From a virus, in the IMG/VR virus record IMGVR_UViG_3300035698_027145, positions 1 through 64,000 of that record: a DNA stretch of 64,000 nt; one strand, written 5' to 3'. A program made the position numbers and the translations under genes. The notes below the pieces were generated by a model. The model had not been told where the DNA came from. It saw nothing but the letters and a program-made list of their open reading frames with translations, and searched no databases. This document shows positions 1 through 64,000 of the stretch, in pieces; position 1 is the stretch's first letter; each line of letters begins with the position of its first letter.

Positions 1-2
1 AA

Positions 3-230
3 ATGAAGAAATTGATTGTTTGTTTAGTTTTATTGTTAATGTGTTCATCTGCTTTTGCATCAGATTACGATGTTCAAGAACAGAATTTTTGTAGTACGAC
101 TAGTTTAGAGATAGTCAGTCAGTATTATGATTTTTGTTTTTATGTTGATGAATATGGAGAGGGATATATGTGTGAGATATCCTCTTTAGAAGTTATGGCA
201 GATTATTTTTATATGTGTTGGTTAGATTAG
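3..230 (+). CDS. small exported protein with signal peptide
   Basis: The 75-residue product starts with a textbook signal peptide: MKK, a hydrophobic core of about 12 residues, then SSAFA followed by SDY, so signal peptidase I would cut near residue 19. The mature part of about 55 residues is acidic, rich in Tyr and Asp, and has four Cys (one close to the end), which suggests a disulfide-stabilised periplasmic or extracellular protein. I do not recognise the family. The gene sits 10 bases upstream of the next gene in the same direction. A phage protein exported by the host could act on the envelope or in superinfection control, but that is inference. The start codon lies at the window edge, so the ribosome site cannot be judged. 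Confidence 0.6.
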   Translation: MKKLIVCLVLLLMCSSAFASDYDVQEQNFCSTTSLEIVSQYYDFCFYVDEYGEGYMCEISSLEVMADYFYMCWLD

Positions 231-240
231 GAGAATTAAA

Positions 241-426
241 ATGGCATGGTCACAGGAAGAATTGAATGAGATACAAACGTATCTACAAATGTACGATAAG
301 ATGTTAGTATCAAAAAAGACAATTTGGGATAAATTGGGAATAGATGCTGATGCAGAGGAAAAAGAGTTAGAAAAAGACTTAGCATTCAGTAAAAAGATTG
401 ATACACAAATGAGAGGGCCGATTTAA
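241..426 (+). CDS. stand-alone portal C-terminal-like small protein
   Basis: The 61-residue protein reads like the C-terminal helical segment of a phage portal. Its residues 9-30 (core IQTYLQMYDKMLVSKKT) align with the portal of this same window (core IQTLMQMYDKGMVSAQT, coded near 24380-24430), and both continue into an acidic ...D.D...E....E..L stretch. The gene starts 10 bases after the previous stop behind GGAG and its stop overlaps the dUTPase start (TAATG). It is far too short to form a portal. It may be a duplicated fragment kept as an assembly or regulatory peptide, or a remnant of an old rearrangement. The similarity is seen directly; the role is unknown. Confidence 0.65.
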   Translation: MAWSQEELNEIQTYLQMYDKMLVSKKTIWDKLGIDADAEEKELEKDLAFSKKIDTQMRGPI

Positions 427-923
427 TGAATTTAGAGTTAGAAGAGCAGATTTTAGCTAATTGGCAGAAATATCAAATTCCAGTTAAAGTAAAGAAGTTA
501 GATCCAAGAGCTATAATCCCTCAGTATCATACTGATGGAGCTTGTGCTTTTGATATGCATGCTATTGTTGATGAAGGACAGGTTATTAGGGTTGAAGCTA
601 ATTCCCAAAAAATTCTTTCAACAGGCATATCTATGGCGATCCCTATGGGATATGAGCTAAGGGTTAGTCCTAGAAGTGGTCAAGCTTTCAAGCATCAGAT
701 CTCTATTAGGAACTCTCCTGGTATCTGTGACGCAGATTATCGTGGTGAGATAAAAGTTTGTTTTGTCAATAATGCAGATACTGTTTTTATTATTAATCCA
801 GGAGATAGGATTTGTCAGGTTAAATTGTCGATGGCTCCTAGAGCAGCTTTTGAAGAAGTTGATAGTCTTGATAAAACTGATCGTGGAGAAGGTGGTTTTG
901 GTAGTACAGGACAGGGAGTGTAA
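426..923 (+). CDS. dut: dUTP diphosphatase (dUTPase)
   Basis: This trimeric-type dUTPase hydrolyses dUTP to dUMP and pyrophosphate, keeping uracil out of phage DNA and feeding dTMP synthesis. All five family motifs are present in order in 165 residues: motif 1 near 37-46 (DGACAFDMHA), motif 2 near 82-88 (PRSGQAF), motif 3 near 97-109 (GICDADYRGE with the catalytic Asp), motif 4 near 125-134 (NPGDRICQ) and the Gly-rich motif 5 near 153-162 (RGEGGFGSTG). Length is normal for the family plus a short N-terminal extension of about 15 residues. The start overlaps the previous stop, indicating translational coupling. It is the only nucleotide-metabolism gene seen in the window and sits next to a homing endonuclease. 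Confidence 0.96.
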   Translation: MNLELEEQILANWQKYQIPVKVKKLDPRAIIPQYHTDGACAFDMHAIVDEGQVIRVEANSQKILSTGISMAIPMGYELRVSPRSGQAFKHQISIRNSPGICDADYRGEIKVCFVNNADTVFIINPGDRICQVKLSMAPRAAFEEVDSLDKTDRGEGGFGSTGQGV

Positions 924-959
924 GGGGTTTTGGATTTTAATAGAGGAATTTAGATTATT

Positions 960-998
960 TCTCCTAATTATATAAGTATTAGATATAAAATTAGGAGA
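960..998 (+). promoter_or_regulatory. hairpin sequestering the HNH gene ribosome site
   Basis: A perfect 10-bp inverted repeat pairs TCTCCTAATT (960-969) with AATTAGGAGA (989-998) across a 19-base AT-rich loop. The 3' arm contains the AGGAG (993-997) that would serve the downstream reading frame, so read-through RNA from the dUTPase side should hide it. T4 homing-endonuclease genes such as I-TevI are known to use such hairpins to block early translation; the function here is inferred. Confidence 0.65.
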
Positions 999-1003
999 TA
1001 AAT

Positions 1004-1687
1004 ATATATTCAGAAGTTAAAATAGATATTAAAAAAACAAAATGTTCGTATGGACATGATCCTTCGTCTTTATCTTATGGATCTCAAAAAAAAATAGTTG
1101 TTGAATGTTTAAATTGCCATAGAGTTATGACGAGGGAATATAGATATCGAGATAGCAAACATTCATGTCCTGTTCTAAAAGGTAATGAAAAGAGATGTTT
1201 TAAATGTGAAGAATTTAAAGATTTAAGCTTATTTAATAAAAACCCAAAAGGGACTGGAGGAGTTGCTAAAATGTGTAGAGAATGTTATAATTCTCATCCT
1301 TCTGTTCAAAAATGTGAGCTAGATAGAAGAATAAAAATAAGAGATTCATTAGAGAAGGATGTTGGATATTATATAAAAAGAAGAGAATATTCTATAAAAT
1401 ATAACTCTAAGAGAAAAGGGGTTCCGTATAATTTAGATTTTGATTTCTTATTAAATTTATGGGAAAAGCAAAAAGGAGAATGCTATTATACAGGTATTAA
1501 AATGGATAGGAAGACAAAGATACATAAATACCAGGCATGGGACGCTCCCTCTCTAGATAGAAAAGACCCAGGCAAGGGGTATATCAGGGAAAATGTAGTT
1601 TGGTGCATATCTTCTGTTAATTCGTTTAAACAAACTTTGACAGAAGAAGAATTTAAAGAGAAGATTAAAAAAATTCAATGGTGGTAG
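1004..1687 (+). CDS. HNH homing endonuclease with zinc-ribbon N-terminus
   Basis: The C-terminal half has the phage HNH signature: CYYTG near the middle, then SLDRKDPGKGYIRENVVWC and VNSFK, as in free-standing HNH homing enzymes that cut DNA and spread their own gene. The first ATG is at 1127 (186 residues), but the same frame is open back to a stop at 992-994 and the extra segment is protein-like with paired cysteines (KCSYGHD, then ECLNCH), matching the CxxC clusters after 1127. The only Shine-Dalgarno (993-997) points to ATA at 1004, so either a rare AUA start, an ATT-type start or an upstream frameshift is used; I list the long form. If wrong, the gene is 1127-1687. It stands alone between the dUTPase and a terminator. 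Confidence 0.75.
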   Translation: MYSEVKIDIKKTKCSYGHDPSSLSYGSQKKIVVECLNCHRVMTREYRYRDSKHSCPVLKGNEKRCFKCEEFKDLSLFNKNPKGTGGVAKMCRECYNSHPSVQKCELDRRIKIRDSLEKDVGYYIKRREYSIKYNSKRKGVPYNLDFDFLLNLWEKQKGECYYTGIKMDRKTKIHKYQAWDAPSLDRKDPGKGYIRENVVWCISSVNSFKQTLTEEEFKEKIKKIQWW

Positions 1688-1729
1688 TAGTTAAAATATA
1701 ATTTTACGTTTATTCGTAATCTCTCCCCT

Positions 1730-1763
1730 AAGCCCGTAGTATTAATTTACTATGGGCTTTTTT
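1730..1763 (+). terminator. rho-independent terminator
   Basis: An 11-bp stem with one G-T pair (AAGCCCGTAGT, 1730-1740, with ACTATGGGCTT, 1749-1759) and an 8-base loop is followed by a T run. It closes the HNH transcription unit. Confidence 0.85.
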
Positions 1764-1772
1764 AAAGGACTT

Positions 1773-1785
1773 TCCGATATAAAAG
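1773..1785 (+). promoter_or_regulatory. candidate class B promoter element
   Basis: TCCGATATAAAAG lies just after the terminator and 45 bases before the first gene of the tail cluster. Near-identical copies follow other terminators at 11682, 43233 and 48034, which suggests a phage late promoter core. No transcription data are available. Confidence 0.4.
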
Positions 1786-1830
1786 TAGAATATGTAATAG
1801 TAAAGGTTTTTATAAGAGAACTTAAAACAG

Positions 1831-3588
1831 ATGGCTAATAGAATTAAAATAGGTGTTGTAAGTGATCCTCACATTAGAGGGGTCGATGGTTATGGTTCTA
1901 GGGTAGTATATCACACGAAACCAGGTTTTAGGGTTTTTCCATTTCCTGACGAATCGGTTAGAAAAGCTGTAGAACAATTTAATACTGATGAGGTTCATCT
2001 AATGGTTATAAATGGAGACATAGTTCAAGATAATGATATTGAGGTGAGAAAATTGGCTTTTGCAGAATTAAGAGATATAATACAAGGACAAGGAAATCCC
2101 TCTTATGATTCTTTAAATGCTGATTTTTTATATACGATAGGGCATCATGATGTTGGAAGTGCTAGCTGGCAACTAGAAGATTGGGAATTGGTTTTTGACG
2201 AAGAAGATGGCTTGCAGTCTCTTATCCCTACGGGAGATAATGCTCCTCAAAATTGGTGGTGGAAAATAAAAACTACAGAAACAGAGGATTTAAATCCTCA
2301 CCCATTAGCGTATACAGTTGATCATACTTCAGGATTTAGATTGATTTTTTTAGCTGCGAGTTTTTCGGCATGTTATCTTACCGATACAGGAGAGTACTGG
2401 GATGATAATAATCCATCTCAAACAATAATAGGGACTCAATTAGAATGGATAGAACAAGTTGCTTTTAATACTACTCTACCAACAATAGTTTTTACCCATT
2501 CTCCAATTGTTAGTTATGGTAGCCCAGGGAAGAATAGTGGAGGATCGGTAAATAATCCTGGAGAGGTCGATGAAACCGCAAGAATACAGATAATGGATAT
2601 ATTTGACAGACAAGAAATTTCTCCAGTAGTTTTTCAAGGGCACCTTCATGTCGATGATAGTAAATTTATGTGGAATGGAGTTACGTACATAAGTTTAAGA
2701 GGGGACCTTTGGGGAGCAAATAGTACCGACCGAGATAGATATTCTCATATAGTGGCAGATATAACTTACCCTGCTTATGTTCTTGATGATGATTCTTGGG
2801 TAACTGACCCGTCTAATAATCCTCTACACAACCCATCAGCAGGAAAAGCTTTTACACATGTTAACGTACAAGGCTATGGCTATGACACAGACTATGATTC
2901 AGGAATATTATTAAATCGATGGATATTGAACGAAGCTGACGGAGAAACAGATATTATAGATGAAGCAGGCAGAAGCGATGGTGTCTCTACTATTCCAGTT
3001 GCTTCTGTTATAGCTCCTATCGGTAGTGGTCTTTATTTTGATGGGACACAAATGATTAAAGGCACTGATCTATTGGCTTTAAATTTTCCTATATCTATGT
3101 CAATATGGTTTAAGGCAGGGTCGTCTGTCTCCACTTCACATTTGGTGGGGTATACTGATGGAGTCTATTCTAATTATTTCGCGTTAGAGTTAAAGGTGGG
3201 AGGATATCCCAGGATGGTAACTAGAGAGTTAGGTTTGAAAAATTCACCAGAGAGCGTTAATACTTTTAATGATGAAAAATGGCATAACGTGGTAGGAGTA
3301 TGGGCATCTAATACTGAAAGAAATTTATATGTAGATGGAAAATTTGAAGCGACCCATAGTTCTGACTGGCCTATTCCCTCATCTTTTGATCATTGGTCTA
3401 TAGGGAGAAAAGACGCGGCTACAGATAGGCCATTTACTGGGTCATTAAACGATGCAAGAATATATTCAGGGATATTAACAGATAGAGAGATAAAGAGAAT
3501 GTATAATCAAGGTTTTAAAAGTTGGCAAGATCATGTTTCTCCAATTCCTATATATAGGGTCGGAACGAATGGAGGAATAGATGGCTAA
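1831..3588 (+). CDS. metallophosphoesterase-LamG virion protein, copy 1
   Basis: The N-terminal ~310 residues carry the calcineurin-like metallophosphoesterase metal ligands in order: SDPH (D12, H14), NGD (62-63), GHHD (104-107, a variant of GNHD), FTHSP (H223) and QGHLH (270-273). These enzymes hydrolyse phosphodiesters with two metal ions. The C-terminal ~210 residues form a LamG/concanavalin A-like lectin domain: YFDGTQ, SIWFKAG, WHNVVGVWA, LYVDGK and FTGSLNDARIYSGILTDREI. The architecture suggests a surface or tail-associated enzyme that binds glycans and cleaves phosphodiester-linked envelope or capsule polymers; this role is inferred. It opens the cluster behind a terminator and overlaps its paralogue by 8 bases. 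The start at 1831 has no strong Shine-Dalgarno (AAGAGAA upstream). Confidence 0.85.
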   Translation: MANRIKIGVVSDPHIRGVDGYGSRVVYHTKPGFRVFPFPDESVRKAVEQFNTDEVHLMVINGDIVQDNDIEVRKLAFAELRDIIQGQGNPSYDSLNADFLYTIGHHDVGSASWQLEDWELVFDEEDGLQSLIPTGDNAPQNWWWKIKTTETEDLNPHPLAYTVDHTSGFRLIFLAASFSACYLTDTGEYWDDNNPSQTIIGTQLEWIEQVAFNTTLPTIVFTHSPIVSYGSPGKNSGGSVNNPGEVDETARIQIMDIFDRQEISPVVFQGHLHVDDSKFMWNGVTYISLRGDLWGANSTDRDRYSHIVADITYPAYVLDDDSWVTDPSNNPLHNPSAGKAFTHVNVQGYGYDTDYDSGILLNRWILNEADGETDIIDEAGRSDGVSTIPVASVIAPIGSGLYFDGTQMIKGTDLLALNFPISMSIWFKAGSSVSTSHLVGYTDGVYSNYFALELKVGGYPRMVTRELGLKNSPESVNTFNDEKWHNVVGVWASNTERNLYVDGKFEATHSSDWPIPSSFDHWSIGRKDAATDRPFTGSLNDARIYSGILTDREIKRMYNQGFKSWQDHVSPIPIYRVGTNGGIDG

Positions 3589-5371
3589 AATAAGAATAGG
3601 AGAATTTAGCGATTGTCATTTTAATGTTGACGATTTTACAAACAGTAGAAGGCAGATTTATTACGATTCACCAGGTTGGAGACTTTTTTCTCCTGGACTT
3701 GCAGAAATATCTGTAGCCTTGGCGGTAACTACTTTTAATGAATATGCTGTTAATATCGCTGTGTGTAATGGGGATATTATAGACTCTATAGGTAATGCGT
3801 ATATTGGATTAGAACCATCTCTCCAGACAGATGCAATGAGGGTCGCTCTTCAAAGGTACGTTGAGACAATACAGAATCCAAATAATCCATTGAATTGCGA
3901 TATTTTTTATACAATGGGTCACCACGATATTAATAGTAATTTTGGTACAAAGTTGGAAAATTATAATATTTTCTTTGAAGAAATGGAGCCTATAATCCCG
4001 ATAGGACCTAATGCCCCTCAGAATCCTTGCTGGCCTTCAAGTGAAGGAGGCAATGACGCAGGAGAAGGCGCCTCTGTCAGTTATACTATTGATCACTCTA
4101 CAGGTTTTAGGTTGGTATTTATTCATACAGCTTATTCTTCTGGAACCTTAAATACTGTTTCGAGCTGGTATGATTCTGAGAATCCTTCTCAAATCGATTC
4201 AGGAATATTACTAGATTGGATATTAACAGTTGGGCTCGACACAGACCTTCCAGTTATAATATTCTCACATACTCCTATTGTTAGTGAAACCATGAGCCAA
4301 TGGAGCCTAACAGGGAATATCGGTGGTCAACTTGCCCGTGCCGAGCTTTCAGCTTTTATGGAGGCTATGCCTATTTGCCCAATTATATTTCAAGGACACC
4401 TCCATAATGATGACAGTAAGATAGTTATTAATGGAGTTCAATATTTAAATATACGAGGAGACCTACATGGTCATGATGAATTTAATGATGACGATAGGTA
4501 TTCTCATATAGTAGCAGATATAACTTATCCTGCTTATGTTTTATATGACGAATCATGGATAGATGACCCTTCTCTTGTTATTTCTAATCCATCAGCGGGA
4601 AAAGCCTTTATTCATACTTCTTTAAAAGGTTTTGGTTATGCAAGAGACTATGATTCGGGAATACTTTTAAATCATTGGAAATTAGATGAGGCAGATGGAG
4701 AGACAGTTATTATAGACGAAACAGGAAGAAGTAATGGAACGGCTCTTAATCCTGTTGTATCGGTTCCAGCCTTAAACGACTCAGGTATTTATTTTGATGG
4801 AACTCAATATATAGTTGGAGACGATATCCTTATTCAGGACTACCCCTTCACAATGTCTATATGGTTTAAAGTTAGTCATGATCCAGGCACTCATATGCAT
4901 ATGGTGGGATATAATTATACAGGGACTAGTTATTATTTTATTGGGCTAGAAATGAGTACTCTCGGATGGGTGAGAATGGTAACAGCTAATTCTCCTGAAT
5001 CAGGGTCAACTCCAAATAGTGGGGTTTTATATAATGATGGAAAATGGCATATGGCAACTGGAGTTTGGAAGTCTGAAACTGAAAGATATTTATATGTTGA
5101 TGGAGTTTTAAAAGAAACTGAAATTGGGGTAACTAAGACTTTAGCTACAAATTTAGACAATTGGACTATTGGTAAAAAAACAACCGATGGGTCAACTTAT
5201 CACAGACCATTTACAGGTACTTTAAACGATGCAAGAATATATTCAGGGATCTTAACAGATAGAGAAATAAAAAGAATGTATATGGCGGGAAAAAGAAAGT
5301 GGGGAAACAATGTAGGAGGAGGAAGTCCTCTTATACCACATAAAACAGGAATGTCAGGAGGCATAAGTTAA
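3581..5371 (+). CDS. metallophosphoesterase-LamG virion protein, copy 2
   Basis: This is a 596-residue paralogue of the preceding protein with the same two-domain layout. The metal ligands are conserved: SDCH, NGD, GHHD, FSHTP and QGHLH. The lectin part repeats YFDGTQ, SIWFKVS, WHMATGVWK, LYVDGV and FTGTLNDARIYSGILTDREI. The middle block after GHLH (YSHIVADITYPAYVL) and the end block around DREIKRMY are nearly identical between the copies, while surface loops differ. The pair therefore arose by tandem duplication and diverged, perhaps to widen the range of surface polymers handled. The start codon lies inside the end of copy 1 (ATGGCTAA), implying coupled translation. Confidence 0.85.
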   Translation: MAKIRIGEFSDCHFNVDDFTNSRRQIYYDSPGWRLFSPGLAEISVALAVTTFNEYAVNIAVCNGDIIDSIGNAYIGLEPSLQTDAMRVALQRYVETIQNPNNPLNCDIFYTMGHHDINSNFGTKLENYNIFFEEMEPIIPIGPNAPQNPCWPSSEGGNDAGEGASVSYTIDHSTGFRLVFIHTAYSSGTLNTVSSWYDSENPSQIDSGILLDWILTVGLDTDLPVIIFSHTPIVSETMSQWSLTGNIGGQLARAELSAFMEAMPICPIIFQGHLHNDDSKIVINGVQYLNIRGDLHGHDEFNDDDRYSHIVADITYPAYVLYDESWIDDPSLVISNPSAGKAFIHTSLKGFGYARDYDSGILLNHWKLDEADGETVIIDETGRSNGTALNPVVSVPALNDSGIYFDGTQYIVGDDILIQDYPFTMSIWFKVSHDPGTHMHMVGYNYTGTSYYFIGLEMSTLGWVRMVTANSPESGSTPNSGVLYNDGKWHMATGVWKSETERYLYVDGVLKETEIGVTKTLATNLDNWTIGKKTTDGSTYHRPFTGTLNDARIYSGILTDREIKRMYMAGKRKWGNNVGGGSPLIPHKTGMSGGIS

Positions 5372-5373
5372 TT

Positions 5374-5976
5374 ATGAAATTACAATTAGCAAAGGATAGT
5401 GCAAGTATAACAGTAAATATTTTTATACAAGACGCGTTAGCAAGCGATGGTAGCGGGTATACAGGTTTACAGGTTCTATTAGCACCTGTAGATGTAATAG
5501 CTTATTATGTTAAGCCCCAAAGTGCCCCTGTTCCAATTGCTTTAGTCCCAAATACAAACATAGGTCCGTGGCTATCAGGGGGGTTTGTGGAAGTAGATGC
5601 TGTTAATATGGCAGGGGTATATAGGATAGACATACCTGACGCTGCCTTTTCCACAGCCGCAGGTAAAGATAGTTCGGTTGTTATTATGCTATATGGAAAT
5701 ACAGGGATAACTATAGTTCCTACTTTATTAGAAATACAATTAGAAAGTGTAACCACAAAACTTGCCTCGGATGGACTTGACGATGTAAGTGTAGTAGAGC
5801 CTTCGGGTAGGGCGGTAACGTTTAGAGACATGATGGTTGCTACATGGATGAGATGGTATAATAAGGTAGATAAAACTTCTTCTCAGATTAGAGTTTATGA
5901 TAAAGATGGAAGTGCTGTCACGACTCAGACTCATACTCAATCAAGCGCAACAACAGCAGTAAATAAAGCTAATTAA
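5374..5976 (+). CDS. probable tail or baseplate structural protein
   Basis: The 200-residue protein begins 3 bases after the phosphoesterase stop. Its first ~130 residues look like an Ig-like beta sandwich of the type found in phage tail or baseplate proteins: alternating hydrophobic strands and the segment AGVYRIDIPDAAF followed by VVIMLYGNTG. A linker (DGLDDVSVVEPSGR) leads to a helical segment (TFRDMMVATWMRWYNKV) and a Ser/Thr-rich end. A similar Ig-like N-terminus occurs in the protein at 50856. I infer a virion component from fold pattern and position; no enzyme motif is visible. Confidence 0.6.
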   Translation: MKLQLAKDSASITVNIFIQDALASDGSGYTGLQVLLAPVDVIAYYVKPQSAPVPIALVPNTNIGPWLSGGFVEVDAVNMAGVYRIDIPDAAFSTAAGKDSSVVIMLYGNTGITIVPTLLEIQLESVTTKLASDGLDDVSVVEPSGRAVTFRDMMVATWMRWYNKVDKTSSQIRVYDKDGSAVTTQTHTQSSATTAVNKAN

Positions 5977-5993
5977 TATAGAAAGACATAAGT

Positions 5994-7937
5994 TTGGCAA
6001 TAACAAAAGATAATTTTGTGGTGGTATACGTTTGGGGCAATTTAGATAGTGAAGATTTAGCTAACTATTATATAAATGCTCATGGCATGACTACGCTCAA
6101 TAACGATCCATCAGCGAATAGCGGAATTACATCTAATAATATATATTGGCAAGTAGATGGACAAAAAATAGGCATACAAACTAGACTTACATCAGAAAAT
6201 TTAACAGAACAAGAATTTTTAGAAAACATAGAAGAACCTTTATTAGAAGCTTTAAATACGCAAGAGTTGATTAATAGAAATGTATGGGGAATCGTTTTAG
6301 GATATAAGATTCCTGGTGGATACTATAGCGGAGAAAACCCAAGTGGAATAGAGAGCGATAGGGTGTATTCTGCAACTTCTAGGATATCAAGAATAAAACA
6401 TACTTTTTCAGAAAAGACGCGAAATCCAGTATTTGGTAGACAAGTTTTTAAAAGATTTAATTCGGTTGATGCTGAGAATCTTTTAATAGTATCTAGAATA
6501 GATGGGCCAAATATTCAATTCGCTAAAAGTATAATTGATAAAGCAACTGTTCTAAATAAGCAAATATCTGCTAATGGTATTTTTTATCTTGATCCTTATT
6601 CTGATAGAGCGACTACGGGTGCTGCTGATTACACTGAGTTATTGCAAACATTTGAAACAGATATGCTTCCTACTCTTAATCTAAAACAGTGGATTACAAC
6701 ATTTCAAGATCCATACATAGATTCTACTATTCCTTTTGTAGAAGGAGATTCTTTTGTTTGGTCGTGGTTCTCTGATAGAGCTACAACAAATTTCTTCCAG
6801 AATAGCAATGCTTTAAGAATATTCTTTTATAATGCAGATTACGATGGAGGGTTTGAAGTAACAGAAGAAACAGGCAAGAGATGGCCTTATCTGGCTTTAG
6901 ATGCTGGCTATGTTGCTACAGCAGGCGCTACGTCTGATCCTACTATTGCAGGATTTTTAGATCCTAATTCTTTTTATTATTCTTTATTGAGAGGAGCATC
7001 TATAGGAGAGGCATTTTATTTTAGTTGTCCTCATTTAGATTGGACAGTAACTTTATTTGGAGATCCTTTAACAATTTGTTCTTTTCCAGGGGTAGAAATA
7101 GAGCCAGAAGAAGTTATAAATGAGCATGTGGTATGGGATATAATGTCAAAAGATCTAGCAAGATCGGCAGCTAATTTGTATAAGCAAGAATTAGAACTAA
7201 GAGATGCCGCTTATGAGATAGTAGATTTAACTAGTGATGGAAGTGAGGAAGGGTTAGATATTACAGACATATTGCTTTTAGCTCCTCCTTTTGAAGATCT
7301 TTTAGGATCATCTACTGGTGATGCTTCTATTATTTTATTATATCCAGCAAATGATTTATATATTATTAATCAAGCTTGGAGAGGAGAGTTGAAACCTCTT
7401 GTAAATAAATTATTTGATTTTCCTACTTTTAGATATACAGCAGGAGATCAGGCTATTCAATCTCCTCTTCTTAATGCTTATTTAGAAGAGCAAGGGTTTA
7501 GGATTAGTAGGCTATTATCTAATATAACTTCTGAAGCAAAGCCTATCGAGGAAGATAATTTATATCCTGAGGGATGGTGGGATCTTGAGTTTACTCTTCA
7601 GGATGATAATCCAAATGAATTTACAAATTATCATTTCTTCTTAGATGTTTATAGTGATGAAGAATTGACTAATCTCTTAATACACAAAGATAGCTTAGGA
7701 GTAAATAGTTGGTCATATGAGAAGGATAAAGAAACGTTTGTTAATTTAACGTTTAGCGGAGTTTCGTCTAGTTATATAGATAGAAAGGTTAGATATGAAA
7801 GTAGATTTGATTCTCTTATAGGAATAGACGAATATCTAACTAGAGGCGAAACATACTACTTCGTGGTTAGGCAATATAATTTAGAAACTCTTCAGGTTTA
7901 CGATGAAAGAGTTTTTGCAAATATAATTTACACATAG
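5994..7937 (+). CDS. TIGR03790-like protein in the tail cluster
   Basis: The 647-residue product resembles the TIGR03790 family of bacterial proteins of unknown function. Seen in order: a beta strand and helix with FVVVYVWGNLDSEDLANYY, NVWGIVLGYKIPGG, an ATSRIS segment, LIVSRIDGPN followed by a helix, IFYLDPYSD, and near 330-360 SLLRGASIGEAFYFS ending in LFGDPL. That ending and the strand order recall caspase/gingipain-like folds, but I see no certain Cys-His pair. Residues ~370-647 are a separate, probably structural region. The start is TTG at 5994, supported by an upstream GAAAGA like that of the next gene. Its presence among virion genes is unusual; role unknown. Confidence 0.6.
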   Translation: MAITKDNFVVVYVWGNLDSEDLANYYINAHGMTTLNNDPSANSGITSNNIYWQVDGQKIGIQTRLTSENLTEQEFLENIEEPLLEALNTQELINRNVWGIVLGYKIPGGYYSGENPSGIESDRVYSATSRISRIKHTFSEKTRNPVFGRQVFKRFNSVDAENLLIVSRIDGPNIQFAKSIIDKATVLNKQISANGIFYLDPYSDRATTGAADYTELLQTFETDMLPTLNLKQWITTFQDPYIDSTIPFVEGDSFVWSWFSDRATTNFFQNSNALRIFFYNADYDGGFEVTEETGKRWPYLALDAGYVATAGATSDPTIAGFLDPNSFYYSLLRGASIGEAFYFSCPHLDWTVTLFGDPLTICSFPGVEIEPEEVINEHVVWDIMSKDLARSAANLYKQELELRDAAYEIVDLTSDGSEEGLDITDILLLAPPFEDLLGSSTGDASIILLYPANDLYIINQAWRGELKPLVNKLFDFPTFRYTAGDQAIQSPLLNAYLEEQGFRISRLLSNITSEAKPIEEDNLYPEGWWDLEFTLQDDNPNEFTNYHFFLDVYSDEELTNLLIHKDSLGVNSWSYEKDKETFVNLTFSGVSSSYIDRKVRYESRFDSLIGIDEYLTRGETYYFVVRQYNLETLQVYDERVFANIIYT

Positions 7938-7946
7938 AAAGATATA

Positions 7947-8324
7947 ATGAGATTAGAAGATATATATAAAACATTAACAGATCTTATAGATAGCGTTTTG
8001 GTCAGGGGAGATGATATTGTTTCTTTTGTGGACAAAATGGAAGTTGATCTTAATAACTCAGAAATAGATTCTGAAGATATTAATAAATTAAGATTAGAAA
8101 ACCAAATCTTAGAGACATCTAATGTTTTAACTAAAAGACATAATTCGTATACGACACAGATGTTAAAATTTGCAGGTGTGTTACAAAGATATGTTGATCA
8201 AAATTATGAATCAGTTAATGATTTTCTTAGAAATAATGATATTAAAGTAAAAGTCGCATTTGCTTCTTTGTCTGAAGAGGTAGGTTTTCCTATTGATCCA
8301 GGCAATATAGAAGATGTGTCGTAG
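7947..8324 (+). CDS. small coiled-coil protein upstream of terminase
   Basis: The 125-residue protein is mostly helical, with an N-terminal amphipathic helix (LEDIYKTLTDLIDSVL), an acidic middle and a heptad-like stretch around INKLRLENQILETSNVL. It sits 12 bases before the terminase large subunit. That is where a small terminase subunit could be expected, but I see no helix-turn-helix, so this is only a positional guess. No family recognised. Confidence 0.5.
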   Translation: MRLEDIYKTLTDLIDSVLVRGDDIVSFVDKMEVDLNNSEIDSEDINKLRLENQILETSNVLTKRHNSYTTQMLKFAGVLQRYVDQNYESVNDFLRNNDIKVKVAFASLSEEVGFPIDPGNIEDVS

Positions 8325-8335
8325 GGAGAAAAGAA

Positions 8336-10264
8336 ATGGCAAAACAAAAACAACAACAATCAATAGGAGATTTGATTAGTGAGATACAATCAGATTTAGC
8401 AGAGAGCACAAAAAGAGAAATTCCAGACATTGTTACATTTGTAGAATCGGCAGAATGGTTAGGATTAAAAGAAAGAACAAATAATCCTATTAAATTATTC
8501 CCAATGCAAAAAATAATGTTGAAAACATTTTATAGAGGAACTATTGGAAATGAAGATTTAAATCTAACAGATTTAGAATTGCAAATGCTCGAAGATATTG
8601 GGTTGGACAATGATGATAGAGGTAATGTAATTGACAAGTATCACAATGGTGAGTTATTTAGAGAGTTAGTTTTAGTATGGGGTAGACGATCAGGAAAAGA
8701 CTTTATCGTTTCTATTATAGCTTTATATGAGGCTATGAAACTATTAGAGTGTGAGGGAGGAGATCCTTATGCCATGTATGGTCTTTCTTCTGCAACACCT
8801 ATTAATATTCTTACAGTGGCTAACTCTAAGGCTCAGTCTAATATCGCTTTTTCTGAGATTAGAGAAAAATTATTATATAGCCCTTATTTTAAAGACAAAT
8901 ATACTAAGGAAGGTATTTCTGCTGGATCTGTTTATCTTCAGACTCCTCAGGATAAAAAAGATAATAAAGAATTTAAAGCCAAAGGACTGCCTCAGAAAAA
9001 AGGATCTATTGGAATTATAGTTGGTCACAGTAACTCTGACTCACTGCTTGGTATGGGTTGTATTGTTCTTATTCTTGATGAGGTTGCGTCTTATAAGACA
9101 ACAGGTGGATCGTCATCTGGTGATCGTATCTATGCGGCTCTTACTCCTACCGTCCAAACATATGTAAGACAAGTTTATGCAAAAGATGAAAATGGAGAAT
9201 TTGTATTAAACGAGCATGGTCAGAAAGTTACTCAGAGAAGAATATATGATGGAAAAATAATTAGTATATCATCTCCAAGAGCTAAAGAAGGAAAGTTCTA
9301 CGAACTATTTGAGAAATCTCCTACTGTTCCTACTCGTTTGTCAATGAGAGTTCCGACTTGGAATATTAACCCTAAGCATACAAGAGATTCTTTGAGGTCT
9401 GATAATAATACGATGTCAGAAACTGAATTTAATATGGAGTTCGGTGCTGACTTTAGCGGAACAGGTCTTGAAAGTATGTTCACAGAAGAACAGATCAAGC
9501 CATGTTTCTATGGTCATAATTTGCAGAATGTAGCGATGGGATCTCCTGGCAAAGTTTATTTTGCACATTTAGATCCTGCTACATCTAGTCATAATTATGC
9601 TTTAGTTATTCTTCATAAAGAATATTTTTTAAATCACACGACAAGGAAAGCTGATTTTAGAATAGTAGTCGATCATATAAAAATTTGGCAACCTATTAAT
9701 GGAGCTATTAATCCTAATGAGGTTATGGCATATGTAATTGGGTTAAGAAGAAGGTTCCATCTTGGACTAATTACATATGATGCTTTTACTTCTCAGGAAA
9801 GTATTTTAAAAATGAGAAAAGCTGGAATACCTAATAAAGAAACAAAATTCTTACCAACTTTTAAATTTACTATTTATAAGGAACTGGAAAATCTTATAAA
9901 TACAGGAAGGCTTTTCATACCTTATGATGCTTTGTTGTATCAAGAAATGATAGAGCTTCAAAGGAAGTTTACACCGACTGGGTTTAAAGTTCTCCCTAAG
10001 AGTGATGGAGATGGTTGTAAGAGTGATGATATTGTCGATTGTTTAGCAGGGGCTTGTTATCAGGCTGTTGAAAAGCAAATGAGTAAGTTACCACATGCCA
10101 AATTAGCAAATTTAGGCAATCCTAGTGGAAATAATACGGTGTGGAGAAACATGCAGGGTGGAGTATATGGAGTAGGATCTGGGGGTCAGGTAGCAAAGTC
10201 ATTAGAAAATAGATCACGAGCTTATGCTAATCTTAATAATTTTGGCAGAAGAGGTGGAAGATAA
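8336..10264 (+). CDS. terL: terminase large subunit
   Basis: This is the DNA-packaging motor, an ATPase that pumps DNA into the prohead and a nuclease that cuts it. The ATPase domain shows Walker A at residues 115-122 (WGRRSGKD) and Walker B at about 244-249 (VLILDE), followed by a coupling-type segment and ISISSP near 310. The RNase H-like nuclease domain shows its acidic residues in HLDPATSS (~411), YDAFTS (~481) and KSDDIVDCLAG (~562). At 642 residues it has a usual length. It starts behind GGGAGAAAAG and is followed by the internal-protein genes of the head module. No intein is present here, unlike in the portal and protease genes. Confidence 0.95.
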   Translation: MAKQKQQQSIGDLISEIQSDLAESTKREIPDIVTFVESAEWLGLKERTNNPIKLFPMQKIMLKTFYRGTIGNEDLNLTDLELQMLEDIGLDNDDRGNVIDKYHNGELFRELVLVWGRRSGKDFIVSIIALYEAMKLLECEGGDPYAMYGLSSATPINILTVANSKAQSNIAFSEIREKLLYSPYFKDKYTKEGISAGSVYLQTPQDKKDNKEFKAKGLPQKKGSIGIIVGHSNSDSLLGMGCIVLILDEVASYKTTGGSSSGDRIYAALTPTVQTYVRQVYAKDENGEFVLNEHGQKVTQRRIYDGKIISISSPRAKEGKFYELFEKSPTVPTRLSMRVPTWNINPKHTRDSLRSDNNTMSETEFNMEFGADFSGTGLESMFTEEQIKPCFYGHNLQNVAMGSPGKVYFAHLDPATSSHNYALVILHKEYFLNHTTRKADFRIVVDHIKIWQPINGAINPNEVMAYVIGLRRRFHLGLITYDAFTSQESILKMRKAGIPNKETKFLPTFKFTIYKELENLINTGRLFIPYDALLYQEMIELQRKFTPTGFKVLPKSDGDGCKSDDIVDCLAGACYQAVEKQMSKLPHAKLANLGNPSGNNTVWRNMQGGVYGVGSGGQVAKSLENRSRAYANLNNFGRRGGR

Positions 10265-10331
10265 AAAAAGGATTTATAGTAGCAATTTGTAATATAGAAA
10301 TAACTTTAAATATAACTTGAGGATTAAAATA

Positions 10332-11147
10332 ATGAAAAAAACATTTAATTTAAAAAAGATGGCAGCATCAGGTGATTATGTTATCGGAGATAAAAGTCTA
10401 GAGGAAAACAGAGAGAAGATGGGCTTATCTAACGATCAGCAAGGAGTTGTAGGAAAAAATATTAATCTTAGCTTGCCAGTCAAGAATAAAGATAATACTG
10501 TTCCTTTTAATGCTCAGTTAGATAAAGAACGAAAGAATGCTACAGCAGAGCCTTCTATAACAGAAGATCATATGGACAAAAAAGAAGTAGATTTTAAGTC
10601 TAAAGATAAGAAGCAAGTTATGGATATCAATGTAGAATCTCAGAAACTTGATGATGCTAAGACTGAAGCATATAAAAAAGCAGCAGGCGAAAAAGATACA
10701 GCATTCTGGGATAAGTATGTAGGAGTTCAATTAGAAGGCGAAGGACAGCCTACTAAGGTTAAAGATAATATTCCTGCTTCTTCAAGTCAATTGCAAAACA
10801 ATCCTGAAAGATTTAAAGGTGAAAAAGTTGATAAAATGGTAATGGCATCGATTAAGGATGCTGATGCTATGTTATTCCATATTTATGCAAGTGCATCTAA
10901 AGCAAACAGAGAACTTACTGCTAATGAGAATCAGCAGATCACGGATATTAGTGCTGGAAAAATGAGAATTTTATCACAGATGGTAGAGCCTTTTAAAAGA
11001 TGTTTAGAGCATGGTGGTAAGAGTCAAGATACTACTGCTAAACAGCAGGGTGGAAGAGTGGTTATCTTTGATAATGGAGAACCTATTGACGAGTTTAAAA
11101 GTTGTGAAGAGGCTATGCAGAATTATCCAGAAAGCGATATTGAATAA
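10332..11147 (+). CDS. head-module protein with FNLKK N-terminal tag
   Basis: The 271-residue product starts MKKTFNLKKMAASG, one form of the recurring tag of this genome. The ATG at 10332 is preferred over an in-frame TTG at 10317 because GAGG lies at the right distance upstream. The rest is hydrophilic, Lys/Asp/Glu-rich and looks partly disordered (residues ~20-150), then a helical segment (ADAMLFHIYASASKANRE) and a small C-terminal part with VVIFDNGEPIDEF. Composition and position between terminase and portal suggest an internal or scaffold-associated head protein. The stop overlaps the next start (TAATG). Function otherwise unknown. Confidence 0.65.
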   Translation: MKKTFNLKKMAASGDYVIGDKSLEENREKMGLSNDQQGVVGKNINLSLPVKNKDNTVPFNAQLDKERKNATAEPSITEDHMDKKEVDFKSKDKKQVMDINVESQKLDDAKTEAYKKAAGEKDTAFWDKYVGVQLEGEGQPTKVKDNIPASSSQLQNNPERFKGEKVDKMVMASIKDADAMLFHIYASASKANRELTANENQQITDISAGKMRILSQMVEPFKRCLEHGGKSQDTTAKQQGGRVVIFDNGEPIDEFKSCEEAMQNYPESDIE

Positions 11148-11605
11148 TGCCTAACTGGTTTAAAAAAACAGCACGAATGAGGGGTGGAGTAACTCCGATC
11201 ATGGATGAGTATACTAGGGGAATTCGCCCTGATACAGAGGAACATAAAGAAGATAATGATACCTTAACTAGGCCTGCTGGAGAATTTGGAGGTAACGAAA
11301 GACCAGGTTATCCAAAAGGAATAAGTAAGAATCGTAATAATTCCGATGATCCTACATGGGCTAAATTGCATGGCACAATTCCTGGAGAAGCAGTTTTAAT
11401 GGATGACGGTGGTGATTCTGATGAAGGATTAGGAGATCGTTTCGTGTCTCGAGGAGAGGGAATAGAAGACAACGACACGTTGCCTATAGGGACTCAAGAG
11501 GAATCGGTAAGGTTGGATAAGGGAACTGTTGGTCCACATAATATGCAACAAAATATTTTCAATAGAATAAAGAAAAAAACTAAATTAAGAGGTTTAAAAC
11601 TATAA
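11147..11605 (+). CDS. hypothetical head-module protein, NWFKKTA tag
   Basis: The 152-residue protein begins MPNWFKKTARMRGG, which combines features of the MNWYK and KTA tags seen on other proteins here. The body is Gly/Asp/Glu-rich with little predicted secondary structure (EDNDTL occurs twice, near 36 and 106) and the end is basic (NRIKKKTKLRGLKL). It is coupled to the gene before it and followed by a terminator. I do not recognise a family; the tag and position suggest a protein carried in the head. Confidence 0.55.
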   Translation: MPNWFKKTARMRGGVTPIMDEYTRGIRPDTEEHKEDNDTLTRPAGEFGGNERPGYPKGISKNRNNSDDPTWAKLHGTIPGEAVLMDDGGDSDEGLGDRFVSRGEGIEDNDTLPIGTQEESVRLDKGTVGPHNMQQNIFNRIKKKTKLRGLKL

Positions 11606-11628
11606 ATTTTATACCTTTATAGAATATT

Positions 11629-11662
11629 GAGCCATTAATATTAAATTATTAGTGGCTTTTTT
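11629..11662 (+). terminator. rho-independent terminator
   Basis: GAGCCATTAATA pairs with TTATTAGTGGCT across a short AT loop (one G-T pair) and is followed by a T run, ending the terminase transcription unit. Confidence 0.75.
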
Positions 11663-11681
11663 ATTATAAAAATGAAAAAAA

Positions 11682-11697
11682 TCCGATAGGTATATAG
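11682..11697 (+). promoter_or_regulatory. candidate class B promoter element
   Basis: TCCGATAGGTATATAG follows a terminator and lies about 32 bases before the start of the lysine-rich gene, matching the position of the elements at 1773, 43233 and 48034. Confidence 0.35.
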
Positions 11698-11728
11698 ATT
11701 AATATATTGTCTATACAAGGAGAAATTG

Positions 11729-12691
11729 ATGATTTTTAAAGTGTCTGAAGATTTTAAAGGTAGCTGTGTACTACCTACATTAGATAGGGCTATTTGGGCA
11801 GGAGTTATTCTGTCTATTAGTGGTAATGAGCTGAATGCAGGTGACGTTCAGGATGCTATAAGTAAAGGTATTTTAGTGTCTGTTGATAAGAAATATAAGC
11901 AAGCAGAACAAAAAGATCATGATGTGGTGATTGTTAATAACACTAATAGATTGCTAACTCTTAGTGGTAAAACATTGAAGCCTAATGGATCTTTACCTAT
12001 TAGTAAGGATGAGGCAGATGATTCGGTGATCAAAGCAGCAGCTGCTAATGGATTTATTACTATTGTTTCCGATGAAGGCGATGAGAAGTATATAAAAAGA
12101 AAAACGACAAAGAAAAAGTCCAAGAAGAAAACGACAAAGAAAGTCGCAAAGAAGAAGATTGCCAAGAAGAAAAAAGCAAAAAAAAAAGTAATTGAACTAA
12201 ATGATGACTATGTAGTTCCTGAAACAGGAGCAGATAGAGAAGTAGTAGCAAAAGCTTGGAATTTTAAAACTGGAAAAATGGAAGTAGCAAAAGTTGTTCC
12301 AAAACCAGGAGATCCTATTGTAGTTGATGCGGATGAGGTTCCAGAATTAGAATTTGTAGACGGAGAAAAGACTATCACCTCTAAAAAGAAGAAAACGTCT
12401 AGAAAAAAATCAACAAAGAACAAGGCGTCTAGAAAAAAAGCAACAAAAAAAAAGGTATTGAAGGCTAAAAAGAGGAAAGTAAAAGCATTAGAGCCTGTTG
12501 GAGAAAAGAAGCTTCCAAAAACAGCTATGGATGCTGCTATAGAGTTAGATAGTAGAGGCAAGCCACTTGGAGAAGGTGGTTCAGATCATTTAAAACATTT
12601 GATCGACCTTGCGGATTCTTCAGAAGATGTTGGTTTTGCTGACGATGAACAAGCTCTAAAGAGATATAATGATAGAACAGATATAGGTTAA
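11729..12691 (+). CDS. histone H1-like lysine-rich protein
   Basis: The 320-residue protein has a folded-looking N-terminal ~110 residues, then two long basic tracts: ~115-152 (KTTKKKSKKKTTKK and similar) and ~213-255 (KKKKTSRKKSTKNKASRKK and similar). An acidic segment with VVPETGADREVV separates them. Such KKxxKK/TKK repeats resemble histone H1 C-terminal tails and bacterial AlgP-like proteins that neutralise and condense DNA. In the head module it may bind packaged DNA or the scaffold. The C-terminal ~60 residues are acidic. ATG at 11729 is chosen (AAGGAG 6 bases upstream) over TTG at 11726. The homopolymer-rich repeats (12090-12190, 12380-12480) could be recombination-prone. Confidence 0.65.
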   Translation: MIFKVSEDFKGSCVLPTLDRAIWAGVILSISGNELNAGDVQDAISKGILVSVDKKYKQAEQKDHDVVIVNNTNRLLTLSGKTLKPNGSLPISKDEADDSVIKAAAANGFITIVSDEGDEKYIKRKTTKKKSKKKTTKKVAKKKIAKKKKAKKKVIELNDDYVVPETGADREVVAKAWNFKTGKMEVAKVVPKPGDPIVVDADEVPELEFVDGEKTITSKKKKTSRKKSTKNKASRKKATKKKVLKAKKRKVKALEPVGEKKLPKTAMDAAIELDSRGKPLGEGGSDHLKHLIDLADSSEDVGFADDEQALKRYNDRTDIG

Positions 12692-12696
12692 TATTT

Positions 12697-13473
12697 ATGG
12701 ATACATGGACATTATTGGCAAAAGAGTTAGGTTATTATGGCATCGATCTTATAGATAATAAGAAATGTCAAATATCTAATGATAATGGAGATGTTAAAGT
12801 GCAGGGAGTTATAAAGACTGTCCGCATGATGAATACTTACGCTAAGGAACAGAAGAAGTTATTATCATCTTTATGGGGAGAAGTAGTAGAAGTTCTTAAG
12901 GAGCAGTCCATTGCTCCAGAGATTATAGATGATGACATGACAAAACTGTTTGTATTTTCATTGAAAGATATGATTAAGTATCTTTTGTGTTTTGATAGCA
13001 TAGAGAAATCTAAATACTATATAACTGTTTCTCAAGCATTATCCAGAGATACTAAATCTTTTAGTAAGAGGCAAATTTATTCTATTCCAGATTATAAAAT
13101 TTCTATTGATTGGATTAGCAGAAATATAAGTAAGTTATTATATATATCTAATCTATTATCTTTAGCTTCTATGGGCAAAAAGAGAGTTTCTCAGTTGGAT
13201 ATTAGAACAGCAAAAGGTATTGCTGGTCCTTGGTCTCGTTTAACTCTGCCTATGGAAGAAAGAGTTTTTCCTTTTGGGTTTGGTTTGAGAGCAAGAGAAA
13301 AAGGAAAGCAAAAACAAAAACGTTATACTGATGGATTGAAAAACTACAATAATGATGGTCGAGTTGGTGAAGGATTTTACTGGAGGGAATTAAGGAATGA
13401 ACCTTATAGTTGGGCAGATAAAGATACAGAGTCGCCTTATCCAACTAGAAAAATGTTAAGTGGTAGACCGTAA
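12697..13473 (+). CDS. hypothetical head-module protein
   Basis: The 258-residue protein starts 5 bases after the previous stop. The first ~170 residues are mainly helical (for example TVRMMNTYAKEQKKLLSSL and SLKDMIKYLLCFDSIEKS). The C-terminal third is rich in aromatic residues and Arg (GPWSRLTLPMEERVFPFGFG, then FYWRELRNEPYSW) and looks like a compact terminal module. No motif I can name. Its place between the histone-like protein and the zinc-ribbon genes argues for a virion or assembly role, which is inference only. Confidence 0.55.
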   Translation: MDTWTLLAKELGYYGIDLIDNKKCQISNDNGDVKVQGVIKTVRMMNTYAKEQKKLLSSLWGEVVEVLKEQSIAPEIIDDDMTKLFVFSLKDMIKYLLCFDSIEKSKYYITVSQALSRDTKSFSKRQIYSIPDYKISIDWISRNISKLLYISNLLSLASMGKKRVSQLDIRTAKGIAGPWSRLTLPMEERVFPFGFGLRAREKGKQKQKRYTDGLKNYNNDGRVGEGFYWRELRNEPYSWADKDTESPYPTRKMLSGRP

Positions 13474-13542
13474 TATCTAAGAAAAAAGCTCTTTAGACAT
13501 AAGAATATGATAAGTTTTGTTAGATAATTAAAGGATTTATAA

Positions 13543-13830
13543 ATGAAAATCTTAAAAACAGCAAATTATGAAAAGTTAGCTCATCGTGTATCTTTTAAGC
13601 ATATATGCGATGATTGTAACGAGTTCACCTATTTGACAAAAAGAGATATGATGAGCAAATCTGTTCCAAGATGTAACTTTTGTGGATCAACGTGGTTAGA
13701 GCCCGTTACGGAACATGCTAAAGGCAAAATGCAGCAAGGTCACGATGCTTACAAAGAAAACGTAGAGTTAACTCAGGATAAGACAAATTTTCAAAATAAG
13801 AGTATGGATAGAGAACTCTCTCATCTTTAA
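13543..13830 (+). CDS. tagged zinc-ribbon protein
   Basis: The 95-residue protein starts with the tag MKILKTANYEK. After it comes a zinc ribbon with two Cys pairs (HICDDCNEF near 20-26 and PRCNFCGS near 42-48), probably binding one zinc ion and protein or nucleic acid. The C-terminal half is hydrophilic. AAAGG lies upstream of the ATG. It is the first of the MKI-type tagged genes, the rest of which cluster at 25.8-27.9 kb. Confidence 0.65.
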   Translation: MKILKTANYEKLAHRVSFKHICDDCNEFTYLTKRDMMSKSVPRCNFCGSTWLEPVTEHAKGKMQQGHDAYKENVELTQDKTNFQNKSMDRELSHL

Positions 13831-13842
13831 GGAAATAATATA

Positions 13843-14268
13843 ATGAAAAAGTACGGACAATCATCAATTTGGGATAGTTTAATAAGTATAATGCCAGAGT
13901 TCGCAGATAAGATTCGTAAGAGTCCTGCTTATGTAGATCCTATAGCTGCTAAGTCTTTATATAATATATGGAGATCAGGAGAAGAGAAGAAAGCAGAGAA
14001 AGTCTTTAAAAAGCCTGTGACATTAGGAACTGACGAGATGAGTAGGATGTCAGAAGCAGGTCTTATTAAGGCTATTGGAGATAATATAGAAATCACAGAA
14101 AAAGGATCTAAAGTCATTAATGTTATGATACTTGGTGATGAGAGGTCTATATTTGAAGATGATGGCACTAATGTAGAATATAACGTAGCTCTTAATAATA
14201 CCAATGGTATAAAAACCGCTAAAAGCATGAAAGTAGCATCTAGTTGGTGGGATAGGTTTAAAGAATAA
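13843..14268 (+). CDS. winged-helix-like protein with KTA motif
   Basis: The 141-residue protein has a helical start and a segment at about 60-95 (TDEMSRMSEAGLIKAIGDN then IEITEKGSKVINVM) that reads like the recognition helix and wing of a winged helix-turn-helix. The C-terminus contains NGIKTAKSMKVASSWWDRF, where the KTA/KVAS elements resemble the short motifs repeated in the scaffold-protease gene. It may be a DNA-binding protein carried in the head. No close family recognised. Confidence 0.5.
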   Translation: MKKYGQSSIWDSLISIMPEFADKIRKSPAYVDPIAAKSLYNIWRSGEEKKAEKVFKKPVTLGTDEMSRMSEAGLIKAIGDNIEITEKGSKVINVMILGDERSIFEDDGTNVEYNVALNNTNGIKTAKSMKVASSWWDRFKE

Positions 14269-14279
14269 AGGAAAGATGC

Positions 14280-14705
14280 ATGTCGGAAATAACGGTCCTA
14301 TTTAGGGTCAAGGATGAGCCAAGCAAAGAAAAGGTTAATGAGGAACTTAACTGGTATGACACCGTAAAGGGAGAAATGTTAGTTTTTCATGGTGGGAGAT
14401 TGTCATTCAAATATAAAGAAGATGATTATCTAGTAAAGCTAGGAGCAGAAGAAAGGCAGCGAAGAGGCATTAAAAGCACTTATAGGATGTTGCCACAAGT
14501 TGAAGAATTAGTAGTAAATAATCATTTTAATATCATTAAGACTACAAATAGGAAAGAAATAGAGAGTTGGTTTTATGATTACAATATCGATCATAACTCA
14601 GATATTGAAGATGTTACTAGTGATGGTATAATTTTTGAAGTGCCTGAGAATGAAAGAGAAGAGTTTTGTGATCAATTAGAGGATAGTGGATTTAGATATG
14701 AGTAG
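14280..14705 (+). CDS. hypothetical protein
   Basis: The 141-residue protein has an alternating strand/helix pattern (ITVLFRVKDEP, then EMLVFHGGRLSFKY, NHFNIIKTTNRKEIESWFYDY, DGIIFEVPENEREEFCDQL), suggesting a small alpha/beta or duplicated ferredoxin-like fold. It has no tag and no catalytic motif I can point to. It starts 11 bases after its neighbour behind AAAGGAAAG and overlaps the next tiny gene. Confidence 0.55.
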   Translation: MSEITVLFRVKDEPSKEKVNEELNWYDTVKGEMLVFHGGRLSFKYKEDDYLVKLGAEERQRRGIKSTYRMLPQVEELVVNNHFNIIKTTNRKEIESWFYDYNIDHNSDIEDVTSDGIIFEVPENEREEFCDQLEDSGFRYE

Positions 14706-14799
14706 GGGTGAGAAAAATATTATATTAGTTATAATATTAGTTACATTCTTATTTGCATTATGTAATGACTGTTGGGCTGGATATATTCCACAACAGTAA
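14698..14799 (+). CDS. 33-residue membrane or secreted micropeptide
   Basis: ATG at 14698 overlaps the end of the previous gene. The product is a short charged start (MSRGEKN), a hydrophobic stretch of about 14 residues (IILVIILVTFLFAL), then CNDCWA and GYIPQQ. It reads as a complete signal peptide with a six-residue tail, or a single-span membrane peptide. The AWA/CWA-G site would suit signal peptidase. The ribosome site is weak, so existence is uncertain, but it fills an otherwise empty gap. Confidence 0.4.
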   Translation: MSRGEKNIILVIILVTFLFALCNDCWAGYIPQQ

Positions 14800-14820
14800 A
14801 TAGGGTGGATTGGAAAATAA

Positions 14821-15186
14821 ATGATTAAACATTATTTAAATGTCGATATAGCTGATACTCCTAGCATGCATCAGAGAGGTTTGATGTATAGGAAAAAACT
14901 AGGGGAAGATGATGGTATGTTGTTTAAATTTAGAAGTCCTCAGAATTTGAAGTTCTGGGGATTAAACACATATATACCTCTGGCTATTGCTTTTGTATCG
15001 CCAGAAAAAGAAATTGTTAAAATCTCATATATTAGTCCTTGTTCGACCAAAATGGTCGATAGTGATATAGATTGTAATATGGCAATTGAAGCTAATTATG
15101 ATTTTTTTAGTAAAAATGATATTAATATTGGTAGCAAGATTGAAGTAATTAATGACGATTATTCGACTCTTGTAAAATTTTTGTAA
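14821..15186 (+). CDS. DUF192 family protein
   Basis: The 121-residue protein matches the DUF192 pattern: VDIADTPSMHQRGLMYRKKL, then DDGMLFKFRSPQNLKFWGLNT, IPLAIAFVSPEKEIVKI and ISPCS, followed by a NMAIEANYDFF segment. DUF192 is a compact beta-rich domain, usually secreted or membrane-attached in bacteria and archaea, with unknown biochemical role. Here it has no signal peptide. Phage versions are known to occur in head or tail modules. The usual LW.kNT turn reads FWGLNT, which is conserved enough. Function unknown. Confidence 0.8.
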   Translation: MIKHYLNVDIADTPSMHQRGLMYRKKLGEDDGMLFKFRSPQNLKFWGLNTYIPLAIAFVSPEKEIVKISYISPCSTKMVDSDIDCNMAIEANYDFFSKNDINIGSKIEVINDDYSTLVKFL

Positions 15187-15199
15187 TAGGAGATAAAGT

Positions 15200-15562
15200 A
15201 TGAAGTTTTTGTTGAGCGAAATTTATGGAATGACTAGGAATTTAACTAAATTGACAGATAAAGAATTGCCTATTAAGATTTCTTATCGTCTTTTAAAACT
15301 CTTAAAAGGTTGTTCTGAAGAACTCGAGACTCTTGAAAAAGCTAGAGTTAAATTAGTTGAGAATTATGCCGAAGAGCCAAAAGAAGGTGGAGAAATGCAA
15401 GTCTCTGATGAGAACAAGGTAAAGTTTCAAGAAGAATTTACTGTACTTCTAAACGAAGAGGTAGAGATTGATTTTGTTCCTATTCCAATAGGTGATTTAG
15501 GAGACATTAGTTTATCAACTAATGACTTAGTACCTTTGCAAAAAATAATCAGTGAAAAATAA
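15200..15562 (+). CDS. small conserved phage helical protein
   Basis: The 120-residue protein has the layout of a small phage protein seen in many genomes: LTDKELPIKISYRLLKLL, then ELETLEKARVKLVENYAEE, a spacer with DENKVKFQEEFTVLLNEEVE and an end IGDLGDISLSTNDLVPLQ. It is helical and acidic and is commonly found near capsid or tail genes. Function not established. It starts 13 bases after DUF192 behind AGGAGATAAAG. Confidence 0.6.
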   Translation: MKFLLSEIYGMTRNLTKLTDKELPIKISYRLLKLLKGCSEELETLEKARVKLVENYAEEPKEGGEMQVSDENKVKFQEEFTVLLNEEVEIDFVPIPIGDLGDISLSTNDLVPLQKIISEK

Positions 15563-15599
15563 ATCAAGGATTTTCTTTATTTTTCTTTAATTTAATATA

Positions 15600-17948
15600 A
15601 TGAAAAGAATTGATACTAAAAAATATGCTGTAAATTTTAGAGAAGTTAATGATTGGTTTGATGATGATACTATTGAACAGATAGATCAATATCAGTCCGA
15701 TCAAGAAGATATAGAAGTGGTTGATTATGATGCCATGCAGGAGGGGAGAATTCCTACTGTAGAAATGGGAGATGAAGAAGCTGACGCTGTTCTTATAGAT
15801 AATGAACTATGGGAACCAGAGAGTCAGGAGCCTACCGAAGAACCACTGGAAGAAGATATAGAAGAGCCAGTTGAAGATCCACTATTAGAAGTTACAGAAG
15901 ACCCAGAAGATTTTTCTTCTACCCACGAAGCTATGCAGTGGGCTATAGATAATCATAGAGTTGTTAAGATTTTCTATACTACCAAAGGGCGTGGAAGTAG
16001 AGATGATTCTGTATATTTGAAAAGAGAGAAAAACCTAACTAAGCAACCTGGTGGTGGGGTTAGTATCTACAGAACAGTAGAGCCTCATTATATGTATACT
16101 GCTGGAAATGGTAATCTTATAATGGTTACATTTGATAGGTCAGTATCAAGAGGTTTTGTCGGAATGAAATCGGGAAGACCTGACAAGTATATTAGAGGTT
16201 ATATTATTGATAATATTAGTGATTATAATTTTGTAAAAAATAGGAGATCTGATAAGCCACAGCATTTTAAGCCAAAATTTAAAATTAGCCCAAGGCATAT
16301 TAAAGGGATAGATACTATGGAAAATATAAATGAAAATTTGGGAGAAGTTGCAGCAGCTATATCTAATAAAGGTATGGTTAAGTCAGCAGCTATTGTTAGA
16401 GATTCCATTAAAGTAATGGAAAATCTTAAGCAGGCTCAGTACGTGGGAGTACAAGGGTATTGGTTAAGAAATAGGAGATGTTGGGATAACTGCTATAGGC
16501 AGAAAAGAACAACACAGCCAAAAACTCCTGCTCAAGTAGTATGGACAGAATGCTGGGATGAATATAGAGAGTCTATAAATAATAATAGTAGCGGTTGGGA
16601 AAAATACGCAAAAAGAGATAAAACTATTAAGATAAGCTCTAAAGAAGATAGTAATCAGAAAAAGATTTTCGCAGATAAAGTAATGAAAAAAGTTAAGGAA
16701 GGCTTAAGCACTCCTGAAGCTATCTATGCCTCTATTGAGGAAGGATTAAGAAAGCACCAAGATAAGGTGTTGGGAAGTTCTTCTAAGTTAGTAGAATTGG
16801 CAGAGACTCTATATGATAGCGGTATGGAAGATCTTGGAGCAAAGATAGCAGCAGCATCTACTGCAATGTTAAAGGAAGCAGATTTTTTTCAATCAACCCC
16901 AGTCTCTAAAGAAGCACAGTTCGAAGGCGAATCTAATAGTAACTGGGGTGCTATCGGCAGAGGTGTTGGCAAGTTAAAAGATATGTGGAAGGGCAAAGGC
17001 GGTAAGTCAGATGTAGTTAAAAAGTTACAAAGTGTTATTGATCGAGCAAATAAAATGCTTATGTATATTAATGCCGCTCAGGGAGGGCAATCTAATATGC
17101 AGGCATCAAGCCAATCTATTGTCATTGAAGCAGGAAAAGAAATGAAGGTAGCAGCTCCTCCAGTTCCCCCTGCTAAACGTGGTCCTCGTCAGCGTCCAGG
17201 AGGCAAAGGGTTTATGTCTATGGAAGAGCAGGAAGGTGAAGGAAGAGATTGGAATACAGGCTTAGATACAGAAACATCCGCTCAAAATGAAAATATGATG
17301 TATGACGAAACATCCGCTCGTAATCAAGACATGCTTCAAAATGATGAGGCTATGGCGTATCAGCAAAACAAAAATATCCAACAACCTAATCCTAAGCAAC
17401 AAAAGATGGTTGCAATGGTGGAAAAAGAATTTGGTAGTTTTATGAAAGATACTGGTCAGTTGGTTAAGGATCTATCTGGAGTAGCTACAAGTGGAAACGA
17501 AGAAGTTAAAGGATTTGCATCTCAAGCAGTGCCTCTATTGCAGGGCTTTATTAATAGTGGCCAGCAAGCATATCAATCAAATAGTTATGGTGAGAGACAA
17601 AATCTTTTAAGGGGATCTTTAGAGGGCTTGGTCTCTGGCTTACAAAGTGTCTTGTCTGGACAGACTGCTCAAGGTTTAGATTTAGGAGCAGCACAGCAAG
17701 GAACAGCCCAGCAGGGAGTAGGTCAGCAGGGAGTAGGTCAGCAGGGAATAGGTCAGCAAGAAGCTTCTGATATGCCTGGGTTAGATCAAGCTAATACTCT
17801 TGATTTTAACAGTCTTAGTCAGATGAATATGCAGCAGTTGAAACCTTATAAAGAACAGGTAGATAGAAGATGGGCACAATTAGAACAGGAGCAGATGCAG
17901 CAAAATAAAGCAGGAGCATATAATCATAGATTAAAAATTATGAAATAA
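15600..17948 (+). CDS. large tagged head protein with WYL-like domain
   Basis: The 782-residue protein starts MKRIDTKKYAVNF, a variant of the MKI tag. Residues ~20-105 are acidic. Residues ~108-210 resemble a WYL-type SH3-like domain: AMQWAIDNHRVVKIFYTT, then RTVEPHYMY, NLIMVTFDRS and YIIDNISDYNF. A Cys/Trp-rich block follows near 280-320 (YWLRNRRCWDNCYRQKR, VVWTECWDEY). The rest is helical and Gln-rich, with a four-unit 15-bp repeat (17694-17753) coding QQGVG. KTA-like sites occur (KEMKVAAPP, KIAAAST). The composition fits an internal or scaffold-like head protein. WYL domains elsewhere bind nucleic acid or ligands; the role here is unknown. Confidence 0.6.
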   Translation: MKRIDTKKYAVNFREVNDWFDDDTIEQIDQYQSDQEDIEVVDYDAMQEGRIPTVEMGDEEADAVLIDNELWEPESQEPTEEPLEEDIEEPVEDPLLEVTEDPEDFSSTHEAMQWAIDNHRVVKIFYTTKGRGSRDDSVYLKREKNLTKQPGGGVSIYRTVEPHYMYTAGNGNLIMVTFDRSVSRGFVGMKSGRPDKYIRGYIIDNISDYNFVKNRRSDKPQHFKPKFKISPRHIKGIDTMENINENLGEVAAAISNKGMVKSAAIVRDSIKVMENLKQAQYVGVQGYWLRNRRCWDNCYRQKRTTQPKTPAQVVWTECWDEYRESINNNSSGWEKYAKRDKTIKISSKEDSNQKKIFADKVMKKVKEGLSTPEAIYASIEEGLRKHQDKVLGSSSKLVELAETLYDSGMEDLGAKIAAASTAMLKEADFFQSTPVSKEAQFEGESNSNWGAIGRGVGKLKDMWKGKGGKSDVVKKLQSVIDRANKMLMYINAAQGGQSNMQASSQSIVIEAGKEMKVAAPPVPPAKRGPRQRPGGKGFMSMEEQEGEGRDWNTGLDTETSAQNENMMYDETSARNQDMLQNDEAMAYQQNKNIQQPNPKQQKMVAMVEKEFGSFMKDTGQLVKDLSGVATSGNEEVKGFASQAVPLLQGFINSGQQAYQSNSYGERQNLLRGSLEGLVSGLQSVLSGQTAQGLDLGAAQQGTAQQGVGQQGVGQQGIGQQEASDMPGLDQANTLDFNSLSQMNMQQLKPYKEQVDRRWAQLEQEQMQQNKAGAYNHRLKIMK
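17694..17759 (+). repeat. 15-bp tandem repeat coding QQGVG
   Basis: CAGCAGGGAGTAGGT recurs in head-to-tail array: a degenerate unit at 17694, units at 17709, 17724 and 17739, and a partial unit at 17754. It keeps the reading frame. Confidence 0.85.
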
Positions 17949-18028
17949 AAAAAGGTTTTTTTAGAAAATATTCAAAATAATATAAAATATAGCATAGATT
18001 TTAAATAAATAGTAAGGAGAATAAAACT

Positions 18029-18841
18029 ATGAAGCTTATTACTAATCGAATTAGTACAGGAAAGCCAAAAAACTTTGAGGATTTTGTTAATGATTTTAAA
18101 AACAAAAACCGAGTAAAAACGGCTTCCGTAAAAACAGCGGAACAAGAAGAAGCAGATTCAAGCGGACAGCTAGATGTTGAGCCTCTACATCAAGAAGGTG
18201 AATCAACAACTATGCCTAAAGCAGGACCAAGTGCTAAGAAGGATGATGGCGAAAAGTCAGCAGCATCTACTACAGATCCTGAGGCTGAAGCTAAAGATTC
18301 TGGACAGCCTAAGGCAGAAGGTTCAGAAAAATTCACTAATGATCCTAAAGTTCCTTCAAAAGAGGAAAAAGCTGGATCAGCAGATGCTTCTGTTAAAATA
18401 GCTGGCGAAACATGCGAAGGTTGCAATTGTCCAAAGGATGCATGCGAATGCAAAGATTGCACATCTAAAAAAGATGAAGATGATGAAGAAGTAAAAGAAG
18501 CTGGCGTTAAAGGTAATTGTGGAGACTGTGGCAAACCTAATTTCCTATGCAAATGCAAAGGTGATAGTGCTGACAGCGACGACAAGGATGACAAAGATGA
18601 TGACGACAAAGAAGCTAAGACCGATGATAAAGAAGAAAAAGAAGCTAAGGTAGACGAAGATGATAAAGAAGAAAAAGAAGCTAAAGCAGATGAAGACGAT
18701 AAAGAAGAAAAAGAAGCTTCTAAAAAAGTTGAATTTGTAAAGATTGCTAATCTTGATGCAAAGAATAAAAGTTTCTTGACAGAATATTGGAGAGGGTTGT
18801 TTGGTGACGATTACGTAAACGCTCTTGTTTCTGATAAGTAA
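18029..18841 (+). CDS. acidic Cys-rich scaffold-like protein
   Basis: The 270-residue protein has a basic, helical start (NFEDFVNDFKNKNRVKTASVKTAEQ) with two adjacent KTA motifs, then a long disordered Ser/Asp/Lys region. Two Cys clusters at ~128-145 (CEGCNCPKDACECKDC) and ~160-173 (NCGDCGKPNFLCKCK) could bind zinc. A 36-bp acidic repeat (DDKEEKEAK units, 18611-18720) comes next. The end (FLTEYWRGLFGDDYVNALV) is helical and resembles the C-terminal anchor of scaffold proteins. I infer a capsid scaffold or internal protein, with the KTA pair as possible protease sites. Confidence 0.6.
   Translation: MKLITNRISTGKPKNFEDFVNDFKNKNRVKTASVKTAEQEEADSSGQLDVEPLHQEGESTTMPKAGPSAKKDDGEKSAASTTDPEAEAKDSGQPKAEGSEKFTNDPKVPSKEEKAGSADASVKIAGETCEGCNCPKDACECKDCTSKKDEDDEEVKEAGVKGNCGDCGKPNFLCKCKGDSADSDDKDDKDDDDKEAKTDDKEEKEAKVDEDDKEEKEAKADEDDKEEKEASKKVEFVKIANLDAKNKSFLTEYWRGLFGDDYVNALVSDK
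18611..18720 (+). repeat. 36-bp tandem repeat coding acidic DDKEEKEAK units
   Basis: Two complete 36-base units and a shorter leading unit beginning GAAGCTAAG are visible, each coding an acidic EAK-DEDDKEEK block in frame. Confidence 0.8.
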
Positions 18842-18871
18842 AAGATAACTTTTAATAATGGAGCTAGTGAT

Positions 18872-19600
18872 ATGGATATTGTCCCAGCAGGTAAGACTCG
18901 AGTGATGGTTGCACAGAATTTTTCAAATCCTTTATCTGAAGGGTTTGGAGGACAAAGTGCTGCCGATGAGAATATGCCAAGCCCTGAAATGTCTCCTGAA
19001 CAAGGAGCGTTAGAAACAGGTGGAGCTATGGAAGAAGACATTAATGAAGAGGCTAGTCCTACTATTAATGATGATGTTAGCATCGAGCCAGGAGAAGATC
19101 AGGAAGTCGCTCCTAAAGAAAATGGTAAAAAGACGCTTACTACTTATGTCTATGAAAAACTTCAGAATTATGGATATCCTGGACGAAGACTGCAAGATTT
19201 TAAAGCAGAGTTCGTTAAGGAATCCATATCCCCTGAGGGCGTTAAAGATATTCAAGTAGTGATTCCTGATAAAAAGTATCCTGATGCAAAAGGATATACT
19301 GATACTATAGAGAACGAAGAGCTAAAACAAATATCGCACGAAGTTAACCAGATGTTTGGATTAAATTTTAACGGTGCGGAACGATCAGATGGGAAGTGGA
19401 CTATTAAGTTTACTTCTGCTGATTTATCAGATCCTGAAGAAGCGGTATCAAATGATAATCTTGATTCGGTTTATGGTAAGCCAGAAAAAAGCCAGTCGGA
19501 TCAGCAAAACGCGATGAGATCAGCGGCAGGAACAGGTCAAATGACCAAGTATCAGAAAGATGAACTAGTTAACAAATTAAATAAGATTGGAGATAAATAA
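18872..19600 (+). CDS. hypothetical head-module protein
   Basis: The 242-residue protein has a disordered acidic N-terminal ~80 residues and a folded-looking core from ~85 (TLTTYVYEKLQNYGYPGRRL, then EFVKESISPEGVKDIQVVIP and KQISHEVNQMFGLNF), followed by WTIKFTSADL. It has no transmembrane segment or enzyme motif I recognise. The start at 18872 is supported by GGAG 8 bases upstream. The stop overlaps the next gene (TAATG), so the two are translated together. Confidence 0.6.
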   Translation: MDIVPAGKTRVMVAQNFSNPLSEGFGGQSAADENMPSPEMSPEQGALETGGAMEEDINEEASPTINDDVSIEPGEDQEVAPKENGKKTLTTYVYEKLQNYGYPGRRLQDFKAEFVKESISPEGVKDIQVVIPDKKYPDAKGYTDTIENEELKQISHEVNQMFGLNFNGAERSDGKWTIKFTSADLSDPEEAVSNDNLDSVYGKPEKSQSDQQNAMRSAAGTGQMTKYQKDELVNKLNKIGDK

Positions 19601-20271
19601 TGATCCAAAGAATGTCAGATCAACATAAAATTAACTTTTTGGACAATAAAGAATCTTCTGAAAAAGTTGCAGGGCAAAAAGATGCTCCTAAGAAGACTAT
19701 GAATCAATTATCTGAAGAACAGAAGGCTAAAAAGTTATCTAATAAATTTGATTCAAATGCACAGCAAGTTATGACAAGCAAACATATATCATCAGCTAGA
19801 ACTGGAGATATTACAGATATGGGCGGACCTAGCACATTTACTAAGTGTGATAGTGCTAACACTATTTGGGATGCTAACAAGAATGCTAAAGCAAGTGGAA
19901 CAATGGATAATAAATCTAAGACTATCCAAGAAAAAGCAAATATAGCTTCTAATAAAAGAGATGCAGAGAATAAGAGAGTAAGCGATTTGGCAGAAACTCT
20001 AAAGTCTACATTGTTAAGCAAAGCTTCAACAGTTACTCCTACTGGCACTTTGAGTGGAACAAACTACAAAGAGTCAGAAAAAAATATGAGCATATTTGAC
20101 AATAAAGATTTTATGAGAGTTAAAGATCAAACTGATGGAGAAAAAGTTTCATCAGATATAAAAGATAAAAAGAGTCAGAAAGATGAGTCTTGGAGAAATG
20201 GTGGAAAAGTTGTTTCTTCTAAAGGTATTACAAAGAAATTGTTCGATGGATTTTTTACTGGTTCGGAGTAA
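19600..20271 (+). CDS. hypothetical head-module protein
   Basis: The 223-residue protein is Lys/Ser/Asp-rich and mostly low-complexity helical, with segments such as QLSEEQKAKKLSNKFDSN and ANIASNKRDAENKRVSDLAE. It ends KLFDGFFTGSE. It lies between two head-module genes with overlaps of a few bases. The composition resembles scaffold or internal proteins, but I recognise no family. Confidence 0.55.
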   Translation: MIQRMSDQHKINFLDNKESSEKVAGQKDAPKKTMNQLSEEQKAKKLSNKFDSNAQQVMTSKHISSARTGDITDMGGPSTFTKCDSANTIWDANKNAKASGTMDNKSKTIQEKANIASNKRDAENKRVSDLAETLKSTLLSKASTVTPTGTLSGTNYKESEKNMSIFDNKDFMRVKDQTDGEKVSSDIKDKKSQKDESWRNGGKVVSSKGITKKLFDGFFTGSE

Positions 20272-20274
20272 TTA

Positions 20275-21456
20275 ATGGGAAAGCCTTTTAATTTGAAAAA
20301 ATCATATAATGCAGATCCATTTCAGCAAATGATGACTGACGTTCCAATGGGATATAATCCTGTGGCATCTCATTATTTGTGGAATAGTGTTTATGCAAAT
20401 GATCCTGCCATGGATTCTATGGCTGATATGTTTAGAGACATGTCTCCTGAAGATATCCAAATGGAATATGAAAGAATGTCCAATCCAGAAGTAGTAGAAG
20501 AGCTTCCCCAAGATGCTGTGCAAATCGATGACGCTAAGCAGCAGATGAGTAGCGTTATAGGAGTTAATGCAAGTGTGAAAAAGCCTTTTAATTTGAAAAA
20601 AGCTCAAGGAGGATTTGCTCCAGATATGATGGAATTGCAAAATGATATGGAGCAGGATTTAGAGCCTAATAGAAAGTTTCAAACGCATTCAGATTTAAAT
20701 AATATGTTGTTACAATTATCTACTTCTAAGAATGCTTTTCAAATTGCATGGAATGAGATTATGGCAGAAAATCCTAAAGAATCAGATTCTGCACAATCAG
20801 CTTTGAAAAGTTATTTTCAAGGTTTGGAAACAAAGGGAGACGAGCAGCGTTTAGATGAAGCAGATATTATTTATAAATTAATTTACGGGAATGAGGAAAG
20901 TATGACTATTAAAGCCCCATACGAACATATAGGTTCAGTTAATGAGATAATTAAGAAGTTAGCTCAAAAAACTGCTAATAAAGATAAGAAAAAAGCTTTT
21001 AATCTCACAAAGACAGCACAGCACAAAACTATGGATAATGCTATCTTATGGGGTCCAGGGCAAACAAGAATAGATCCTTTCTTGCATCAGCCAGTTTCGG
21101 ATTGGCATATAGTTGAAAGAAATAAGGGATTTGGTCTTGTTGTTGATGATGTGTGGAATATTGATTATGAAACTATCTGGCGTGAAAATGTTATGGATAA
21201 ATATTCACGTCCTTATAAAAACAAAGAAGGAGATTGGGTTGGTGGATATATTCAAAAGAGATTTGAAGTTGATAAGAATATCCCAGAGACTAATAATATG
21301 CAACTAAAGCCAGGTCAGCTAAGAAGACCAGTTCTTCCTGAGTACGGCAGCACAGAATCAAGAATGCAAGCGGCTAGATCAGCAGGCGACATTGCAGGTG
21401 CTAACGATACTTCAAAACCATTCAATTGGAAAGAAGCAAGTAAAAAAAAAAGATAG
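20275..21456 (+). CDS. protein with four internal FNLKK tag copies
   Basis: The 393-residue protein carries the tag four times: MGKPFNLKKSYN at the start, KKPFNLKKAQGG near 102, KKAFNLTKTAQH near 242 and SKPFNWKEASKKK at the end. The first two copies share an identical 21-base DNA stretch (20278 and 20581). The tags divide the chain into about 100-, 140- and 140-residue blocks, as expected for a polyprotein cut into separate packaged peptides. The third block holds an aromatic-rich domain (WGPGQTRIDPFLHQPVSDWH). The stop follows a run of ten A, and a -1 shift there would join this gene to the next one. Confidence 0.65.
   Translation: MGKPFNLKKSYNADPFQQMMTDVPMGYNPVASHYLWNSVYANDPAMDSMADMFRDMSPEDIQMEYERMSNPEVVEELPQDAVQIDDAKQQMSSVIGVNASVKKPFNLKKAQGGFAPDMMELQNDMEQDLEPNRKFQTHSDLNNMLLQLSTSKNAFQIAWNEIMAENPKESDSAQSALKSYFQGLETKGDEQRLDEADIIYKLIYGNEESMTIKAPYEHIGSVNEIIKKLAQKTANKDKKKAFNLTKTAQHKTMDNAILWGPGQTRIDPFLHQPVSDWHIVERNKGFGLVVDDVWNIDYETIWRENVMDKYSRPYKNKEGDWVGGYIQKRFEVDKNIPETNNMQLKPGQLRRPVLPEYGSTESRMQAARSAGDIAGANDTSKPFNWKEASKKKR
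21442..21451 (+). other. A10 slippery run, possible -1 frameshift
   Basis: Ten consecutive A just before the stop of the upstream gene contain A AAA AAA in register. A -1 slip continues in frame for 12 codons (IAQLKPLEGLKP) directly into the ATG of the next gene with no stop. Frameshifting, transcript slippage or a sequencing indel are all possible. Confidence 0.45.
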
Positions 21457-21488
21457 CTCAACTTAAGCCTTTAGAAGGGCTAAAACCA

Positions 21489-21920
21489 ATGAAATTTCCT
21501 GGAGACTCAGATCCGACTCAGGAAATTTCTCAATGTCCGTACTGTGAAACTTGTGTCTCTGAAGATGCTATGGTTTGTTCTAATCCTAATTGTGAGTCAC
21601 AAGGCATACCTATAACTCCTGTCAAAAAAGGAGAACTTCATGAAAATAAAGTGCATGCTCCAGGTGTTCGCCCAAAAGGATATGGTCCAAAAACGCCTGA
21701 ATGGGTAACTAAGGGTCGTCCTATAGCAGCTTCTAAATTAGCGGAGAGAAAAAAAAAGAAAGATCATGACATTGCAGAAGATAGTGATGAAACGATTAAG
21801 GACGAGTTCTCAGTAGATGTGAATATGTGTGTAGACCCATTTGAGAAAAAGAAGAGAAATGCCGATGTAAGGAAAGAAGAAATTATGAGATCTTGTCGTG
21901 ATCTAGCGATAGATGGATAA
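21489..21920 (+). CDS. zinc-ribbon protein before portal
   Basis: The 143-residue protein has a zinc ribbon at ~16-35 (CPYCETCVSEDAMVCSNPNC) and a basic middle (KGYGPKTPEWVTKGRP, AERKKKKD), then an acidic helix. It may bind nucleic acid or the portal. The start at 21489 has only a distant GAAGGG, and the frame is open upstream into the A10 run, so it could be made as an extension of the preceding polyprotein-like gene. It lies 15 bases before the portal gene. Confidence 0.6.
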   Translation: MKFPGDSDPTQEISQCPYCETCVSEDAMVCSNPNCESQGIPITPVKKGELHENKVHAPGVRPKGYGPKTPEWVTKGRPIAASKLAERKKKKDHDIAEDSDETIKDEFSVDVNMCVDPFEKKKRNADVRKEEIMRSCRDLAIDG

Positions 21921-21935
21921 TTTAAAGGATAAAAA

Positions 21936-24900
21936 ATGGCTAAATTTATTATGGCAGACAATACTCCTCAAAATAAGAGGAGAATGATAGCAGCATCGGG
22001 AGGCTATTCAGCACCAGATGATTCTAAAAAAATTCATAAGAGTGGGTTAGCTCACTCTATGACAGTAAGCGTTCCTATAACTAAGAATTCACAATTTGCA
22101 GGGTCAGCGGCAGGTGTAGCTATGCCTCAGCCTATGTTTTTTAGCCCACTTCATACTCCACAGAACTGGCAGATAGCAAGTAGGCGTAGAGAGATCATGC
22201 AATGGTCTAGGTTCTACTACATGAATGAACCTAAAGTAGCAGCAGGTGTGGATTTCTATTCTAACTTCTCTATGAATGGATTTAAACTCGAATGTAAATC
22301 TAAAAAGGTTTTGAAATTTTATGAAAGATTAGTAGAAAAATTAGATCTTTCAGAAAAATTAAATGCTGTCAGTCACGAATATTTTCTTATTGGTGATGTT
22401 TTTCCATTCGCAGAAATAGAATGTCCAACTTGCGGAGGCGCAGGAAGAACACAAGACGGTGAGATATGTAATCACCCTGATGGAACGTTCAAAAGTATAA
22501 AGCTAATGAATCCTGACTATCTTGAAGTTAGAGATGCTCCTATTGCGTCATGCCCTGAATACTATTTGGTTCCTGATGAGGAATTAAAAATGGTTGTTCA
22601 GAGACAAGAACCTAAAAGTATATATGATAAATTGCCACCTAGTCTTATTGCGGCAGTTCAATCAGGAAATCCTATTAGATTATCAGATAGAAGCATTAGT
22701 CATTTAAAACATAACGCTAGCGATTATGGAACATACGGAACATCTATGCTTCAGAGATTGTTTACAGTCTTGGCATACAAAACAAAGATTATGACAGCTA
22801 ACTGGATTGTAGCAGAGAGATTAATCCTTCCTGTTAGAGTTGTAAAGGTTGGTGATAAAGATAGACCAGCGACTGATACTGATTTGACAGATGTTCAAAA
22901 TCAATTATCAGCAGTTGCTAACGATCCTAACCTTACCATTGTTACTCACCATGCTTTTGAATATGAATGGTTTGGAGCATCGGGCAAGATTCATAATATT
23001 ACACAAGAAGTAGAACAGATAGGTAAAGAGATCTTAGATGGTCTTATGCTTAACCAAGCTATTCTAAATGGAGAGATGGCTGGCTATTGCCTAAGTGAAG
23101 ATACTCTTACTCTTACTGATTCTGGTTTTAAACATTATTGGGATATTCATGAAACAAAAGATAAAATTGCTTGTTATAATTCTGACACTAAAAAAATAGA
23201 ATATCATCTTCCTTATGAGAAAGTAGTGTATGATTATGAAGGAGAGATGGTCCATTTTAATACTGATAAGATAGATATTTTAGTAACTCCTAATCATAGG
23301 ATGTGGAGTGCTAAGAGAGGTTCTGATAAGTTTGAGATAATAAGAGCAGAAGATGTTCGTTCAAGAGCCAAGTTTATAGGAGCAATAGATGGATATGAGG
23401 GAGAATATATCCCGTATGTTGAAATTGGAGAAAAACAATATAATGTTTATGATTTTTGTAAATTAGTTGGATATTATGTTTCTGAAGGATGGGTCTCAAA
23501 AGAAAATAGGAAGAATAGAACTAAGAAATATACTACCGTTTCGATTGGTCAGAGTGTTAATGGAAAAGCTAGAGAAGATATAGATGGTTTATTTGACGAT
23601 ATGTTTGATACTCATTACGATAATGATAATGAGATACATGTTTATAAGCCTGAACTAGCAGATTATTTAAGGACTAATTTTGGGTCTGGGGCTATTAATA
23701 AAAAACTTTCTTCTTTTGTTAAAAATCTATCGACTGAATGTTTGGAGATAATTTTAGATGCTATGGTAAATGGAGATGGTTGTATCCATAACCATATAGG
23801 AGAGAATAGAAAAGTTAGTGGAACATCATATTATACCTCAAGCGAACAACTCGCTAATGATTTTGCAGAAATAGCGTTCAAGTGTGGCTATATAACTAAA
23901 ATAAGAAAAGTATCAAAGAAGAATAATAGTAAAAAATATTTCAATAAAACAGGGCATCAGTATAAAACTAATCATCAACAATATGTTGTTTACATTTCAA
24001 AGGGATTTAAGGGGAGAACCCCTACTCTTCATTCTAAATCTGAAAAATATGCAGGAAAAGAAATAACAAGAGTTCCTTATAATGGCAAGATTTATTGCTT
24101 TTCTGTTCCTTATGAAAAGTTCGTAACTATGAGAAATGGAGTAGTCACTATCCAGGGCAACACCAGTGCACAGGTTGGTATCGAAGTTCTTATTAGAAGG
24201 TTGGATAACTGGAGAAATAAGTTAAAATCTTGGGTAGAAAAGAATATATTTGAACCTGTTGCAATGATGCAGGGATTTATAGATGAAGAAGAGTCTCAGT
24301 ATATTAATGAGACAGTTTATTTATATCCAAAGCTTACATGGAATGATTTGCAGCTTAGAGATAAGACTAATAGAATACAAACATTAATGCAGATGTATGA
24401 TAAAGGAATGGTATCTGCACAAACTGTTCTTGAAGAGATGGATCTTGATTATGATTCAGAAGTTGAGAAGATTAGAGAAGAGCAGTTAATGGCTCAAGCT
24501 AATGGTCAAGTAGCTGGCATGGATGGTGGTGGAGATGCTATGGGTGGCGCTCCAATGGGAGGTGGCCCAATGGGTGGAGATATGGGAGGTATGCCAGGCA
24601 TGGAGGGTGCTCCAGGCGCTGAGATGGGCGGTATGCCAGGCGGAGATATGGGAGGAGGTATGGGAGGTGCTCCAATGGGAGGCGCTCCAGGAGGTATGGG
24701 GGCAGCAGCTTCAGGAGAAATGCCTATTATAGGTAAGAGAGGTTCTAAGAATAAACAACAAGAAGAGGAAGAGCAAGCACCACCTCCTCAGATGATTAAG
24801 CTGACAAAGTTAGAACAGAAAATGTTTAGAACTCTTTCTGCAATGGATACTCCTCAGGATTTATTTGCACAATATCAAGTTAAAGTGCCAGGAGAAGCAA

Positions 24901-25301
24901 GACCTTATGCAATAGATTTTGCTTATCCTAAGATCGGAGTAGGTATAGAAGTTGACGGTGCGATTTGGCATGAAAGAGAAGATTTTAAACAAAGAGATTT
25001 ACAAAGAGATCAAAAATTAGCAAATGTTGGGTGGAGAGTGCTAAGATTTAATGAAGATTCGGTTAATGAAAATATTGATGCCGTTAGAGATACAATTATT
25101 AAACATATAGCAGATGCAAGCAAAAGTAAAAAAGCAGCAGAAAGTAAGGAGCTGATTAAAACAGCTTCAACAGATGAAGCATGGATGAACCCCTTGTATG
25201 AATATTGTCTTTCCAAAGGAAAGATAGGATGCAGTAGAGAATCTCTTCCATACGGACAAATTCTTTATATAGGGAATATTAATAATGGAGAAACTACATA
25301 A
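21936..25301 (+). CDS. portal protein with intein and C-terminal nuclease-like domain
   Basis: The 1121-residue precursor has a portal core in ~60-384 and ~743-870 (QWSRFYYMNEPKVAAGVDFY, MLQRLFTVLAYKT, ILDGLMLNQAI, then NRIQTLMQMYDKGMVS), the dodecameric ring for DNA passage. A zinc-ribbon-like insert (ECPTCGGAGRTQDGEIC) lies near 167-183. An intein occupies 385-742. After the core a Gly/Met-rich linker (~855-930) leads to a DUF559/Vsr-like PD-(D/E)XK domain at ~960-1075: YAIDFAYP, GVGIEVDGAIWH, RDLQRDQKLANVGWRVLRF. The end has LIKTASTDE, a KTA motif. After splicing it is 763 residues, longer than typical portals because of the added domain. Confidence 0.88.
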   Translation: MAKFIMADNTPQNKRRMIAASGGYSAPDDSKKIHKSGLAHSMTVSVPITKNSQFAGSAAGVAMPQPMFFSPLHTPQNWQIASRRREIMQWSRFYYMNEPKVAAGVDFYSNFSMNGFKLECKSKKVLKFYERLVEKLDLSEKLNAVSHEYFLIGDVFPFAEIECPTCGGAGRTQDGEICNHPDGTFKSIKLMNPDYLEVRDAPIASCPEYYLVPDEELKMVVQRQEPKSIYDKLPPSLIAAVQSGNPIRLSDRSISHLKHNASDYGTYGTSMLQRLFTVLAYKTKIMTANWIVAERLILPVRVVKVGDKDRPATDTDLTDVQNQLSAVANDPNLTIVTHHAFEYEWFGASGKIHNITQEVEQIGKEILDGLMLNQAILNGEMAGYCLSEDTLTLTDSGFKHYWDIHETKDKIACYNSDTKKIEYHLPYEKVVYDYEGEMVHFNTDKIDILVTPNHRMWSAKRGSDKFEIIRAEDVRSRAKFIGAIDGYEGEYIPYVEIGEKQYNVYDFCKLVGYYVSEGWVSKENRKNRTKKYTTVSIGQSVNGKAREDIDGLFDDMFDTHYDNDNEIHVYKPELADYLRTNFGSGAINKKLSSFVKNLSTECLEIILDAMVNGDGCIHNHIGENRKVSGTSYYTSSEQLANDFAEIAFKCGYITKIRKVSKKNNSKKYFNKTGHQYKTNHQQYVVYISKGFKGRTPTLHSKSEKYAGKEITRVPYNGKIYCFSVPYEKFVTMRNGVVTIQGNTSAQVGIEVLIRRLDNWRNKLKSWVEKNIFEPVAMMQGFIDEEESQYINETVYLYPKLTWNDLQLRDKTNRIQTLMQMYDKGMVSAQTVLEEMDLDYDSEVEKIREEQLMAQANGQVAGMDGGGDAMGGAPMGGGPMGGDMGGMPGMEGAPGAEMGGMPGGDMGGGMGGAPMGGAPGGMGAAASGEMPIIGKRGSKNKQQEEEEQAPPPQMIKLTKLEQKMFRTLSAMDTPQDLFAQYQVKVPGEARPYAIDFAYPKIGVGIEVDGAIWHEREDFKQRDLQRDQKLANVGWRVLRFNEDSVNENIDAVRDTIIKHIADASKSKKAAESKELIKTASTDEAWMNPLYEYCLSKGKIGCSRESLPYGQILYIGNINNGETT
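23088..24161 (+). mobile_element. intein with LAGLIDADG endonuclease in the portal gene
   Basis: The intein spans residues 385-742 (358 residues). It starts with Cys1 (CLSEDTLTLTDSGFK, block A), has block B with TPNH, two LAGLIDADG helices (LVGYYVSEGWV and LDAMVNGDGCI) and block F (GKIYCFSVPYEKFVTMRNG), and ends VVTIQGN before Thr+1. The penultimate residue is Gly instead of the usual His, so splicing chemistry may be slower or assisted by another residue. The flanks (NGEMAGY and TSAQVGIEVL) join into a smooth portal sequence. Confidence 0.92.
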
Positions 25302-25746
25302 GTTTTCTGGCAGACAGAGGATAAAAGACAGAGGGATAGAATGGAAAGAGTTTTATCATGAAAGATCTCAAAGATTAAAAAAGAGATTTGATAAACAGAT
25401 AGGTCCATTAGCTTATATAAGATGGGAAGGTCATGACTATACGACTGACTCAGATTATTTTATTATTATGGGTCCATCTTTAACCAAAGAGGGTAAGAAG
25501 AAATTCTTTGCAGGCATTAAAAAATTGCCTGACGATCCTAAAGCTAAGATTTATGCTCCTGCTGGTGAGTACTTCACTAGTTCAGTGGCAGCACTTAGCC
25601 ATGCCTCAGACAAATGGGCTATACCATTTCCTAAGGGTGCGCCCAACTACACAGTAGATCAACATTTAGCTCCAATAGAGATTCCCCGTCACGTTAAGGG
25701 TAGTAGTAATAAAATTATTATCCAAGCAAAAAAACCTTTACTTTAA
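25285..25746 (+). CDS. hypothetical protein after portal
   Basis: The 153-residue basic protein overlaps the portal end by 17 bases. It contains helices at the start (QRIKDRGIEWKEFYHERSQRL) and an alpha/beta-looking body with YIRWEGHDYTTDSDYFIIMG, GIKKLPDDPKAKIYAPAGEYF and a hydrophobic end. Position suggests a head or neck component. No family recognised and no tag. Confidence 0.6.
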   Translation: MEKLHKFSGRQRIKDRGIEWKEFYHERSQRLKKRFDKQIGPLAYIRWEGHDYTTDSDYFIIMGPSLTKEGKKKFFAGIKKLPDDPKAKIYAPAGEYFTSSVAALSHASDKWAIPFPKGAPNYTVDQHLAPIEIPRHVKGSSNKIIIQAKKPLL

Positions 25747-25791
25747 AATATAGAGGATTTTTTTTATTAATTTAGAAATGAAAGAATAACT

Positions 25792-25986
25792 ATGAAGATT
25801 ATAAAAACAAAAAATTATAAAGAGTCACAGATGGGTATGGGTGATGGGGAGCAGACTAACGATTCTAAAGTTAGAGAGCTTATTGCCCAAGGGATGGATG
25901 TAGGAATGGCTGTTAGAGCTGTTTATCCTGATTTACAGCCTATTCAAGTCGAAGAGTTAAAAAGTTATTATTCACAAGGAGTATAG
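25792..25986 (+). CDS. tagged small protein
   Basis: The 64-residue protein starts MKIIKTKNYKES and continues with a short helix pair (SKVRELIAQGMDVGMAVRAV, then IQVEELKSYYSQ). It opens a run of seven MKI-tagged or small genes with short spacers up to the protease gene. The body may be a UBA-like or helix-turn-helix mini domain. Function unknown. Confidence 0.6.
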   Translation: MKIIKTKNYKESQMGMGDGEQTNDSKVRELIAQGMDVGMAVRAVYPDLQPIQVEELKSYYSQGV

Positions 25987-25991
25987 ATATA

Positions 25992-26159
25992 ATGCTTAAA
26001 TGCGGTCAAAAAGATAATGAAAAATATACGTTTGGTGTAAGAAAAGATCAAATCGAAGAACCTAAGAAGAAAGAAGATAGTAAGATTTGTTGCAGTTCAT
26101 GCGGAACTTGTCTTACTAAGAGATCAAGTTTCTGTCCTTCTTGTGGGGAAAAAATATAA
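25992..26159 (+). CDS. 55-residue zinc-ribbon protein
   Basis: This short gene starts at ATG 25992, five bases after the previous stop, and stops directly before the next ATG. The N-terminal half is hydrophilic and the C-terminal half is a compact zinc ribbon (ICCSSCGTCLTKRSSFCPSC), like double-Cys zinc ribbons in transcription or replication proteins. It lacks the MKI tag carried by its neighbours. Confidence 0.6.
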   Translation: MLKCGQKDNEKYTFGVRKDQIEEPKKKEDSKICCSSCGTCLTKRSSFCPSCGEKI

Positions 26160-26612
26160 ATGAAAATTATAAAGACTAAAAGATATGCAAACACTTTCGA
26201 AGGATATGATCCATATAAAGTTGATTTTGGAAAAGAAAGAGAGAAAGCAAAAGGCATGGAAACAGAGTCTTTATTTGGAGCTTTGAAAGATGCTATTGAA
26301 GCATCTCAGACTAGTGTTAATGAAGGAAAGTATTATGATCAGGCATCTGTCTATAGAAGAGAACTAGAGAACAGAGGGATATCTATTATACAGCAAAACG
26401 AAAAGATACAAAAAATGCCAAGTCTGCATACTGATCCTAATGATTATCTGAAATGTAATATTTGTGGTCAAACAAAACATTGGGAAGAGTTTAGTCAAAA
26501 TAATGAAATGTGTAATGAATGTATTGAGAGCGAAGGTGACGAGCAAAGAGCAGGTAAGGCATTTATGGATTCAGGAGAATATCAGAATTATCCAGAACTT
26601 GGAGATAGATAA
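26160..26612 (+). CDS. tagged zinc-finger protein
   Basis: The 150-residue protein begins MKIIKTKRYANTF, then a helical stretch (ESLFGALKDAIEASQTSVNEGKYYDQASVYRREL is split over ~38-70) and a zinc finger near 97-121 (KCNICGQTKHWEEF and MCNEC). The stop overlaps the next start (TAATG). It shares only the tag with its neighbours. A packaged nucleic-acid-binding protein is plausible but unproven. Confidence 0.6.
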   Translation: MKIIKTKRYANTFEGYDPYKVDFGKEREKAKGMETESLFGALKDAIEASQTSVNEGKYYDQASVYRRELENRGISIIQQNEKIQKMPSLHTDPNDYLKCNICGQTKHWEEFSQNNEMCNECIESEGDEQRAGKAFMDSGEYQNYPELGDR

Positions 26613-26920
26613 TGAAAATTATAAGAACAGCAAATTATGAGAAGATGGCTTCCCAAGATTATATTTATCTTGTTCAAGATCCGTCAGATGGTTCTGTTAA
26701 CGTGTATAACTATAAGGAAAATAATGATAGCGGGTCAGTCCGCTTTGGTCTTATGGATAATATGTTTATAGATTCTGTAAATTCTATAGAAGAGGCAAAA
26801 ATAAAATATCCAAATGCAGAAGTAGGAACTCATAAATTGAAAGCTGATCCTATGTCTTCATTTGCTCCTAGTGATTTTGATCCAGGCTATGCAGGCGAAC
26901 GTTGGGACGATGATTATTAA
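26612..26920 (+). CDS. tagged hypothetical protein
   Basis: The 102-residue protein starts MKIIRTANYEKMAS. The body looks like a small beta sheet domain (DYIYLVQDPSDGSVNVYNY, then SVRFGLMDNMFIDSVNSIEEA) with an acidic, Pro/Asp-rich tail. The first 29 bases are identical to those of the next tagged gene apart from the end, showing that the tag was copied at DNA level. Confidence 0.6.
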   Translation: MKIIRTANYEKMASQDYIYLVQDPSDGSVNVYNYKENNDSGSVRFGLMDNMFIDSVNSIEEAKIKYPNAEVGTHKLKADPMSSFAPSDFDPGYAGERWDDDY

Positions 26921-26945
26921 TAGATATATCTAATAAGGAATTATT

Positions 26946-27347
26946 ATGAAAATTATAAGAACAGCAAATTATGATGAGAACTGGTCTCAAAGAGCAAAAA
27001 TGGATTTAGCTAATGACCTGTTAGACTGGCATGGTGGTCAGAGTTCAGGACTATATAGTGTTGGGTCTAGTTGGCTTTCAGGGAATATGGAAGTTCCTGA
27101 GGAGAATATACAATTAGCTCTGTCAGAGTTAGAAGATCTTATTAATAGAAAAGTCAATTATCCTGAAACTATGGGAGATAGAGAAATTAGTCAGTTGAAA
27201 GAAATAAAACAAAAACTGGCTCAATTAACTACTAATGAGATAGCACATACAGATAGTGATATGAAATATGATGAGGGAACTTATCGTGCAGATTATGGAT
27301 TCCCAGATACTCCTATGGGGTTGGAAGATGATAATCCTATATATTAA
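26946..27347 (+). CDS. tagged hypothetical helical protein
   Basis: The 133-residue protein starts MKIIRTANYDENWS and contains amphipathic helices (RAKMDLANDLLDWHGG, IQLALSELEDLINRK, ISQLKEIKQKLAQL). The tail is acidic. It is preceded by AAGGAATTATT, the same leader found before the minigene at 27798, so leader plus tag form a repeated cassette. Confidence 0.6.
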   Translation: MKIIRTANYDENWSQRAKMDLANDLLDWHGGQSSGLYSVGSSWLSGNMEVPEENIQLALSELEDLINRKVNYPETMGDREISQLKEIKQKLAQLTTNEIAHTDSDMKYDEGTYRADYGFPDTPMGLEDDNPIY

Positions 27348-27359
27348 TAAGGAAATATA

Positions 27360-27785
27360 ATGAAAATTCTTAAAACAGCAAATTATAAAAAAAGAATAAA
27401 AACAGCGGCTGTGAATATGCCTGCTCCTTGGAATGAGGATCTTGGAACTAATGATAAAGTACCAGCAAGCTGGGAAATATGCGATCAATGCCGTGGAACG
27501 GGAGGAAGCAGCGCTCATCTAGGGGAAATTAGTGATGAGGCTAGGGCAGAGATGATGATGGAAGATGATCAGCAGGGAGGAACAGAGTGGAGTTCTTATA
27601 TGGGTGGAGCAATGGATAGACCATGTGAATCTTGTGATTCAACAGGAAAAGTTCTTGAAATGAATTGGGATTGGATTGAACAAAATGCTACACCTGAACA
27701 AATACAAGTTCTAGAAGACCAGAACGAATATCAGCAAGAAGAAGCATGGGAACAAAAGATGAGAGAACAGGGTAGAGAATTTTAA
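27360..27785 (+). CDS. tagged DnaJ-type zinc-finger protein
   Basis: The 141-residue protein begins MKILKTANYKKRIKTAA, with two KTA motifs. Two CxxCxGxG-like repeats (CDQCRGTGG near 41-49 and CESCDSTGK near 89-97) resemble the DnaJ cysteine-rich zinc domain, which binds unfolded protein or acts in RNA-linked proteins. There is no J domain. A long acidic helical tail follows. AAGGAAATATA precedes the start. Confidence 0.65.
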   Translation: MKILKTANYKKRIKTAAVNMPAPWNEDLGTNDKVPASWEICDQCRGTGGSSAHLGEISDEARAEMMMEDDQQGGTEWSSYMGGAMDRPCESCDSTGKVLEMNWDWIEQNATPEQIQVLEDQNEYQQEEAWEQKMREQGREF

Positions 27786-27797
27786 TAAGGAATTATT

Positions 27798-27887
27798 ATG
27801 AAAATTATAAGAACAGCAAATTATAAAAAAAGAATGAAGAAGGCAGAACAAGGTTGTAGAGAGTGCAGCGGAAATGATATTATTTGA
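27798..27887 (+). CDS. 29-residue tag minigene
   Basis: Leader AAGGAATTATT and ATG at 27798 start MKIIRTANYKKRMKKAEQ, followed by GCRECSGNDII and a stop. The DNA is nearly the same as the start of the gene at 27360 for about 40 bases. It codes little more than the tag plus one CxxC, so it is either a truncated relic of a tagged zinc protein or a free tag peptide. The next gene starts inside it at 27874. Confidence 0.5.
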   Translation: MKIIRTANYKKRMKKAEQGCRECSGNDII

Positions 27888-28083
27888 AAACAATAAAAGT
27901 TCTAATAATATGTCTGATATAGAGATAGAAAATAGAGCCAAAAGGTGGCTTAATTTTCTCTACGAAGGCACTGAATTGGAAGAATCTTCTCAAAAAATAG
28001 TTATTGGAAAAATTATAGAAAAAATAAAACAGTTGAAAGAAATAGAATTTAGAAATGAGTCTGCTAATAAGGAAATAATATAA
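27874..28083 (+). CDS. small helical protein before protease
   Basis: The 69-residue protein is hydrophilic and helical (IENRAKRWLNFLYEGTELEE, then IVIGKIIEKIKQLKEIEF). Its start overlaps the minigene end; an alternative start is ATG 27910. Its stop overlaps the protease start (TAATG), so it is coupled to protease translation. Function unknown. Confidence 0.5.
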   Translation: MILFENNKSSNNMSDIEIENRAKRWLNFLYEGTELEESSQKIVIGKIIEKIKQLKEIEFRNESANKEII

Positions 28084-31000
28084 TGGCAATGTATAAAAGA
28101 GCAACATTTTCACATAAGTGTAAAGTAACTGCTTTGAATAAACCAAAAGGAGAAGGTTGGGATATCTATGATCTTCCTAATCAAATTAAAACTGCCTCTA
28201 CTACTGTAGAAGGAGAAGATTTGAATGGTTTTGATCTTAAACAAGCAACTACTGATCACCCAGATCATCTTTACATTAAAGTTTTTGCGATTAAAAAAGA
28301 TGAACCTAATGATAATGGAGACGCTTTCTGCGAAGCAGAACTTAAAACAGCAGCTCCTTCATTCGTTGGTGTTCCACTCTTTACTAATCACCAAAATGAT
28401 GATGTAGAAAAAGCAAGAGGAGAATGCGTTCACTCTTGGTACGATCAAGAAGAAGGTGGTATCTATATTATAGGAAGAGTTGATAAGATTGCTTATCCTC
28501 GTCTTGCAAGAGGTATAGAAGAAGGATATATAACAGGCTGTTTTCCCCCAGATGCTCCAGTTCTCATGTCCGATGGAACAGAAAAAAGTATTTGTGACAT
28601 TGAAGACGGTGATGAGGTTATCTCTGGAAAGGGAAATATTAAGAAAGTTTTAGGAATAAGGCAAAGAGGATATAACTATCCTATTGTTTCTATTCAATTA
28701 GAAGGAAATAAACAGCCATTAGTTTGCACTTCTCATCATAATCTTATGGTTTATAGATTACCAGAGCTGTGTGCATGTGGGTGTGAAGAAGAATTAGTTC
28801 TCAAAAAAGATAAGAGAATAACGTCAAAAACTTTTAATAGAAAATTTAGAACAGGTCATAACTTAAGGGGAGAGTCTGAAGAATTTAACCATGAGTATAT
28901 TCAAAAGATAAAAGCTTGCGAACTAGAAGATGGTGATTTTTTAGTTGAGCCAAAATTTGTTGATGAGAGTTGCGATGATTATGTTACAGAAAATGAGGCT
29001 TTTTTAATTGGTTTGTTTTTGGCTGAAGGAAGTTTTGAAAAAAGAAAAGGAATTAGACATTCTGCCATATTTAATTTTGCTCATACAGAAAGAGATACTT
29101 TAGCATTTCAATGTGAAGAAAAATTAAAAAAAGCATTTGCTACTCATAGAAATGGCCCTACAACTAATTATTATCCTGGAGCATCTCAAACAAGAGTTAA
29201 TTTATATGGGAAAGATATCGCTGATTGGTTTTATGATAGATGTGGAGAATATAGCGATGGGAAGATTTTAAATGAAAAATTAATGAAGTTAGGTAAAGAA
29301 AAAACTTCTTCGTTATTGGCAGGTTTTATTGAGGGAGATGGGTATAAAGTTAAAGAAAAATATTATGGATTTGGAATAGTTTCTTCTAATTTAACAAGCC
29401 AGCTTAGATTATTGTTTGAAAAAATAGGGGTAAGAACGAATTATAAGGTGATTACAGAAGATAATGGGAGATGGGGATATAAGCCTGTTCATGAGGTTAC
29501 TTTTGGCAAGACCACTGTTCCCGATTTATTTTGGGATAGATTAATATACAAAAAAGCAGAAAAGGCAAAGGCGAAAGCAGCGTCATGGCACAGTTTGGAA
29601 GATTATACTCTTAGAAGAGTGAAGGAAATTAAAGAAATAAATTATGATGGAATAGTTTATGACATAGAGGTTGAGGATGATCACACTTATTGCGTGAATC
29701 ATATAGCAGTGTCTAACACATCAATGGGATGCTCTGTAGAAAATTCTATTTGCTCTGTATGTCATAACAATGCACATACAGCAGATGATTATTGTTCTCA
29801 CGTAGCAAATAGAAAGAACAGAAAGTATACAGGAGATCTCAAGTGTTCTTATCATAATAGTCCAACAGATAAACAGGATAAATGTCCTGTTTGTCATAGC
29901 ACATCAGATGATGCTAAAACTCTTAAACACTCAGAGCAGGCAATCTTTGAACACAACTATGGTCTTAAGTTTATTGAGAATAGTTTTGTAGTTAATCCTG
30001 CATGTCATGATTGTGGAGTTAGATGTATCCTACATGCCCCTACAGTAGAGAGCAAAGTAGCATCTTTCCAGAATACAGTTTCTAACCTCGTTAAAGAGGC
30101 TCACCTTAAAGAGGGAGACTCAGCACTTGAAGGGTTTATTACTAGACTTGGTGGAATGAATGAACTTCAGTCTATTAAGAATAGCATGGACGAACTTGAG
30201 AAGGTGACTAAGAGCATGTTGAAACAGAAGGAAAACATCTCAATGGAATACGTTAGCCAAATTGTTAAGGCTATGTCGGATATTCAGGAGTTCTATGATG
30301 AGTTGATAGAGATGGGATATGGGGCTTTGCCTTCTCCTCCTGTGATGGGAGCAGATGATAGTCCTCCATTAGTAGCAGAACAACCTCAAGCAGCTATGCC
30401 ACCAGAGCAGATGGCAGCTCAACAAGCACCTCCTCAGCCAGGTGGAAGTCAAACTTCTGATCTGGGAGGATTAGGAAATATCACTTTGCCTAAAAATTCT
30501 TCAAGAAAAATAGAGGAATTTTCTAAAATAAGTGGAAATCTAATAAATAAAGTAACCTCTCTGGAAGAGAGTCTACGTGAATTGAATAAAAATATTAATT
30601 CCAAATTAAATATAGGAGCAGAAATGGCTACTGACAAGAAAAATACAAAAGTGGCGGCTAGCACTGATAATCTTGAACTGATTACCGAAAAACAGCTTAT
30701 GAAGGAAGAAGAGTCTCTTCATCCAAGAACAGGCGAAGTTTATGAAGGTATCACAGAGAGTAAAGAGCAGATTGGTGGATCAGAGCGAAGCAACGATACC
30801 ACATCAAGTAGCCCACAAATTCGTGGTGGAACTTATGAAACTACTACAGAAGATCAACTAAAGACTAAAAGTGCTTTAGGTGAATCTGTTATTCACTTTA
30901 ATGAATATCCAGATGTCATTACTGAGAAACAGTGGGACGATTTTAGTAGAGATGTTGCTGGTGAACTTCCAGATGACTATACTGAATCTATTACTCAGGC

Positions 31001-34000
31001 TCAGATTAGAGAACTTCTTAGCAATCATAAGTATATAGGTAATGTTGAGACTATCACTGAGGATCAGTTGAGAAGTATAGATATGACTGATGGCTTGAAG
31101 AGATGGGCTAACAAAAGTTATTCTGTATCACTAGTTAAAACTGCTTCTCTTGTTATAGCAGATATGATTTCTACATATCGCAAATCTCCATTAGAGATTA
31201 AAAAAATAGCTTCTATTATCTCTGATGATCAGGCTATGAAGTCTAAAGTATCTTTCTTGTCTGTTCTTAATTCTCTTCCTCATAAAAAGGATAGTAGACA
31301 GACAGTTGCTTCTAATGCTTCGTATTTTGCAAAAACAGCTTCACAAAATGGTTTGTCAACTGTTGATGCTTTAATTTTGACAGCAGCTTCACATGGCCAG
31401 TTCGGAATGAGAGCAGAAGATGTTCTTGATACTATTGCTCATGTCATCAATAGCGAAACTCAGATGGTAAAGGTCAATTCAATAGTAGCAAGTAAAATGA
31501 ATAAAGTATCAGATGATAATGTTGTTACTAAGTCATCTGCATTTGATTCTGCTATTAAAGAACTTGATAAACCTAAAGATGGTAAATATCAACTAAGAGC
31601 AACGATGGAAGATATTGGCGCTCCTATTACTGATAAGGTTGCATTCGTTGCTGGCGTAAAGAAATTTGCTCAGGAAATGATAGATGATGAATCAGTAGCA
31701 GCAGCAGTTATCAAAATTGAAGTTGGAGATAGTGGAGAGTTAATTATAGATATCCAAGATGGTGCTGAGGAAGAAATCGTTCCTGATGACATCGGTGATG
31801 TTATTGAAGGCCCAGTTGAAGATATAGATGCTGATATTAATGGCGATGAGGTTGGATGTCCATTCGAAGAAGATGGTTTGGAAGAAGATGGTTTGGAAGA
31901 AGAGACTAAAGATGCTAGAATGCCAGGTGCAGAACAAGGTGGAATGCAACAAGGCAATGTAATGGCAGCAGCTAAAAAAGAAATTAAAAAGACTGCTCAG
32001 ATGATGGGTGGTGAAATGGGTGGTCAAGCTGGTGCGGCTCAGGCTCCTGGTGCTGGTGCAGGAATGCCAGGAACTCCAGGTATCGGCGCTCCTCCAATGG
32101 AGAACTTTACAGATGAGGCAGGAATGGGTGAGGAAGAAGGCGGACTCGAAGATAATCTTGAGCCACTCCCTCCAGGATCTATTTGCCCAGTTTGTGGTAG
32201 TGATGATGTTAATGTTCTTGATGGCAAGGGTCAATGTGGCAATTGTGGTTCAGAGATGACTTATAAGGTAGAAGTTAACGTTACTAAGTGGCAAGGTGTT
32301 ACTCCTGACGAAGACGGTGGAGATGAAGATATCGAAGAAGGTTTTGAAGGAGAAGGTTTTGAAATGCCAGGTGGAGAAGAAGAACTTGGAGCAGCTCCAG
32401 GTGGTATGGAAATGGAAATGGGCGAAATGCCAGCAGCCGCTTCCGTTACTAATAATAGAGAAGTTAAATTTGCAACGACTATAAAAATTAAGCCTGAAGC
32501 AGTTAAAAAGGTAGCAGCAGCAAAACTTAAAGTTGGTTCATATAGTCCTGCAACAGGTTCATCTAATACTGTAGACCTTGGAGATGGCAATCACATCTGC
32601 TTGGATACAGGAACAAAGTATAAAGTTGCCTTCATGACATCTAAAGACGGCAAGCAAGTATATGGTCAGTGGGAATGGGTTCCAAGAACTGCATCAGCAA
32701 TCTGCCCATCTTGTGACAGAGCAAAAGCAAAATTCGTTAAAGCTCTTTCAAGTGTTAACTTGACATCAGCGAGCTTTGATAAGATGGAACTTAAAGATCA
32801 AGTTGAAACAATTATTAAGCTTAAACAATCTGGTTCTTTGCAGACTATCAAAACAGCAAGCAAAGAAGGATCAGTTATTGCAGATTATAAATTGGCATAC
32901 GGTGGATACGGCAAGAGCTTCCCAATCGAATCTTGTATTGAAAAACTTGCAAGACGTTTTGGTGAAAATGCTTTGTGCTTGAGTGGTCCAGATGAGGGCA
33001 AGCCTCTTGCAGCATCAGTATGCAATAGACTTAAGAAGGCAGACGTTTATACAACAAAGATCGCTACTAGATTAGCTGACAACTGGAGTGATTGTGATGG
33101 AGACGAAGAGTGTATTACCCATCAGATCCGTTCAGGATATAGCTTAAGACAAGCAGCAGAAGTTTGCTCTACTCTTAAGGTAGCTATAGCAGAAGGTGAA
33201 GATTTCTTAGCAGATGGATTAGCAGGAGAAGAAGAGTTTGATGGCACTCCTGATAATGATCCAGATGTTCCTGTAGTAGAAGAAGTTGATCCATTCGAAG
33301 GAGATATGGGTGATGACATCGGTGGTGGAACAGTTACTCTTGAACTTCCTATGGAAGTTGTAGAGCAGTTAGATGCTCAGCTTGATGTTGCTTTGGGTGA
33401 GAATCCAGCAGAAGAAGATCACCACGATGATTTAGATATGAATGGTGAAGCTGATATAACTGAAGATCCATTAGGTGATGATCTTGGTGGAGATCTTGGT
33501 GAAGCTCCTGTCGAAGAAGCTATCGGCCCAGGCGACCTAGACGAGACAAAAGACATGGCAATGCCAGCAACTGCAAACCCAATGGGTGGAGAAATGAAAC
33601 CTGCTGAAGACCCAGGAATGGGTGGAGAAGTTGGTGCAGATGGATCGACTCCAGACCAAGGAATGGGTGGAGAAATGAAAGATGTAACACCAGGCGTTTC
33701 AGAATTTTCACAAAATGTTCAGAATAATAAAGGAAATTTGGGACAACCTCAGAATAGTATTACAGTTAATGGGCAACCTGTAGGTGGGAACCCAATGACA
33801 GCGGAAACTGTAATGGAAAATAATGTTGGAAAGGTTGGCAAAACACAAATGGATCTTTCAGGTGTAATAGCGGCTATAAATAAAACTGCTGGGGAAAAAG
33901 AAATTTCTCAGTCTAAAGCTCAGGACTCAAGCGATATCGGAACCTATACAGCAGGTGAAGGTGGAAGCCAAATGGGTCATGAGTCTGATACAATTAGAAC

Positions 34001-34892
34001 TCCTCAGAAGCCTTCAGTTCCAAGAGATAAAGCTCTTATGGGCAATGAAGATGCTGACTTGAATCCACAAGATAAACCTCAACCAGTTATTCCTTCTGAA
34101 AATGCAACAATGGGGCATGAAGATGAAGCAGGTCTAAGCGGTGGAGATAATAGTTACACTGGTGGTGATAAGGGTCAAGGAAAAACAGAACTTGCTTCTA
34201 TAGATGAAGATCTTTTCCATATGAAGGGATTTGGAAATTCAAAGGCTGGTATCTCAAGCCTTGCAGATAGAATTGCTAAGAAACTTGCTCCAAAAGAGCC
34301 AGTAGCAGACGATCCTGATATTAAGCCTTTCTCAGATGGTGGAACTATCGGTAAAGAAGAGAAGTTCGATGCAGCAGAAATTAATGAGTCAGATGTTAAA
34401 AGTGACTCAGGAATGATGGGACACGAAAGCGAAACATTGGGAACAAAACCTGATTCTCCAAAGGATCATCCTGAAGTGTTTACAGGCAATGCTCAACAGG
34501 GTCAGGAAGAATTAGATAGTGAAAAAACAACAAAAGATAAAGGTACAGTAATCGCGAATAGCGATTCGGAGTCCGAGGCTATTAGGGTAGCATCAAGAAT
34601 GCTTCAAGCAAGTCATATTGAAGCAGGAGATATGCCATCTAAGATTAGCGAACTAAAAGCTTATAAGGCAGCACAGATTAGAGATATCGAAAAAGCTATC
34701 TTTGCTCAAAAAGGACTTAACACTGTTTCAGATGGTATGTCTCAAACCATACAAATAAATGAGGCTAGCAGCGTAAGAAATGCTAAAGATGATCTCAGCA
34801 CAAAACTATCGTCATTATTCACTCTTGAGAGACAGAATGTTGATGCTGATAGTAATGAAATGACTCAGCTTAGAAAAACTTACAATAAGTAA
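28083..34892 (+). CDS. prohead protease fused to a very long scaffold-like region, with intein
   Basis: The 2269-residue precursor starts MAMYKRATFSHKC. The protease part (~60-152 and ~546-690) shows FTNHQND (His103) and, after the intein, TSMGCSV with the likely nucleophile Ser547, spaced as in HK97-like prohead proteases. Zinc-binding CSVCHNNAHTADDYCSH and FIENSFVVNPACHDCG follow. The remaining ~1570 residues are scaffold-like: helical, acidic and disordered, with a zinc ribbon (CPVCGS, CGNCGS), Gly/Met-rich segments and MGHE repeats. KTA motifs recur (IKTAST, LKTAAP, VKTASL, AKTASQ, KKTAQM, IKTASK, NKTAGE), possibly self-cleavage sites. Protease-scaffold fusion is known in smaller form in phages such as lambda; this size is unusual. 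Confidence 0.8.
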   Translation: MAMYKRATFSHKCKVTALNKPKGEGWDIYDLPNQIKTASTTVEGEDLNGFDLKQATTDHPDHLYIKVFAIKKDEPNDNGDAFCEAELKTAAPSFVGVPLFTNHQNDDVEKARGECVHSWYDQEEGGIYIIGRVDKIAYPRLARGIEEGYITGCFPPDAPVLMSDGTEKSICDIEDGDEVISGKGNIKKVLGIRQRGYNYPIVSIQLEGNKQPLVCTSHHNLMVYRLPELCACGCEEELVLKKDKRITSKTFNRKFRTGHNLRGESEEFNHEYIQKIKACELEDGDFLVEPKFVDESCDDYVTENEAFLIGLFLAEGSFEKRKGIRHSAIFNFAHTERDTLAFQCEEKLKKAFATHRNGPTTNYYPGASQTRVNLYGKDIADWFYDRCGEYSDGKILNEKLMKLGKEKTSSLLAGFIEGDGYKVKEKYYGFGIVSSNLTSQLRLLFEKIGVRTNYKVITEDNGRWGYKPVHEVTFGKTTVPDLFWDRLIYKKAEKAKAKAASWHSLEDYTLRRVKEIKEINYDGIVYDIEVEDDHTYCVNHIAVSNTSMGCSVENSICSVCHNNAHTADDYCSHVANRKNRKYTGDLKCSYHNSPTDKQDKCPVCHSTSDDAKTLKHSEQAIFEHNYGLKFIENSFVVNPACHDCGVRCILHAPTVESKVASFQNTVSNLVKEAHLKEGDSALEGFITRLGGMNELQSIKNSMDELEKVTKSMLKQKENISMEYVSQIVKAMSDIQEFYDELIEMGYGALPSPPVMGADDSPPLVAEQPQAAMPPEQMAAQQAPPQPGGSQTSDLGGLGNITLPKNSSRKIEEFSKISGNLINKVTSLEESLRELNKNINSKLNIGAEMATDKKNTKVAASTDNLELITEKQLMKEEESLHPRTGEVYEGITESKEQIGGSERSNDTTSSSPQIRGGTYETTTEDQLKTKSALGESVIHFNEYPDVITEKQWDDFSRDVAGELPDDYTESITQAQIRELLSNHKYIGNVETITEDQLRSIDMTDGLKRWANKSYSVSLVKTASLVIADMISTYRKSPLEIKKIASIISDDQAMKSKVSFLSVLNSLPHKKDSRQTVASNASYFAKTASQNGLSTVDALILTAASHGQFGMRAEDVLDTIAHVINSETQMVKVNSIVASKMNKVSDDNVVTKSSAFDSAIKELDKPKDGKYQLRATMEDIGAPITDKVAFVAGVKKFAQEMIDDESVAAAVIKIEVGDSGELIIDIQDGAEEEIVPDDIGDVIEGPVEDIDADINGDEVGCPFEEDGLEEDGLEEETKDARMPGAEQGGMQQGNVMAAAKKEIKKTAQMMGGEMGGQAGAAQAPGAGAGMPGTPGIGAPPMENFTDEAGMGEEEGGLEDNLEPLPPGSICPVCGSDDVNVLDGKGQCGNCGSEMTYKVEVNVTKWQGVTPDEDGGDEDIEEGFEGEGFEMPGGEEELGAAPGGMEMEMGEMPAAASVTNNREVKFATTIKIKPEAVKKVAAAKLKVGSYSPATGSSNTVDLGDGNHICLDTGTKYKVAFMTSKDGKQVYGQWEWVPRTASAICPSCDRAKAKFVKALSSVNLTSASFDKMELKDQVETIIKLKQSGSLQTIKTASKEGSVIADYKLAYGGYGKSFPIESCIEKLARRFGENALCLSGPDEGKPLAASVCNRLKKADVYTTKIATRLADNWSDCDGDEECITHQIRSGYSLRQAAEVCSTLKVAIAEGEDFLADGLAGEEEFDGTPDNDPDVPVVEEVDPFEGDMGDDIGGGTVTLELPMEVVEQLDAQLDVALGENPAEEDHHDDLDMNGEADITEDPLGDDLGGDLGEAPVEEAIGPGDLDETKDMAMPATANPMGGEMKPAEDPGMGGEVGADGSTPDQGMGGEMKDVTPGVSEFSQNVQNNKGNLGQPQNSITVNGQPVGGNPMTAETVMENNVGKVGKTQMDLSGVIAAINKTAGEKEISQSKAQDSSDIGTYTAGEGGSQMGHESDTIRTPQKPSVPRDKALMGNEDADLNPQDKPQPVIPSENATMGHEDEAGLSGGDNSYTGGDKGQGKTELASIDEDLFHMKGFGNSKAGISSLADRIAKKLAPKEPVADDPDIKPFSDGGTIGKEEKFDAAEINESDVKSDSGMMGHESETLGTKPDSPKDHPEVFTGNAQQGQEELDSEKTTKDKGTVIANSDSESEAIRVASRMLQASHIEAGDMPSKISELKAYKAAQIRDIEKAIFAQKGLNTVSDGMSQTIQINEASSVRNAKDDLSTKLSSLFTLERQNVDADSNEMTQLRKTYNK
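28539..29717 (+). mobile_element. intein with LAGLIDADG endonuclease in the protease gene
   Basis: The intein spans residues 153-545 (393 residues). It begins Cys1 (CFPPDAPVLMSDGTEKS, block A), has block B CTSHH, LAGLIDADG helices (LIGLFLAEGSF and LLAGFIEGDGY), block F (VYDIEVEDDHTYCVNHIAV) and ends SN before Thr+1. The penultimate residue is Ser instead of His. It sits one residue before the predicted catalytic serine, so the protease should stay inactive until splicing. Confidence 0.93.
33950..34470 (+). repeat. degenerate protein repeat with MGHE motif
   Basis: Four spaced copies of an MGHE or MGNE motif occur in the C-terminal part of the giant protein (QMGHESD, LMGNEDA, TMGHEDE, MMGHESE), with Pro/Asp-rich spacers containing IRTPQKP or LGTKPDSP. 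It looks like a degenerate linear repeat. Confidence 0.6.
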
Positions 34893-34923
34893 AGAAGGTA
34901 ATTTAATTTAAAGGAGAGACAAA

Positions 34924-35478
34924 ATGGCTCTTATAGTAGAATATCATGTAGTGGCAGATATGTATGCAGTAGGTGCAACAGCTTTCTCAGCTGGTATGAT
35001 CGTGGAACTTGATGCAAATGCTTCTGTTATTCCTCAGGCTGGTACAGGTGCTACCGCTGTTGATAACCTCGGTATCGCAGGTGACTCAGCTCTTAATGCA
35101 GAAGGTCAAACAACTGCTTATTCTGCACAGGTAACAATCGGTGCAAATGGTGCAGGAACACGTTGGACAGAAAATAGAGTCTCTGACTTCTATGACGAAA
35201 CAACAGCTTCACAAAAAGTCACTGTTTATAACGGTGGTGGAAAATTCTGGATTAGTTCAGATCTTCTTGATGCAACTTCAGCAACACCAGCAGCAGGTAA
35301 CTTGTTTGGCGCTGGCCCAACTGATGGAGCATGGTTGGTTCAGGCAGCAGCAGCAAATCAGATCGTTGGTCTCGCAGTTGGAGCAGTTCAGGGATATGAT
35401 AGTGGAGTTCCTGGAACAGACACAACAAATGGTAGTATGACATTAGGTGATTACTTCCCAATCGTTCTAAAGATATAA
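34924..35478 (+). CDS. probable head decoration protein
   Basis: The 184-residue protein is rich in Ala, Gly, Thr and Val with a beta-strand pattern (MIVELDANASVIPQ, AYSAQVTIGANGAG, KVTVYNGGGKFWISSD) and ends GDYFPIVLKI. Size, composition and the site directly upstream of the major capsid gene match phage capsid decoration or minor capsid proteins. GC content and codon use shift here as in the capsid gene, suggesting strong expression. A good AAAGGAGAG precedes the start. No enzyme motif. Confidence 0.65.
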   Translation: MALIVEYHVVADMYAVGATAFSAGMIVELDANASVIPQAGTGATAVDNLGIAGDSALNAEGQTTAYSAQVTIGANGAGTRWTENRVSDFYDETTASQKVTVYNGGGKFWISSDLLDATSATPAAGNLFGAGPTDGAWLVQAAAANQIVGLAVGAVQGYDSGVPGTDTTNGSMTLGDYFPIVLKI

Positions 35479-35582
35479 TTAGAACAAAAAGTAGCAAAGT
35501 AGTAAAAGAAATAGTGTTAATGTTAATTTATATTTTAGGATTCTAAGTAATACCTAAAAATAAAAATATAAGGAGAATTAAA

Positions 35583-36455
35583 ATGGCTTTTGATAAAAAT
35601 GGTTTAACTGACCAAGAAAAAGAAATGGTTATCGCTCAGGCTCTAGAGACTGACGAAGGTAGAACAGCCCTTGCACAGGCAATGGTAGAACCTATTAGAA
35701 GGGCACTTGAGTATCAAGCTGTCGGTAGAAAACTTCTAATGGTTGACGAACTTCCACAGGGCGCTCTAGCTCGTTACGAACGTGACGTTGCAGCGATCGC
35801 TTGGGTTGTATCTCGTAGAGGTGCTGTGCCTGACCAGATTCAAGAAGGAGAAGAAGTGTTGGTTCCTACATTCGAAATTGCAGCGAACCCAACAGTTAGA
35901 CTTAGTGAGATCAAAGCTCGTAGGTTCTACATCGTAGACAGAGCACAGATCAAGGCTAAAGAAGCAATCCAGAAGGAAGAAGATAGTAACATATTTAACG
36001 CATTGCTTACTGCTGTTCCAGCAGCTCAGCAAATAACAAACTATGGAACTCTTACGATTCCTGCGTTGAATGAAGCGTTTAAGCAGATCGAACAGCATGA
36101 CCTTGTAGCAGCTAAGATCGTTACACATGCTTTCCAGTATGCTTCAATCAGAACATTCGGTAAGGATTTCTACGATGAGGCAACTCAGAGAGAAATTATC
36201 ACAACTGGTCTTTACGGCCATCTGTGGACTGCTGATATTCACGTTTCAAGCAGAATGGATAGTGCAACTGTTCTTGTAGTTGCTAGTCCTGAAACCGTTG
36301 GAGCATTCCCAATCAGACAGGACATTACAGTTCTGCCTGCTGACGATCCAAAGAAATTACGCCTTGGCTGGGTCATATACGAGGAAGTTGGAATCGTTGT
36401 TATAAATGATTATGCAATTGCAAAAATCACTATGACAGACGCGACTGTATCTTAA
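35583..36455 (+). CDS. major capsid protein (HK97 fold)
   Basis: The 290-residue protein forms the capsid shell. It shows the common small-phage HK97-fold pattern: N-terminal helix (EGRTALAQAMVEPIRRALEYQ), P-domain strand VLVPTFEIAANP, the long helix with AQIKAKEAIQKEEDSNIFNALLTA split near 120-145, a domain with IVTHAFQYASIRTFG, VHVSS-like IHVSSRMD, and an A-domain end VVINDYAIAKITM. No scaffold delta domain is attached; scaffolding seems to come from other genes. Codon use is richer in C-ending codons than in neighbours. It has a strong AAGGAG and is followed by a terminator. Confidence 0.9.
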   Translation: MAFDKNGLTDQEKEMVIAQALETDEGRTALAQAMVEPIRRALEYQAVGRKLLMVDELPQGALARYERDVAAIAWVVSRRGAVPDQIQEGEEVLVPTFEIAANPTVRLSEIKARRFYIVDRAQIKAKEAIQKEEDSNIFNALLTAVPAAQQITNYGTLTIPALNEAFKQIEQHDLVAAKIVTHAFQYASIRTFGKDFYDEATQREIITTGLYGHLWTADIHVSSRMDSATVLVVASPETVGAFPIRQDITVLPADDPKKLRLGWVIYEEVGIVVINDYAIAKITMTDATVS

Positions 36456-36475
36456 TCGTAGTTGTTAGAAAAAAC

Positions 36476-36507
36476 AAGGGTAGAACTTCGGTTCTGCCCT
36501 TTTTTTA
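36476..36507 (+). terminator. rho-independent terminator after capsid gene
   Basis: AAGGGTAGAAC and GTTCTGCCCTT form an 11-bp stem (one G-T pair) capped by a TTCG loop, followed by seven T. Confidence 0.92.
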
Positions 36508-36523
36508 TGTCCAAAAATAACTA

Positions 36524-36552
36524 TTGAAAAGTGAAAGTAAATAAAGGATTAT
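36524..36552 (+). promoter_or_regulatory. class A promoter candidate
   Basis: TTGAAA (36524-36529) extends into AGTGAAAG and has a weak -10 (GATTAT, 36547-36552) at 17 bases. The upstream extended box is shared with 40180, 41918, 52035 and 53186. It would drive the homing endonuclease gene. Confidence 0.5.
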
Positions 36553-36600
36553 GGTAAGATATGAATAACTATATAATAGTTATTAAATTTTGGAGATAAA

Positions 36601-37365
36601 ATGATAAAGAAAGAATATATAGATGGTTTTCTTCTTGGCGATGGATCAGTAGTTATAGATCGCAGGATGAAGAGTAAAAAGGCAAGATTATCATGTGGGC
36701 TAGAGCATGAAGAATTTTGTAGATATTTGATAGGATTCTTTAATGACACTTTTATTAAGAAGTATAAAGATCATCATATGAAGCAAGGCTATCAGTGGGT
36801 GGGTAGAACAAATTATTCTAAAGAAGCATATAAACAACGTCTTCGTTGGTATCCAGAAACAGATGGCAAAACAGTTAAGCAGGTTCCTAAAGACGTTGTT
36901 ATATCTCCTACCTCAGTTATGATGTGGTATCTTGGAGATGGCTCTGTAGTCCATCCTGAGGATGATTCTAGGATTATGCTTAGATTATCAACAGATGGAT
37001 TTGCAAGAGAAGGTGTAGAGCTTCTTGTTAAGAAATTAAATGATATTGGCATTGTGTGCCATAGAAATAATGAGAATAGAGTTCAGATCAAAGCTCGTGG
37101 CATTCCCTACTTTTTCCAATACATCGGCCGTACCTCCCCAGTCAAATGTTACGATTATAAATTTGATCTTCCTATTTGGAGATTTGAGAGTAAGAGGATG
37201 AGTGAAGTAGCAGGCATCTTAGATGTTAGTTACAACAGACTATCACATCTTGTGAAGATTGGTAAGATCGAGACATATCGATTAAGCAAGAAGGGTCGTC
37301 CTAGGTTTTTGCCGAAACATATAAAGAGAGCAGAAGAGTTAATAAAAGCAGGAGAATTATATTAA
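36601..37365 (+). CDS. free-standing LAGLIDADG homing endonuclease
   Basis: The 254-residue protein has two LAGLIDADG helices (YIDGFLLGDGSV at 6-17 and VMMWYLGDGSV near 106-116), so it can act as a monomer that cuts DNA and copies its gene into intron- or gene-less sites. A C-terminal MerR-like helix-turn-helix (MSEVAGILDVSYNRLSHLV then KKGRPRFLPKHI) probably helps target recognition. It has its own terminator-promoter module and GGAG ribosome site, and sits right after the capsid gene, a typical insertion site for mobile endonucleases. Confidence 0.9.
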   Translation: MIKKEYIDGFLLGDGSVVIDRRMKSKKARLSCGLEHEEFCRYLIGFFNDTFIKKYKDHHMKQGYQWVGRTNYSKEAYKQRLRWYPETDGKTVKQVPKDVVISPTSVMMWYLGDGSVVHPEDDSRIMLRLSTDGFAREGVELLVKKLNDIGIVCHRNNENRVQIKARGIPYFFQYIGRTSPVKCYDYKFDLPIWRFESKRMSEVAGILDVSYNRLSHLVKIGKIETYRLSKKGRPRFLPKHIKRAEELIKAGELY

Positions 37366-37382
37366 TCTTATAATGTATAGTT

Positions 37383-38051
37383 ATGAATTGGTATAAGAAA
37401 TCACAACGATATAAAAAGAGAGAATGGTCTAAGGATGAGATTCAAACTATTAAAGAATTAATAGAAGAAGGGCATTCATTCGAAGAAATAGGAAGTCTTT
37501 TTGGTATGAGCAATTATACTATATTGAGATTAAATAAAGAGCATGGACTAGTAGACCTTGAAGCAAGAAAAATAGAAAAAGACAAACGGATAATTGGTTT
37601 TTATTTGTTGCCTCCAGATGGAGAAGGGTTAAGCACAAAACAAATCACAAAACAATACGGTATACCTATAACAAGTATTAAGAGGGCATTAAAAAGATTT
37701 GGCTTATCTGATCAGTATAGAGATAGGGAGTGGTATGATTCTCCAGAAAATAAAAAGAGATTATCAGAAATTGAAACAGAGAAGGCTTCTGATCCCGCTT
37801 ATAGAGAAAGGATGTCTGATATGCAGAAGCAAAGATATATAGATGATCCTGATTTGCATAGACAGAGATCTGAGCAGGGTAAAAAAGTTCATCAAGATAA
37901 TCCTCAATTAGCTATTGATAGTAAAGAAAGAATGGAAGAGAGATGGAGTCAATATCCAGGAGGTTTTGAGGAGTGGGTAAGCACATTTCCTCCTGAAAGA
38001 CAACAACCGATAAGGGATGCTGTGAATGCAAAATATAGGACTCGGGCTTAA
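37383..38051 (+). CDS. MNWYK-tagged helix-turn-helix protein 1
   Basis: The 222-residue protein starts MNWYKKSQRYKKREWS. Residues ~14-52 form a helix-turn-helix (EIQTIKELIEEGHSFEEIGS then MSNYTILRLN), and ~68-108 a second one introduced by FYLLPPDGEGLS. The rest is charged and helical with NUMOD3-like DPAYRERMSDMQKQR repeats, which occur in homing endonucleases as DNA-binding motifs. Two paralogues follow. No Shine-Dalgarno is seen before the ATG, a trait shared by most MNWYK genes here. A DNA-binding role is likely; delivery in the virion is a hypothesis. Confidence 0.65.
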   Translation: MNWYKKSQRYKKREWSKDEIQTIKELIEEGHSFEEIGSLFGMSNYTILRLNKEHGLVDLEARKIEKDKRIIGFYLLPPDGEGLSTKQITKQYGIPITSIKRALKRFGLSDQYRDREWYDSPENKKRLSEIETEKASDPAYRERMSDMQKQRYIDDPDLHRQRSEQGKKVHQDNPQLAIDSKERMEERWSQYPGGFEEWVSTFPPERQQPIRDAVNAKYRTRA

Positions 38052-38053
38052 TT

Positions 38054-38650
38054 ATGAATTGGTATAATAGACAATTAAAGATATCTGGTGGTCCAAGAAG
38101 AGAATGGTCTGCTGAAGAGTTGGAAGAAATAAAAAAATTAATACAAAAAGGAAAATCGTATAGATATGTAGGGGAGATGTTTAAAGTTAGCCCTAGGTCG
38201 ATAGAAGGGTTAAATAAGAAATATCAATGGTTAAATAAAAAGGAAGAATTAATAAAAAAATATAGGCGGATAGCGAGTCTTTACCTATTGCCGCCAGAGG
38301 GCAAAGGGATATCAGGATATCAATTGAGAAAAGAATATGGACTAAGTAATAGCGATATCGTTTCAGCTTTAAAGTTTTTAAATAAATCAGAATTTTATAG
38401 ACTTCCTAATGACAAGTATGTAATGGAGCAGCGTTCAATATCTGCAAAAGAATGGTGGGAAGATCATGGTAGACTAGAGGGATATCTCACTTCTATTTCA
38501 AAAGAAGAGGCAATATCTTTTTTGAATAATCTGGTATCAAATATCAATAAAACCAACAATAGAAAAGCTTTTAACACATATAACAAATACATGCAGATCA
38601 TCAACAATCACACCTATCCTGATGAAGTTCAGCAGGGAGTAACTGTTTAA
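38054..38650 (+). CDS. MNWYK-tagged helix-turn-helix protein 2
   Basis: The 198-residue paralogue starts MNWYNRQLKISGG and has the same first helix-turn-helix (EELEEIKKLIQKGKSYRYVG then VSPRSIEGLN) and the second behind LYLLPPEGKGIS. The C-terminal ~55 residues (YLTSISKEEAISFLNNLVS, then KYMQIINNHTYPDEVQQ) are shared with the next gene but not with the first paralogue. It begins 2 bases after its neighbour with no visible Shine-Dalgarno, so it probably depends on coupling. Confidence 0.65.
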   Translation: MNWYNRQLKISGGPRREWSAEELEEIKKLIQKGKSYRYVGEMFKVSPRSIEGLNKKYQWLNKKEELIKKYRRIASLYLLPPEGKGISGYQLRKEYGLSNSDIVSALKFLNKSEFYRLPNDKYVMEQRSISAKEWWEDHGRLEGYLTSISKEEAISFLNNLVSNINKTNNRKAFNTYNKYMQIINNHTYPDEVQQGVTV

Positions 38651-38651
38651 T

Positions 38652-40127
38652 ATGAATTGGTATAAGAGACAATTAAAGATAGCAATGCCTAGAAGTTCTG
38701 CAAAAAGAGGATGGACAACAGAAGAATTAGAGAAAGTGAAGAAATTAGTAGAAGAAGGAATGAGTTTTGAAAGGATAGCAAAGCTGTTTGGAGCATCTGA
38801 GAACTCTATACGCCAATTGAATGCAAAGTATAAATGGGTAGATTTAGAGCTAAGAAGGAAAGAAAAAGAGTTAAAGTGGAAAGAAGAAGATGAGAAGATA
38901 GTTAATCTTTATCTATTACCTCCTCGAGGCGAGGGAGTGTCTGCCAGAGAGATAAGAAGGAGACATGGATTTGGTCTTAAAAGAGTGCAAAAGGCATTAG
39001 AAAGATTAGGGCTATCAGAATATTACAGAAATATATCAGATACTAATAAACGAACATATGACGAAGAAACAATCAAAAAAATAGATTATTTATATAAACA
39101 ACCTCCAGAGGGATTGGGTTTGCCAATGCATGAAGTGGCTAATCGTATTGGGTCGGCTAAAGAATCTTTAAAGAGATTTTTTAATGAAACTGGAAGGAAC
39201 ATAAGGACAGTAGAAGATCAGTTAAAATTATTTAATCCTCAAAAATCTAGTAAGTGGGAAGAAGTTGAAGCCAATAAAGAAGAAATTCAAAATATGTTAA
39301 ATGAAGGATATTCTAAAAAGCAAATAGCAGAGTTGTTTGAAGTTGGTCCTCAATTAATGATAAAAATGTTGAATAGATTAAATGTTTTTAGAGATTTTAA
39401 TAAGGTCAAACAAAAAGCTCAAGAGATGATGGATCAAGGGATGCTCCTAACTGAGATTTCAAGGAAGTTAAAAATTGATCCTAGAAAAATTAAAAAAATG
39501 TTTGATCTCGAGACTAAATCTAGGAATTATAGCCCTGGTGTTCCTATATCTCCAGAAGAAGGAGATGAAATAATAAGATTACATATTAAAGAAGAATTAA
39601 GACCTACTGAAATATCTAAAAAATTAAATAGACCTATAGCTAGTATTGTTGATTTTTTAACACGCAAAGGCGTTTATAAGAGATTAAGGGGAGATTGGGT
39701 TAGATTCGATCCTACAGAAGAACAGATTAAACAGATAGATGATTGGTATGCTTTGCCTCCGAAGGGAGAAGGTAGATCTCTTATATGGATAGGTTATAAG
39801 TTCGGATTATCTGGCAGTCAAATGGGGTATTGGTTTCATAAAACAGGCAGACCTGTTAGAAGTTTCGAAGAGCAGGTTGCTACCGATGCGACTAAAGAAG
39901 ATATAAGTTTAGCTAAAATTATAGACTGGGAAGAAAAAGGGGGATTAAAAGGTTTATTAACAGATTTTTATCCTACAAGACAGCAATCTATAAATTATTT
40001 AAACAGTTATGTTCATAGGTTATTACAGCAGGGAGCTAGTAGAAACAGAGCTTTTGGAACAAGAACTAAGTATATGCAAATCATCAACGATCACACATAT
40101 CCTGATGAAGTTCAACAACCTGTTTAG
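38652..40127 (+). CDS. MNWYK-tagged multi helix-turn-helix protein 3
   Basis: The 491-residue protein is the longest of the three paralogues. After MNWYKRQLKIAMPRSS it holds at least five helix-turn-helix units: ~22-60, ~85-125 (LYLLPPRGEGVSAREIRRRH), ~133-175 (YKQPPEGLGLPMHEVANRIG), ~210-240 and ~255-290, then LHIKEELRPTEISKKLNRP and WYALPPKGEGRS. It ends with the block shared with protein 2 (KYMQIINDHTYPDEVQQ). The PP(x)GxG boxes mark unit borders, showing growth by internal duplication. It probably reads a long DNA site. A terminator follows. Confidence 0.65.
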   Translation: MNWYKRQLKIAMPRSSAKRGWTTEELEKVKKLVEEGMSFERIAKLFGASENSIRQLNAKYKWVDLELRRKEKELKWKEEDEKIVNLYLLPPRGEGVSAREIRRRHGFGLKRVQKALERLGLSEYYRNISDTNKRTYDEETIKKIDYLYKQPPEGLGLPMHEVANRIGSAKESLKRFFNETGRNIRTVEDQLKLFNPQKSSKWEEVEANKEEIQNMLNEGYSKKQIAELFEVGPQLMIKMLNRLNVFRDFNKVKQKAQEMMDQGMLLTEISRKLKIDPRKIKKMFDLETKSRNYSPGVPISPEEGDEIIRLHIKEELRPTEISKKLNRPIASIVDFLTRKGVYKRLRGDWVRFDPTEEQIKQIDDWYALPPKGEGRSLIWIGYKFGLSGSQMGYWFHKTGRPVRSFEEQVATDATKEDISLAKIIDWEEKGGLKGLLTDFYPTRQQSINYLNSYVHRLLQQGASRNRAFGTRTKYMQIINDHTYPDEVQQPV

Positions 40128-40135
40128 TATTTTAC

Positions 40136-40163
40136 AGGGTTGGCTTCGGTCTACCCTTTTTTT
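40136..40163 (+). terminator. rho-independent terminator with TTCG loop
   Basis: AGGGTTGGC-TTCG-GTCTACCCT with one mismatch, then seven T. The following bases ATGTCCAAAAATAA are identical to those after the capsid terminator, so the two regions share a copied module. Confidence 0.8.
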
Positions 40164-40179
40164 ATGTCCAAAAATAATG

Positions 40180-40208
40180 TTGAAAAGTGATTAGCGTTGA
40201 TATATAGG
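40180..40208 (+). promoter_or_regulatory. class A promoter candidate
   Basis: TTGAAA with AGTGA extension (40180-40190), 17-base spacer and TATAGG (40203-40208). A class B-like GTTGATATATAGG (40196-40208) overlaps the -10 region. Confidence 0.5.
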
Positions 40209-40244
40209 TATGATGTGAAGAATTAAGTCAGGAGAGTTGCACTA

Positions 40245-40553
40245 ATGAAAAAGCTTAAGAAGGCATTTGCTATTTTTGACGATAATGCTGTCTTAGAAAC
40301 TCACCCTAAAGATATGCTTAATTTTGTTGATGAGGCGTTTAGGGTTGTTGAGGGAGAAGGCCGTTTGGTTAAGAGGATAATTATGTCGAAGGAAGTATGG
40401 AGGCATTTTAGGAGAGGTTTTGGAGCAGATCTTTTGATAGAAATTGCTGGTCGTAAACATATATGGAAAGCCGATATCGAGCTTGTTTCTAATTGCCCTA
40501 AGATTATATTTTTATCGGGAGGCTATGAAAAGATAGCAGAAGAATCCTTTTAA
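40245..40553 (+). CDS. hypothetical protein
   Basis: The 102-residue protein looks like a small alpha/beta domain: KAFAIFDDNAVLETHPKD, a helix with VDEAFRVVEGEGRLVKRIIM, EVWRHFRRGF and a strand pair LIEIAGRKHIWKADIELV ending CPKIIFLSGG. It has its own promoter module and an AGGAG site. No family recognised. The promoter class links it to probable early genes. Confidence 0.55.
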   Translation: MKKLKKAFAIFDDNAVLETHPKDMLNFVDEAFRVVEGEGRLVKRIIMSKEVWRHFRRGFGADLLIEIAGRKHIWKADIELVSNCPKIIFLSGGYEKIAEESF

Positions 40554-40557
40554 TTTG

Positions 40558-40568
40558 TCGATATATAG
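40558..40568 (+). promoter_or_regulatory. candidate class B promoter element
   Basis: TCGATATATAG, 6 bases after the stop of the previous gene and 66 bases before the next start. Confidence 0.35.
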
Positions 40569-40597
40569 ATATGAAGAATATAACAATAAAATTTGGC

Positions 40598-40628
40598 TTC
40601 TTTTGAATAAATTAATTATTCAAAGGAG
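40598..40628 (+). promoter_or_regulatory. hairpin sequestering a ribosome site
   Basis: TTCTTTTGAATAA (40598-40610) pairs with TTATTCAAAGGAG (40616-40628) through 13 pairs, two of them G-T, with a 5-base loop. The 3' arm contains AAGGAG of the gene at 40634, so the ribosome site is buried when the whole hairpin is transcribed. Confidence 0.65.
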
Positions 40629-40633
40629 CAGAT

Positions 40634-40849
40634 ATGGAACCAAAGAAAACTTTTTATGTATGGAAATGCGCTCATTGTCAGCATAGGAATAAAGAAGTGT
40701 TTAATTATCATTGGAATATACCTTGTAGGTGTAATGCTACATGGTACTGTTCGAGTTGTGGTAATGAGAGTTATATAGATTTCATCATTAGAGTTTATCC
40801 TATCAAGGATAAGAAGGACGAAGAGTATTATAACATATGGAACTGTTAG
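40634..40849 (+). CDS. small zinc-ribbon protein under hairpin control
   Basis: The 71-residue protein has two Cys pairs (WKCAHCQHRN near 10-19 and WYCSSCGNES near 37-46) plus CRC between them, forming a zinc ribbon. The C-terminus contains a strand (YIDFIIRVYPI) and an acidic tail. Its AAGGAG lies in the 3' arm of a stable hairpin, so expression is probably switched by alternative transcript starts. Function unknown. Confidence 0.6.
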   Translation: MEPKKTFYVWKCAHCQHRNKEVFNYHWNIPCRCNATWYCSSCGNESYIDFIIRVYPIKDKKDEEYYNIWNC

Positions 40850-40859
40850 GAGAAATAAA

Positions 40860-41219
40860 ATGGAAAGTATAGATAATTATTTTAGAGATCACAAACACAA
40901 AGAAGGCACTTTTTTGCTAGGCAACATAATGGGTAACGAATGGCAGATGGTAAAGGACGGAGAGTTCTATTCTGCTTATGTCCATGAGGAGAAGCCAACT
41001 ATCCTTAAGACTATCAGTAATAATGATGAGATAGAAGATCATGATATGTTAAAAAAGGAGTTTGCGGCTATCATCAAGTCTAACATATATGATTCTATTT
41101 CTGCGGCAGAAAAGTTAGCTGCTAATGCAGGATATAAAGATTTTAAAATTGATGAAGAAGAGATGATGGCACTAGTTAATTTAAAAACTTGGGAATTATT
41201 TGGAAATGATCCTAATTAG
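40860..41219 (+). CDS. hypothetical protein
   Basis: The 119-residue protein has a short beta part (EGTFLLGNIMGNEWQMVKDG) and helical C-terminal part (HDMLKKEFAAIIKSNIYDSI, AAEKLAANAGY). AGGAG lies 10 bases upstream of the start and the next gene follows after 2 bases. No motif identifies a function. Confidence 0.55.
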   Translation: MESIDNYFRDHKHKEGTFLLGNIMGNEWQMVKDGEFYSAYVHEEKPTILKTISNNDEIEDHDMLKKEFAAIIKSNIYDSISAAEKLAANAGYKDFKIDEEEMMALVNLKTWELFGNDPN

Positions 41220-41221
41220 CC

Positions 41222-41911
41222 ATGTTTGATAAAAAAACTTTATTAGTTAGTTTCCCTAGAAGTGGTCATCATCTATTGGTAGATTCTCTTTTAAAATATT
41301 TCAGTAAGGATCTTAAAATATATTTTGGACGTCCAGACCCTACATCTGTTACTTATGGTGGAAAATTATGTTATTGTGAATATTACACTCATTGTAAAGA
41401 AATAGGTTGCACAGATAAGAATGTTAATTTGCAAAAAAATCATGATCGTTGGTTGGATTTAAAGATAGATCCTAAATACAAATACATAGTTTTGTATCGT
41501 CATCCGTTTGAGTCTATAATTTCTAATTTTTATCTTAAGGAACATTGCATGTCTAAATTAGGCACAGAAGAAGGGAAAAAGTCATTTCTCAAGGGTCAGT
41601 TTCCTAAGCAGTTGCGTAGATGGATTGGTTTTGTTAAGAAATGGACTACAGAGGAAATCAATAATAAGATACAGTTTACTTATTATGATTTGGTAGATGA
41701 TTATGAAGAGACTCTTAAAAAAGTTATACGGTTCTTACATCCAGAAGAAATAGATGAAGATTTTATAAAGAAAATTCATAAAAAGATGGACGTTAGAAGA
41801 AGGAGTAACATCCGTGATTTCGAGTATTATAATAGATTCTATTTGAAATTGAATGAAATTAAAATATTAGACGAATTAGATAGACTAGGTATAAAGCCTA
41901 TTTTTCATTAA
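41222..41911 (+). CDS. sulfotransferase-like protein
   Basis: The 229-residue protein has the two PAPS-binding motifs of sulfotransferases: the 5'-phosphosulfate loop at ~9-17 (SFPRSGHHLL) and the 3'-phosphate motif near 86-99 (IVLYRHPFESIISN). Such enzymes move sulfate from PAPS to hydroxyls on glycans, lipids or proteins. A Cys-rich insert (CYCEYYTHCKEIGC) lies near 55-68. The substrate is unknown; the glycan locus at 56.8-64 kb carries further sulfotransferases, so modification of surface polysaccharide is likely. The start lacks a clear ribosome site and may be coupled to the gene 2 bases upstream. Confidence 0.8.
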   Translation: MFDKKTLLVSFPRSGHHLLVDSLLKYFSKDLKIYFGRPDPTSVTYGGKLCYCEYYTHCKEIGCTDKNVNLQKNHDRWLDLKIDPKYKYIVLYRHPFESIISNFYLKEHCMSKLGTEEGKKSFLKGQFPKQLRRWIGFVKKWTTEEINNKIQFTYYDLVDDYEETLKKVIRFLHPEEIDEDFIKKIHKKMDVRRRSNIRDFEYYNRFYLKLNEIKILDELDRLGIKPIFH

Positions 41912-41917
41912 AACATA

Positions 41918-41945
41918 TTGACAAGTGAAAGTGATATAATATAGT
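41918..41945 (+). promoter_or_regulatory. class A promoter for candidate RNA
   Basis: TTGACA (41918-41923) with AGTGAAAG extension, 16-base spacer and TATAGT (41940-41945). There is no good open reading frame between it and the terminator at 42119. Confidence 0.65.
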
Positions 41946-41951
41946 GTAAGA

Positions 41952-42149
41952 GTGAATGCCGAGTGTATGTTGCGTTTCAGAGTCGTTACCTTAAGTAATG
42001 TGGTGGAGTTGCGTTTTTGGTTATTGCCTTAAGCACACGCCCTAGAGTAGTTGCCTTTAGCAACTTGGTGGATCTGTCGGTTATTGGATGTCTTACTATT
42101 CAGTTACTTGGCCCCGAGAAGAGTCGTCCTACAGGGCGGCTCTTTTTTT
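41952..42149 (+). ncRNA. candidate structured small RNA with internal duplication
   Basis: Between a sigma70-like promoter and a strong terminator lie about 195 bases with no credible gene. The sequence is richer in G and C than its surroundings and contains a ~45-base unit twice: GTTACCTTAAGTAAT then TGGTGGA (from 41985) and GTTGCCTTTAGCAAC then TGGTGGA (from 42050), each followed by a GGTTATTG box. Each unit starts with a small hairpin whose loop is CTTAA or CTTTA, and the stem pairs change together (GTTAC/GTAAT against GTTGC/GCAAC), which supports RNA structure. A reading frame at 42017 crosses it but has no ribosome site. Not recognised as any known RNA. Confidence 0.6.
42119..42149 (+). 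terminator. rho-independent terminator of candidate RNA
   Basis: AAGAGTCGTCC pairs with GGGCGGCTCTT (two G-T pairs) around TACA, followed by seven or more T. Confidence 0.9.
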
Positions 42150-42194
42150 ATTTAAAAATAAAGGTTTTTCCCCTTTTTTGTCGAAAATTATTAT

Positions 42195-42716
42195 ATGAAT
42201 TGGTATAAAAGATCAAAAAAAGAGTGTAGTGGATGGGTTGCCGTTAAACTCCCTCAGAAGCCTGCTAAGAAGATGCAAGATTGGGGCAAGGATAACATCC
42301 CATATAGCCTTTTGCACGTTAAAGAGGGCAAGGGGAGGGAAACAGACACCCATATAACTGTCATCTATGGAGTTTGTGATAATAGTCTAGAAGCTATTAA
42401 TCATATAGTTAAAAACTACAAGTCTATAAAAGTCAAACTTGGCAAAGTAAGTTATTTTAAGAACGCTCCTGATTTCGATGTAGTAAAAATTGAGATTATT
42501 AGTGATGATCTGAAAAAACTTCATGCAGAGATAAAAAGAACATTAGATGTAGAAGAAACTCACCCTGTCTATAATCCTCATGCTACTATAGCTTATGTTA
42601 AAAAGGGAGAAGCTGCTCAATTTGGAGGAGATACATTTATGGAAGGAACAGAGATAGTTTTTGACAAAGTGACTTTTATAAATGATGATAAAGAAGAGAT
42701 AGAGATAAAATTATAG
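42195..42716 (+). CDS. MNWYK-tagged 2H phosphoesterase
   Basis: The 173-residue protein begins MNWYKRSKKECSG and contains both catalytic HxT motifs of the 2H phosphoesterase (2'-5' RNA ligase-like) superfamily: HITVIYG (H53, T55) and HATIAYV (H129, T131). These enzymes cleave 2',3'- or 2'-5'-linked nucleotides, and T4 Acb1, a family member, destroys CBASS cyclic-nucleotide signals. That makes a counter-defence role plausible, especially if the tag places the enzyme inside the virion for early delivery; both are inferences. RNA processing is an alternative. The start has no Shine-Dalgarno, like other MNWYK genes, and follows the small RNA terminator. Confidence 0.8.
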   Translation: MNWYKRSKKECSGWVAVKLPQKPAKKMQDWGKDNIPYSLLHVKEGKGRETDTHITVIYGVCDNSLEAINHIVKNYKSIKVKLGKVSYFKNAPDFDVVKIEIISDDLKKLHAEIKRTLDVEETHPVYNPHATIAYVKKGEAAQFGGDTFMEGTEIVFDKVTFINDDKEEIEIKL

Positions 42717-42749
42717 AGGATTTTTATCTTTTTGGGAGAATATAATTAT

Positions 42750-43022
42750 ATGAATTGGTATAAAAGATCACAATATAATGAAGATGTTCCTGTAGTTAAT
42801 ATTGAGGAACATAATGGCTACTACTATGCTTCGGTTGATGGTGATCTAACAAAGATTAAAGGGTATATGGAGTCTTTGTCAAATGGTGCTTGGCAGATCG
42901 TAGAAGATCTAAATATATTAGGGAACTATCCTAGCAAGGAAGAAGCTTATCAGGCTTATGTGAAATATATTAAGAAAGAGCTTCAATATGTATCAAGAAG
43001 AGAAGAGCCTCAATTAGTATAA
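42750..43022 (+). CDS. MNWYK-tagged small protein
   Basis: The 90-residue protein starts MNWYKRSQYNEDVP. ATG 42750 is chosen over in-frame TTG 42732 because the tag begins here and GGGAGA lies upstream. The body is alpha/beta: VVNIEEHNGYYYASVDGDL, IKGYMESLSNGAWQIVEDL, EEAYQAYVKYIKKEL. No family recognised. It is the last tagged gene in the window. Confidence 0.6.
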   Translation: MNWYKRSQYNEDVPVVNIEEHNGYYYASVDGDLTKIKGYMESLSNGAWQIVEDLNILGNYPSKEEAYQAYVKYIKKELQYVSRREEPQLV

Positions 43023-43063
43023 AAATTTAGAGGATTTTTAAAAGTTATTTACAATATATATGT

Positions 43064-43195
43064 ATAACCAAAGACTAAAATATTTTGGAATTGAACGAGG
43101 ATTGATGTTCAAAAGTTAAAGAAGAGTCTTTGAAAAAGGTTGGGTTAAGCCATAAATTGACTAGCCGTGATTATCAAATTGATCACGGTTTTTTT
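43064..43195 (+). ncRNA. candidate second small RNA
   Basis: A gene-free stretch holds an 8-bp long-range stem (CAAAGACT 43069-43076 with AGTCTTTG 43125-43132), a second small hairpin (GGTT..GTTAA with TTGAC..GCC, 43138-43165) and a terminator. TATAAC (43063-43068) is a possible -10. The layout resembles an independent small RNA, but it could equally be the 5' leader of the tail-fibre messenger. Confidence 0.4.
43165..43195 (+). terminator. rho-independent terminator
   Basis: CCGTGAT and ATCACGG form a 7-bp stem with a 10-base loop followed by seven T. Confidence 0.85.
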
Positions 43196-43232
43196 AACAT
43201 ATCATAAAAAACAAGGTTTTAACCAAATTAAG

Positions 43233-43250
43233 TCGAAATATAATATATAA
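43233..43250 (+). promoter_or_regulatory. candidate class B promoter element
   Basis: TCGAAATATAATATATAA lies after the terminator and 33 bases before the tail-fibre start; AAGGTTTT at 43213 is the accompanying upstream box. Confidence 0.4.
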
Positions 43251-43282
43251 CAAATATACGTCCATATTTAGTAGGAAAAATA

Positions 43283-46200
43283 ATGCCACTTGTTGAAAAA
43301 TGGTTAATAACAAATAATTATTATATAGAATTAGCATTGTCTGATATCGTATCTCCCTATACTGTTCAGCCAGGCGAAACTGTAGATATCCTATCGATAG
43401 GAAATAATACTTTTGAGGCAGTGTTTTCTTCTATTATTATTAGAAACTATATCTCTAAAATTGTTAGAAGTGGCGTTAATAAAGGGAAGTATTATTTAGA
43501 TTCTGACTATATCCATACTCATGATGATTTTTCCTTTTTAGATCATACCCATTCGGGATTGGATACATTGACAGATGGTATTTCATCTAATGCTGATTTT
43601 TTACATACTCATAATAAATTTATTACTTCTACTGATGTAAATAATTTAGTTAATCAGTCTTTGTCCGATATTGTTAAAAAAAGCGGAAGTATAAATCAAT
43701 TATCTGATATAACGTCTTCGGGAAGCTCTATAGAAAATGCTGTAACTAAGGCCCATAATGAGTTTCATACTCTTTTACAGCATACTGATGCCTCTGAACC
43801 ATATACTGTTTCTAATTTGAGAATATTAATGAATGGTAGTAATGCAGATGATTTGCATACCCACGATTTTACTAGTGGAGTGACTGCTCATAATAATCTA
43901 ACAGGTTTGCAGGGCGGTATTGTTAATGAATATTATCATTTGACAGAAGTAGAAAATAATATAGTATCTAGATTTGGTGAGGATAGCGGGGGTTTAACTT
44001 TTGATGGAGAACCTATAGGATCTGCTATTGCTCAGGTTGTGCAACATAATAGCCTGTTAGGTATTCAAGGTGGATCTGCTGGAAAATATTATCACCTAAC
44101 AGAAGATGAAAATGATTTAGTATCAAGATTAGGAGAAGACAGTGCAGGTTTAACTTTTGATGATATTTCTTTACTAGATAGTTTATGGTATAGGGATGGG
44201 CTTGTTTTAACTCCTATTGATGATAATGTTGTTGTGACAGTAAATAGTTTAGAAGTAAGAGCAGAACCTGATGGAGGAGTTGGGCTTACTGTCTATGGTA
44301 ATACCTCTAGTGAATATGTTGTTATAAATGAAACTACTGATACTATGTCTCTTGTAAATTTTATTTTAGAATTTAGGGACACTATAGGAGATTATGATAA
44401 CACAACTCTAGAATATGATGGCACAAATAACGTTTTATCATTATTAGGATCTGCAAATTTTACTTTACAAGGCACAATGACTGCTGGTGATGTAGTCTCT
44501 GGAGATGTATGGGTAAGTTCTGATTCTTCTAAATTGTATTTAGGAAGCAATAAAGATTCTTCTATTTACTTTGATGGAATAGATTTAAATATAGATTTAA
44601 ACGATCCTTCTCAGGCAGGAGTAATAAAATTAACAGATACTGTTGATATTTTAGGACAGTTATTCATACAAACTACTGACTATTCTGATGATAGTTTGTT
44701 AGCTATTGATTTATCTACGGGTGTTGTTGGATATAAGGATGATCCTGCTCATGTTGAAAAGTCGCCTGGAGGTTTCCCTAATAGAACTGATACATTCATA
44801 TTTTTTGATGAAGAGACAAGACTGTTTTCAATTTCTGCAAGGGATGAAAATCCATCAGGATCTGGGACGTTTGAGATTTGGCAAAATGGGGTAAAATGGA
44901 TAATAGAAGGTCCAGGAGAAATAACTATTCCCGAGACAACGGGATATTCATATATATATTATGATGAAGGAGTAATATCTCAGGCTCTTAATCCTGATCA
45001 TGAAGCCACAGACGATGTAATTATTAATAAAGTTCTTGTTGGACTAGTCTATTGGAATGCAATTGAAAACTCCGCTGTTATTTGTGCTGATGAGCGTCAT
45101 GGCTTGATCATGTCTGGCAAAACTCATGAATATTTGCATGATACTATTGGAGCTAGGTATCAGTCAGGGCTTACAGTTCTTGGATATACTGAAGATACTG
45201 ATAGCAACACAGCTCTTTCTTTTTATGTTGTTGATGGAGAATTTTATGATGAGGATTTAGCAGTAGAAATTACAGATGGAGATCCAGATGTTCAATATGA
45301 GCAAATTTTAGGTTTAGATCCTACTTATTTTGCAGAAATTCCTATTATGTATAGAGAAGGAGCATCAGGCCCTTGGAAAGAAGATCCTGCCACGACCCTT
45401 CCTTATAAAAATGCAGGAGTAGGAACTAGATTATATTTTAATGAAGATGTTGGAGGAGGATTTTGGGATCAAACTATAGTTACTAATAAGAGATGGGTCT
45501 CAATGACTCTTATTGCTACTAATGATTGGAAATATCCTATCAAGGCGATCCAGGGGCAGAATGAATACACTGATAAAAAGAGTGCTGTAGAAGAGGCAAG
45601 TCAAGAAATAATCGATTTTGGTAATTTCCCCTCTACAGAAGTTGTAATTTTATATAGATTTGTTTTGCAAACAAAAAATGGTTTTGATGGAGACAAACAA
45701 GCAGAGATAGTAGATGTTACAGATTTTAGAAATTCAGGCATAGCTGGTTCGTCAGCAGTGGCATCGGATCATGGTTCTTTAGGGGGGCTTTCTGATGATG
45801 ATCATGCTCAATATGCCTTATTGGAAGGGAGAACTGGGGGACAAACTCTTTATGGTGGAATCCTTACATCTACTTCGTTACAGTTATTAAATAATGTTGC
45901 AGACGGTACAGGACTTACGATAGGAACTAATATCGATGCAGGAGCTTTAGATATAGTTACTACTGGAGATATAGCTACCACTGGTGACATATCTATTCTT
46001 TCTGACACATCTAAATTATATCTTGGAGAAAATAATGATGCTAGTATTTATTTCGATGGAACTGATTTAAATATATCAGTAGGAGCAAACCCTAGTCAAT
46101 CTTCTATTATAAAATTAAATGATGATATCGAAATATCAGGCAGTATAGTAGAAGATTTAAAAATCTATGATAGTATTATTTTTGATACAAGAGACTCTGT

Positions 46201-47095
46201 AGACAGAATGTTAGATTTATCTGGCATAGATACTGCCTCCACTTATCCGATAATAAAGTTCACCACCAACACTTTATCAGGTGGTGGTAATCCTTGTGGT
46301 CTTATAAAGAAAAACGATGGTAAAGTCAGATTTGAACTTTATAATTTAACAGCAGCTGACCCTATTCTTTTTACAGGAGCCATCACAGATTCTGTTAGAA
46401 GATATACTCTTGATACTAGTGGTATGCACTCTTGGGGCAATGGGGCAGCAAACCCCAGAACAGATTTAGAATATGTATATAATTATGGATTAAAGATTAG
46501 CGGTTTAGATGACGACCTTGAGGTGGGTGGAGATTTAGATGTGGGTGGTGCTGCTGTTATAGATGGCACATTAGCTGCGGGGGCCACAACTATAACAGGA
46601 AATACAATCATTAATGGAAACTTAACTGTTACTGGTGATACGGGTGTTGAGGCAGCTTCGTTTTATGATGCAGCTGTGTCTGGTGTAGCAGTCACCACCA
46701 CTCCTAAACTAGTTAATATAGACACCACAATTTACAACTCAGGGTTTTTCACTCTTTCGTCTGATATAATAGAGATTGATGAAGATGGTGTATATCAAAT
46801 ATGGTTCCATGGCAATATTAATATTGCGGGAACATTAAGAGTTGCATACACTGTTAAACTTCAGAAATATGATGCTTTAGATACAGCAACTTGGATAGAC
46901 ATAGTAGGTGCTATAGCAAGTGGTTATGGTAGAACAGTTGGGCAACCTGGTGCAACTGCTTCGTCTTCTATAATTATTGACCTTGACTCAGGTGAGAATA
47001 TTAGAATGATGATTTACACACATGCATCAATAGCTGCTAATACACAGCAATACGGTTCGGGTATAGATATTGTTAAACTAAATATAGGAATATGA
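43283..47095 (+). CDS. large tail fibre protein
   Basis: The 1270-residue protein is an elongated fibre. The N-terminal ~100 residues probably attach to the virion. Repeats typical of fibres follow: HTHDDF/DHTHSG/HTHNKF His-rich motifs, HNNLTGLQGG...YYHLTE and HNSLLGIQGG...YYHLTE, and two copies of SKLYLGxNxDxSIYFDGxDL near 412 and 910. A DHGSLGGLSDDDHAQYALLEG block is split around 830. The last ~140 residues (SFYDAAVSGVAVTTTPKLVN, EIDEDGVYQIWFHGNINI, end IDIVKLNIGI) resemble a C1q/TNF-like jelly roll, a likely receptor-binding head. It would recognise the host surface. No chaperone gene is evident downstream. Confidence 0.85.
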   Translation: MPLVEKWLITNNYYIELALSDIVSPYTVQPGETVDILSIGNNTFEAVFSSIIIRNYISKIVRSGVNKGKYYLDSDYIHTHDDFSFLDHTHSGLDTLTDGISSNADFLHTHNKFITSTDVNNLVNQSLSDIVKKSGSINQLSDITSSGSSIENAVTKAHNEFHTLLQHTDASEPYTVSNLRILMNGSNADDLHTHDFTSGVTAHNNLTGLQGGIVNEYYHLTEVENNIVSRFGEDSGGLTFDGEPIGSAIAQVVQHNSLLGIQGGSAGKYYHLTEDENDLVSRLGEDSAGLTFDDISLLDSLWYRDGLVLTPIDDNVVVTVNSLEVRAEPDGGVGLTVYGNTSSEYVVINETTDTMSLVNFILEFRDTIGDYDNTTLEYDGTNNVLSLLGSANFTLQGTMTAGDVVSGDVWVSSDSSKLYLGSNKDSSIYFDGIDLNIDLNDPSQAGVIKLTDTVDILGQLFIQTTDYSDDSLLAIDLSTGVVGYKDDPAHVEKSPGGFPNRTDTFIFFDEETRLFSISARDENPSGSGTFEIWQNGVKWIIEGPGEITIPETTGYSYIYYDEGVISQALNPDHEATDDVIINKVLVGLVYWNAIENSAVICADERHGLIMSGKTHEYLHDTIGARYQSGLTVLGYTEDTDSNTALSFYVVDGEFYDEDLAVEITDGDPDVQYEQILGLDPTYFAEIPIMYREGASGPWKEDPATTLPYKNAGVGTRLYFNEDVGGGFWDQTIVTNKRWVSMTLIATNDWKYPIKAIQGQNEYTDKKSAVEEASQEIIDFGNFPSTEVVILYRFVLQTKNGFDGDKQAEIVDVTDFRNSGIAGSSAVASDHGSLGGLSDDDHAQYALLEGRTGGQTLYGGILTSTSLQLLNNVADGTGLTIGTNIDAGALDIVTTGDIATTGDISILSDTSKLYLGENNDASIYFDGTDLNISVGANPSQSSIIKLNDDIEISGSIVEDLKIYDSIIFDTRDSVDRMLDLSGIDTASTYPIIKFTTNTLSGGGNPCGLIKKNDGKVRFELYNLTAADPILFTGAITDSVRRYTLDTSGMHSWGNGAANPRTDLEYVYNYGLKISGLDDDLEVGGDLDVGGAAVIDGTLAAGATTITGNTIINGNLTVTGDTGVEAASFYDAAVSGVAVTTTPKLVNIDTTIYNSGFFTLSSDIIEIDEDGVYQIWFHGNINIAGTLRVAYTVKLQKYDALDTATWIDIVGAIASGYGRTVGQPGATASSSIIIDLDSGENIRMMIYTHASIAANTQQYGSGIDIVKLNIGI

Positions 47096-47331
47096 TGGCT
47101 AAGAAAAAAGTTATATACACGATGGAGGCAGAGTATCTTGGAAAAGTGGTAGCTGCCATGTGTTGGAAATGTAAGAAACCTGAAGATAGTGAATTGACTG
47201 ATGCTCAACACGCCAGAGAGTGTGTGGCTAATATACTACATAGAACAGTTGATAATCATCAAGCTTATCTTGCAGAACAAGCTATTCCAGCTAATGATAA
47301 TGAAATAGAAATAACAGTTGAGGACGTATAA
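47092..47331 (+). CDS. small Cys-containing protein
   Basis: The 79-residue protein overlaps the fibre stop (ATGATG) and can start at 47092 or 47095. It contains MCWKCKKPEDSELTDAQHAREC, possibly a treble-clef or Cys3His zinc site with the later Cys, and an acidic end. As a neighbour of the fibre it could be a tail accessory or chaperone, but no family is recognised. Confidence 0.5.
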   Translation: MMAKKKVIYTMEAEYLGKVVAAMCWKCKKPEDSELTDAQHARECVANILHRTVDNHQAYLAEQAIPANDNEIEITVEDV

Positions 47332-47385
47332 GAAACGAATATTTGTATTTATATTATGAATACTAACAAATAAGGAGTAACCACG

Positions 47386-47707
47386 ATGGGATTATTAAAA
47401 AAGGGGTCATCAACAAAGTTTAAAGCAATACCTCTAACAGCAGACCAAAAAAGGTCATTAGCATTTTTAGAAAATTTGAGAGACCAAAATCTATCTTTCC
47501 CTGAACAGGGTGTTGCTGGGGCGAGTGATATAGAACAAGCAGGTCTTGGTAATATTGCTGGTATTGCTAATGAGGATACTGTGTCTGGCTTTAAATCAGC
47601 ATTAGATGTTCTTAACAAAACATTGGCTGGAGACTGCTGGAGATGACCACGCAGTAACGCTAGTAAAAGGAATTATAACGGCTTGGGAAGTTACCGTAAC
47701 TCCTTAA
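47386..47707 (+). CDS. small protein with probable +1 frameshift near its end
   Basis: The zero frame gives 86 residues (47386-47646) ending LAGDCWR. A +1 shift around 47632 would replace that end with TAGDDHAVTLVKGIITAWEVTVTP, a more protein-like C-terminus ending at 47707 just before the next gene. The 60-base gap otherwise has no gene. The upstream part is FKAIPLTADQKRSLAFLEN and a Gly/Ala-rich middle. The site GGA GAC TGC TGG has no classic slippery sequence, so this may be a real indel, a sequencing error or recoding. It starts behind AAGGAG. Confidence 0.45.
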
Positions 47708-47733
47708 AACTATAATTAAAAGGAAAAAATAAA

Positions 47734-47913
47734 ATGGATATAATATTAACAATACCAGATGAAGTTCTTAGTGAAGTAATAGAAACATTATGTGAAGAAT
47801 TAGAAGTAAAGAGTGGTGCTAATGCTAAGCAAGAAGTTTTAAAATGGATAAAAAGAAGAGTTGAACTAAAAAGAGCAAGAGCTATAGATGCAGATGATTT
47901 GGGACTGTCATAA
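47734..47913 (+). CDS. 59-residue tail-region protein
   Basis: ATG 47734 follows AAGGAAAAAAT. The protein (MDIILTIPDEVLSEVIETL, then a helix ANAKQEVLKWIKRRVELKR and a polar end) has the layout of a small phage protein often found next to tail genes: a strand with IPDEV, then a basic amphipathic helix. Function unknown. Confidence 0.6.
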   Translation: MDIILTIPDEVLSEVIETLCEELEVKSGANAKQEVLKWIKRRVELKRARAIDADDLGLS

Positions 47914-47928
47914 GAATAAAGAAGGAAT

Positions 47929-47949
47929 TTTTGGAAAAAGTCCAAAAAA
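47929..47949 (+). other. isolated hairpin
   Basis: TTTTTGGA and TCCAAAAA form a perfect 8-bp hairpin with a 5-base AAAAG loop in the gap after the small gene. It lacks a T run, so it may stabilise RNA ends and is not called a terminator. Confidence 0.4.
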
Positions 47950-47993
47950 TAATGGATAAGTAGAATCATATTTTTATATTTATACTTTTAAAG

Positions 47994-48026
47994 ATCCATG
48001 TCTTTTCGGGGCGTGGATTTTTTTTA
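47994..48026 (+). terminator. rho-independent terminator
   Basis: ATCCATG and CGTGGAT form a 7-bp stem with one G-T pair, an 11-base loop and a long T run. Confidence 0.75.
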
Positions 48027-48033
48027 TTCTTAT

Positions 48034-48045
48034 TCCGATATAAAG
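48034..48045 (+). promoter_or_regulatory. candidate class B promoter element
   Basis: TCCGATATAAAG is nearly identical to the element at 1773 and follows a terminator 30 bases before the next gene. Confidence 0.4.
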
Positions 48046-48074
48046 AATAGGTTTAAAGTTATTGGAGAAAAATC

Positions 48075-48722
48075 ATGATGGTGTTATTTTTAGATGTTAA
48101 TAGCAATACAATTGCCTTATATAGTGAGAATGGTGTAACTAGAATACCTTTTCAACAAGCAGGACAATTGCATAATCATATAGAAGATAGTGAAGTTCTT
48201 TATGTGACAAATGCTGTCCAGACTACGGCACAAGAAGTTATAGGTTTGATAAAGAGTATGGGAGTGGCAGTAGTAGAAGAAGCTCCAATAGACCCAGGAA
48301 TTAAATATTTGCATTCTCCATCAGAAGGGACTATTTATATTAATGAGTTTTTAAAATTTGAGGGTAGATTTGATATAAAACTTATTAATGAAGTTATGGC
48401 TCAAACAATTCAAACTAACCAATTACTACAGCAGCTTATTAAGAATAAAAAAATAGAAATTATTGGCGAAGCTAAGAAGAGAAAATTGATGATAGGCAAA
48501 AAAGAACATCAACAGGGATTATTGGCGAGACAAGATAAGATAGAAAAGGGTTATTCAGATATGATTGTGTCAACTTCTGCTGTCGATGCTGCTGCTGGTG
48601 GAATTGTAGATAACGATCATGATGGTGCGCAAGAGATAAATATTTTAGGTGCAGGCCCAGTCTCTGATGCTGGTGGGGCTAAAACGATGAGTGAATTAAT
48701 GGGTGAAATAGATAGTTTGTAA
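48075..48722 (+). CDS. hypothetical protein with helical middle
   Basis: The 215-residue protein starts with an alpha/beta part (MVLFLDVNSNTIALYSENG, VLYVTNAVQTTAQEVIGLIK), a coiled-coil-like middle (INEVMAQTIQTNQLLQQLIK, KRKLMIGKKEHQQGLL) and a Gly/Ala-rich, acidic end. It opens a new transcription unit after a terminator. A structural or tail role is possible; no family recognised. SD is GGAG with an A-rich spacer. Confidence 0.5.
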   Translation: MMVLFLDVNSNTIALYSENGVTRIPFQQAGQLHNHIEDSEVLYVTNAVQTTAQEVIGLIKSMGVAVVEEAPIDPGIKYLHSPSEGTIYINEFLKFEGRFDIKLINEVMAQTIQTNQLLQQLIKNKKIEIIGEAKKRKLMIGKKEHQQGLLARQDKIEKGYSDMIVSTSAVDAAAGGIVDNDHDGAQEINILGAGPVSDAGGAKTMSELMGEIDSL

Positions 48723-48731
48723 GGATATAAT

Positions 48732-49463
48732 ATGGAAATAGCTATAACACATTTAGGGAATATATCCCAATTGATTCCTGCCACAAGTGTGATCAGAGGT
48801 ATTAAGAAGCAACAGGTAAATACTAATATCACTTGGGTAGTTGAAAAAAAAGAATTTTGTTATTTTAACGATTATAATAAAGATGTTAAAAGGACTATAA
48901 CTATTGATCAGTTTGCTAAGGAAGAGAAGGAATATGATCTATTGATTAATCTCTATCCTTATTTTCCAGAGGATCTAAAGGTCTCTTCTGTTATTAGGAA
49001 TGCTACTGGTTTTTATTTTCACCCTTATTTTGATAAATTTGAAAAAGTTTTTTCTGGGGATAGTAGAGATTTTCCTGAGATGAATCTTTTCCAGTTGTAT
49101 TTTATCTTAAGTGGGATGATATGGAAGGGCGAGGGATATGACATAAGGTATTATCCTAAGACTAAGACGAAATCTAATAAGGTAGGAGTCTCTGTAGCAA
49201 GTGCAAATGTAAGAAATTACGTTTTGGACAACTTAGAGATAGACAGTAAAAAAATATGGTATATTCCATATAAGAAAAATATATTTAAACGAATGAATGA
49301 GATAAATAAGTGTAAAAAGATCATTACTGATGACCTTATTACGTTTCATTTGTCAATGTCAATGAGAAAATACGTGTATTATCTAGACACATTTACATTA
49401 TCTACGAAATTAGAGTTATTTAATCGTGGAGAGATATGTAAAGTGCCTATGAATATTATTTAG
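48732..49463 (+). CDS. GT9-like glycosyltransferase
   Basis: The 243-residue protein begins MEIAITHLGNISQLIPATSV, the glycosyltransferase family 9 (heptosyltransferase) start in which HLGD..ispatp binds acceptor or donor, and ends with a helix containing CKKIITDDLITFHLSMSMRK and YYLDT, matching the family's second-domain loop. It is shorter than typical GT9 enzymes (~330) because the middle is reduced. It may transfer sugars to host or phage glycans. The usual GD reads GN here. A GT9-like domain also ends the fused gene at 62473. Confidence 0.65.
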   Translation: MEIAITHLGNISQLIPATSVIRGIKKQQVNTNITWVVEKKEFCYFNDYNKDVKRTITIDQFAKEEKEYDLLINLYPYFPEDLKVSSVIRNATGFYFHPYFDKFEKVFSGDSRDFPEMNLFQLYFILSGMIWKGEGYDIRYYPKTKTKSNKVGVSVASANVRNYVLDNLEIDSKKIWYIPYKKNIFKRMNEINKCKKIITDDLITFHLSMSMRKYVYYLDTFTLSTKLELFNRGEICKVPMNII

Positions 49464-49475
49464 TAAGGAAGCTAT

Positions 49476-50282
49476 ATGAATGTCAAGCCATCATTAAATC
49501 AAATCATAATCGATCAGAAAAAAAGAAAGATCGTAGATGAAGTCCCATCAACAGTTATTTATTCTCCATCTGTTTATGGGATAGACAATAGATGTACAGG
49601 AAAAGGTGTCAAAATTGCTATTTTAGACTCTGGATGTACTAGTCATAAAGATATAAAATTTGAAGGTGATAAAATAAATTTTTGTGAAGACAATATAACT
49701 ATTATTGATAAAAATGGTCATTCAACAATGGTATCTGGTATTCTAAAAGCTAATAATAAGAAGGCTATAATTGGCATAGCTCCTCATGTTCAGCTATTAT
49801 TTGGAAAAGTAGTTAATAGCAAGGGAGAGTGTGGCTTCAACTCCTTGGTCGCAGGAGTGCTGTGGGCTATAGTAAAAGAGGTTGACATCATAGTTATAGC
49901 CATGGGAACACAATACGACTACAGGGTACTGTGCGATGCTATAAGGAAAGCAAGAGATCATGGTATCTGTATCTTTGCCGCTAGTGGGGATAGTGATGAA
50001 TTAGACTATCCATCAAGATATAAAGAAGTGTTTTCAACAGGGTTTTTAACAAGGTCTAAGAAGAAAAACAACTTTATCAGAGAAAATGTTGATTTTTATT
50101 TACCTAACAAAGGTCTGTATACTACGTATCTAGACAATAAATATGCAAAAGTGTCGGGATCTAGTATCTCAACATCTTTTTTTGCAGGATTAGGGGCAGT
50201 TTTGGTCGAACAGTATAAGAAGGAGAAAAAAAAGAATATTCCTAAATTAGTTTATTCTGAATTAAGTAAAATCAATAAATAG
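49476..50282 (+). CDS. subtilisin-like serine protease with altered oxyanion residue
   Basis: The 268-residue protein has the S8 catalytic triad: AILDSGC (D51), NGHSTMVSGIL (H82) and SGSSISTSFFAG (S230). The region that normally holds the oxyanion Asn (AAGN) reads AASGDSDEL, with Asp172 in its place, which should change activity or pH dependence. There is no signal peptide or long prodomain, only ~35 residues before the core. A phage S8 protease may process virion proteins or act on host surface proteins. It starts 12 bases after the GT9-like gene behind AAGGAAGC. Confidence 0.85.
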   Translation: MNVKPSLNQIIIDQKKRKIVDEVPSTVIYSPSVYGIDNRCTGKGVKIAILDSGCTSHKDIKFEGDKINFCEDNITIIDKNGHSTMVSGILKANNKKAIIGIAPHVQLLFGKVVNSKGECGFNSLVAGVLWAIVKEVDIIVIAMGTQYDYRVLCDAIRKARDHGICIFAASGDSDELDYPSRYKEVFSTGFLTRSKKKNNFIRENVDFYLPNKGLYTTYLDNKYAKVSGSSISTSFFAGLGAVLVEQYKKEKKKNIPKLVYSELSKINK

Positions 50283-50292
50283 GAGCTATATC

Positions 50293-50793
50293 GTGACTGA
50301 CCAAAACAAAGATTATATTCCTCAGATCTGCAAGATAAAACATGATGCTCTTGATAAGAATATAGAGGGAATAAAAGAAGATATTGAGGAAATTAAAAAT
50401 AATGAAAATCATCAGCATGAAGAAATAAAAAGCATGATAACAGATTTGACTATGGAAGTAAGAAGTAGTCATACTAATTTGAAAAATAAAATTGTCTTAT
50501 CAGATCAAAAGATGGGTGACAAGATAGATTCTCTTAATGAGTTTGACGAAAGTTTAAAAGGTAATGGAAAGCCTGGTATATGGGAATCTGTCAGGAGTAT
50601 TCAAAGAAGTATCAAATGGATATTTGTATTCATTATTGTCATATTAATCTTAACTCTTGGTGGCAATTATAGAGGCGTTTCTATTAGTGGTATTAAAGAA
50701 AAGTTCTTTAGTGCAGATAAACAGCCAACTAAGCAAGTAGAACCTGTGCCTGTACCGAATATTGGGAAAGCTCGTATCATTCCTAAAAAATAA
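50293..50793 (+). CDS. coiled-coil membrane protein, XhlA-like
   Basis: The 166-residue product uses GTG at 50293 behind AGGAGC. It has a coiled coil at ~20-85 (NIEGIKEDIEEIKNNEN, KNKIVLSDQKMGDKIDSL), one transmembrane segment near 110-128 (WIFVFIIVILILTLGG) and a basic Pro/Val-rich tail. This layout resembles XhlA/holin-associated or small tail membrane proteins. A lysis or injection role is possible, but no endolysin is found in the window. Confidence 0.55.
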   Translation: MTDQNKDYIPQICKIKHDALDKNIEGIKEDIEEIKNNENHQHEEIKSMITDLTMEVRSSHTNLKNKIVLSDQKMGDKIDSLNEFDESLKGNGKPGIWESVRSIQRSIKWIFVFIIVILILTLGGNYRGVSISGIKEKFFSADKQPTKQVEPVPVPNIGKARIIPKK

Positions 50794-50855
50794 AGGATTT
50801 CTATAATAAAAATTTAATATATAAGCATATAAATGTATTAAAAAAGAGAGTAAAC

Positions 50856-51908
50856 ATGAGCGAAATAAGATCTGTATCTAGTTTTAGAGGAACCTTTAGG
50901 CAAGGTAGCGTAGCGGATCTATTATTGAAAATCACTGATTTTGATGGCACTCCTGTAAATCCTAGTTCAATAGGATGCTCAATAAGAGGTCCAGTTGAAA
51001 ACCCAAGCGACGATGGAGATCTGATCATAGACTCAAGCTCTCCATTTAAAATAGAAGATGGTTATTATGTCTATTCGTGGGAAGTGGCTTCTGACCAGGC
51101 ATTAGGAAGCTATAATGTGACATGGGTATATGTAGTTGATGGTGAAGAAAAAACCGAATTACAAACAGTCACAATAGTAGAGAATCAATCCAATGCAGTT
51201 CCATCTTCATTTTACACCGAAAGATTGATAGCAATGAGAGAAGCTTTAGAATATCATCTCATATGCGCTCAGAATATTCCTGTTTATTTTGAACAGTCTA
51301 AATATTCGAGAGATAATACTAAATTTGAATTTTCATTTCCAGACTGGAATCAGTCAGCAGGTGTTAAGATATATAGAAATGCAAAAGTAGTTAATTCAGG
51401 AGCAGAGGTAGATTATTTTAAAGGCACAGTTACATTTGACACACAATTGCTTCCACAAGAAACTGTAAATGCTGATTATAACTTTAGATGGTTCACAGAG
51501 GAGCAGCTTACTAGATTTTTAGTTAATGCTCTGCAAGCAGTGAATACTTATCCTCCTCACTCAGGATATAACCTTGATACTCTTCCTGATAGATATTTTA
51601 CTACTGTTTTGTATGGAGCTATTAAAGATGCTCTTAGAACTTTGATGGGATGCCTTATGTTCCAACAGCCTGCACAGGTATTTGGTGGAACAGAAGAAGC
51701 TGCAAAAGCTTTCTCTAATTTCGAAACTCTAAAACAAAACTATGAAAAAGATTGGGATAAACTAGTAGAACAGAAAAAATTCGGACCATATCCAAAAACA
51801 AGAATGGTGGTAACTCCAGAATTTACTTTGCCTGGTGGTCGCTCACGTTGGTTCAGGTATCTCTTCAAAGTGATTTGTGTCGGTTTTGGGCTTGCATTGT
51901 TCCTTTAA
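50856..51908 (+). CDS. probable neck or tail adaptor protein with Ig-like domain
   Basis: The 350-residue protein has an N-terminal Ig-like domain (SVADLLLKITDFDGTPVNPS, DGYYVYSWEV, SYNVTWVYVVDGEEKT) of a type used on phage tails and baseplates. It continues with SSFYTERLIAMREALEYHL, a beta region (GVKIYRNAKVVNSG, GTVTFDTQLL), and a helical part (TRFLVNALQAVNTYPPHSGY, LYGAIKDALRTLMG) that recalls adaptor proteins. The end (LPGGRSRWFRYLFK then VICVGFGLALFL) finishes in an odd hydrophobic tail. The terminator is 20 bases downstream. Confidence 0.55.
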   Translation: MSEIRSVSSFRGTFRQGSVADLLLKITDFDGTPVNPSSIGCSIRGPVENPSDDGDLIIDSSSPFKIEDGYYVYSWEVASDQALGSYNVTWVYVVDGEEKTELQTVTIVENQSNAVPSSFYTERLIAMREALEYHLICAQNIPVYFEQSKYSRDNTKFEFSFPDWNQSAGVKIYRNAKVVNSGAEVDYFKGTVTFDTQLLPQETVNADYNFRWFTEEQLTRFLVNALQAVNTYPPHSGYNLDTLPDRYFTTVLYGAIKDALRTLMGCLMFQQPAQVFGGTEEAAKAFSNFETLKQNYEKDWDKLVEQKKFGPYPKTRMVVTPEFTLPGGRSRWFRYLFKVICVGFGLALFL

Positions 51909-51927
51909 GAGGGTTTTTATAAATTTT

Positions 51928-51964
51928 AAAGATGTCTCAGACTTGTTTTGAGGCATCTTTTTTT
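51928..51964 (+). terminator. rho-independent terminator
   Basis: AAAGATGTCTCA pairs with TGAGGCATCTTT (12 bp, one G-T) around a 9-base loop and is followed by seven T. Confidence 0.92.
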
Positions 51965-52034
51965 ATACCCAAAAACAAGCACTTACATTAGATTCTCCAG
52001 AATACACTTTTTTTAAAGGATTTTAACTAATATA

Positions 52035-52063
52035 TTGGAAAGTGAATGTATAATCGCTATATT
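52035..52063 (+). promoter_or_regulatory. class A promoter candidate
   Basis: TTGGAA with AGTGAATG extension (52035-52048), 17-base spacer and TATATT (52058-52063), 21 bases before the homing endonuclease start. Confidence 0.65.
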
Positions 52064-52083
52064 AGTTAGAATAGGAGAGCATT

Positions 52084-53196
52084 ATGCCAGTAAAAGGTCA
52101 GACATTATCAAAAGAAGCAATTGAGAAGATGAAAGCATCGAAGCTATCGAGGCTTTTGTCCAAATATAATTGGGAATTAGCAGAACCATATCTTGACAGA
52201 GAGATTAAGAATGGAGCAGCTAAGAGGACGACTCAATATATCACTCTTAGAGAGTTTAAAGCTAATATTATATCTGGACTATCTATTAACGATATGGGGT
52301 CTACAGGAATTTCTAGGAAGGTTTTGCAATTTTTTAGTAATTTTTGCCAAGGGAATATAAAGCTGATAAAAGAGCAGTTAGAATATAGTTATAAGCAGGG
52401 TATGTCATTAGATGAAATATCAAAAGAGTTTTCTGTGACTAGAGAGGATCTCACCTGCTTACGTCAGTTGTATGATATTAAGCGTAGGGGAGCAACCTAC
52501 ATGAATAGGAAGAAGACAGAGCACAAGCTAACTCAGAGGCAGAGAGACATCTTGTATGGATCTATGATGGGCGATGCAAAAAGAAATCATACCCAGTGGA
52601 ATTCTATAGCTTGTTTTAAGCATTCAGATAAACAGGAGAATTATTTAAAATGGAAATTTGAAGAGTTTCGAAGCGTGTCCAAGAAGGAGACTTTAAAATT
52701 TTCGGTATCCACAGACACGAGAGAAGAATATAAAAATCATCACGGAAGTTGGAGCTTCTATACTAAAGCTAATAGCGATATAGAAGAGTGTATAGACAAA
52801 TTTTATGGTGGAGGGAAAAAAGAAATTACCAGAGATATCTTAGATCATTTATCAGAGCTTTCTTTAGCAGTATGGTATATGGATGACGGGACTACATCTT
52901 TTTCTCATAATAGGATGTTAAGCACAGGCCATAATCTCACTCCTGAGGTTAAGTTTTGCACAGATTCTTTCTCAGAACAATCTTGTGATAACATTGTTGA
53001 GTGGTTTAAAGAGAGGTGGGATATCGACTCTCACAAGAGAGAGAGGGGAGTTAGTAAAAAGGGAGAAAAGCAATATAGAATTGTTCTCAAGTCCACTTCT
53101 GTTGATCATTTTGTTTCTCTTATACTCCCCCATATAATACCTTCTATGCTCTATAAGGTGGATTATGAAGCATATAAAGAAAAGATTGGAAAGTGA
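52084..53196 (+). CDS. free-standing LAGLIDADG homing endonuclease 2
   Basis: The 370-residue protein has a helical N-terminal ~140 residues with a helix-turn-helix (GMSLDEISKEFSVTREDLTC), then the two LAGLIDADG helices of the LAGLIDADG_2 family (RDILYGSMMGDAKRNH near 155-170 and LSLAVWYMDDGTTSF near 261-275). C-terminal LPHIIPSMLYKV matches the family end. It cleaves a long DNA site and spreads its gene. It follows the adaptor gene with its own promoter, and the next class A promoter begins inside its 3' end. Confidence 0.9.
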   Translation: MPVKGQTLSKEAIEKMKASKLSRLLSKYNWELAEPYLDREIKNGAAKRTTQYITLREFKANIISGLSINDMGSTGISRKVLQFFSNFCQGNIKLIKEQLEYSYKQGMSLDEISKEFSVTREDLTCLRQLYDIKRRGATYMNRKKTEHKLTQRQRDILYGSMMGDAKRNHTQWNSIACFKHSDKQENYLKWKFEEFRSVSKKETLKFSVSTDTREEYKNHHGSWSFYTKANSDIEECIDKFYGGGKKEITRDILDHLSELSLAVWYMDDGTTSFSHNRMLSTGHNLTPEVKFCTDSFSEQSCDNIVEWFKERWDIDSHKRERGVSKKGEKQYRIVLKSTSVDHFVSLILPHIIPSMLYKVDYEAYKEKIGK

Positions 53197-53214
53197 AAGC
53201 ACTCTCTATATAAT
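53186..53214 (+). promoter_or_regulatory. class A promoter, best match
   Basis: TTGGAA with AGTGAAAG extension (53186-53199), 17-base spacer and a perfect TATAAT (53209-53214). A class B-like TTCGATAATATAG follows at 53223. It would drive the small-gene run. Confidence 0.75.
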
Positions 53215-53264
53215 AGACCATATTCGATAATATAGATATGAACCAATAATAGGAGCAAAGTAAA

Positions 53265-53639
53265 ATGACTAGATCTATTGAAACTAAGTATAAATGTGTT
53301 GATAGTAGTTTTGTCAATTATATAACTACTCATTATATTGGATTTGAACGGCAGAATTCAGAGCTGTATGATTTCTTTAAAAATATTTTCAATGATATAG
53401 AGAATAAAGACGAGGGTGAAGTAAATATAGTTAAAGAGATTAGAGTTTCTTCGTTTGTTAGAGAAATTCTTTTTACAATAGGAACGAGTTTTTTTTGGGC
53501 AGATGGTGTGAGTTGGGCAGATGGTGTGAGTAGTGATAGTTTATGGACGGCAGATGTAGTAACTAATGATGATATTGGAGATTGTATTATTTTTAAATAT
53601 GACGAGCTTCGTTGTTGGTGTGACGATTGTGAGAAATAA
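53265..53639 (+). CDS. small protein with internal WADGVS duplication
   Basis: The 124-residue protein begins an early-type small-gene run. Middle sequence WADGVSWADGVSS comes from an exact 18-base tandem repeat (53495-53530). The C-terminus has CWCDDCEK, a possible metal site. Upstream helices include ELYDFFKNIFNDIENKD. AGGAGCAAAG precedes the start. No family recognised. Confidence 0.55.
   Translation: MTRSIETKYKCVDSSFVNYITTHYIGFERQNSELYDFFKNIFNDIENKDEGEVNIVKEIRVSSFVREILFTIGTSFFWADGVSWADGVSSDSLWTADVVTNDDIGDCIIFKYDELRCWCDDCEK
53495..53530 (+). repeat. exact 18-bp tandem duplication
   Basis: TGGGCAGATGGTGTGAGT occurs twice in a row, in frame. A perfect copy suggests a recent event and possible length variation between isolates. 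Confidence 0.9.
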
Positions 53640-53654
53640 CTTAGGATATATACA

Positions 53655-53813
53655 ATGACCCTATCGACTAAACTATCGAGTCCATCCCGTTTTTATCTTT
53701 TTGAGAAGGATAAATACAACAAGAAGTTTGATGTCTTTTTGGACAAAAAAGACCATTCTCATTTATGGAGATATCAGATAAAAGAAAAATTAGGAGCAAA
53801 GCAATGCGAATAG
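53655..53813 (+). CDS. 52-residue protein ending LGAKQCE
   Basis: ATG 53655 follows AGGAT and starts a basic, aromatic-rich peptide (MTLSTKLSSPSRFYLFEKD, then KYNKKFDVFLDKKDHSHLW). Its last seven residues are coded by the ribosome-site module of the next gene (AGGAGCAAAGCAATG), which gives LGAKQCE. A shorter frame starting 53765 in another phase is considered a shadow. Function unknown. Confidence 0.45.
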   Translation: MTLSTKLSSPSRFYLFEKDKYNKKFDVFLDKKDHSHLWRYQIKEKLGAKQCE

Positions 53814-53983
53814 AAGACATAGATTTTAAGATGCATGAGATTTACAGTCAATCTATGGACTGGGAGACAGGTATAATGACTATCACCGATCATATAAGAG
53901 GGACAGTCAAGAAATCTCAGGCTATGCCTCCTAAAAGTCAAATGTATTATGCTTTGAAAAAAATGAGAGAAGATAGGAGCTAA
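53804..53983 (+). CDS. 59-residue hypothetical protein
   Basis: ATG 53804 is chosen over 53765 because AGGAGCAAAGCA directly precedes it, as in the neighbouring genes. The protein (MRIEDIDFKMHEIYSQSMDW, then TGIMTITDHIRGTVKKSQAM and a basic helix) has no recognised family. It is part of the small-gene run. Confidence 0.55.
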   Translation: MRIEDIDFKMHEIYSQSMDWETGIMTITDHIRGTVKKSQAMPPKSQMYYALKKMREDRS

Positions 53984-53986
53984 GTA

Positions 53987-54220
53987 ATGTATATTTGGAT
54001 AAGTAGGGATAAGGTCAGATTTATCTCCGATTCTGTTTATTTTTGGTCAGAGAAGCCATATTATGAATGGGAGCAAAGTTGGGTAAATAATAAAGATGGT
54101 CAGATGAGTATCGGATATATTGGCAGAATGCGTATAGAAGAATTTGAAAAATGTAACGGCTATATTCCCGAAAAAGGATCTTGTGTAGAATATGAATTAA
54201 CTAATTTAGGAGCAAAGTAA
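53987..54220 (+). CDS. 77-residue hypothetical protein
   Basis: The protein is rich in Trp and Tyr (MYIWISRDKVRFISDSVYFW, SEKPYYEWEQSWVNNKDG) and looks like a small beta domain. It ends TNLGAK, where LGAK is coded by the ribosome module of the next gene, with TAATG overlap. Function unknown. Confidence 0.6.
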   Translation: MYIWISRDKVRFISDSVYFWSEKPYYEWEQSWVNNKDGQMSIGYIGRMRIEEFEKCNGYIPEKGSCVEYELTNLGAK

Positions 54221-54498
54221 TGGGAATATCTAAGTTTGAATTAAAAAATGTGGAACGCTGTCATTGCATCGTAGAATATTTTTTAGCAGAAAAATATGAT
54301 AGAGATATATCTGTAAAAGATAATTTACAAAGTTTTATAAGCTATTGGTATAGTTGTTCTATGCTTGATGGGATGATAGATAATGATAAGGTTGAAGATA
54401 TTGTTAGTAATTATATGGGAGAAGATGATATTATCAAAACACTAAAAAAGATGAAAAGAAAAATCGAGCTTGAGGGTGGCATAAAGATAATAGAATAA
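54220..54498 (+). CDS. 92-residue hypothetical helical protein
   Basis: Helices are interrupted by Cys-containing segments (VERCHCIVEYFLAEKYD, then LQSFISYWYSCSMLDGMID) and end in a basic stretch (TLKKMKRKIELEGG). No motif recognised. Coupled to the previous gene. Confidence 0.55.
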   Translation: MGISKFELKNVERCHCIVEYFLAEKYDRDISVKDNLQSFISYWYSCSMLDGMIDNDKVEDIVSNYMGEDDIIKTLKKMKRKIELEGGIKIIE

Positions 54499-54511
54499 AA
54501 GGAGCAAAGTA

Positions 54512-54790
54512 ATGGATAATATATTTTTAGAAGCTATTGATTTTGAAGAGTCTAACAATGTTGCTAGTGGAGACGGATATTTTGATTTGCATACATACAA
54601 AGATGATAATCAATTTATCAGTTGTTGGAAAGCGGGATTGTGGCAGAGAGTAAAGTTTTTATTTTCGGGCAAAGTTTATTTATATTTAGAGCACAAGAAT
54701 CAATCTGAAGAGATGAAGGAGATGTTCGATGGTAAGAATTATCATCAGCCTACTAGTGTAGCAATAGGTAGTCCATTTGGAGATAGGTAA
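54512..54790 (+). CDS. 92-residue small conserved phage-type protein
   Basis: The C-terminal part (GLWQRVKFLFSGKVYLYLEH then KNQSEEMKEMF) resembles a short protein seen in many phages where a tryptophan-rich helix (WxRvkfa) precedes a GKV strand. The N-terminal half is acidic. The stop overlaps the next ATG (TAATG). Function unknown. Confidence 0.6.
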   Translation: MDNIFLEAIDFEESNNVASGDGYFDLHTYKDDNQFISCWKAGLWQRVKFLFSGKVYLYLEHKNQSEEMKEMFDGKNYHQPTSVAIGSPFGDR

Positions 54791-55078
54791 TGAATCGTTT
54801 CTGCAAAAAGTGTAAAGAATAGTGAAGATCCAGACAATTTGCCTATTATTGAGATAGATAATCTTATCGAGAATAAAGATCACTATCTACAGATGCATGA
54901 GATATATTTGTTAAAAGCCAAATATTATAAGAAGCTTCACTTTAAGGCTGAGCAGGCAGAAGTTATTAAGAGGTTAGGAGCAAAGCAATGTCTGCTGTAT
55001 GCATTATTTGTGAAAAAGATGTTAATGTATTTTTACGAAGCAAATATAATGGAGAGATTCGTTGTGTCTCTTGTATGA
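54790..55078 (+). pseudogene. small gene split by a +1 frameshift
   Basis: ATG 54790 overlaps the previous stop and codes MNRFCKKCKE before a TAG. In the +1 frame from about 54817 the sequence continues NSEDPDNLPIIEIDNL, KDHYLQMHEIYLLKAKYYKK and on to LGAKQ in the ribosome module of the next gene, ending at 55078. The +1 frame has no start codon of its own before TTG 54839. So this is a frameshifted gene (mutation, sequencing error or recoding); the CxxC at the start fits a zinc site. Confidence 0.45.
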
Positions 55079-55200
55079 CTAATAAGGATCGTATTGAGAA
55101 AGATCGTATTGAGGATATTCAGATAGGGTATCAATTAAGTGAGTGGTTAGAAGAGAAATTTGAACCAATAAAAGATCGTTTTGAGATATTAGATTTATGA
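54988..55200 (+). CDS. zinc-ribbon protein with RFEILDL tail
   Basis: The 70-residue protein has two Cys pairs (AVCIICEKD and IRCVSCMTN) forming a zinc ribbon, a duplicated KDRIEKDRIEDI, and ends PIKDRFEILDL. The last segment is shared with three following proteins. Its start has the AGGAGCAAAG module and its stop overlaps the next ATG. Confidence 0.65.
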   Translation: MSAVCIICEKDVNVFLRSKYNGEIRCVSCMTNKDRIEKDRIEDIQIGYQLSEWLEEKFEPIKDRFEILDL

Positions 55201-55526
55201 GATATAAGATAGGTGACAGAGTAAAGGTGAAGACAAGGGATAAGATGGTTAGTGAGTATGGTTTACAGGATATGTCTCATTTAGATAGTCATTCAGGTTT
55301 GATAAATTTTCCTGATAGTTCTGTTTATGGGCCTGGTCATGAGCATGAAATAAACAAATCTTTTCCTGACAGAATTTTATTAATAGATAATATAGGCTAT
55401 GACATTGAAACGGGTCAGGGGCATTACTGTATGAGGGGCATGTATTATTGTTGGTCAGATTATATGATAGAGGGGATATATTTGGAAGAGTCTATAGGAA
55501 GTCGTTTCGACATATTAGATTTATGA
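55197..55526 (+). CDS. SH3/KOW-like protein 1 with RFDILDL tail
   Basis: The 109-residue protein starts MRYKIGDRVKVKTRDKM, a KOW/SH3-like beta barrel opening (a glycine-aspartate turn between strands), continues with SFPDRILLIDNIGYDIETG and ends GSRFDILDL. It is paralogous to the next gene over the first ~20 and last ~8 residues. It probably binds protein or nucleic acid in a small barrel. Start overlaps the previous stop (ATGA). Confidence 0.65.
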   Translation: MRYKIGDRVKVKTRDKMVSEYGLQDMSHLDSHSGLINFPDSSVYGPGHEHEINKSFPDRILLIDNIGYDIETGQGHYCMRGMYYCWSDYMIEGIYLEESIGSRFDILDL

Positions 55527-55843
55527 AATACAAAGTTGGAGATGAGGTAAAAATAAAGACTTGGGAGGCCATGAAGGAAGAATTCATCATGACTACAAGT
55601 GAGAATATATCTATACATAAATATTCCAAGTATGTTAATCAGATGGAGTATATTATAAGAGAGTTAGATACAGATAGAGTAGTAACTATATCAGAAGTGA
55701 TAGAAGATTTAGTTCCTCCGAGAATATCTCATTACAAGATAGAAGAATCAGACACCAGTTGGGTATGGACAGATGAGATGATAGAATGTGTTGCAGCTCC
55801 ATTAGACTCGATAAATAGCCGTTTTGAGATATTAGATTTATAG
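55523..55843 (+). CDS. SH3/KOW-like protein 2 with RFEILDL tail
   Basis: ATG 55523, overlapping the previous stop, is chosen over an earlier in-frame ATG at 55448 because MKYKVGDEVKIKT aligns with the start of the preceding paralogue. The 106-residue product has the same barrel-like opening, VVTISEVIEDLVPPRIS in the middle and the end NSRFEILDL. The pair arose by duplication; the tail was conserved more strongly than the middle. Confidence 0.65.
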   Translation: MKYKVGDEVKIKTWEAMKEEFIMTTSENISIHKYSKYVNQMEYIIRELDTDRVVTISEVIEDLVPPRISHYKIEESDTSWVWTDEMIECVAAPLDSINSRFEILDL

Positions 55844-55856
55844 GAGAAGTAGTAAG

Positions 55857-56132
55857 GTGAGAAATTTAAAGCCAATAGAGAAATATTTTAAAAGATTAAA
55901 GCAAGTGGTTGAGGGTGATGATCCATTAGCTGTAGCTATTTTAAATTATCAGACTATAAAAGATAGTGTAGATTTTTGCGAGTATAAAAAGACAAATGAT
56001 CGTGAAAAGATGGTAGAGAAAATGGATGAGACTATTTCTACTATGGTCGATATATTGATTGTTAAGGATTGGGAAAGAGAAAAAATAGAAGAATTTTTAA
56101 ATTATATGAACGATTTTGTAAGAGAAATATAG
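55857..56132 (+). CDS. 91-residue helical protein
   Basis: GTG at 55857, with AGGAG 10 bases upstream, starts MRNLKPIEKYFKRLKQVVEG. The protein is mainly helical and acidic (REKMVEKMDETISTMVDILI, EEFLNYMNDFVREI). It has no RFEILDL tail, unlike its neighbours. No family recognised. Confidence 0.5.
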   Translation: MRNLKPIEKYFKRLKQVVEGDDPLAVAILNYQTIKDSVDFCEYKKTNDREKMVEKMDETISTMVDILIVKDWEREKIEEFLNYMNDFVREI

Positions 56133-56471
56133 ATGAAAGATATGTTAGGCATAAAATTGAAGGAAGGTCAGCATGTTTTTTATTTTAATCGTCAGGGCTG
56201 TAGCACATCTCATGAAGAAGCAAAGATTGTTAAGGTTAGGACTAATAGTATAAGGATTGAGTTTTTAGATAATATTTTAGGAGGTCAGAAAAATAAGGGT
56301 CAGTTTACTACTGTATATAACACTAAAGGAAAGATCTTTGTATTTTCTAAAAATGTAGCAGATGAAAGAATAGCGTTTATAAAAAGGATAGATGATCTTT
56401 TAGAAGAAAAATTTTATTTGGAAAAAGAAGTAGAAAAAATACATTATAGAAGTGATATTTTAGATTTATAG
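56133..56471 (+). CDS. 112-residue protein with SDILDL tail
   Basis: It begins directly after the previous stop. The first part (GIKLKEGQHVFYFNRQGC, EEAKIVKVRTNSIRIEFLD) is a small beta barrel typical of phage RNA- or DNA-associated proteins, and the helical C-terminus ends YRSDILDL, a weaker match to the RFEILDL tail. Function unknown. Confidence 0.55.
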   Translation: MKDMLGIKLKEGQHVFYFNRQGCSTSHEEAKIVKVRTNSIRIEFLDNILGGQKNKGQFTTVYNTKGKIFVFSKNVADERIAFIKRIDDLLEEKFYLEKEVEKIHYRSDILDL

Positions 56472-56480
56472 GAGAATAGT

Positions 56481-56801
56481 ATGGGGTCATATGAACGTTG
56501 TGAGATATGTAAGGAATGGGATTTTACTGGTGGGGTTTTAAAACATAAGTGCAAGCCTTTATGGATGTGTGGTATAGGTGATGAAGAAGATGATTATCAC
56601 TATAAGGTGTATGCTCATTCTGCTGAATCTGCTGCTGAGAAGTGTGCATCGGATCAAGAATCTAATTGGGATTATTCTTTTATTGAAAGTGGTGGAGTAG
56701 ATATTAGTGTGTTTAATCCTAAGACAGAAGAGGTTACGAAGTTTTACGTTGGTGCGGAGCATAACATTCATTATAGTGCAAGCGAGAGAAAAGATGAGTA
56801 G
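56481..56801 (+). CDS. 106-residue protein with N-terminal zinc finger
   Basis: Cys residues near the start (YERCEICKEWDF and LKHKCKPLWMC) suggest a zinc finger, followed by a beta/alpha part (YHYKVYAHSAESAAEKCASD, SGGVDISVFNPKTEEVTKFY). The end overlaps the sulfotransferase start. The AGGAG site is good. No family recognised. Confidence 0.55.
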   Translation: MGSYERCEICKEWDFTGGVLKHKCKPLWMCGIGDEEDDYHYKVYAHSAESAAEKCASDQESNWDYSFIESGGVDISVFNPKTEEVTKFYVGAEHNIHYSASERKDE

Positions 56802-57717
56802 GTCTCTTTTTTGCATATGGGGAATGAAAAGGTCAGGTAATCATGCTATCATAAGTTGGTTAAGAAATCACTATCCTAATAGTGTTTTTTATAATGACGA
56901 GAAGGTAGGGACTCCTGTTTCTACTGATAATATTTTTAATAGTCATTCCTTAGCAGATCCCTCTAAAACAGATCAAGTCTTTATTAGTTATGAGGATTGT
57001 TATAGGGATGGTAGGGTTTTTGTCAGTTGGAGGGATTATGAAGAAAAAGACATACGCAAAGATCGTGGAATAAGAAATCCAGAACATTATATTACAGATG
57101 TTTCTGGTTTGGGAGAGTTTGATAAAAAATACAATATTATTATTCTTAGAGATGCTTTTAATTTATTTGCTAGTAGAATGAAGACTCATAGGCTTATCGA
57201 TATTTCGTGGAGCTTAAATTATGACGAACGATTTATAAATATGTGGAAAGATTATGCTATGGAGTTCTTAGGGGAAACAAATTTTATTCCTGATAAGTTG
57301 TGTATAAATTATAATAGATGGTGTTCATCATCTTCTTATAGAAGAGAAGTAGAGAAAGTCTTGGGAGTATCGTTTTGCGATGATAGCATAGATATAGTTC
57401 CTACAAAAGGTCGAGGAAGCTCTTTTGATGGTGGAAGCTTTGATGGGCAAGGTAGTAAGATGAAGGTGTTCGAGAGATGGAAGAAAATGATGGGTGATAA
57501 AGGATATGTATCTATTTTCAAAGATAAAGATATGATTAGATTGTCTAATGAAATTTTTGGAGATACAATATACGAGGAGTTTAAAAACCATAAAATCACG
57601 TTAGGTCAAAAGATAGACTTAGCTGGAGCAGATCAGAAAACGAAGTTAGCTAAAGAATGGAGAGAGATGTATAAAGACAGAATAGGCACGATGGGGGATT
57701 ATGGAAGTATTAAATAG
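56794..57717 (+). CDS. sulfotransferase-like protein
   Basis: ATG 56794 is chosen over 56707 because [20 protein letters not shown] aligns with the sulfotransferase PAPS loop and overlaps the previous stop. The 307-residue protein has this 5'-phosphosulfate loop ([10 protein letters not shown]) and a central [16 protein letters not shown], the second PAPS motif. The C-terminal part contains [17 protein letters not shown], typical of the 3' end of the fold in phage and bacterial homologues. It begins a cluster for making or sulfating glycans. It overlaps the next gene by 17 bases. Confidence 0.7.
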
Positions 57718-58672
57718 TAAATATAAAAAAACATCTTTGGTGACAGGAGGTGCTGGATTTCTTGGTTCTCACTTATGTTCTGCTCTCCTATTAAAGAATC
57801 GAAACGTTATTTGTCTTGATAATTTTTCTTCAGGTAAAAAAGAAAACATAAAAGAACTTTTATCTTCTGACAGTTTTGAATTAATAAGACATGACATATG
57901 TGATGATATCAGCTTAGAAGTTGATGAGATATATAATTTAGCTTGTCCAGCTTCTCCTCCTTACTATCAGATTGACCCTGTTAGGACAGTTAAGGCCAAC
58001 GTGCATGGAGCTATAAACGTTTTAGAACTAGCCAAAAAAACCAAGGCTATAGTTTTGCAAGCCTCTACCAGCGAAATCTACGGAAGCCCTCTTGTTCATC
58101 CTCAAACAGAAGACTATTGGGGGAACGTTAATCCTATTGGCACAAGGTCTTGTTATGATGAAGGCAAACGATGTGCTGAGACTTTATTTTTCGACTATCA
58201 TAGACAGTATAATGTAGACATAAGAGTTGCTAGAATTTTTAATACTTATGGTCCTAATATGTTCTTTGAAGATGGTAGGGTTGTAAGCAACTTTATCGTT
58301 CAGTCTTTGTTAGGGAAAGATATTACTGTTTATGGAGGAGGAAATCAGACTAGAAGTTTTTGTTATGTAAGTGATCTTATCTATGGTCTTATTAGTCTTA
58401 TGGATGCCAATATTGCTGATCCTTGTCCTATTAATATTGGGAACCCTATAGAAATAACTATTTTAGAGCTAGCTGAAAAGATAAAAGAGATAACTGGCTC
58501 TAGCTCAAAAATTATTCATAAAGGTTTGCCTAAAGACGATCCTGAAAGAAGAAGCCCTAATATAGAAAAGGCAAATAGCCTTTTGGATTGGAAGCCACAA
58601 ATTGGATTAGATGAAGGCTTGGCTAAAACAGTAAAATATTTTAAACAATTAATAGATTATTATTATGAATAA
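57701..58672 (+). CDS. UDP-glucuronate decarboxylase (UDP-xylose synthase)
   Basis: The 323-residue short-chain dehydrogenase-type enzyme converts UDP-glucuronate to UDP-xylose. The NAD-binding motif [10 protein letters not shown] (16-25), the family marker [12 protein letters not shown] (79-90), [10 protein letters not shown] (121-130), the catalytic YDEGK (Y152, K156) and [20 protein letters not shown] are all present, with [12 protein letters not shown] near 244-255. These blocks are specific to UXS, not just generic epimerases. UDP-xylose would supply the glycosyltransferases that follow. Complete length; start overlaps the previous gene by 17 bases. Rare in phages and a sign that the phage edits host surface or its own glycans. 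Confidence 0.93.
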
Positions 58673-59645
58673 ATCTTATACCGTATACCCTATTTATAAA
58701 AATGGAAACAAAAACGATAACTCAAATTCAGATTTTAGTTGTGTCGGAAGGAGATGGGTTAGGGATGTATCTAATTATTTGAAAAGCAATGGATATGAGC
58801 TTTTTAGAAAAAATAGATCAGAGTTTAATATAGAAGGTAGAAATCTTACAGATTTTCGTAGTAGATTTAACGACTTGCGTAGTAGGTATAATATTTTTCA
58901 AAACAACGATACGAAACAATTTTTTATTATTGATCCTTGTGACTTATACGATGATTTAGAGGAAGATATTGTTTCTCATTCTCTTTGTGTAGGCGTTTTA
59001 AAGTGCCAGTATCGCAAAGGGTCTTATAAAAAATATGAAGAAAAAGTATCTCCTTTCACATATAGAGCGCCAAGATTTGATAAGTGTGTCAAACCTATTG
59101 AAATCATTTCTGATAAAGATAGGTATATAAATCAGATGTATTTTAAAGGAGATCATCAGCATGGTCGAGGAGTCATTTTAAAATATATGGACAAGATGGG
59201 TATTATTAATAAAGATCATGGAATTAACAAAGATCGTGGAATTAAAAATAAAAATAAAAGATTGCCTTTTGAAAAGTATATAGAAGAAATGAAGAAAAGA
59301 AAAATAGCTTTATCATTGCCAGGAAGGGGTAATTTTTGCCATAGAGAGTTGGAGGCTTTTAAGATAGGAGTTCCTGTTCTTATGCCAGTTTTAAGGAACC
59401 AATATTACAATAATCTTGTTCCTAATAAGCATTATATATCGGTAGACACAACGGCAGAGGCAAAAGAATTACCTGTTATGATAAGGGATAGATATGAAGA
59501 AGTAATAGATGAAGACGATTTTTTAAATTATATTTCTAAGAATGCTTTAGAATGGTTTAAGGACAATGTAGAATACCCTTCCAATATAAGGTTAATGGAA
59601 AAGATTTTATTAGATAGATTTGATTACAATCTGATAGAGGAGTAG
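58665..59645 (+). CDS. glycosyltransferase-like protein, tandem copy 1
   Basis: The 326-residue protein is the first of three paralogues. The conserved C-terminal part has [46 protein letters not shown] and the helix [20 protein letters not shown]. This resembles the donor-binding loop of exostosin/GT-B-like glycosyltransferases (chRxxEaxxxGxPvl). The N-terminal half is family specific with QFFIID and [18 protein letters not shown]. It starts within the UXS end, so it is coupled to the UDP-xylose supply. Sugar specificity unknown. Confidence 0.65.
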
Positions 59646-59650
59646 GTTTT

Positions 59651-60643
59651 ATGAAAAGATCTTACACGATATATAGAGACATAAAAGTCAGAAGCCATCG
59701 TTTTATTGATGATATTAGTAATTATCTGTGGGGAAAGGGATATGAGATCTTTATCAAAGATATATCTGAGTTCAAACCAAAAATCATCTATCACACTAGT
59801 AAATATATTATTATTCAAGCTGATGATACGAAACAATTTTTTGTAATTGATCAATGCGACACTTATAAATATTTAGAAGAAAATGTCGTTTCTCATTCTC
59901 TTTGCGCAGGCGTTTTGAAGTGCCAGTATCGTAAAGGATCTTATGGAAAGTATGAAGAAAAAGTATCTTCTTTTACATATAAGGTGGGAGGGAATATAAG
60001 TTATATTAAATCCTATATAGGCTTATTATCGGGAAAAGAATGTCGTTATATAAATCAGATGTATTTTAAGGGATCTGATTTATATAGAGGTCATGTTTTG
60101 CAAGAATTGGCAGAAATGGGAGTTGTCAATAAAGATTATGGATTTCCTAATGATAGCAAATATCCTTTAAGGCTTCATAAAAGAGAATATTTAGAAGAAA
60201 TGATAAAAAGAAAAATAGTTTTATCATTACCTGGAGCAGGCAATTTTTGTCATAGAGAGCTAGAAGGCTTCAAGATAGGGGTTCCTGTCTTAATGCCAGT
60301 TTTGGGGAATCAGTATTATAATAAACTAATCCCTAACAAACATTATATTTCTGTAGATACTGATTTATGCTATAGAGATATTAACATCGGATTTCTTACA
60401 GAGTTAGAGGTAAAAGAATTATCTGTTATGATAAAGGATAGATATGAAGAAGTAATAGATGATGATGAGTTTTTGGAGTATATCGCTAAGAATGCTTTAA
60501 AATGGTTCAAGGATAATGTGGAGTATCCGTCAAATATGATATTAATGGAAAAGATTTTGTTAGATAGATTTAATTACAAGTTGGACGAAGTAAGGTCTTT
60601 AACATTAAAACAAAAAATAAAATTGACTAAAGATAAAAGATGA
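59651..60643 (+). CDS. glycosyltransferase-like protein, tandem copy 2
   Basis: The 330-residue paralogue keeps all conserved blocks: [72 protein letters not shown] and NVEYPSNMILMEKILL. Compared with copy 1 it has a shorter N-terminus and a different loop at ~115-135. Several segments are also conserved at DNA level, showing recent duplication. Function as for copy 1. Confidence 0.65.
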   Translation: MKRSYTIYRDIKVRSHRFIDDISNYLWGKGYEIFIKDISEFKPKIIYHTSKYIIIQADDTKQFFVIDQCDTYKYLEENVVSHSLCAGVLKCQYRKGSYGKYEEKVSSFTYKVGGNISYIKSYIGLLSGKECRYINQMYFKGSDLYRGHVLQELAEMGVVNKDYGFPNDSKYPLRLHKREYLEEMIKRKIVLSLPGAGNFCHRELEGFKIGVPVLMPVLGNQYYNKLIPNKHYISVDTDLCYRDINIGFLTELEVKELSVMIKDRYEEVIDDDEFLEYIAKNALKWFKDNVEYPSNMILMEKILLDRFNYKLDEVRSLTLKQKIKLTKDKR

Positions 60644-61698
60644 AGAGATCTTATACCATATGCTTTAAAACAAGCGGAAGAGAACTAGAGCCATGGATAT
60701 ACGAAAAGCCAAAGGGAGGTGACAATTATTGCGCGGGGAATTATTTTATTAATGACATAAGTAATTATTTGAAGAATAGAGGATATGAGATCTTTCAAAA
60801 AGAGATGTCAGAATTTAAACTAGAAAATATTGATCATCATAGTAAAAACACTATTTTTCAAAACGATGATACAAAACAATTTTTTATCATTGATACATGG
60901 GATGAGGCTGATTATTTAGAAGAAAGTATTGTTTCTCACCCTCTTTGTGTTGGAGTTCTTAAGTGTCAGTATCGTAAAGGTTCTTATGGAGATTATGAGG
61001 AAAAGATATCTCCTTTTACATATGGAGTAAAAAGAAAAAAGCCATATCTTACGGCAATAACAACTATGAATGGCATAAGTCAATGTGTGAGTCAGATGTA
61101 TTTTAAAGGTAGAGAATGGGAAAAGAGAGGGAGTATTATAAAAAATTTGGTAGATTTTGGTATCGTTAATAAAAATTTTATAAGTGAATCTGAAGATCAT
61201 AAAGTTCATTCAGGATTGCCTTATATGGAATATTTAGAAGAAATGAAGAAAAGAAAAATAGCTCTATCATTGCCTGGCTGCGGCAATTTTTGCCATAGAG
61301 AGCTAGAAGCTTTTGGAATAGGAACCCCAGTATTAATGCCAGTTCTAGCAAACCAATATTACAACAATCTCATTCCTAATAAACATTATATATCTGTAGA
61401 GGCTGGTTTATTTAGGGAATATAATAATTTTAGACATCTTACGGAGTCAGAGGTTAAAGAATTATCTGTTATGATAAGAGATAGGTATGAAGAAGTAATA
61501 AATGATGACGAGTTTTTGGAGTATATCGCTAAGAATGCTTTAAAATGGTTCAAGGATAATGTGGAGTATCCGTCAAATATGATATTAATGGAAAAGATTT
61601 TGTTAGATAAAGTTGATTATAAGCTATGTGATAGATCTTTGACGTTGAATCAAAAAATAAAATTAGCTAAGAGATCGAGTCGTAATAAGACGATATGA
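60640..61698 (+). CDS. glycosyltransferase-like protein, tandem copy 3
   Basis: The 352-residue copy has an added N-terminal block (CFKTSGRELEPWIYEKPKGG) and the same core ([74 protein letters not shown]). Copies 2 and 3 share long identical DNA near their ends, so they may recombine. Start overlaps the previous stop (ATGA). It ends in a basic stretch. The divergent N-termini may set acceptor choice. Confidence 0.65.
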   Translation: MKRSYTICFKTSGRELEPWIYEKPKGGDNYCAGNYFINDISNYLKNRGYEIFQKEMSEFKLENIDHHSKNTIFQNDDTKQFFIIDTWDEADYLEESIVSHPLCVGVLKCQYRKGSYGDYEEKISPFTYGVKRKKPYLTAITTMNGISQCVSQMYFKGREWEKRGSIIKNLVDFGIVNKNFISESEDHKVHSGLPYMEYLEEMKKRKIALSLPGCGNFCHRELEAFGIGTPVLMPVLANQYYNNLIPNKHYISVEAGLFREYNNFRHLTESEVKELSVMIRDRYEEVINDDEFLEYIAKNALKWFKDNVEYPSNMILMEKILLDKVDYKLCDRSLTLNQKIKLAKRSSRNKTI

Positions 61699-61723
61699 TT
61701 AATGATGATTAGGAGTTGTTGTA

Positions 61724-62471
61724 GTGGAAAGATGGATAGATAAAAAAACGGTTGATTTTAATATATGGATATTAGCCAATCGAAAAACAGGATCTAGCTA
61801 TCTTGTTTCATTATTGAATTATTATGGCTTTCTGCCACTCTTTGGGCAGCATATGGGGTCTCCTCATTGGAATAGTAAAGTAGAAAGATTCCCTATTAAT
61901 AGTAAGGTTTTTCCAGAGCACATGTCTCTTCGAAACGCAGGAATTTTAGAATTATTAGAAGCAAGGCCTAATACCAAGTTTATTCATCTTTTTAGAATAG
62001 ATTGGTTGGATCAGTTTGCTTCTTGGTGTATGAGAACAAAGACAGGCATGGATAAATGTGGAGAAGGTGATATGGCAGAAGAATATGATGATATAATTAA
62101 TAACCTATCATTTGATCAAGACGAAGAATTTTTAAAAAGAAAGTTTTCCATTTTTTATAAAGCGTTATCATTATTGGCCAGAACAAATTAAGAAGCATAA
62201 TCTTAAGGTTTTAGATGTAGCTTATGAAGACTTATTATCTGATCCTGAGAAAGAGTTTGAAAGAATTTTGCATTTTATTGGTCCTATTAATGATTCTGCT
62301 GATGATTTTATTAATAGAGTTAAGTTTACACAAGCATTTTCTTATTCTAATAAGACTCATAGAGTTTTGCATAAAAAATATGAAAGCATATATAGAGATG
62401 TGAGAAGATTAATAGAGAATTTAGAGTGCGTTAAGGAATATAAAAGATTAAATACAGATATGATTGGTTAA
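61724..62471 (+). pseudogene. Stf0-like sulfotransferase split by frameshift
   Basis: GTG 61724 starts MERWIDKKTVDFNIWILAN, then the PAPS loop NRKTGSSYLVSLL and the second motif FIHLFRIDWLDQFASWC, as in Stf0-type sulfotransferases. The frame ends at 62191, but the +1 frame from about 62162 continues HYWPEQIKKHNLKVLDVAYE, LLSDPEKEFERILHF and on to 62471. Those blocks align with the two sulfotransferase domains of the next gene (YWPEQIKKYKL, FWPEQIKKHNL). One base inserted after AAA at 62159-62161 explains the break. It is a broken gene, a sequencing error or recoding. Confidence 0.7.
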
Positions 62472-62472
62472 A

Positions 62473-64000
62473 ATGTTAAAATCAAAAGATGAATCAAATA
62501 GCCCTAACGTATGGATATTATCTAATCCTAGAACTGGTAGTGGTTTTTTGTGTCATATGTTGAATCAATGCGGACACTTGCCAAAATTTGGAGAAAAGCT
62601 TAATAGGTCTAATAAAATAGATAATACATCTATCGTGGAGCGTTATCCTGTTAATAATAAGATTCATTCTCATCAGGCTCAGGATCGCAGAACCGATCTA
62701 TTTGAATTGATGAAGGTAAGACCTGATACTAAATTTATTCATATTGTTAGAAAGGATTTGATATCTCAGTTTACTTCTTTTTATATAATGATGAAAATAG
62801 GCAAGCATAGAGGGCAGCCAGGGACAAAAGAAAGGGAAAGTTATGACAATTCAATTAATCATTTATCTTTCGATGATAATGAAGAATCTTTTAACAAGTT
62901 TTTTAATGATTTTATAAAACAATCTCATTATTGGCCAGAACAAATTAAGAAATATAAACTTGCATCTTTAGAAGTAGTTTACGAAGATCTACTATCTAAT
63001 CCTGAGAGAGAGTTAAAAAGAGTTCTATGTTTTTTTGATAAGTTTGTAGACCCAGACAGGGTTAAAAAAATAGCTAATTTATTAAGTAATCCAGATCGAA
63101 TCTTACACAGAAAATATAGTGATGTATATATAAAGTTAAGAAAATCAATAGAAAATAAGCAGTGCGTAAAATCATGTATATCTAAATTAAGAGATGATGA
63201 GAATTCCGAGAGTTGCTTTCCTAATATATATGTGTTATCTACAAAAAGATCGGGTGCTAATTCTTTTTGTAAGTTATTGAACAAACGGGGTGTTAGACCG
63301 CGATTTGTCGGGGGGTTTTCGGATGATCTTAATACGATAGATTATCCTCTTAATAAGAAACTCTTACCAGATCAAGTATTTCTACGACATATGAGCGTTT
63401 CAGAATTATTGGAAGTAAGGCCTAATACTAAGTTTATCCATATTGTTAGGAAAGATTGGTTGGCTCAGTTCTCTTCTGTATGCATAACCGAGAAGGTGGG
63501 AATGGGTAGATACAATAGCTTAGAAACGAAAAAAATATATGATGATAAAATTAACAACATATCTCTTAGTCAGGATAATGAGTTTTTTGAAGCTCAGTTT
63601 GTGTCTTTTGTAGAGAGTCGCGAGTTTTGGCCAGAACAAATTAAGAAACATAATCTTACAGTTTTGGAGGTAGTCTATGAAGACTTATTATCTGATCCTT
63701 ATAGAGAGATGGAGAGAGTTTTATGTTTTCTTGGTTTTGCTGTTAATCTTACTACTAGATTAAAGTTAAAGCAAGTGTTTTTTCCCTCTAACGGAGATAA
63801 TAATGTAATATTAAATAAAGAATATAGTAGCATATATAGAGAGATGAAGAAATTAGCAGAGAATTCGGAGTGCGTAAAATCGTATAAAGACAATGGTGAA
63901 TTATTAATAGGTGATCAGATCGAGTGGTTCCATCAAACAAATAGAGTGGGTTTGGGAGATTTTATAATGGCTACTCCATCACTGAAGCTGTTAAGCGAGA
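62473..64000 (+). CDS. two Stf0-like sulfotransferase domains fused to GT9 start, partial
   Basis: The frame is open from ATG 62473 to the window edge (at least 509 residues). Domain 1 (~1-235) has VWILSNPRTGSGFLCHML, FIHIVRKDLISQFTSF and YWPEQIKKYKL...YEDLLSNPERE. Domain 2 (~250-475) has YVLSTKRSGANSFCKLL, FIHIVRKDWLAQFSSV and FWPEQIKKHNL...YEDLLSDP. At ~487 a third part starts IEWFHQTNRVGLGDFIMATP, the GT9/heptosyltransferase N-terminus. So sulfation and glycosyl transfer are combined in one chain. The 3' end is outside the window. Confidence 0.75.
   Translation, partial: MLKSKDESNSPNVWILSNPRTGSGFLCHMLNQCGHLPKFGEKLNRSNKIDNTSIVERYPVNNKIHSHQAQDRRTDLFELMKVRPDTKFIHIVRKDLISQFTSFYIMMKIGKHRGQPGTKERESYDNSINHLSFDDNEESFNKFFNDFIKQSHYWPEQIKKYKLASLEVVYEDLLSNPERELKRVLCFFDKFVDPDRVKKIANLLSNPDRILHRKYSDVYIKLRKSIENKQCVKSCISKLRDDENSESCFPNIYVLSTKRSGANSFCKLLNKRGVRPRFVGGFSDDLNTIDYPLNKKLLPDQVFLRHMSVSELLEVRPNTKFIHIVRKDWLAQFSSVCITEKVGMGRYNSLETKKIYDDKINNISLSQDNEFFEAQFVSFVESREFWPEQIKKHNLTVLEVVYEDLLSDPYREMERVLCFLGFAVNLTTRLKLKQVFFPSNGDNNVILNKEYSSIYREMKKLAENSECVKSYKDNGELLIGDQIEWFHQTNRVGLGDFIMATPSLKLLSE

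Follow-up and report, generated by a model that had tools for sequence, protein, structure and literature searches.

In phage T4, propeptides bring an ADP-ribosyltransferase (Alt) and an anti-restriction protein (IPI) into the head; about ten residues are enough in IPIII, where the front targets and processing occurs at residues 8-10 (PMC9026906). The targeting sequences of IPI, IPII, IPIII and Alt are short N-terminal peptides common to unrelated proteins, the front serving to target and the end being cut by the prohead protease at the consensus [LI]-x-E. In phiKZ and SPN3US, many head proteins are cut at N-terminal propeptides, some of only 20-24 residues, and in SPN3US head proteolysis takes place at A-X-E, with serine preferred next (PMC10052503). 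The phiKZ/SPN3US protease, gp245, also cuts itself and the portal. Head proteases of the Peptidase S78/XkdF type are encoded between the portal and capsid genes with a scaffold fused to them. The assemblin of HCMV, a herpesvirus not known to have a cargo-tag system, cleaves between Ala and Ser.

The window analysed here, a stretch of 64,000 nucleotides of viral DNA, comprises most of a virus record of 64,827 bases. Its major capsid protein shares 55% identity with gp27 of Bacillus phage G, and 80 IMG/VR loci encode relatives of that protein, the longest of their contigs reaching 548 kb; the record is thus part of a giant phage genome of the phage-G-like kind (Donellivirus relatives). The portal is likewise homologous to that of phage G (32% identity), and the protease to phage G gp19 (E 4e-43). 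The comparison set consisted of 16 genomes, namely the window, 14 related contigs and phage G, with 3,878 genes called by a simple script written for the analysis; start positions are therefore approximate.

In the open reading frame listing, peptides of the MKIIKTANY, MNWYKR and FNLKK kinds begin window genes with unrelated bodies (Table 1), and a weak variant, MKRIDTKKYA, stands at 15600. All of the tagged starts listed in the earlier note were recovered in this way, although the gene at 27798 stops after 29 codons and is therefore a remnant instead of a full gene. FNLKK had also been counted among the tags; such starts do exist at 10332 and 20275, but FNLKK belongs mainly to scaffold-like proteins rather than serving as a cargo tag. 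It continues into K-x-A, reading MTFNLKKA-Q, FNWKEA-S and FNLSKTA-Q in relatives of these two genes, and FNLKKA↓Q, FNLTKTA↓Q and FNWKEA↓S in the copies within 20275 (the arrow marks the presumed cut). Orthologs of the tagged genes keep related starts, MNWYKKAKK and MNWYRTIKE for 42195 and MKIIKTKNY for 27360 (in contig L013). Some of the neighbouring helix-turn-helix (HTH) genes of the window are paralogs.

Table 1. Head genes and tagged genes of the window (all on the plus strand)
Feature	Coordinates	Strand	Basis or remark
Terminase large subunit	8336..10264	+	Annotation of window gene
Scaffold-like; starts MKKTFNLKK, N-terminal FNLKKMAA	10332..11147	+	Orthologs MTFNLKKAQ, MAKFNLRKQA
MPNWFKKTA variant	11147..11605	+	Ortholog MGNWFKKS (G008)
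MKILKTA↓NY + zinc-ribbon-like body, 95 aa	13543..13830	+	ORF; Zn-ribbon match weak, under cutoff
Acidic scaffold-like protein	18029..18841	+	5 K[TIVSQ]A vs 0.8 expected; orthologs also enriched
Scaffold-like; starts MGKPFNLKK; four FN[LW](K/T/S)K-x-A copies, 3 internal	20275..21456	+	
Portal with intein and C-terminal Vsr/DUF559-like nuclease domain	21936..25301	+	IKTA↓S after nuclease
MKIIKTKNY, 64 aa in total	25792..25986	+	ORF listing
MKIIKTKRYA	26160..26612	+	Orthologs MKIIRTAKYA (L009), MKIIKTKKFA (L006)
MKIIRTANY	26612..26920	+	ORF listing
MKIIRTANY	26946..27347	+	ORF listing
MKILKTANY + second site IKTA↓A; DnaJ-type zinc-finger-like body	27360..27785	+	
Start MKIIRTANYKKRMKKAEQ, stop after 29 codons, truncated	27798..27887	+	ORF check
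Prohead protease + scaffold polyprotein	28083..34892	+	Intein at catalytic Ser region
Major capsid protein, 55% to phage G gp27	35583..36455	+	Sequence match
MNWYKKSQ + HTH body	37383..38051	+	ORF + domain match
MNWYNRQLKIS + HTH body	38054..38650	+	ORF listing
MNWYKRQLKIA↓M + HTH repeats	38652..40127	+	ORF + domain match
MNWYKRSKK + 2H phosphoesterase resembling anti-CBASS Acb1	42195..42716	+	Two HxT motifs
MNWYKRSQ	42750..43022	+	ORF listing

Across the 3,878 genes of the 16 genomes, W[YF][KRNQ] occupies residues 2-4 in 79 genes, where other positions predict 2.85; the KII type stands at residue 2 in 23 genes, compared with 0.22 expected; MNWY occurs 34 times at protein starts and never internally. 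The longer form MNWYK[KQ]AQ is rare: among 2.9 million viral contigs, 11 have it, and the capsid protein or protease of this clade is encoded on 9 of these. On four fragments carrying tags, no protease was found, a result that carries no weight either way.

Behind these starts the tags have K-x-A in common. It is present at residues 5-22 of 55 of the 88 MNWY proteins and at residues 35-52 of only 2 of them (p 1.5e-19), the search pattern having included no alanine requirement. For the KII tags the figures are 32 of 58 and, in the control, 6 of 58; here the search pattern partly favours A. About one third of tagged proteins have no K-x-A in their first 22 residues, and some have K-x-S. Neither the T4 consensus [LI]-x-E (10/88 at residues 5-22 vs 15/88 in the control) nor the phiKZ consensus [SAG]-x-E is enriched in the MNWY tags, and both specificities were rejected for the tags. 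The earlier note had taken KTA as the common motif. KTA does recur in the tags, the protease/scaffold (exactly seven times in the 2269-aa protein, as had been counted), the acidic protein and the portal, but the element they have in common is K-x-A, not KTA.

The same element recurs in the head core. The polyprotein encoded at 28083 has an N-terminal tag of its own, MAMYKRA↓T, and IKTA↓S ahead of its protease domain. Such polyproteins mostly begin with a short tag that ends in K-x-A (MAMYKRA-T, MSFTKRA-S, MFEKRA), which links the tag to the head core. Just ahead of the protease domain, [KR]-x-A is present in 50 of 50 distinct relatives; P4 is often I or V, and 41 of the 50 have Ser at P1'. Phage G gp19 retains LVKTA-A, LEKVA-S and LLKIA-S around its protease domain. 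In most portals K-x-A↓Q is present around residue 48, where the window portal has TKNS, and a further K-x-A follows the C-terminal nuclease domain.

Several lines of evidence support placing the protease in the prohead-protease class. Its gene sits between the portal and major capsid genes, and its domain contains an invariant NH (H70) and an invariant SMG serine (S121; A1 numbering), for which a catalytic role is inferred. Peptidase_S78_2 was matched by 5 of 10 members (E 2e-4; the scores are weak and no curated cutoff was shown), and phrog_18299, a head maturation protease, was matched at E 2.5e-5. Searching the PDB by sequence with a profile of the protease returned nothing useful. The top five PDB matches of an AlphaFold2 model of the protease (pLDDT 79) are HCMV assemblin (among them 2wpo/1nju) and T4 gp21, with probabilities of 0.69-0.93 but weak E values of 0.1-0.28; the fold match, which depends on a predicted structure, can be held with no more than moderate confidence. 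There is no detectable sequence similarity to assemblin, and unlike the Peptidase S78/XkdF-type proteases, which it matches only weakly, the phage protease is fused to a multi-site scaffold of approximately 1,500 residues.

These observations are best read as a system that targets proteins to the head and processes them much as in T4, with a new tag and a new inferred specificity, K-x-A. As both the tag sequence and this specificity differ from those of T4 ([LI]-x-E), it would be a new variant and, by sequence, not a member of the T4 system. The tag is quite probably a short prohead-targeting propeptide, with recruitment, cleavage, presence in the virion and injection all inferred. A lineage-specific front (MNWY- or MKII-; elsewhere MWY- or MKRL-) would bring the protein to the head core during assembly, and the head protease would cut at the K-x-A behind it; at K-x-A↓S/Q/A/G it would likewise cleave the polyprotein to which it belongs, the linkers of the scaffold and the ends of the portal. 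Once released, the bodies would remain in the head and then be ejected into the next host. A T4-like capsid-targeting role had been proposed in the earlier note, and its computable parts, though only these, hold: the shared K-x-A, the class of the protease and bodies that resemble takeover or anti-defence proteins. The proposed build, with a targeting front and a cleaved end, is that of the T4 propeptide, and the candidate cargo, like that of T4, includes an ADP-ribosyltransferase and an anti-defence protein, whereas the candidate cargo genes are far more numerous and, unlike in T4, packaging and tag removal are inferred only. With gp245 of phiKZ/SPN3US (A-X-E↓S) the system shares a P3-x-P1 motif, a preference for Ser at P1' and, as proposed, cleavage of the protease itself and of the portal; it differs in having K-x-A instead of A-x-E and in tags that are short, common to unrelated proteins and distributed genome-wide.

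The tag fronts behave as modules. A DUF5661-type body has the KII tag in genomes G005, G011 and G002 and MNWYKQA in G001; the G002/G016 lineage has the tag MWYKxA; and in phage G, MKRLIKK[AS] occurs at residue 2 in 16 genes, on PARP-like and other bodies, and is found at none of the control positions. The MKRL-tagged products of phage G include gp17, gp38, gp53, gp123, gp141 and gp336. That K-x-A is the element best conserved across tag families while the fronts differ by lineage would also be expected if the tag were only a protease substrate, or were trimmed incidentally, and other parts of the protein loaded the head. This alternative survives as an unlikely one. MNWY stays unchanged while the body diverges, being invariant among Acb1-like orthologs at 29% identity, and MNWY, MKII and MKRL all lie outside the K-x-A site; a second function of the front is therefore likely.

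Gene location bears on where the tagged proteins go. Within genome G003, 13 of 15 tagged genes lie within 30 kb of the capsid gene (p 8e-12), whereas tagged genes in G001, G002, G016 and phage G are scattered, with no clustering near the capsid gene. The enrichment beside capsid genes that had been predicted is thus strong in one large relative and absent from four genomes, and holds in some lineages only; scattered cargo genes are compatible with a head-loading mechanism, and the prediction about location is not general. This scatter, the lack of virion data and the possibility that aromatic-basic starts bind membrane leave some room for a tag that directs proteins elsewhere in the infected cell, such as the membrane or a replication compartment, its likeness to the scaffold motif being coincidental. 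Such a destination is improbable given that the protease polyprotein and the scaffold-like proteins start alike and that K-x-A is the dominant conserved motif of the scaffold.

The scaffolds are rich in Lys and Ala, and the excess of K-x-A could in principle reflect this composition and not cleavage. When expected counts of K[TIVSQ]A are computed for each protein from its own composition, however, the 28083 polyprotein has 18 against 3.9. Ranked by this excess across the 16 genomes, with no use made of the tags, places 1-7 are all protease-scaffold polyproteins, and the acidic scaffold-like family of 18029 is likewise near the top. When the scaffold parts of 14 polyproteins are aligned, 13 columns show a conserved K.A, compared with 6 for the spaced pair that ranks second. 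Neither the reversed motif A-x-K nor R-x-A or E-x-A is enriched in the MNWY tags, and the aligned sites with Ser at P1' also speak against composition, which is a very unlikely explanation.

The recurrence of the tags has to be explained at the level of protein as opposed to DNA. Upstream of the tagged genes nothing is conserved except for a weak Shine-Dalgarno signal, and the codons of the tags show synonymous variation (Asn is AAT in 51 cases and AAC in 38). Since the upstream bases are nearly without information and the codons vary in this way, selection is inferred to act on the tag peptide. The 166 tagged proteins fall into 128 body families (BLASTP 1e-5), which bears out the earlier observation that the bodies behind the tags differ. 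A translation-start or DNA element, such as a shared ribosome-binding region, is accordingly ruled out by the unconserved upstream DNA and variable third codon positions, and recent gene duplication, for which only the HTH paralogs mentioned above speak, by the 128 body families, so that hardly any weight remains on either.

The tagged bodies resemble proteins that act in host takeover or against host defences. They include HTH proteins, AAA_33/polynucleotide kinase, 2H phosphoesterase/Acb1, acetyltransferases and tRNA nucleotidyltransferase, as well as ART-PolyVal, zeta-toxin-like and lysozyme domains, KptA, 2H-SAK, DUF5661 and rhodanese. The product of 42195 matches Pfam Acb1 at 2e-6 and has both HxT motifs, although the PDB Acb1 match reaches an E value of only 0.019; it resembles an Acb1-like 2H phosphoesterase, for which cyclic nucleotide hydrolysis is only inferred. 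Which giant-phage proteins enter the host with the DNA is an open question that has so far needed mass spectrometry for each phage. A code common to tag, scaffold and protease would make cargo readable from genomes and predict exact mature N-termini; it would put forward dozens of unknown genes as candidates for injected effectors, anti-defence proteins among them, and it extends to the cultured phage G, for which virion data exist. On balance, though with less assurance than for the propeptide itself, the targeting front plus K-x-A is favoured as a clade-wide, modular and exchangeable zip code for head loading, by which any gene could be recruited as injected cargo. Virions would then carry a sizeable arsenal that could be read off the sequence; pre-loaded Acb1-like anti-CBASS enzymes would belong to it, as would ADP-ribosyltransferases, enzymes of RNA repair and DNA-binding proteins.

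The tag is not general to capsid-related phages, an extension rejected on the basis of the distant LR745208 (MCP 35%), which has no tags around its capsid gene. In the mycobacteriophage Breeniome, from a group of relatives with 27% MCP identity, KTA/RTA sites are present in the polyprotein, and two adjacent genes, and only those two, have a common TAREQFEML start.

Several phage G proteins that begin with MKRL, that phage's form of the short N-terminal tag proposed to direct proteins into the head, look like divergent ADP-ribosyltransferases when judged by sequence. This likeness is based on HGTS/HYTS starts and two weak PARP matches, and the proteins are reminiscent of Alt, the ADP-ribosyltransferase loaded into the T4 head via a propeptide. 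In the window, one tag start is followed by a stop 29 codons on; this is a decayed gene for putative cargo that has retained its tag. In Mycobacterium phage Breeniome, the neighboring gp104 and gp105 share the start TAREQFEML.PW, perhaps the tag of a further lineage, and no other Breeniome genes with this start were found.

The head protease carries an intein directly at the SMG motif holding the presumed catalytic serine, so the protease would lack activity before splicing. The portal gene also bears an intein. At its C-terminus, the portal protein has a Vsr/DUF559-like endonuclease domain, present in every relative checked except phage G and in these relatives usually followed by a K-x-A site (the inferred head protease cut site); the domain is possibly released by cleavage during head maturation. 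The phage G homolog of the prohead protease is named merely gp19 in RefSeq, where the label "head maturation protease" sits on the ClpP-like gp257.

Elsewhere in the window, two neighboring paralogous proteins, parts of which resemble metallophosphoesterase and LamG domains by eye, are probably tail-related, other paralogs are repeated, and several genes look by eye like sulfotransferases.

Coordinates of the genes and regions discussed
Feature	Sequence	Position	Residues
ADP-ribosyltransferase-like, MKRL-tagged	NC_023719 (phage G)	35181, 70929, 81748, 178671, 245994	
Tag remnant	window	27798-27887	
gp104 and gp105	L255 (Breeniome locus)	15688-18868	
Head protease, intein	window	28083-34892	~153-545
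Portal, endonuclease domain	window	21936-25301	~940-1065
gp19	L083 (phage G locus)	16885-17742	
Paralogous pair	window	1831-5371	
Repeated paralogs	window	58665-61698	
Sulfotransferase-type, near right end	window	61724-63999	
Sulfotransferase-type	window	41222-41911
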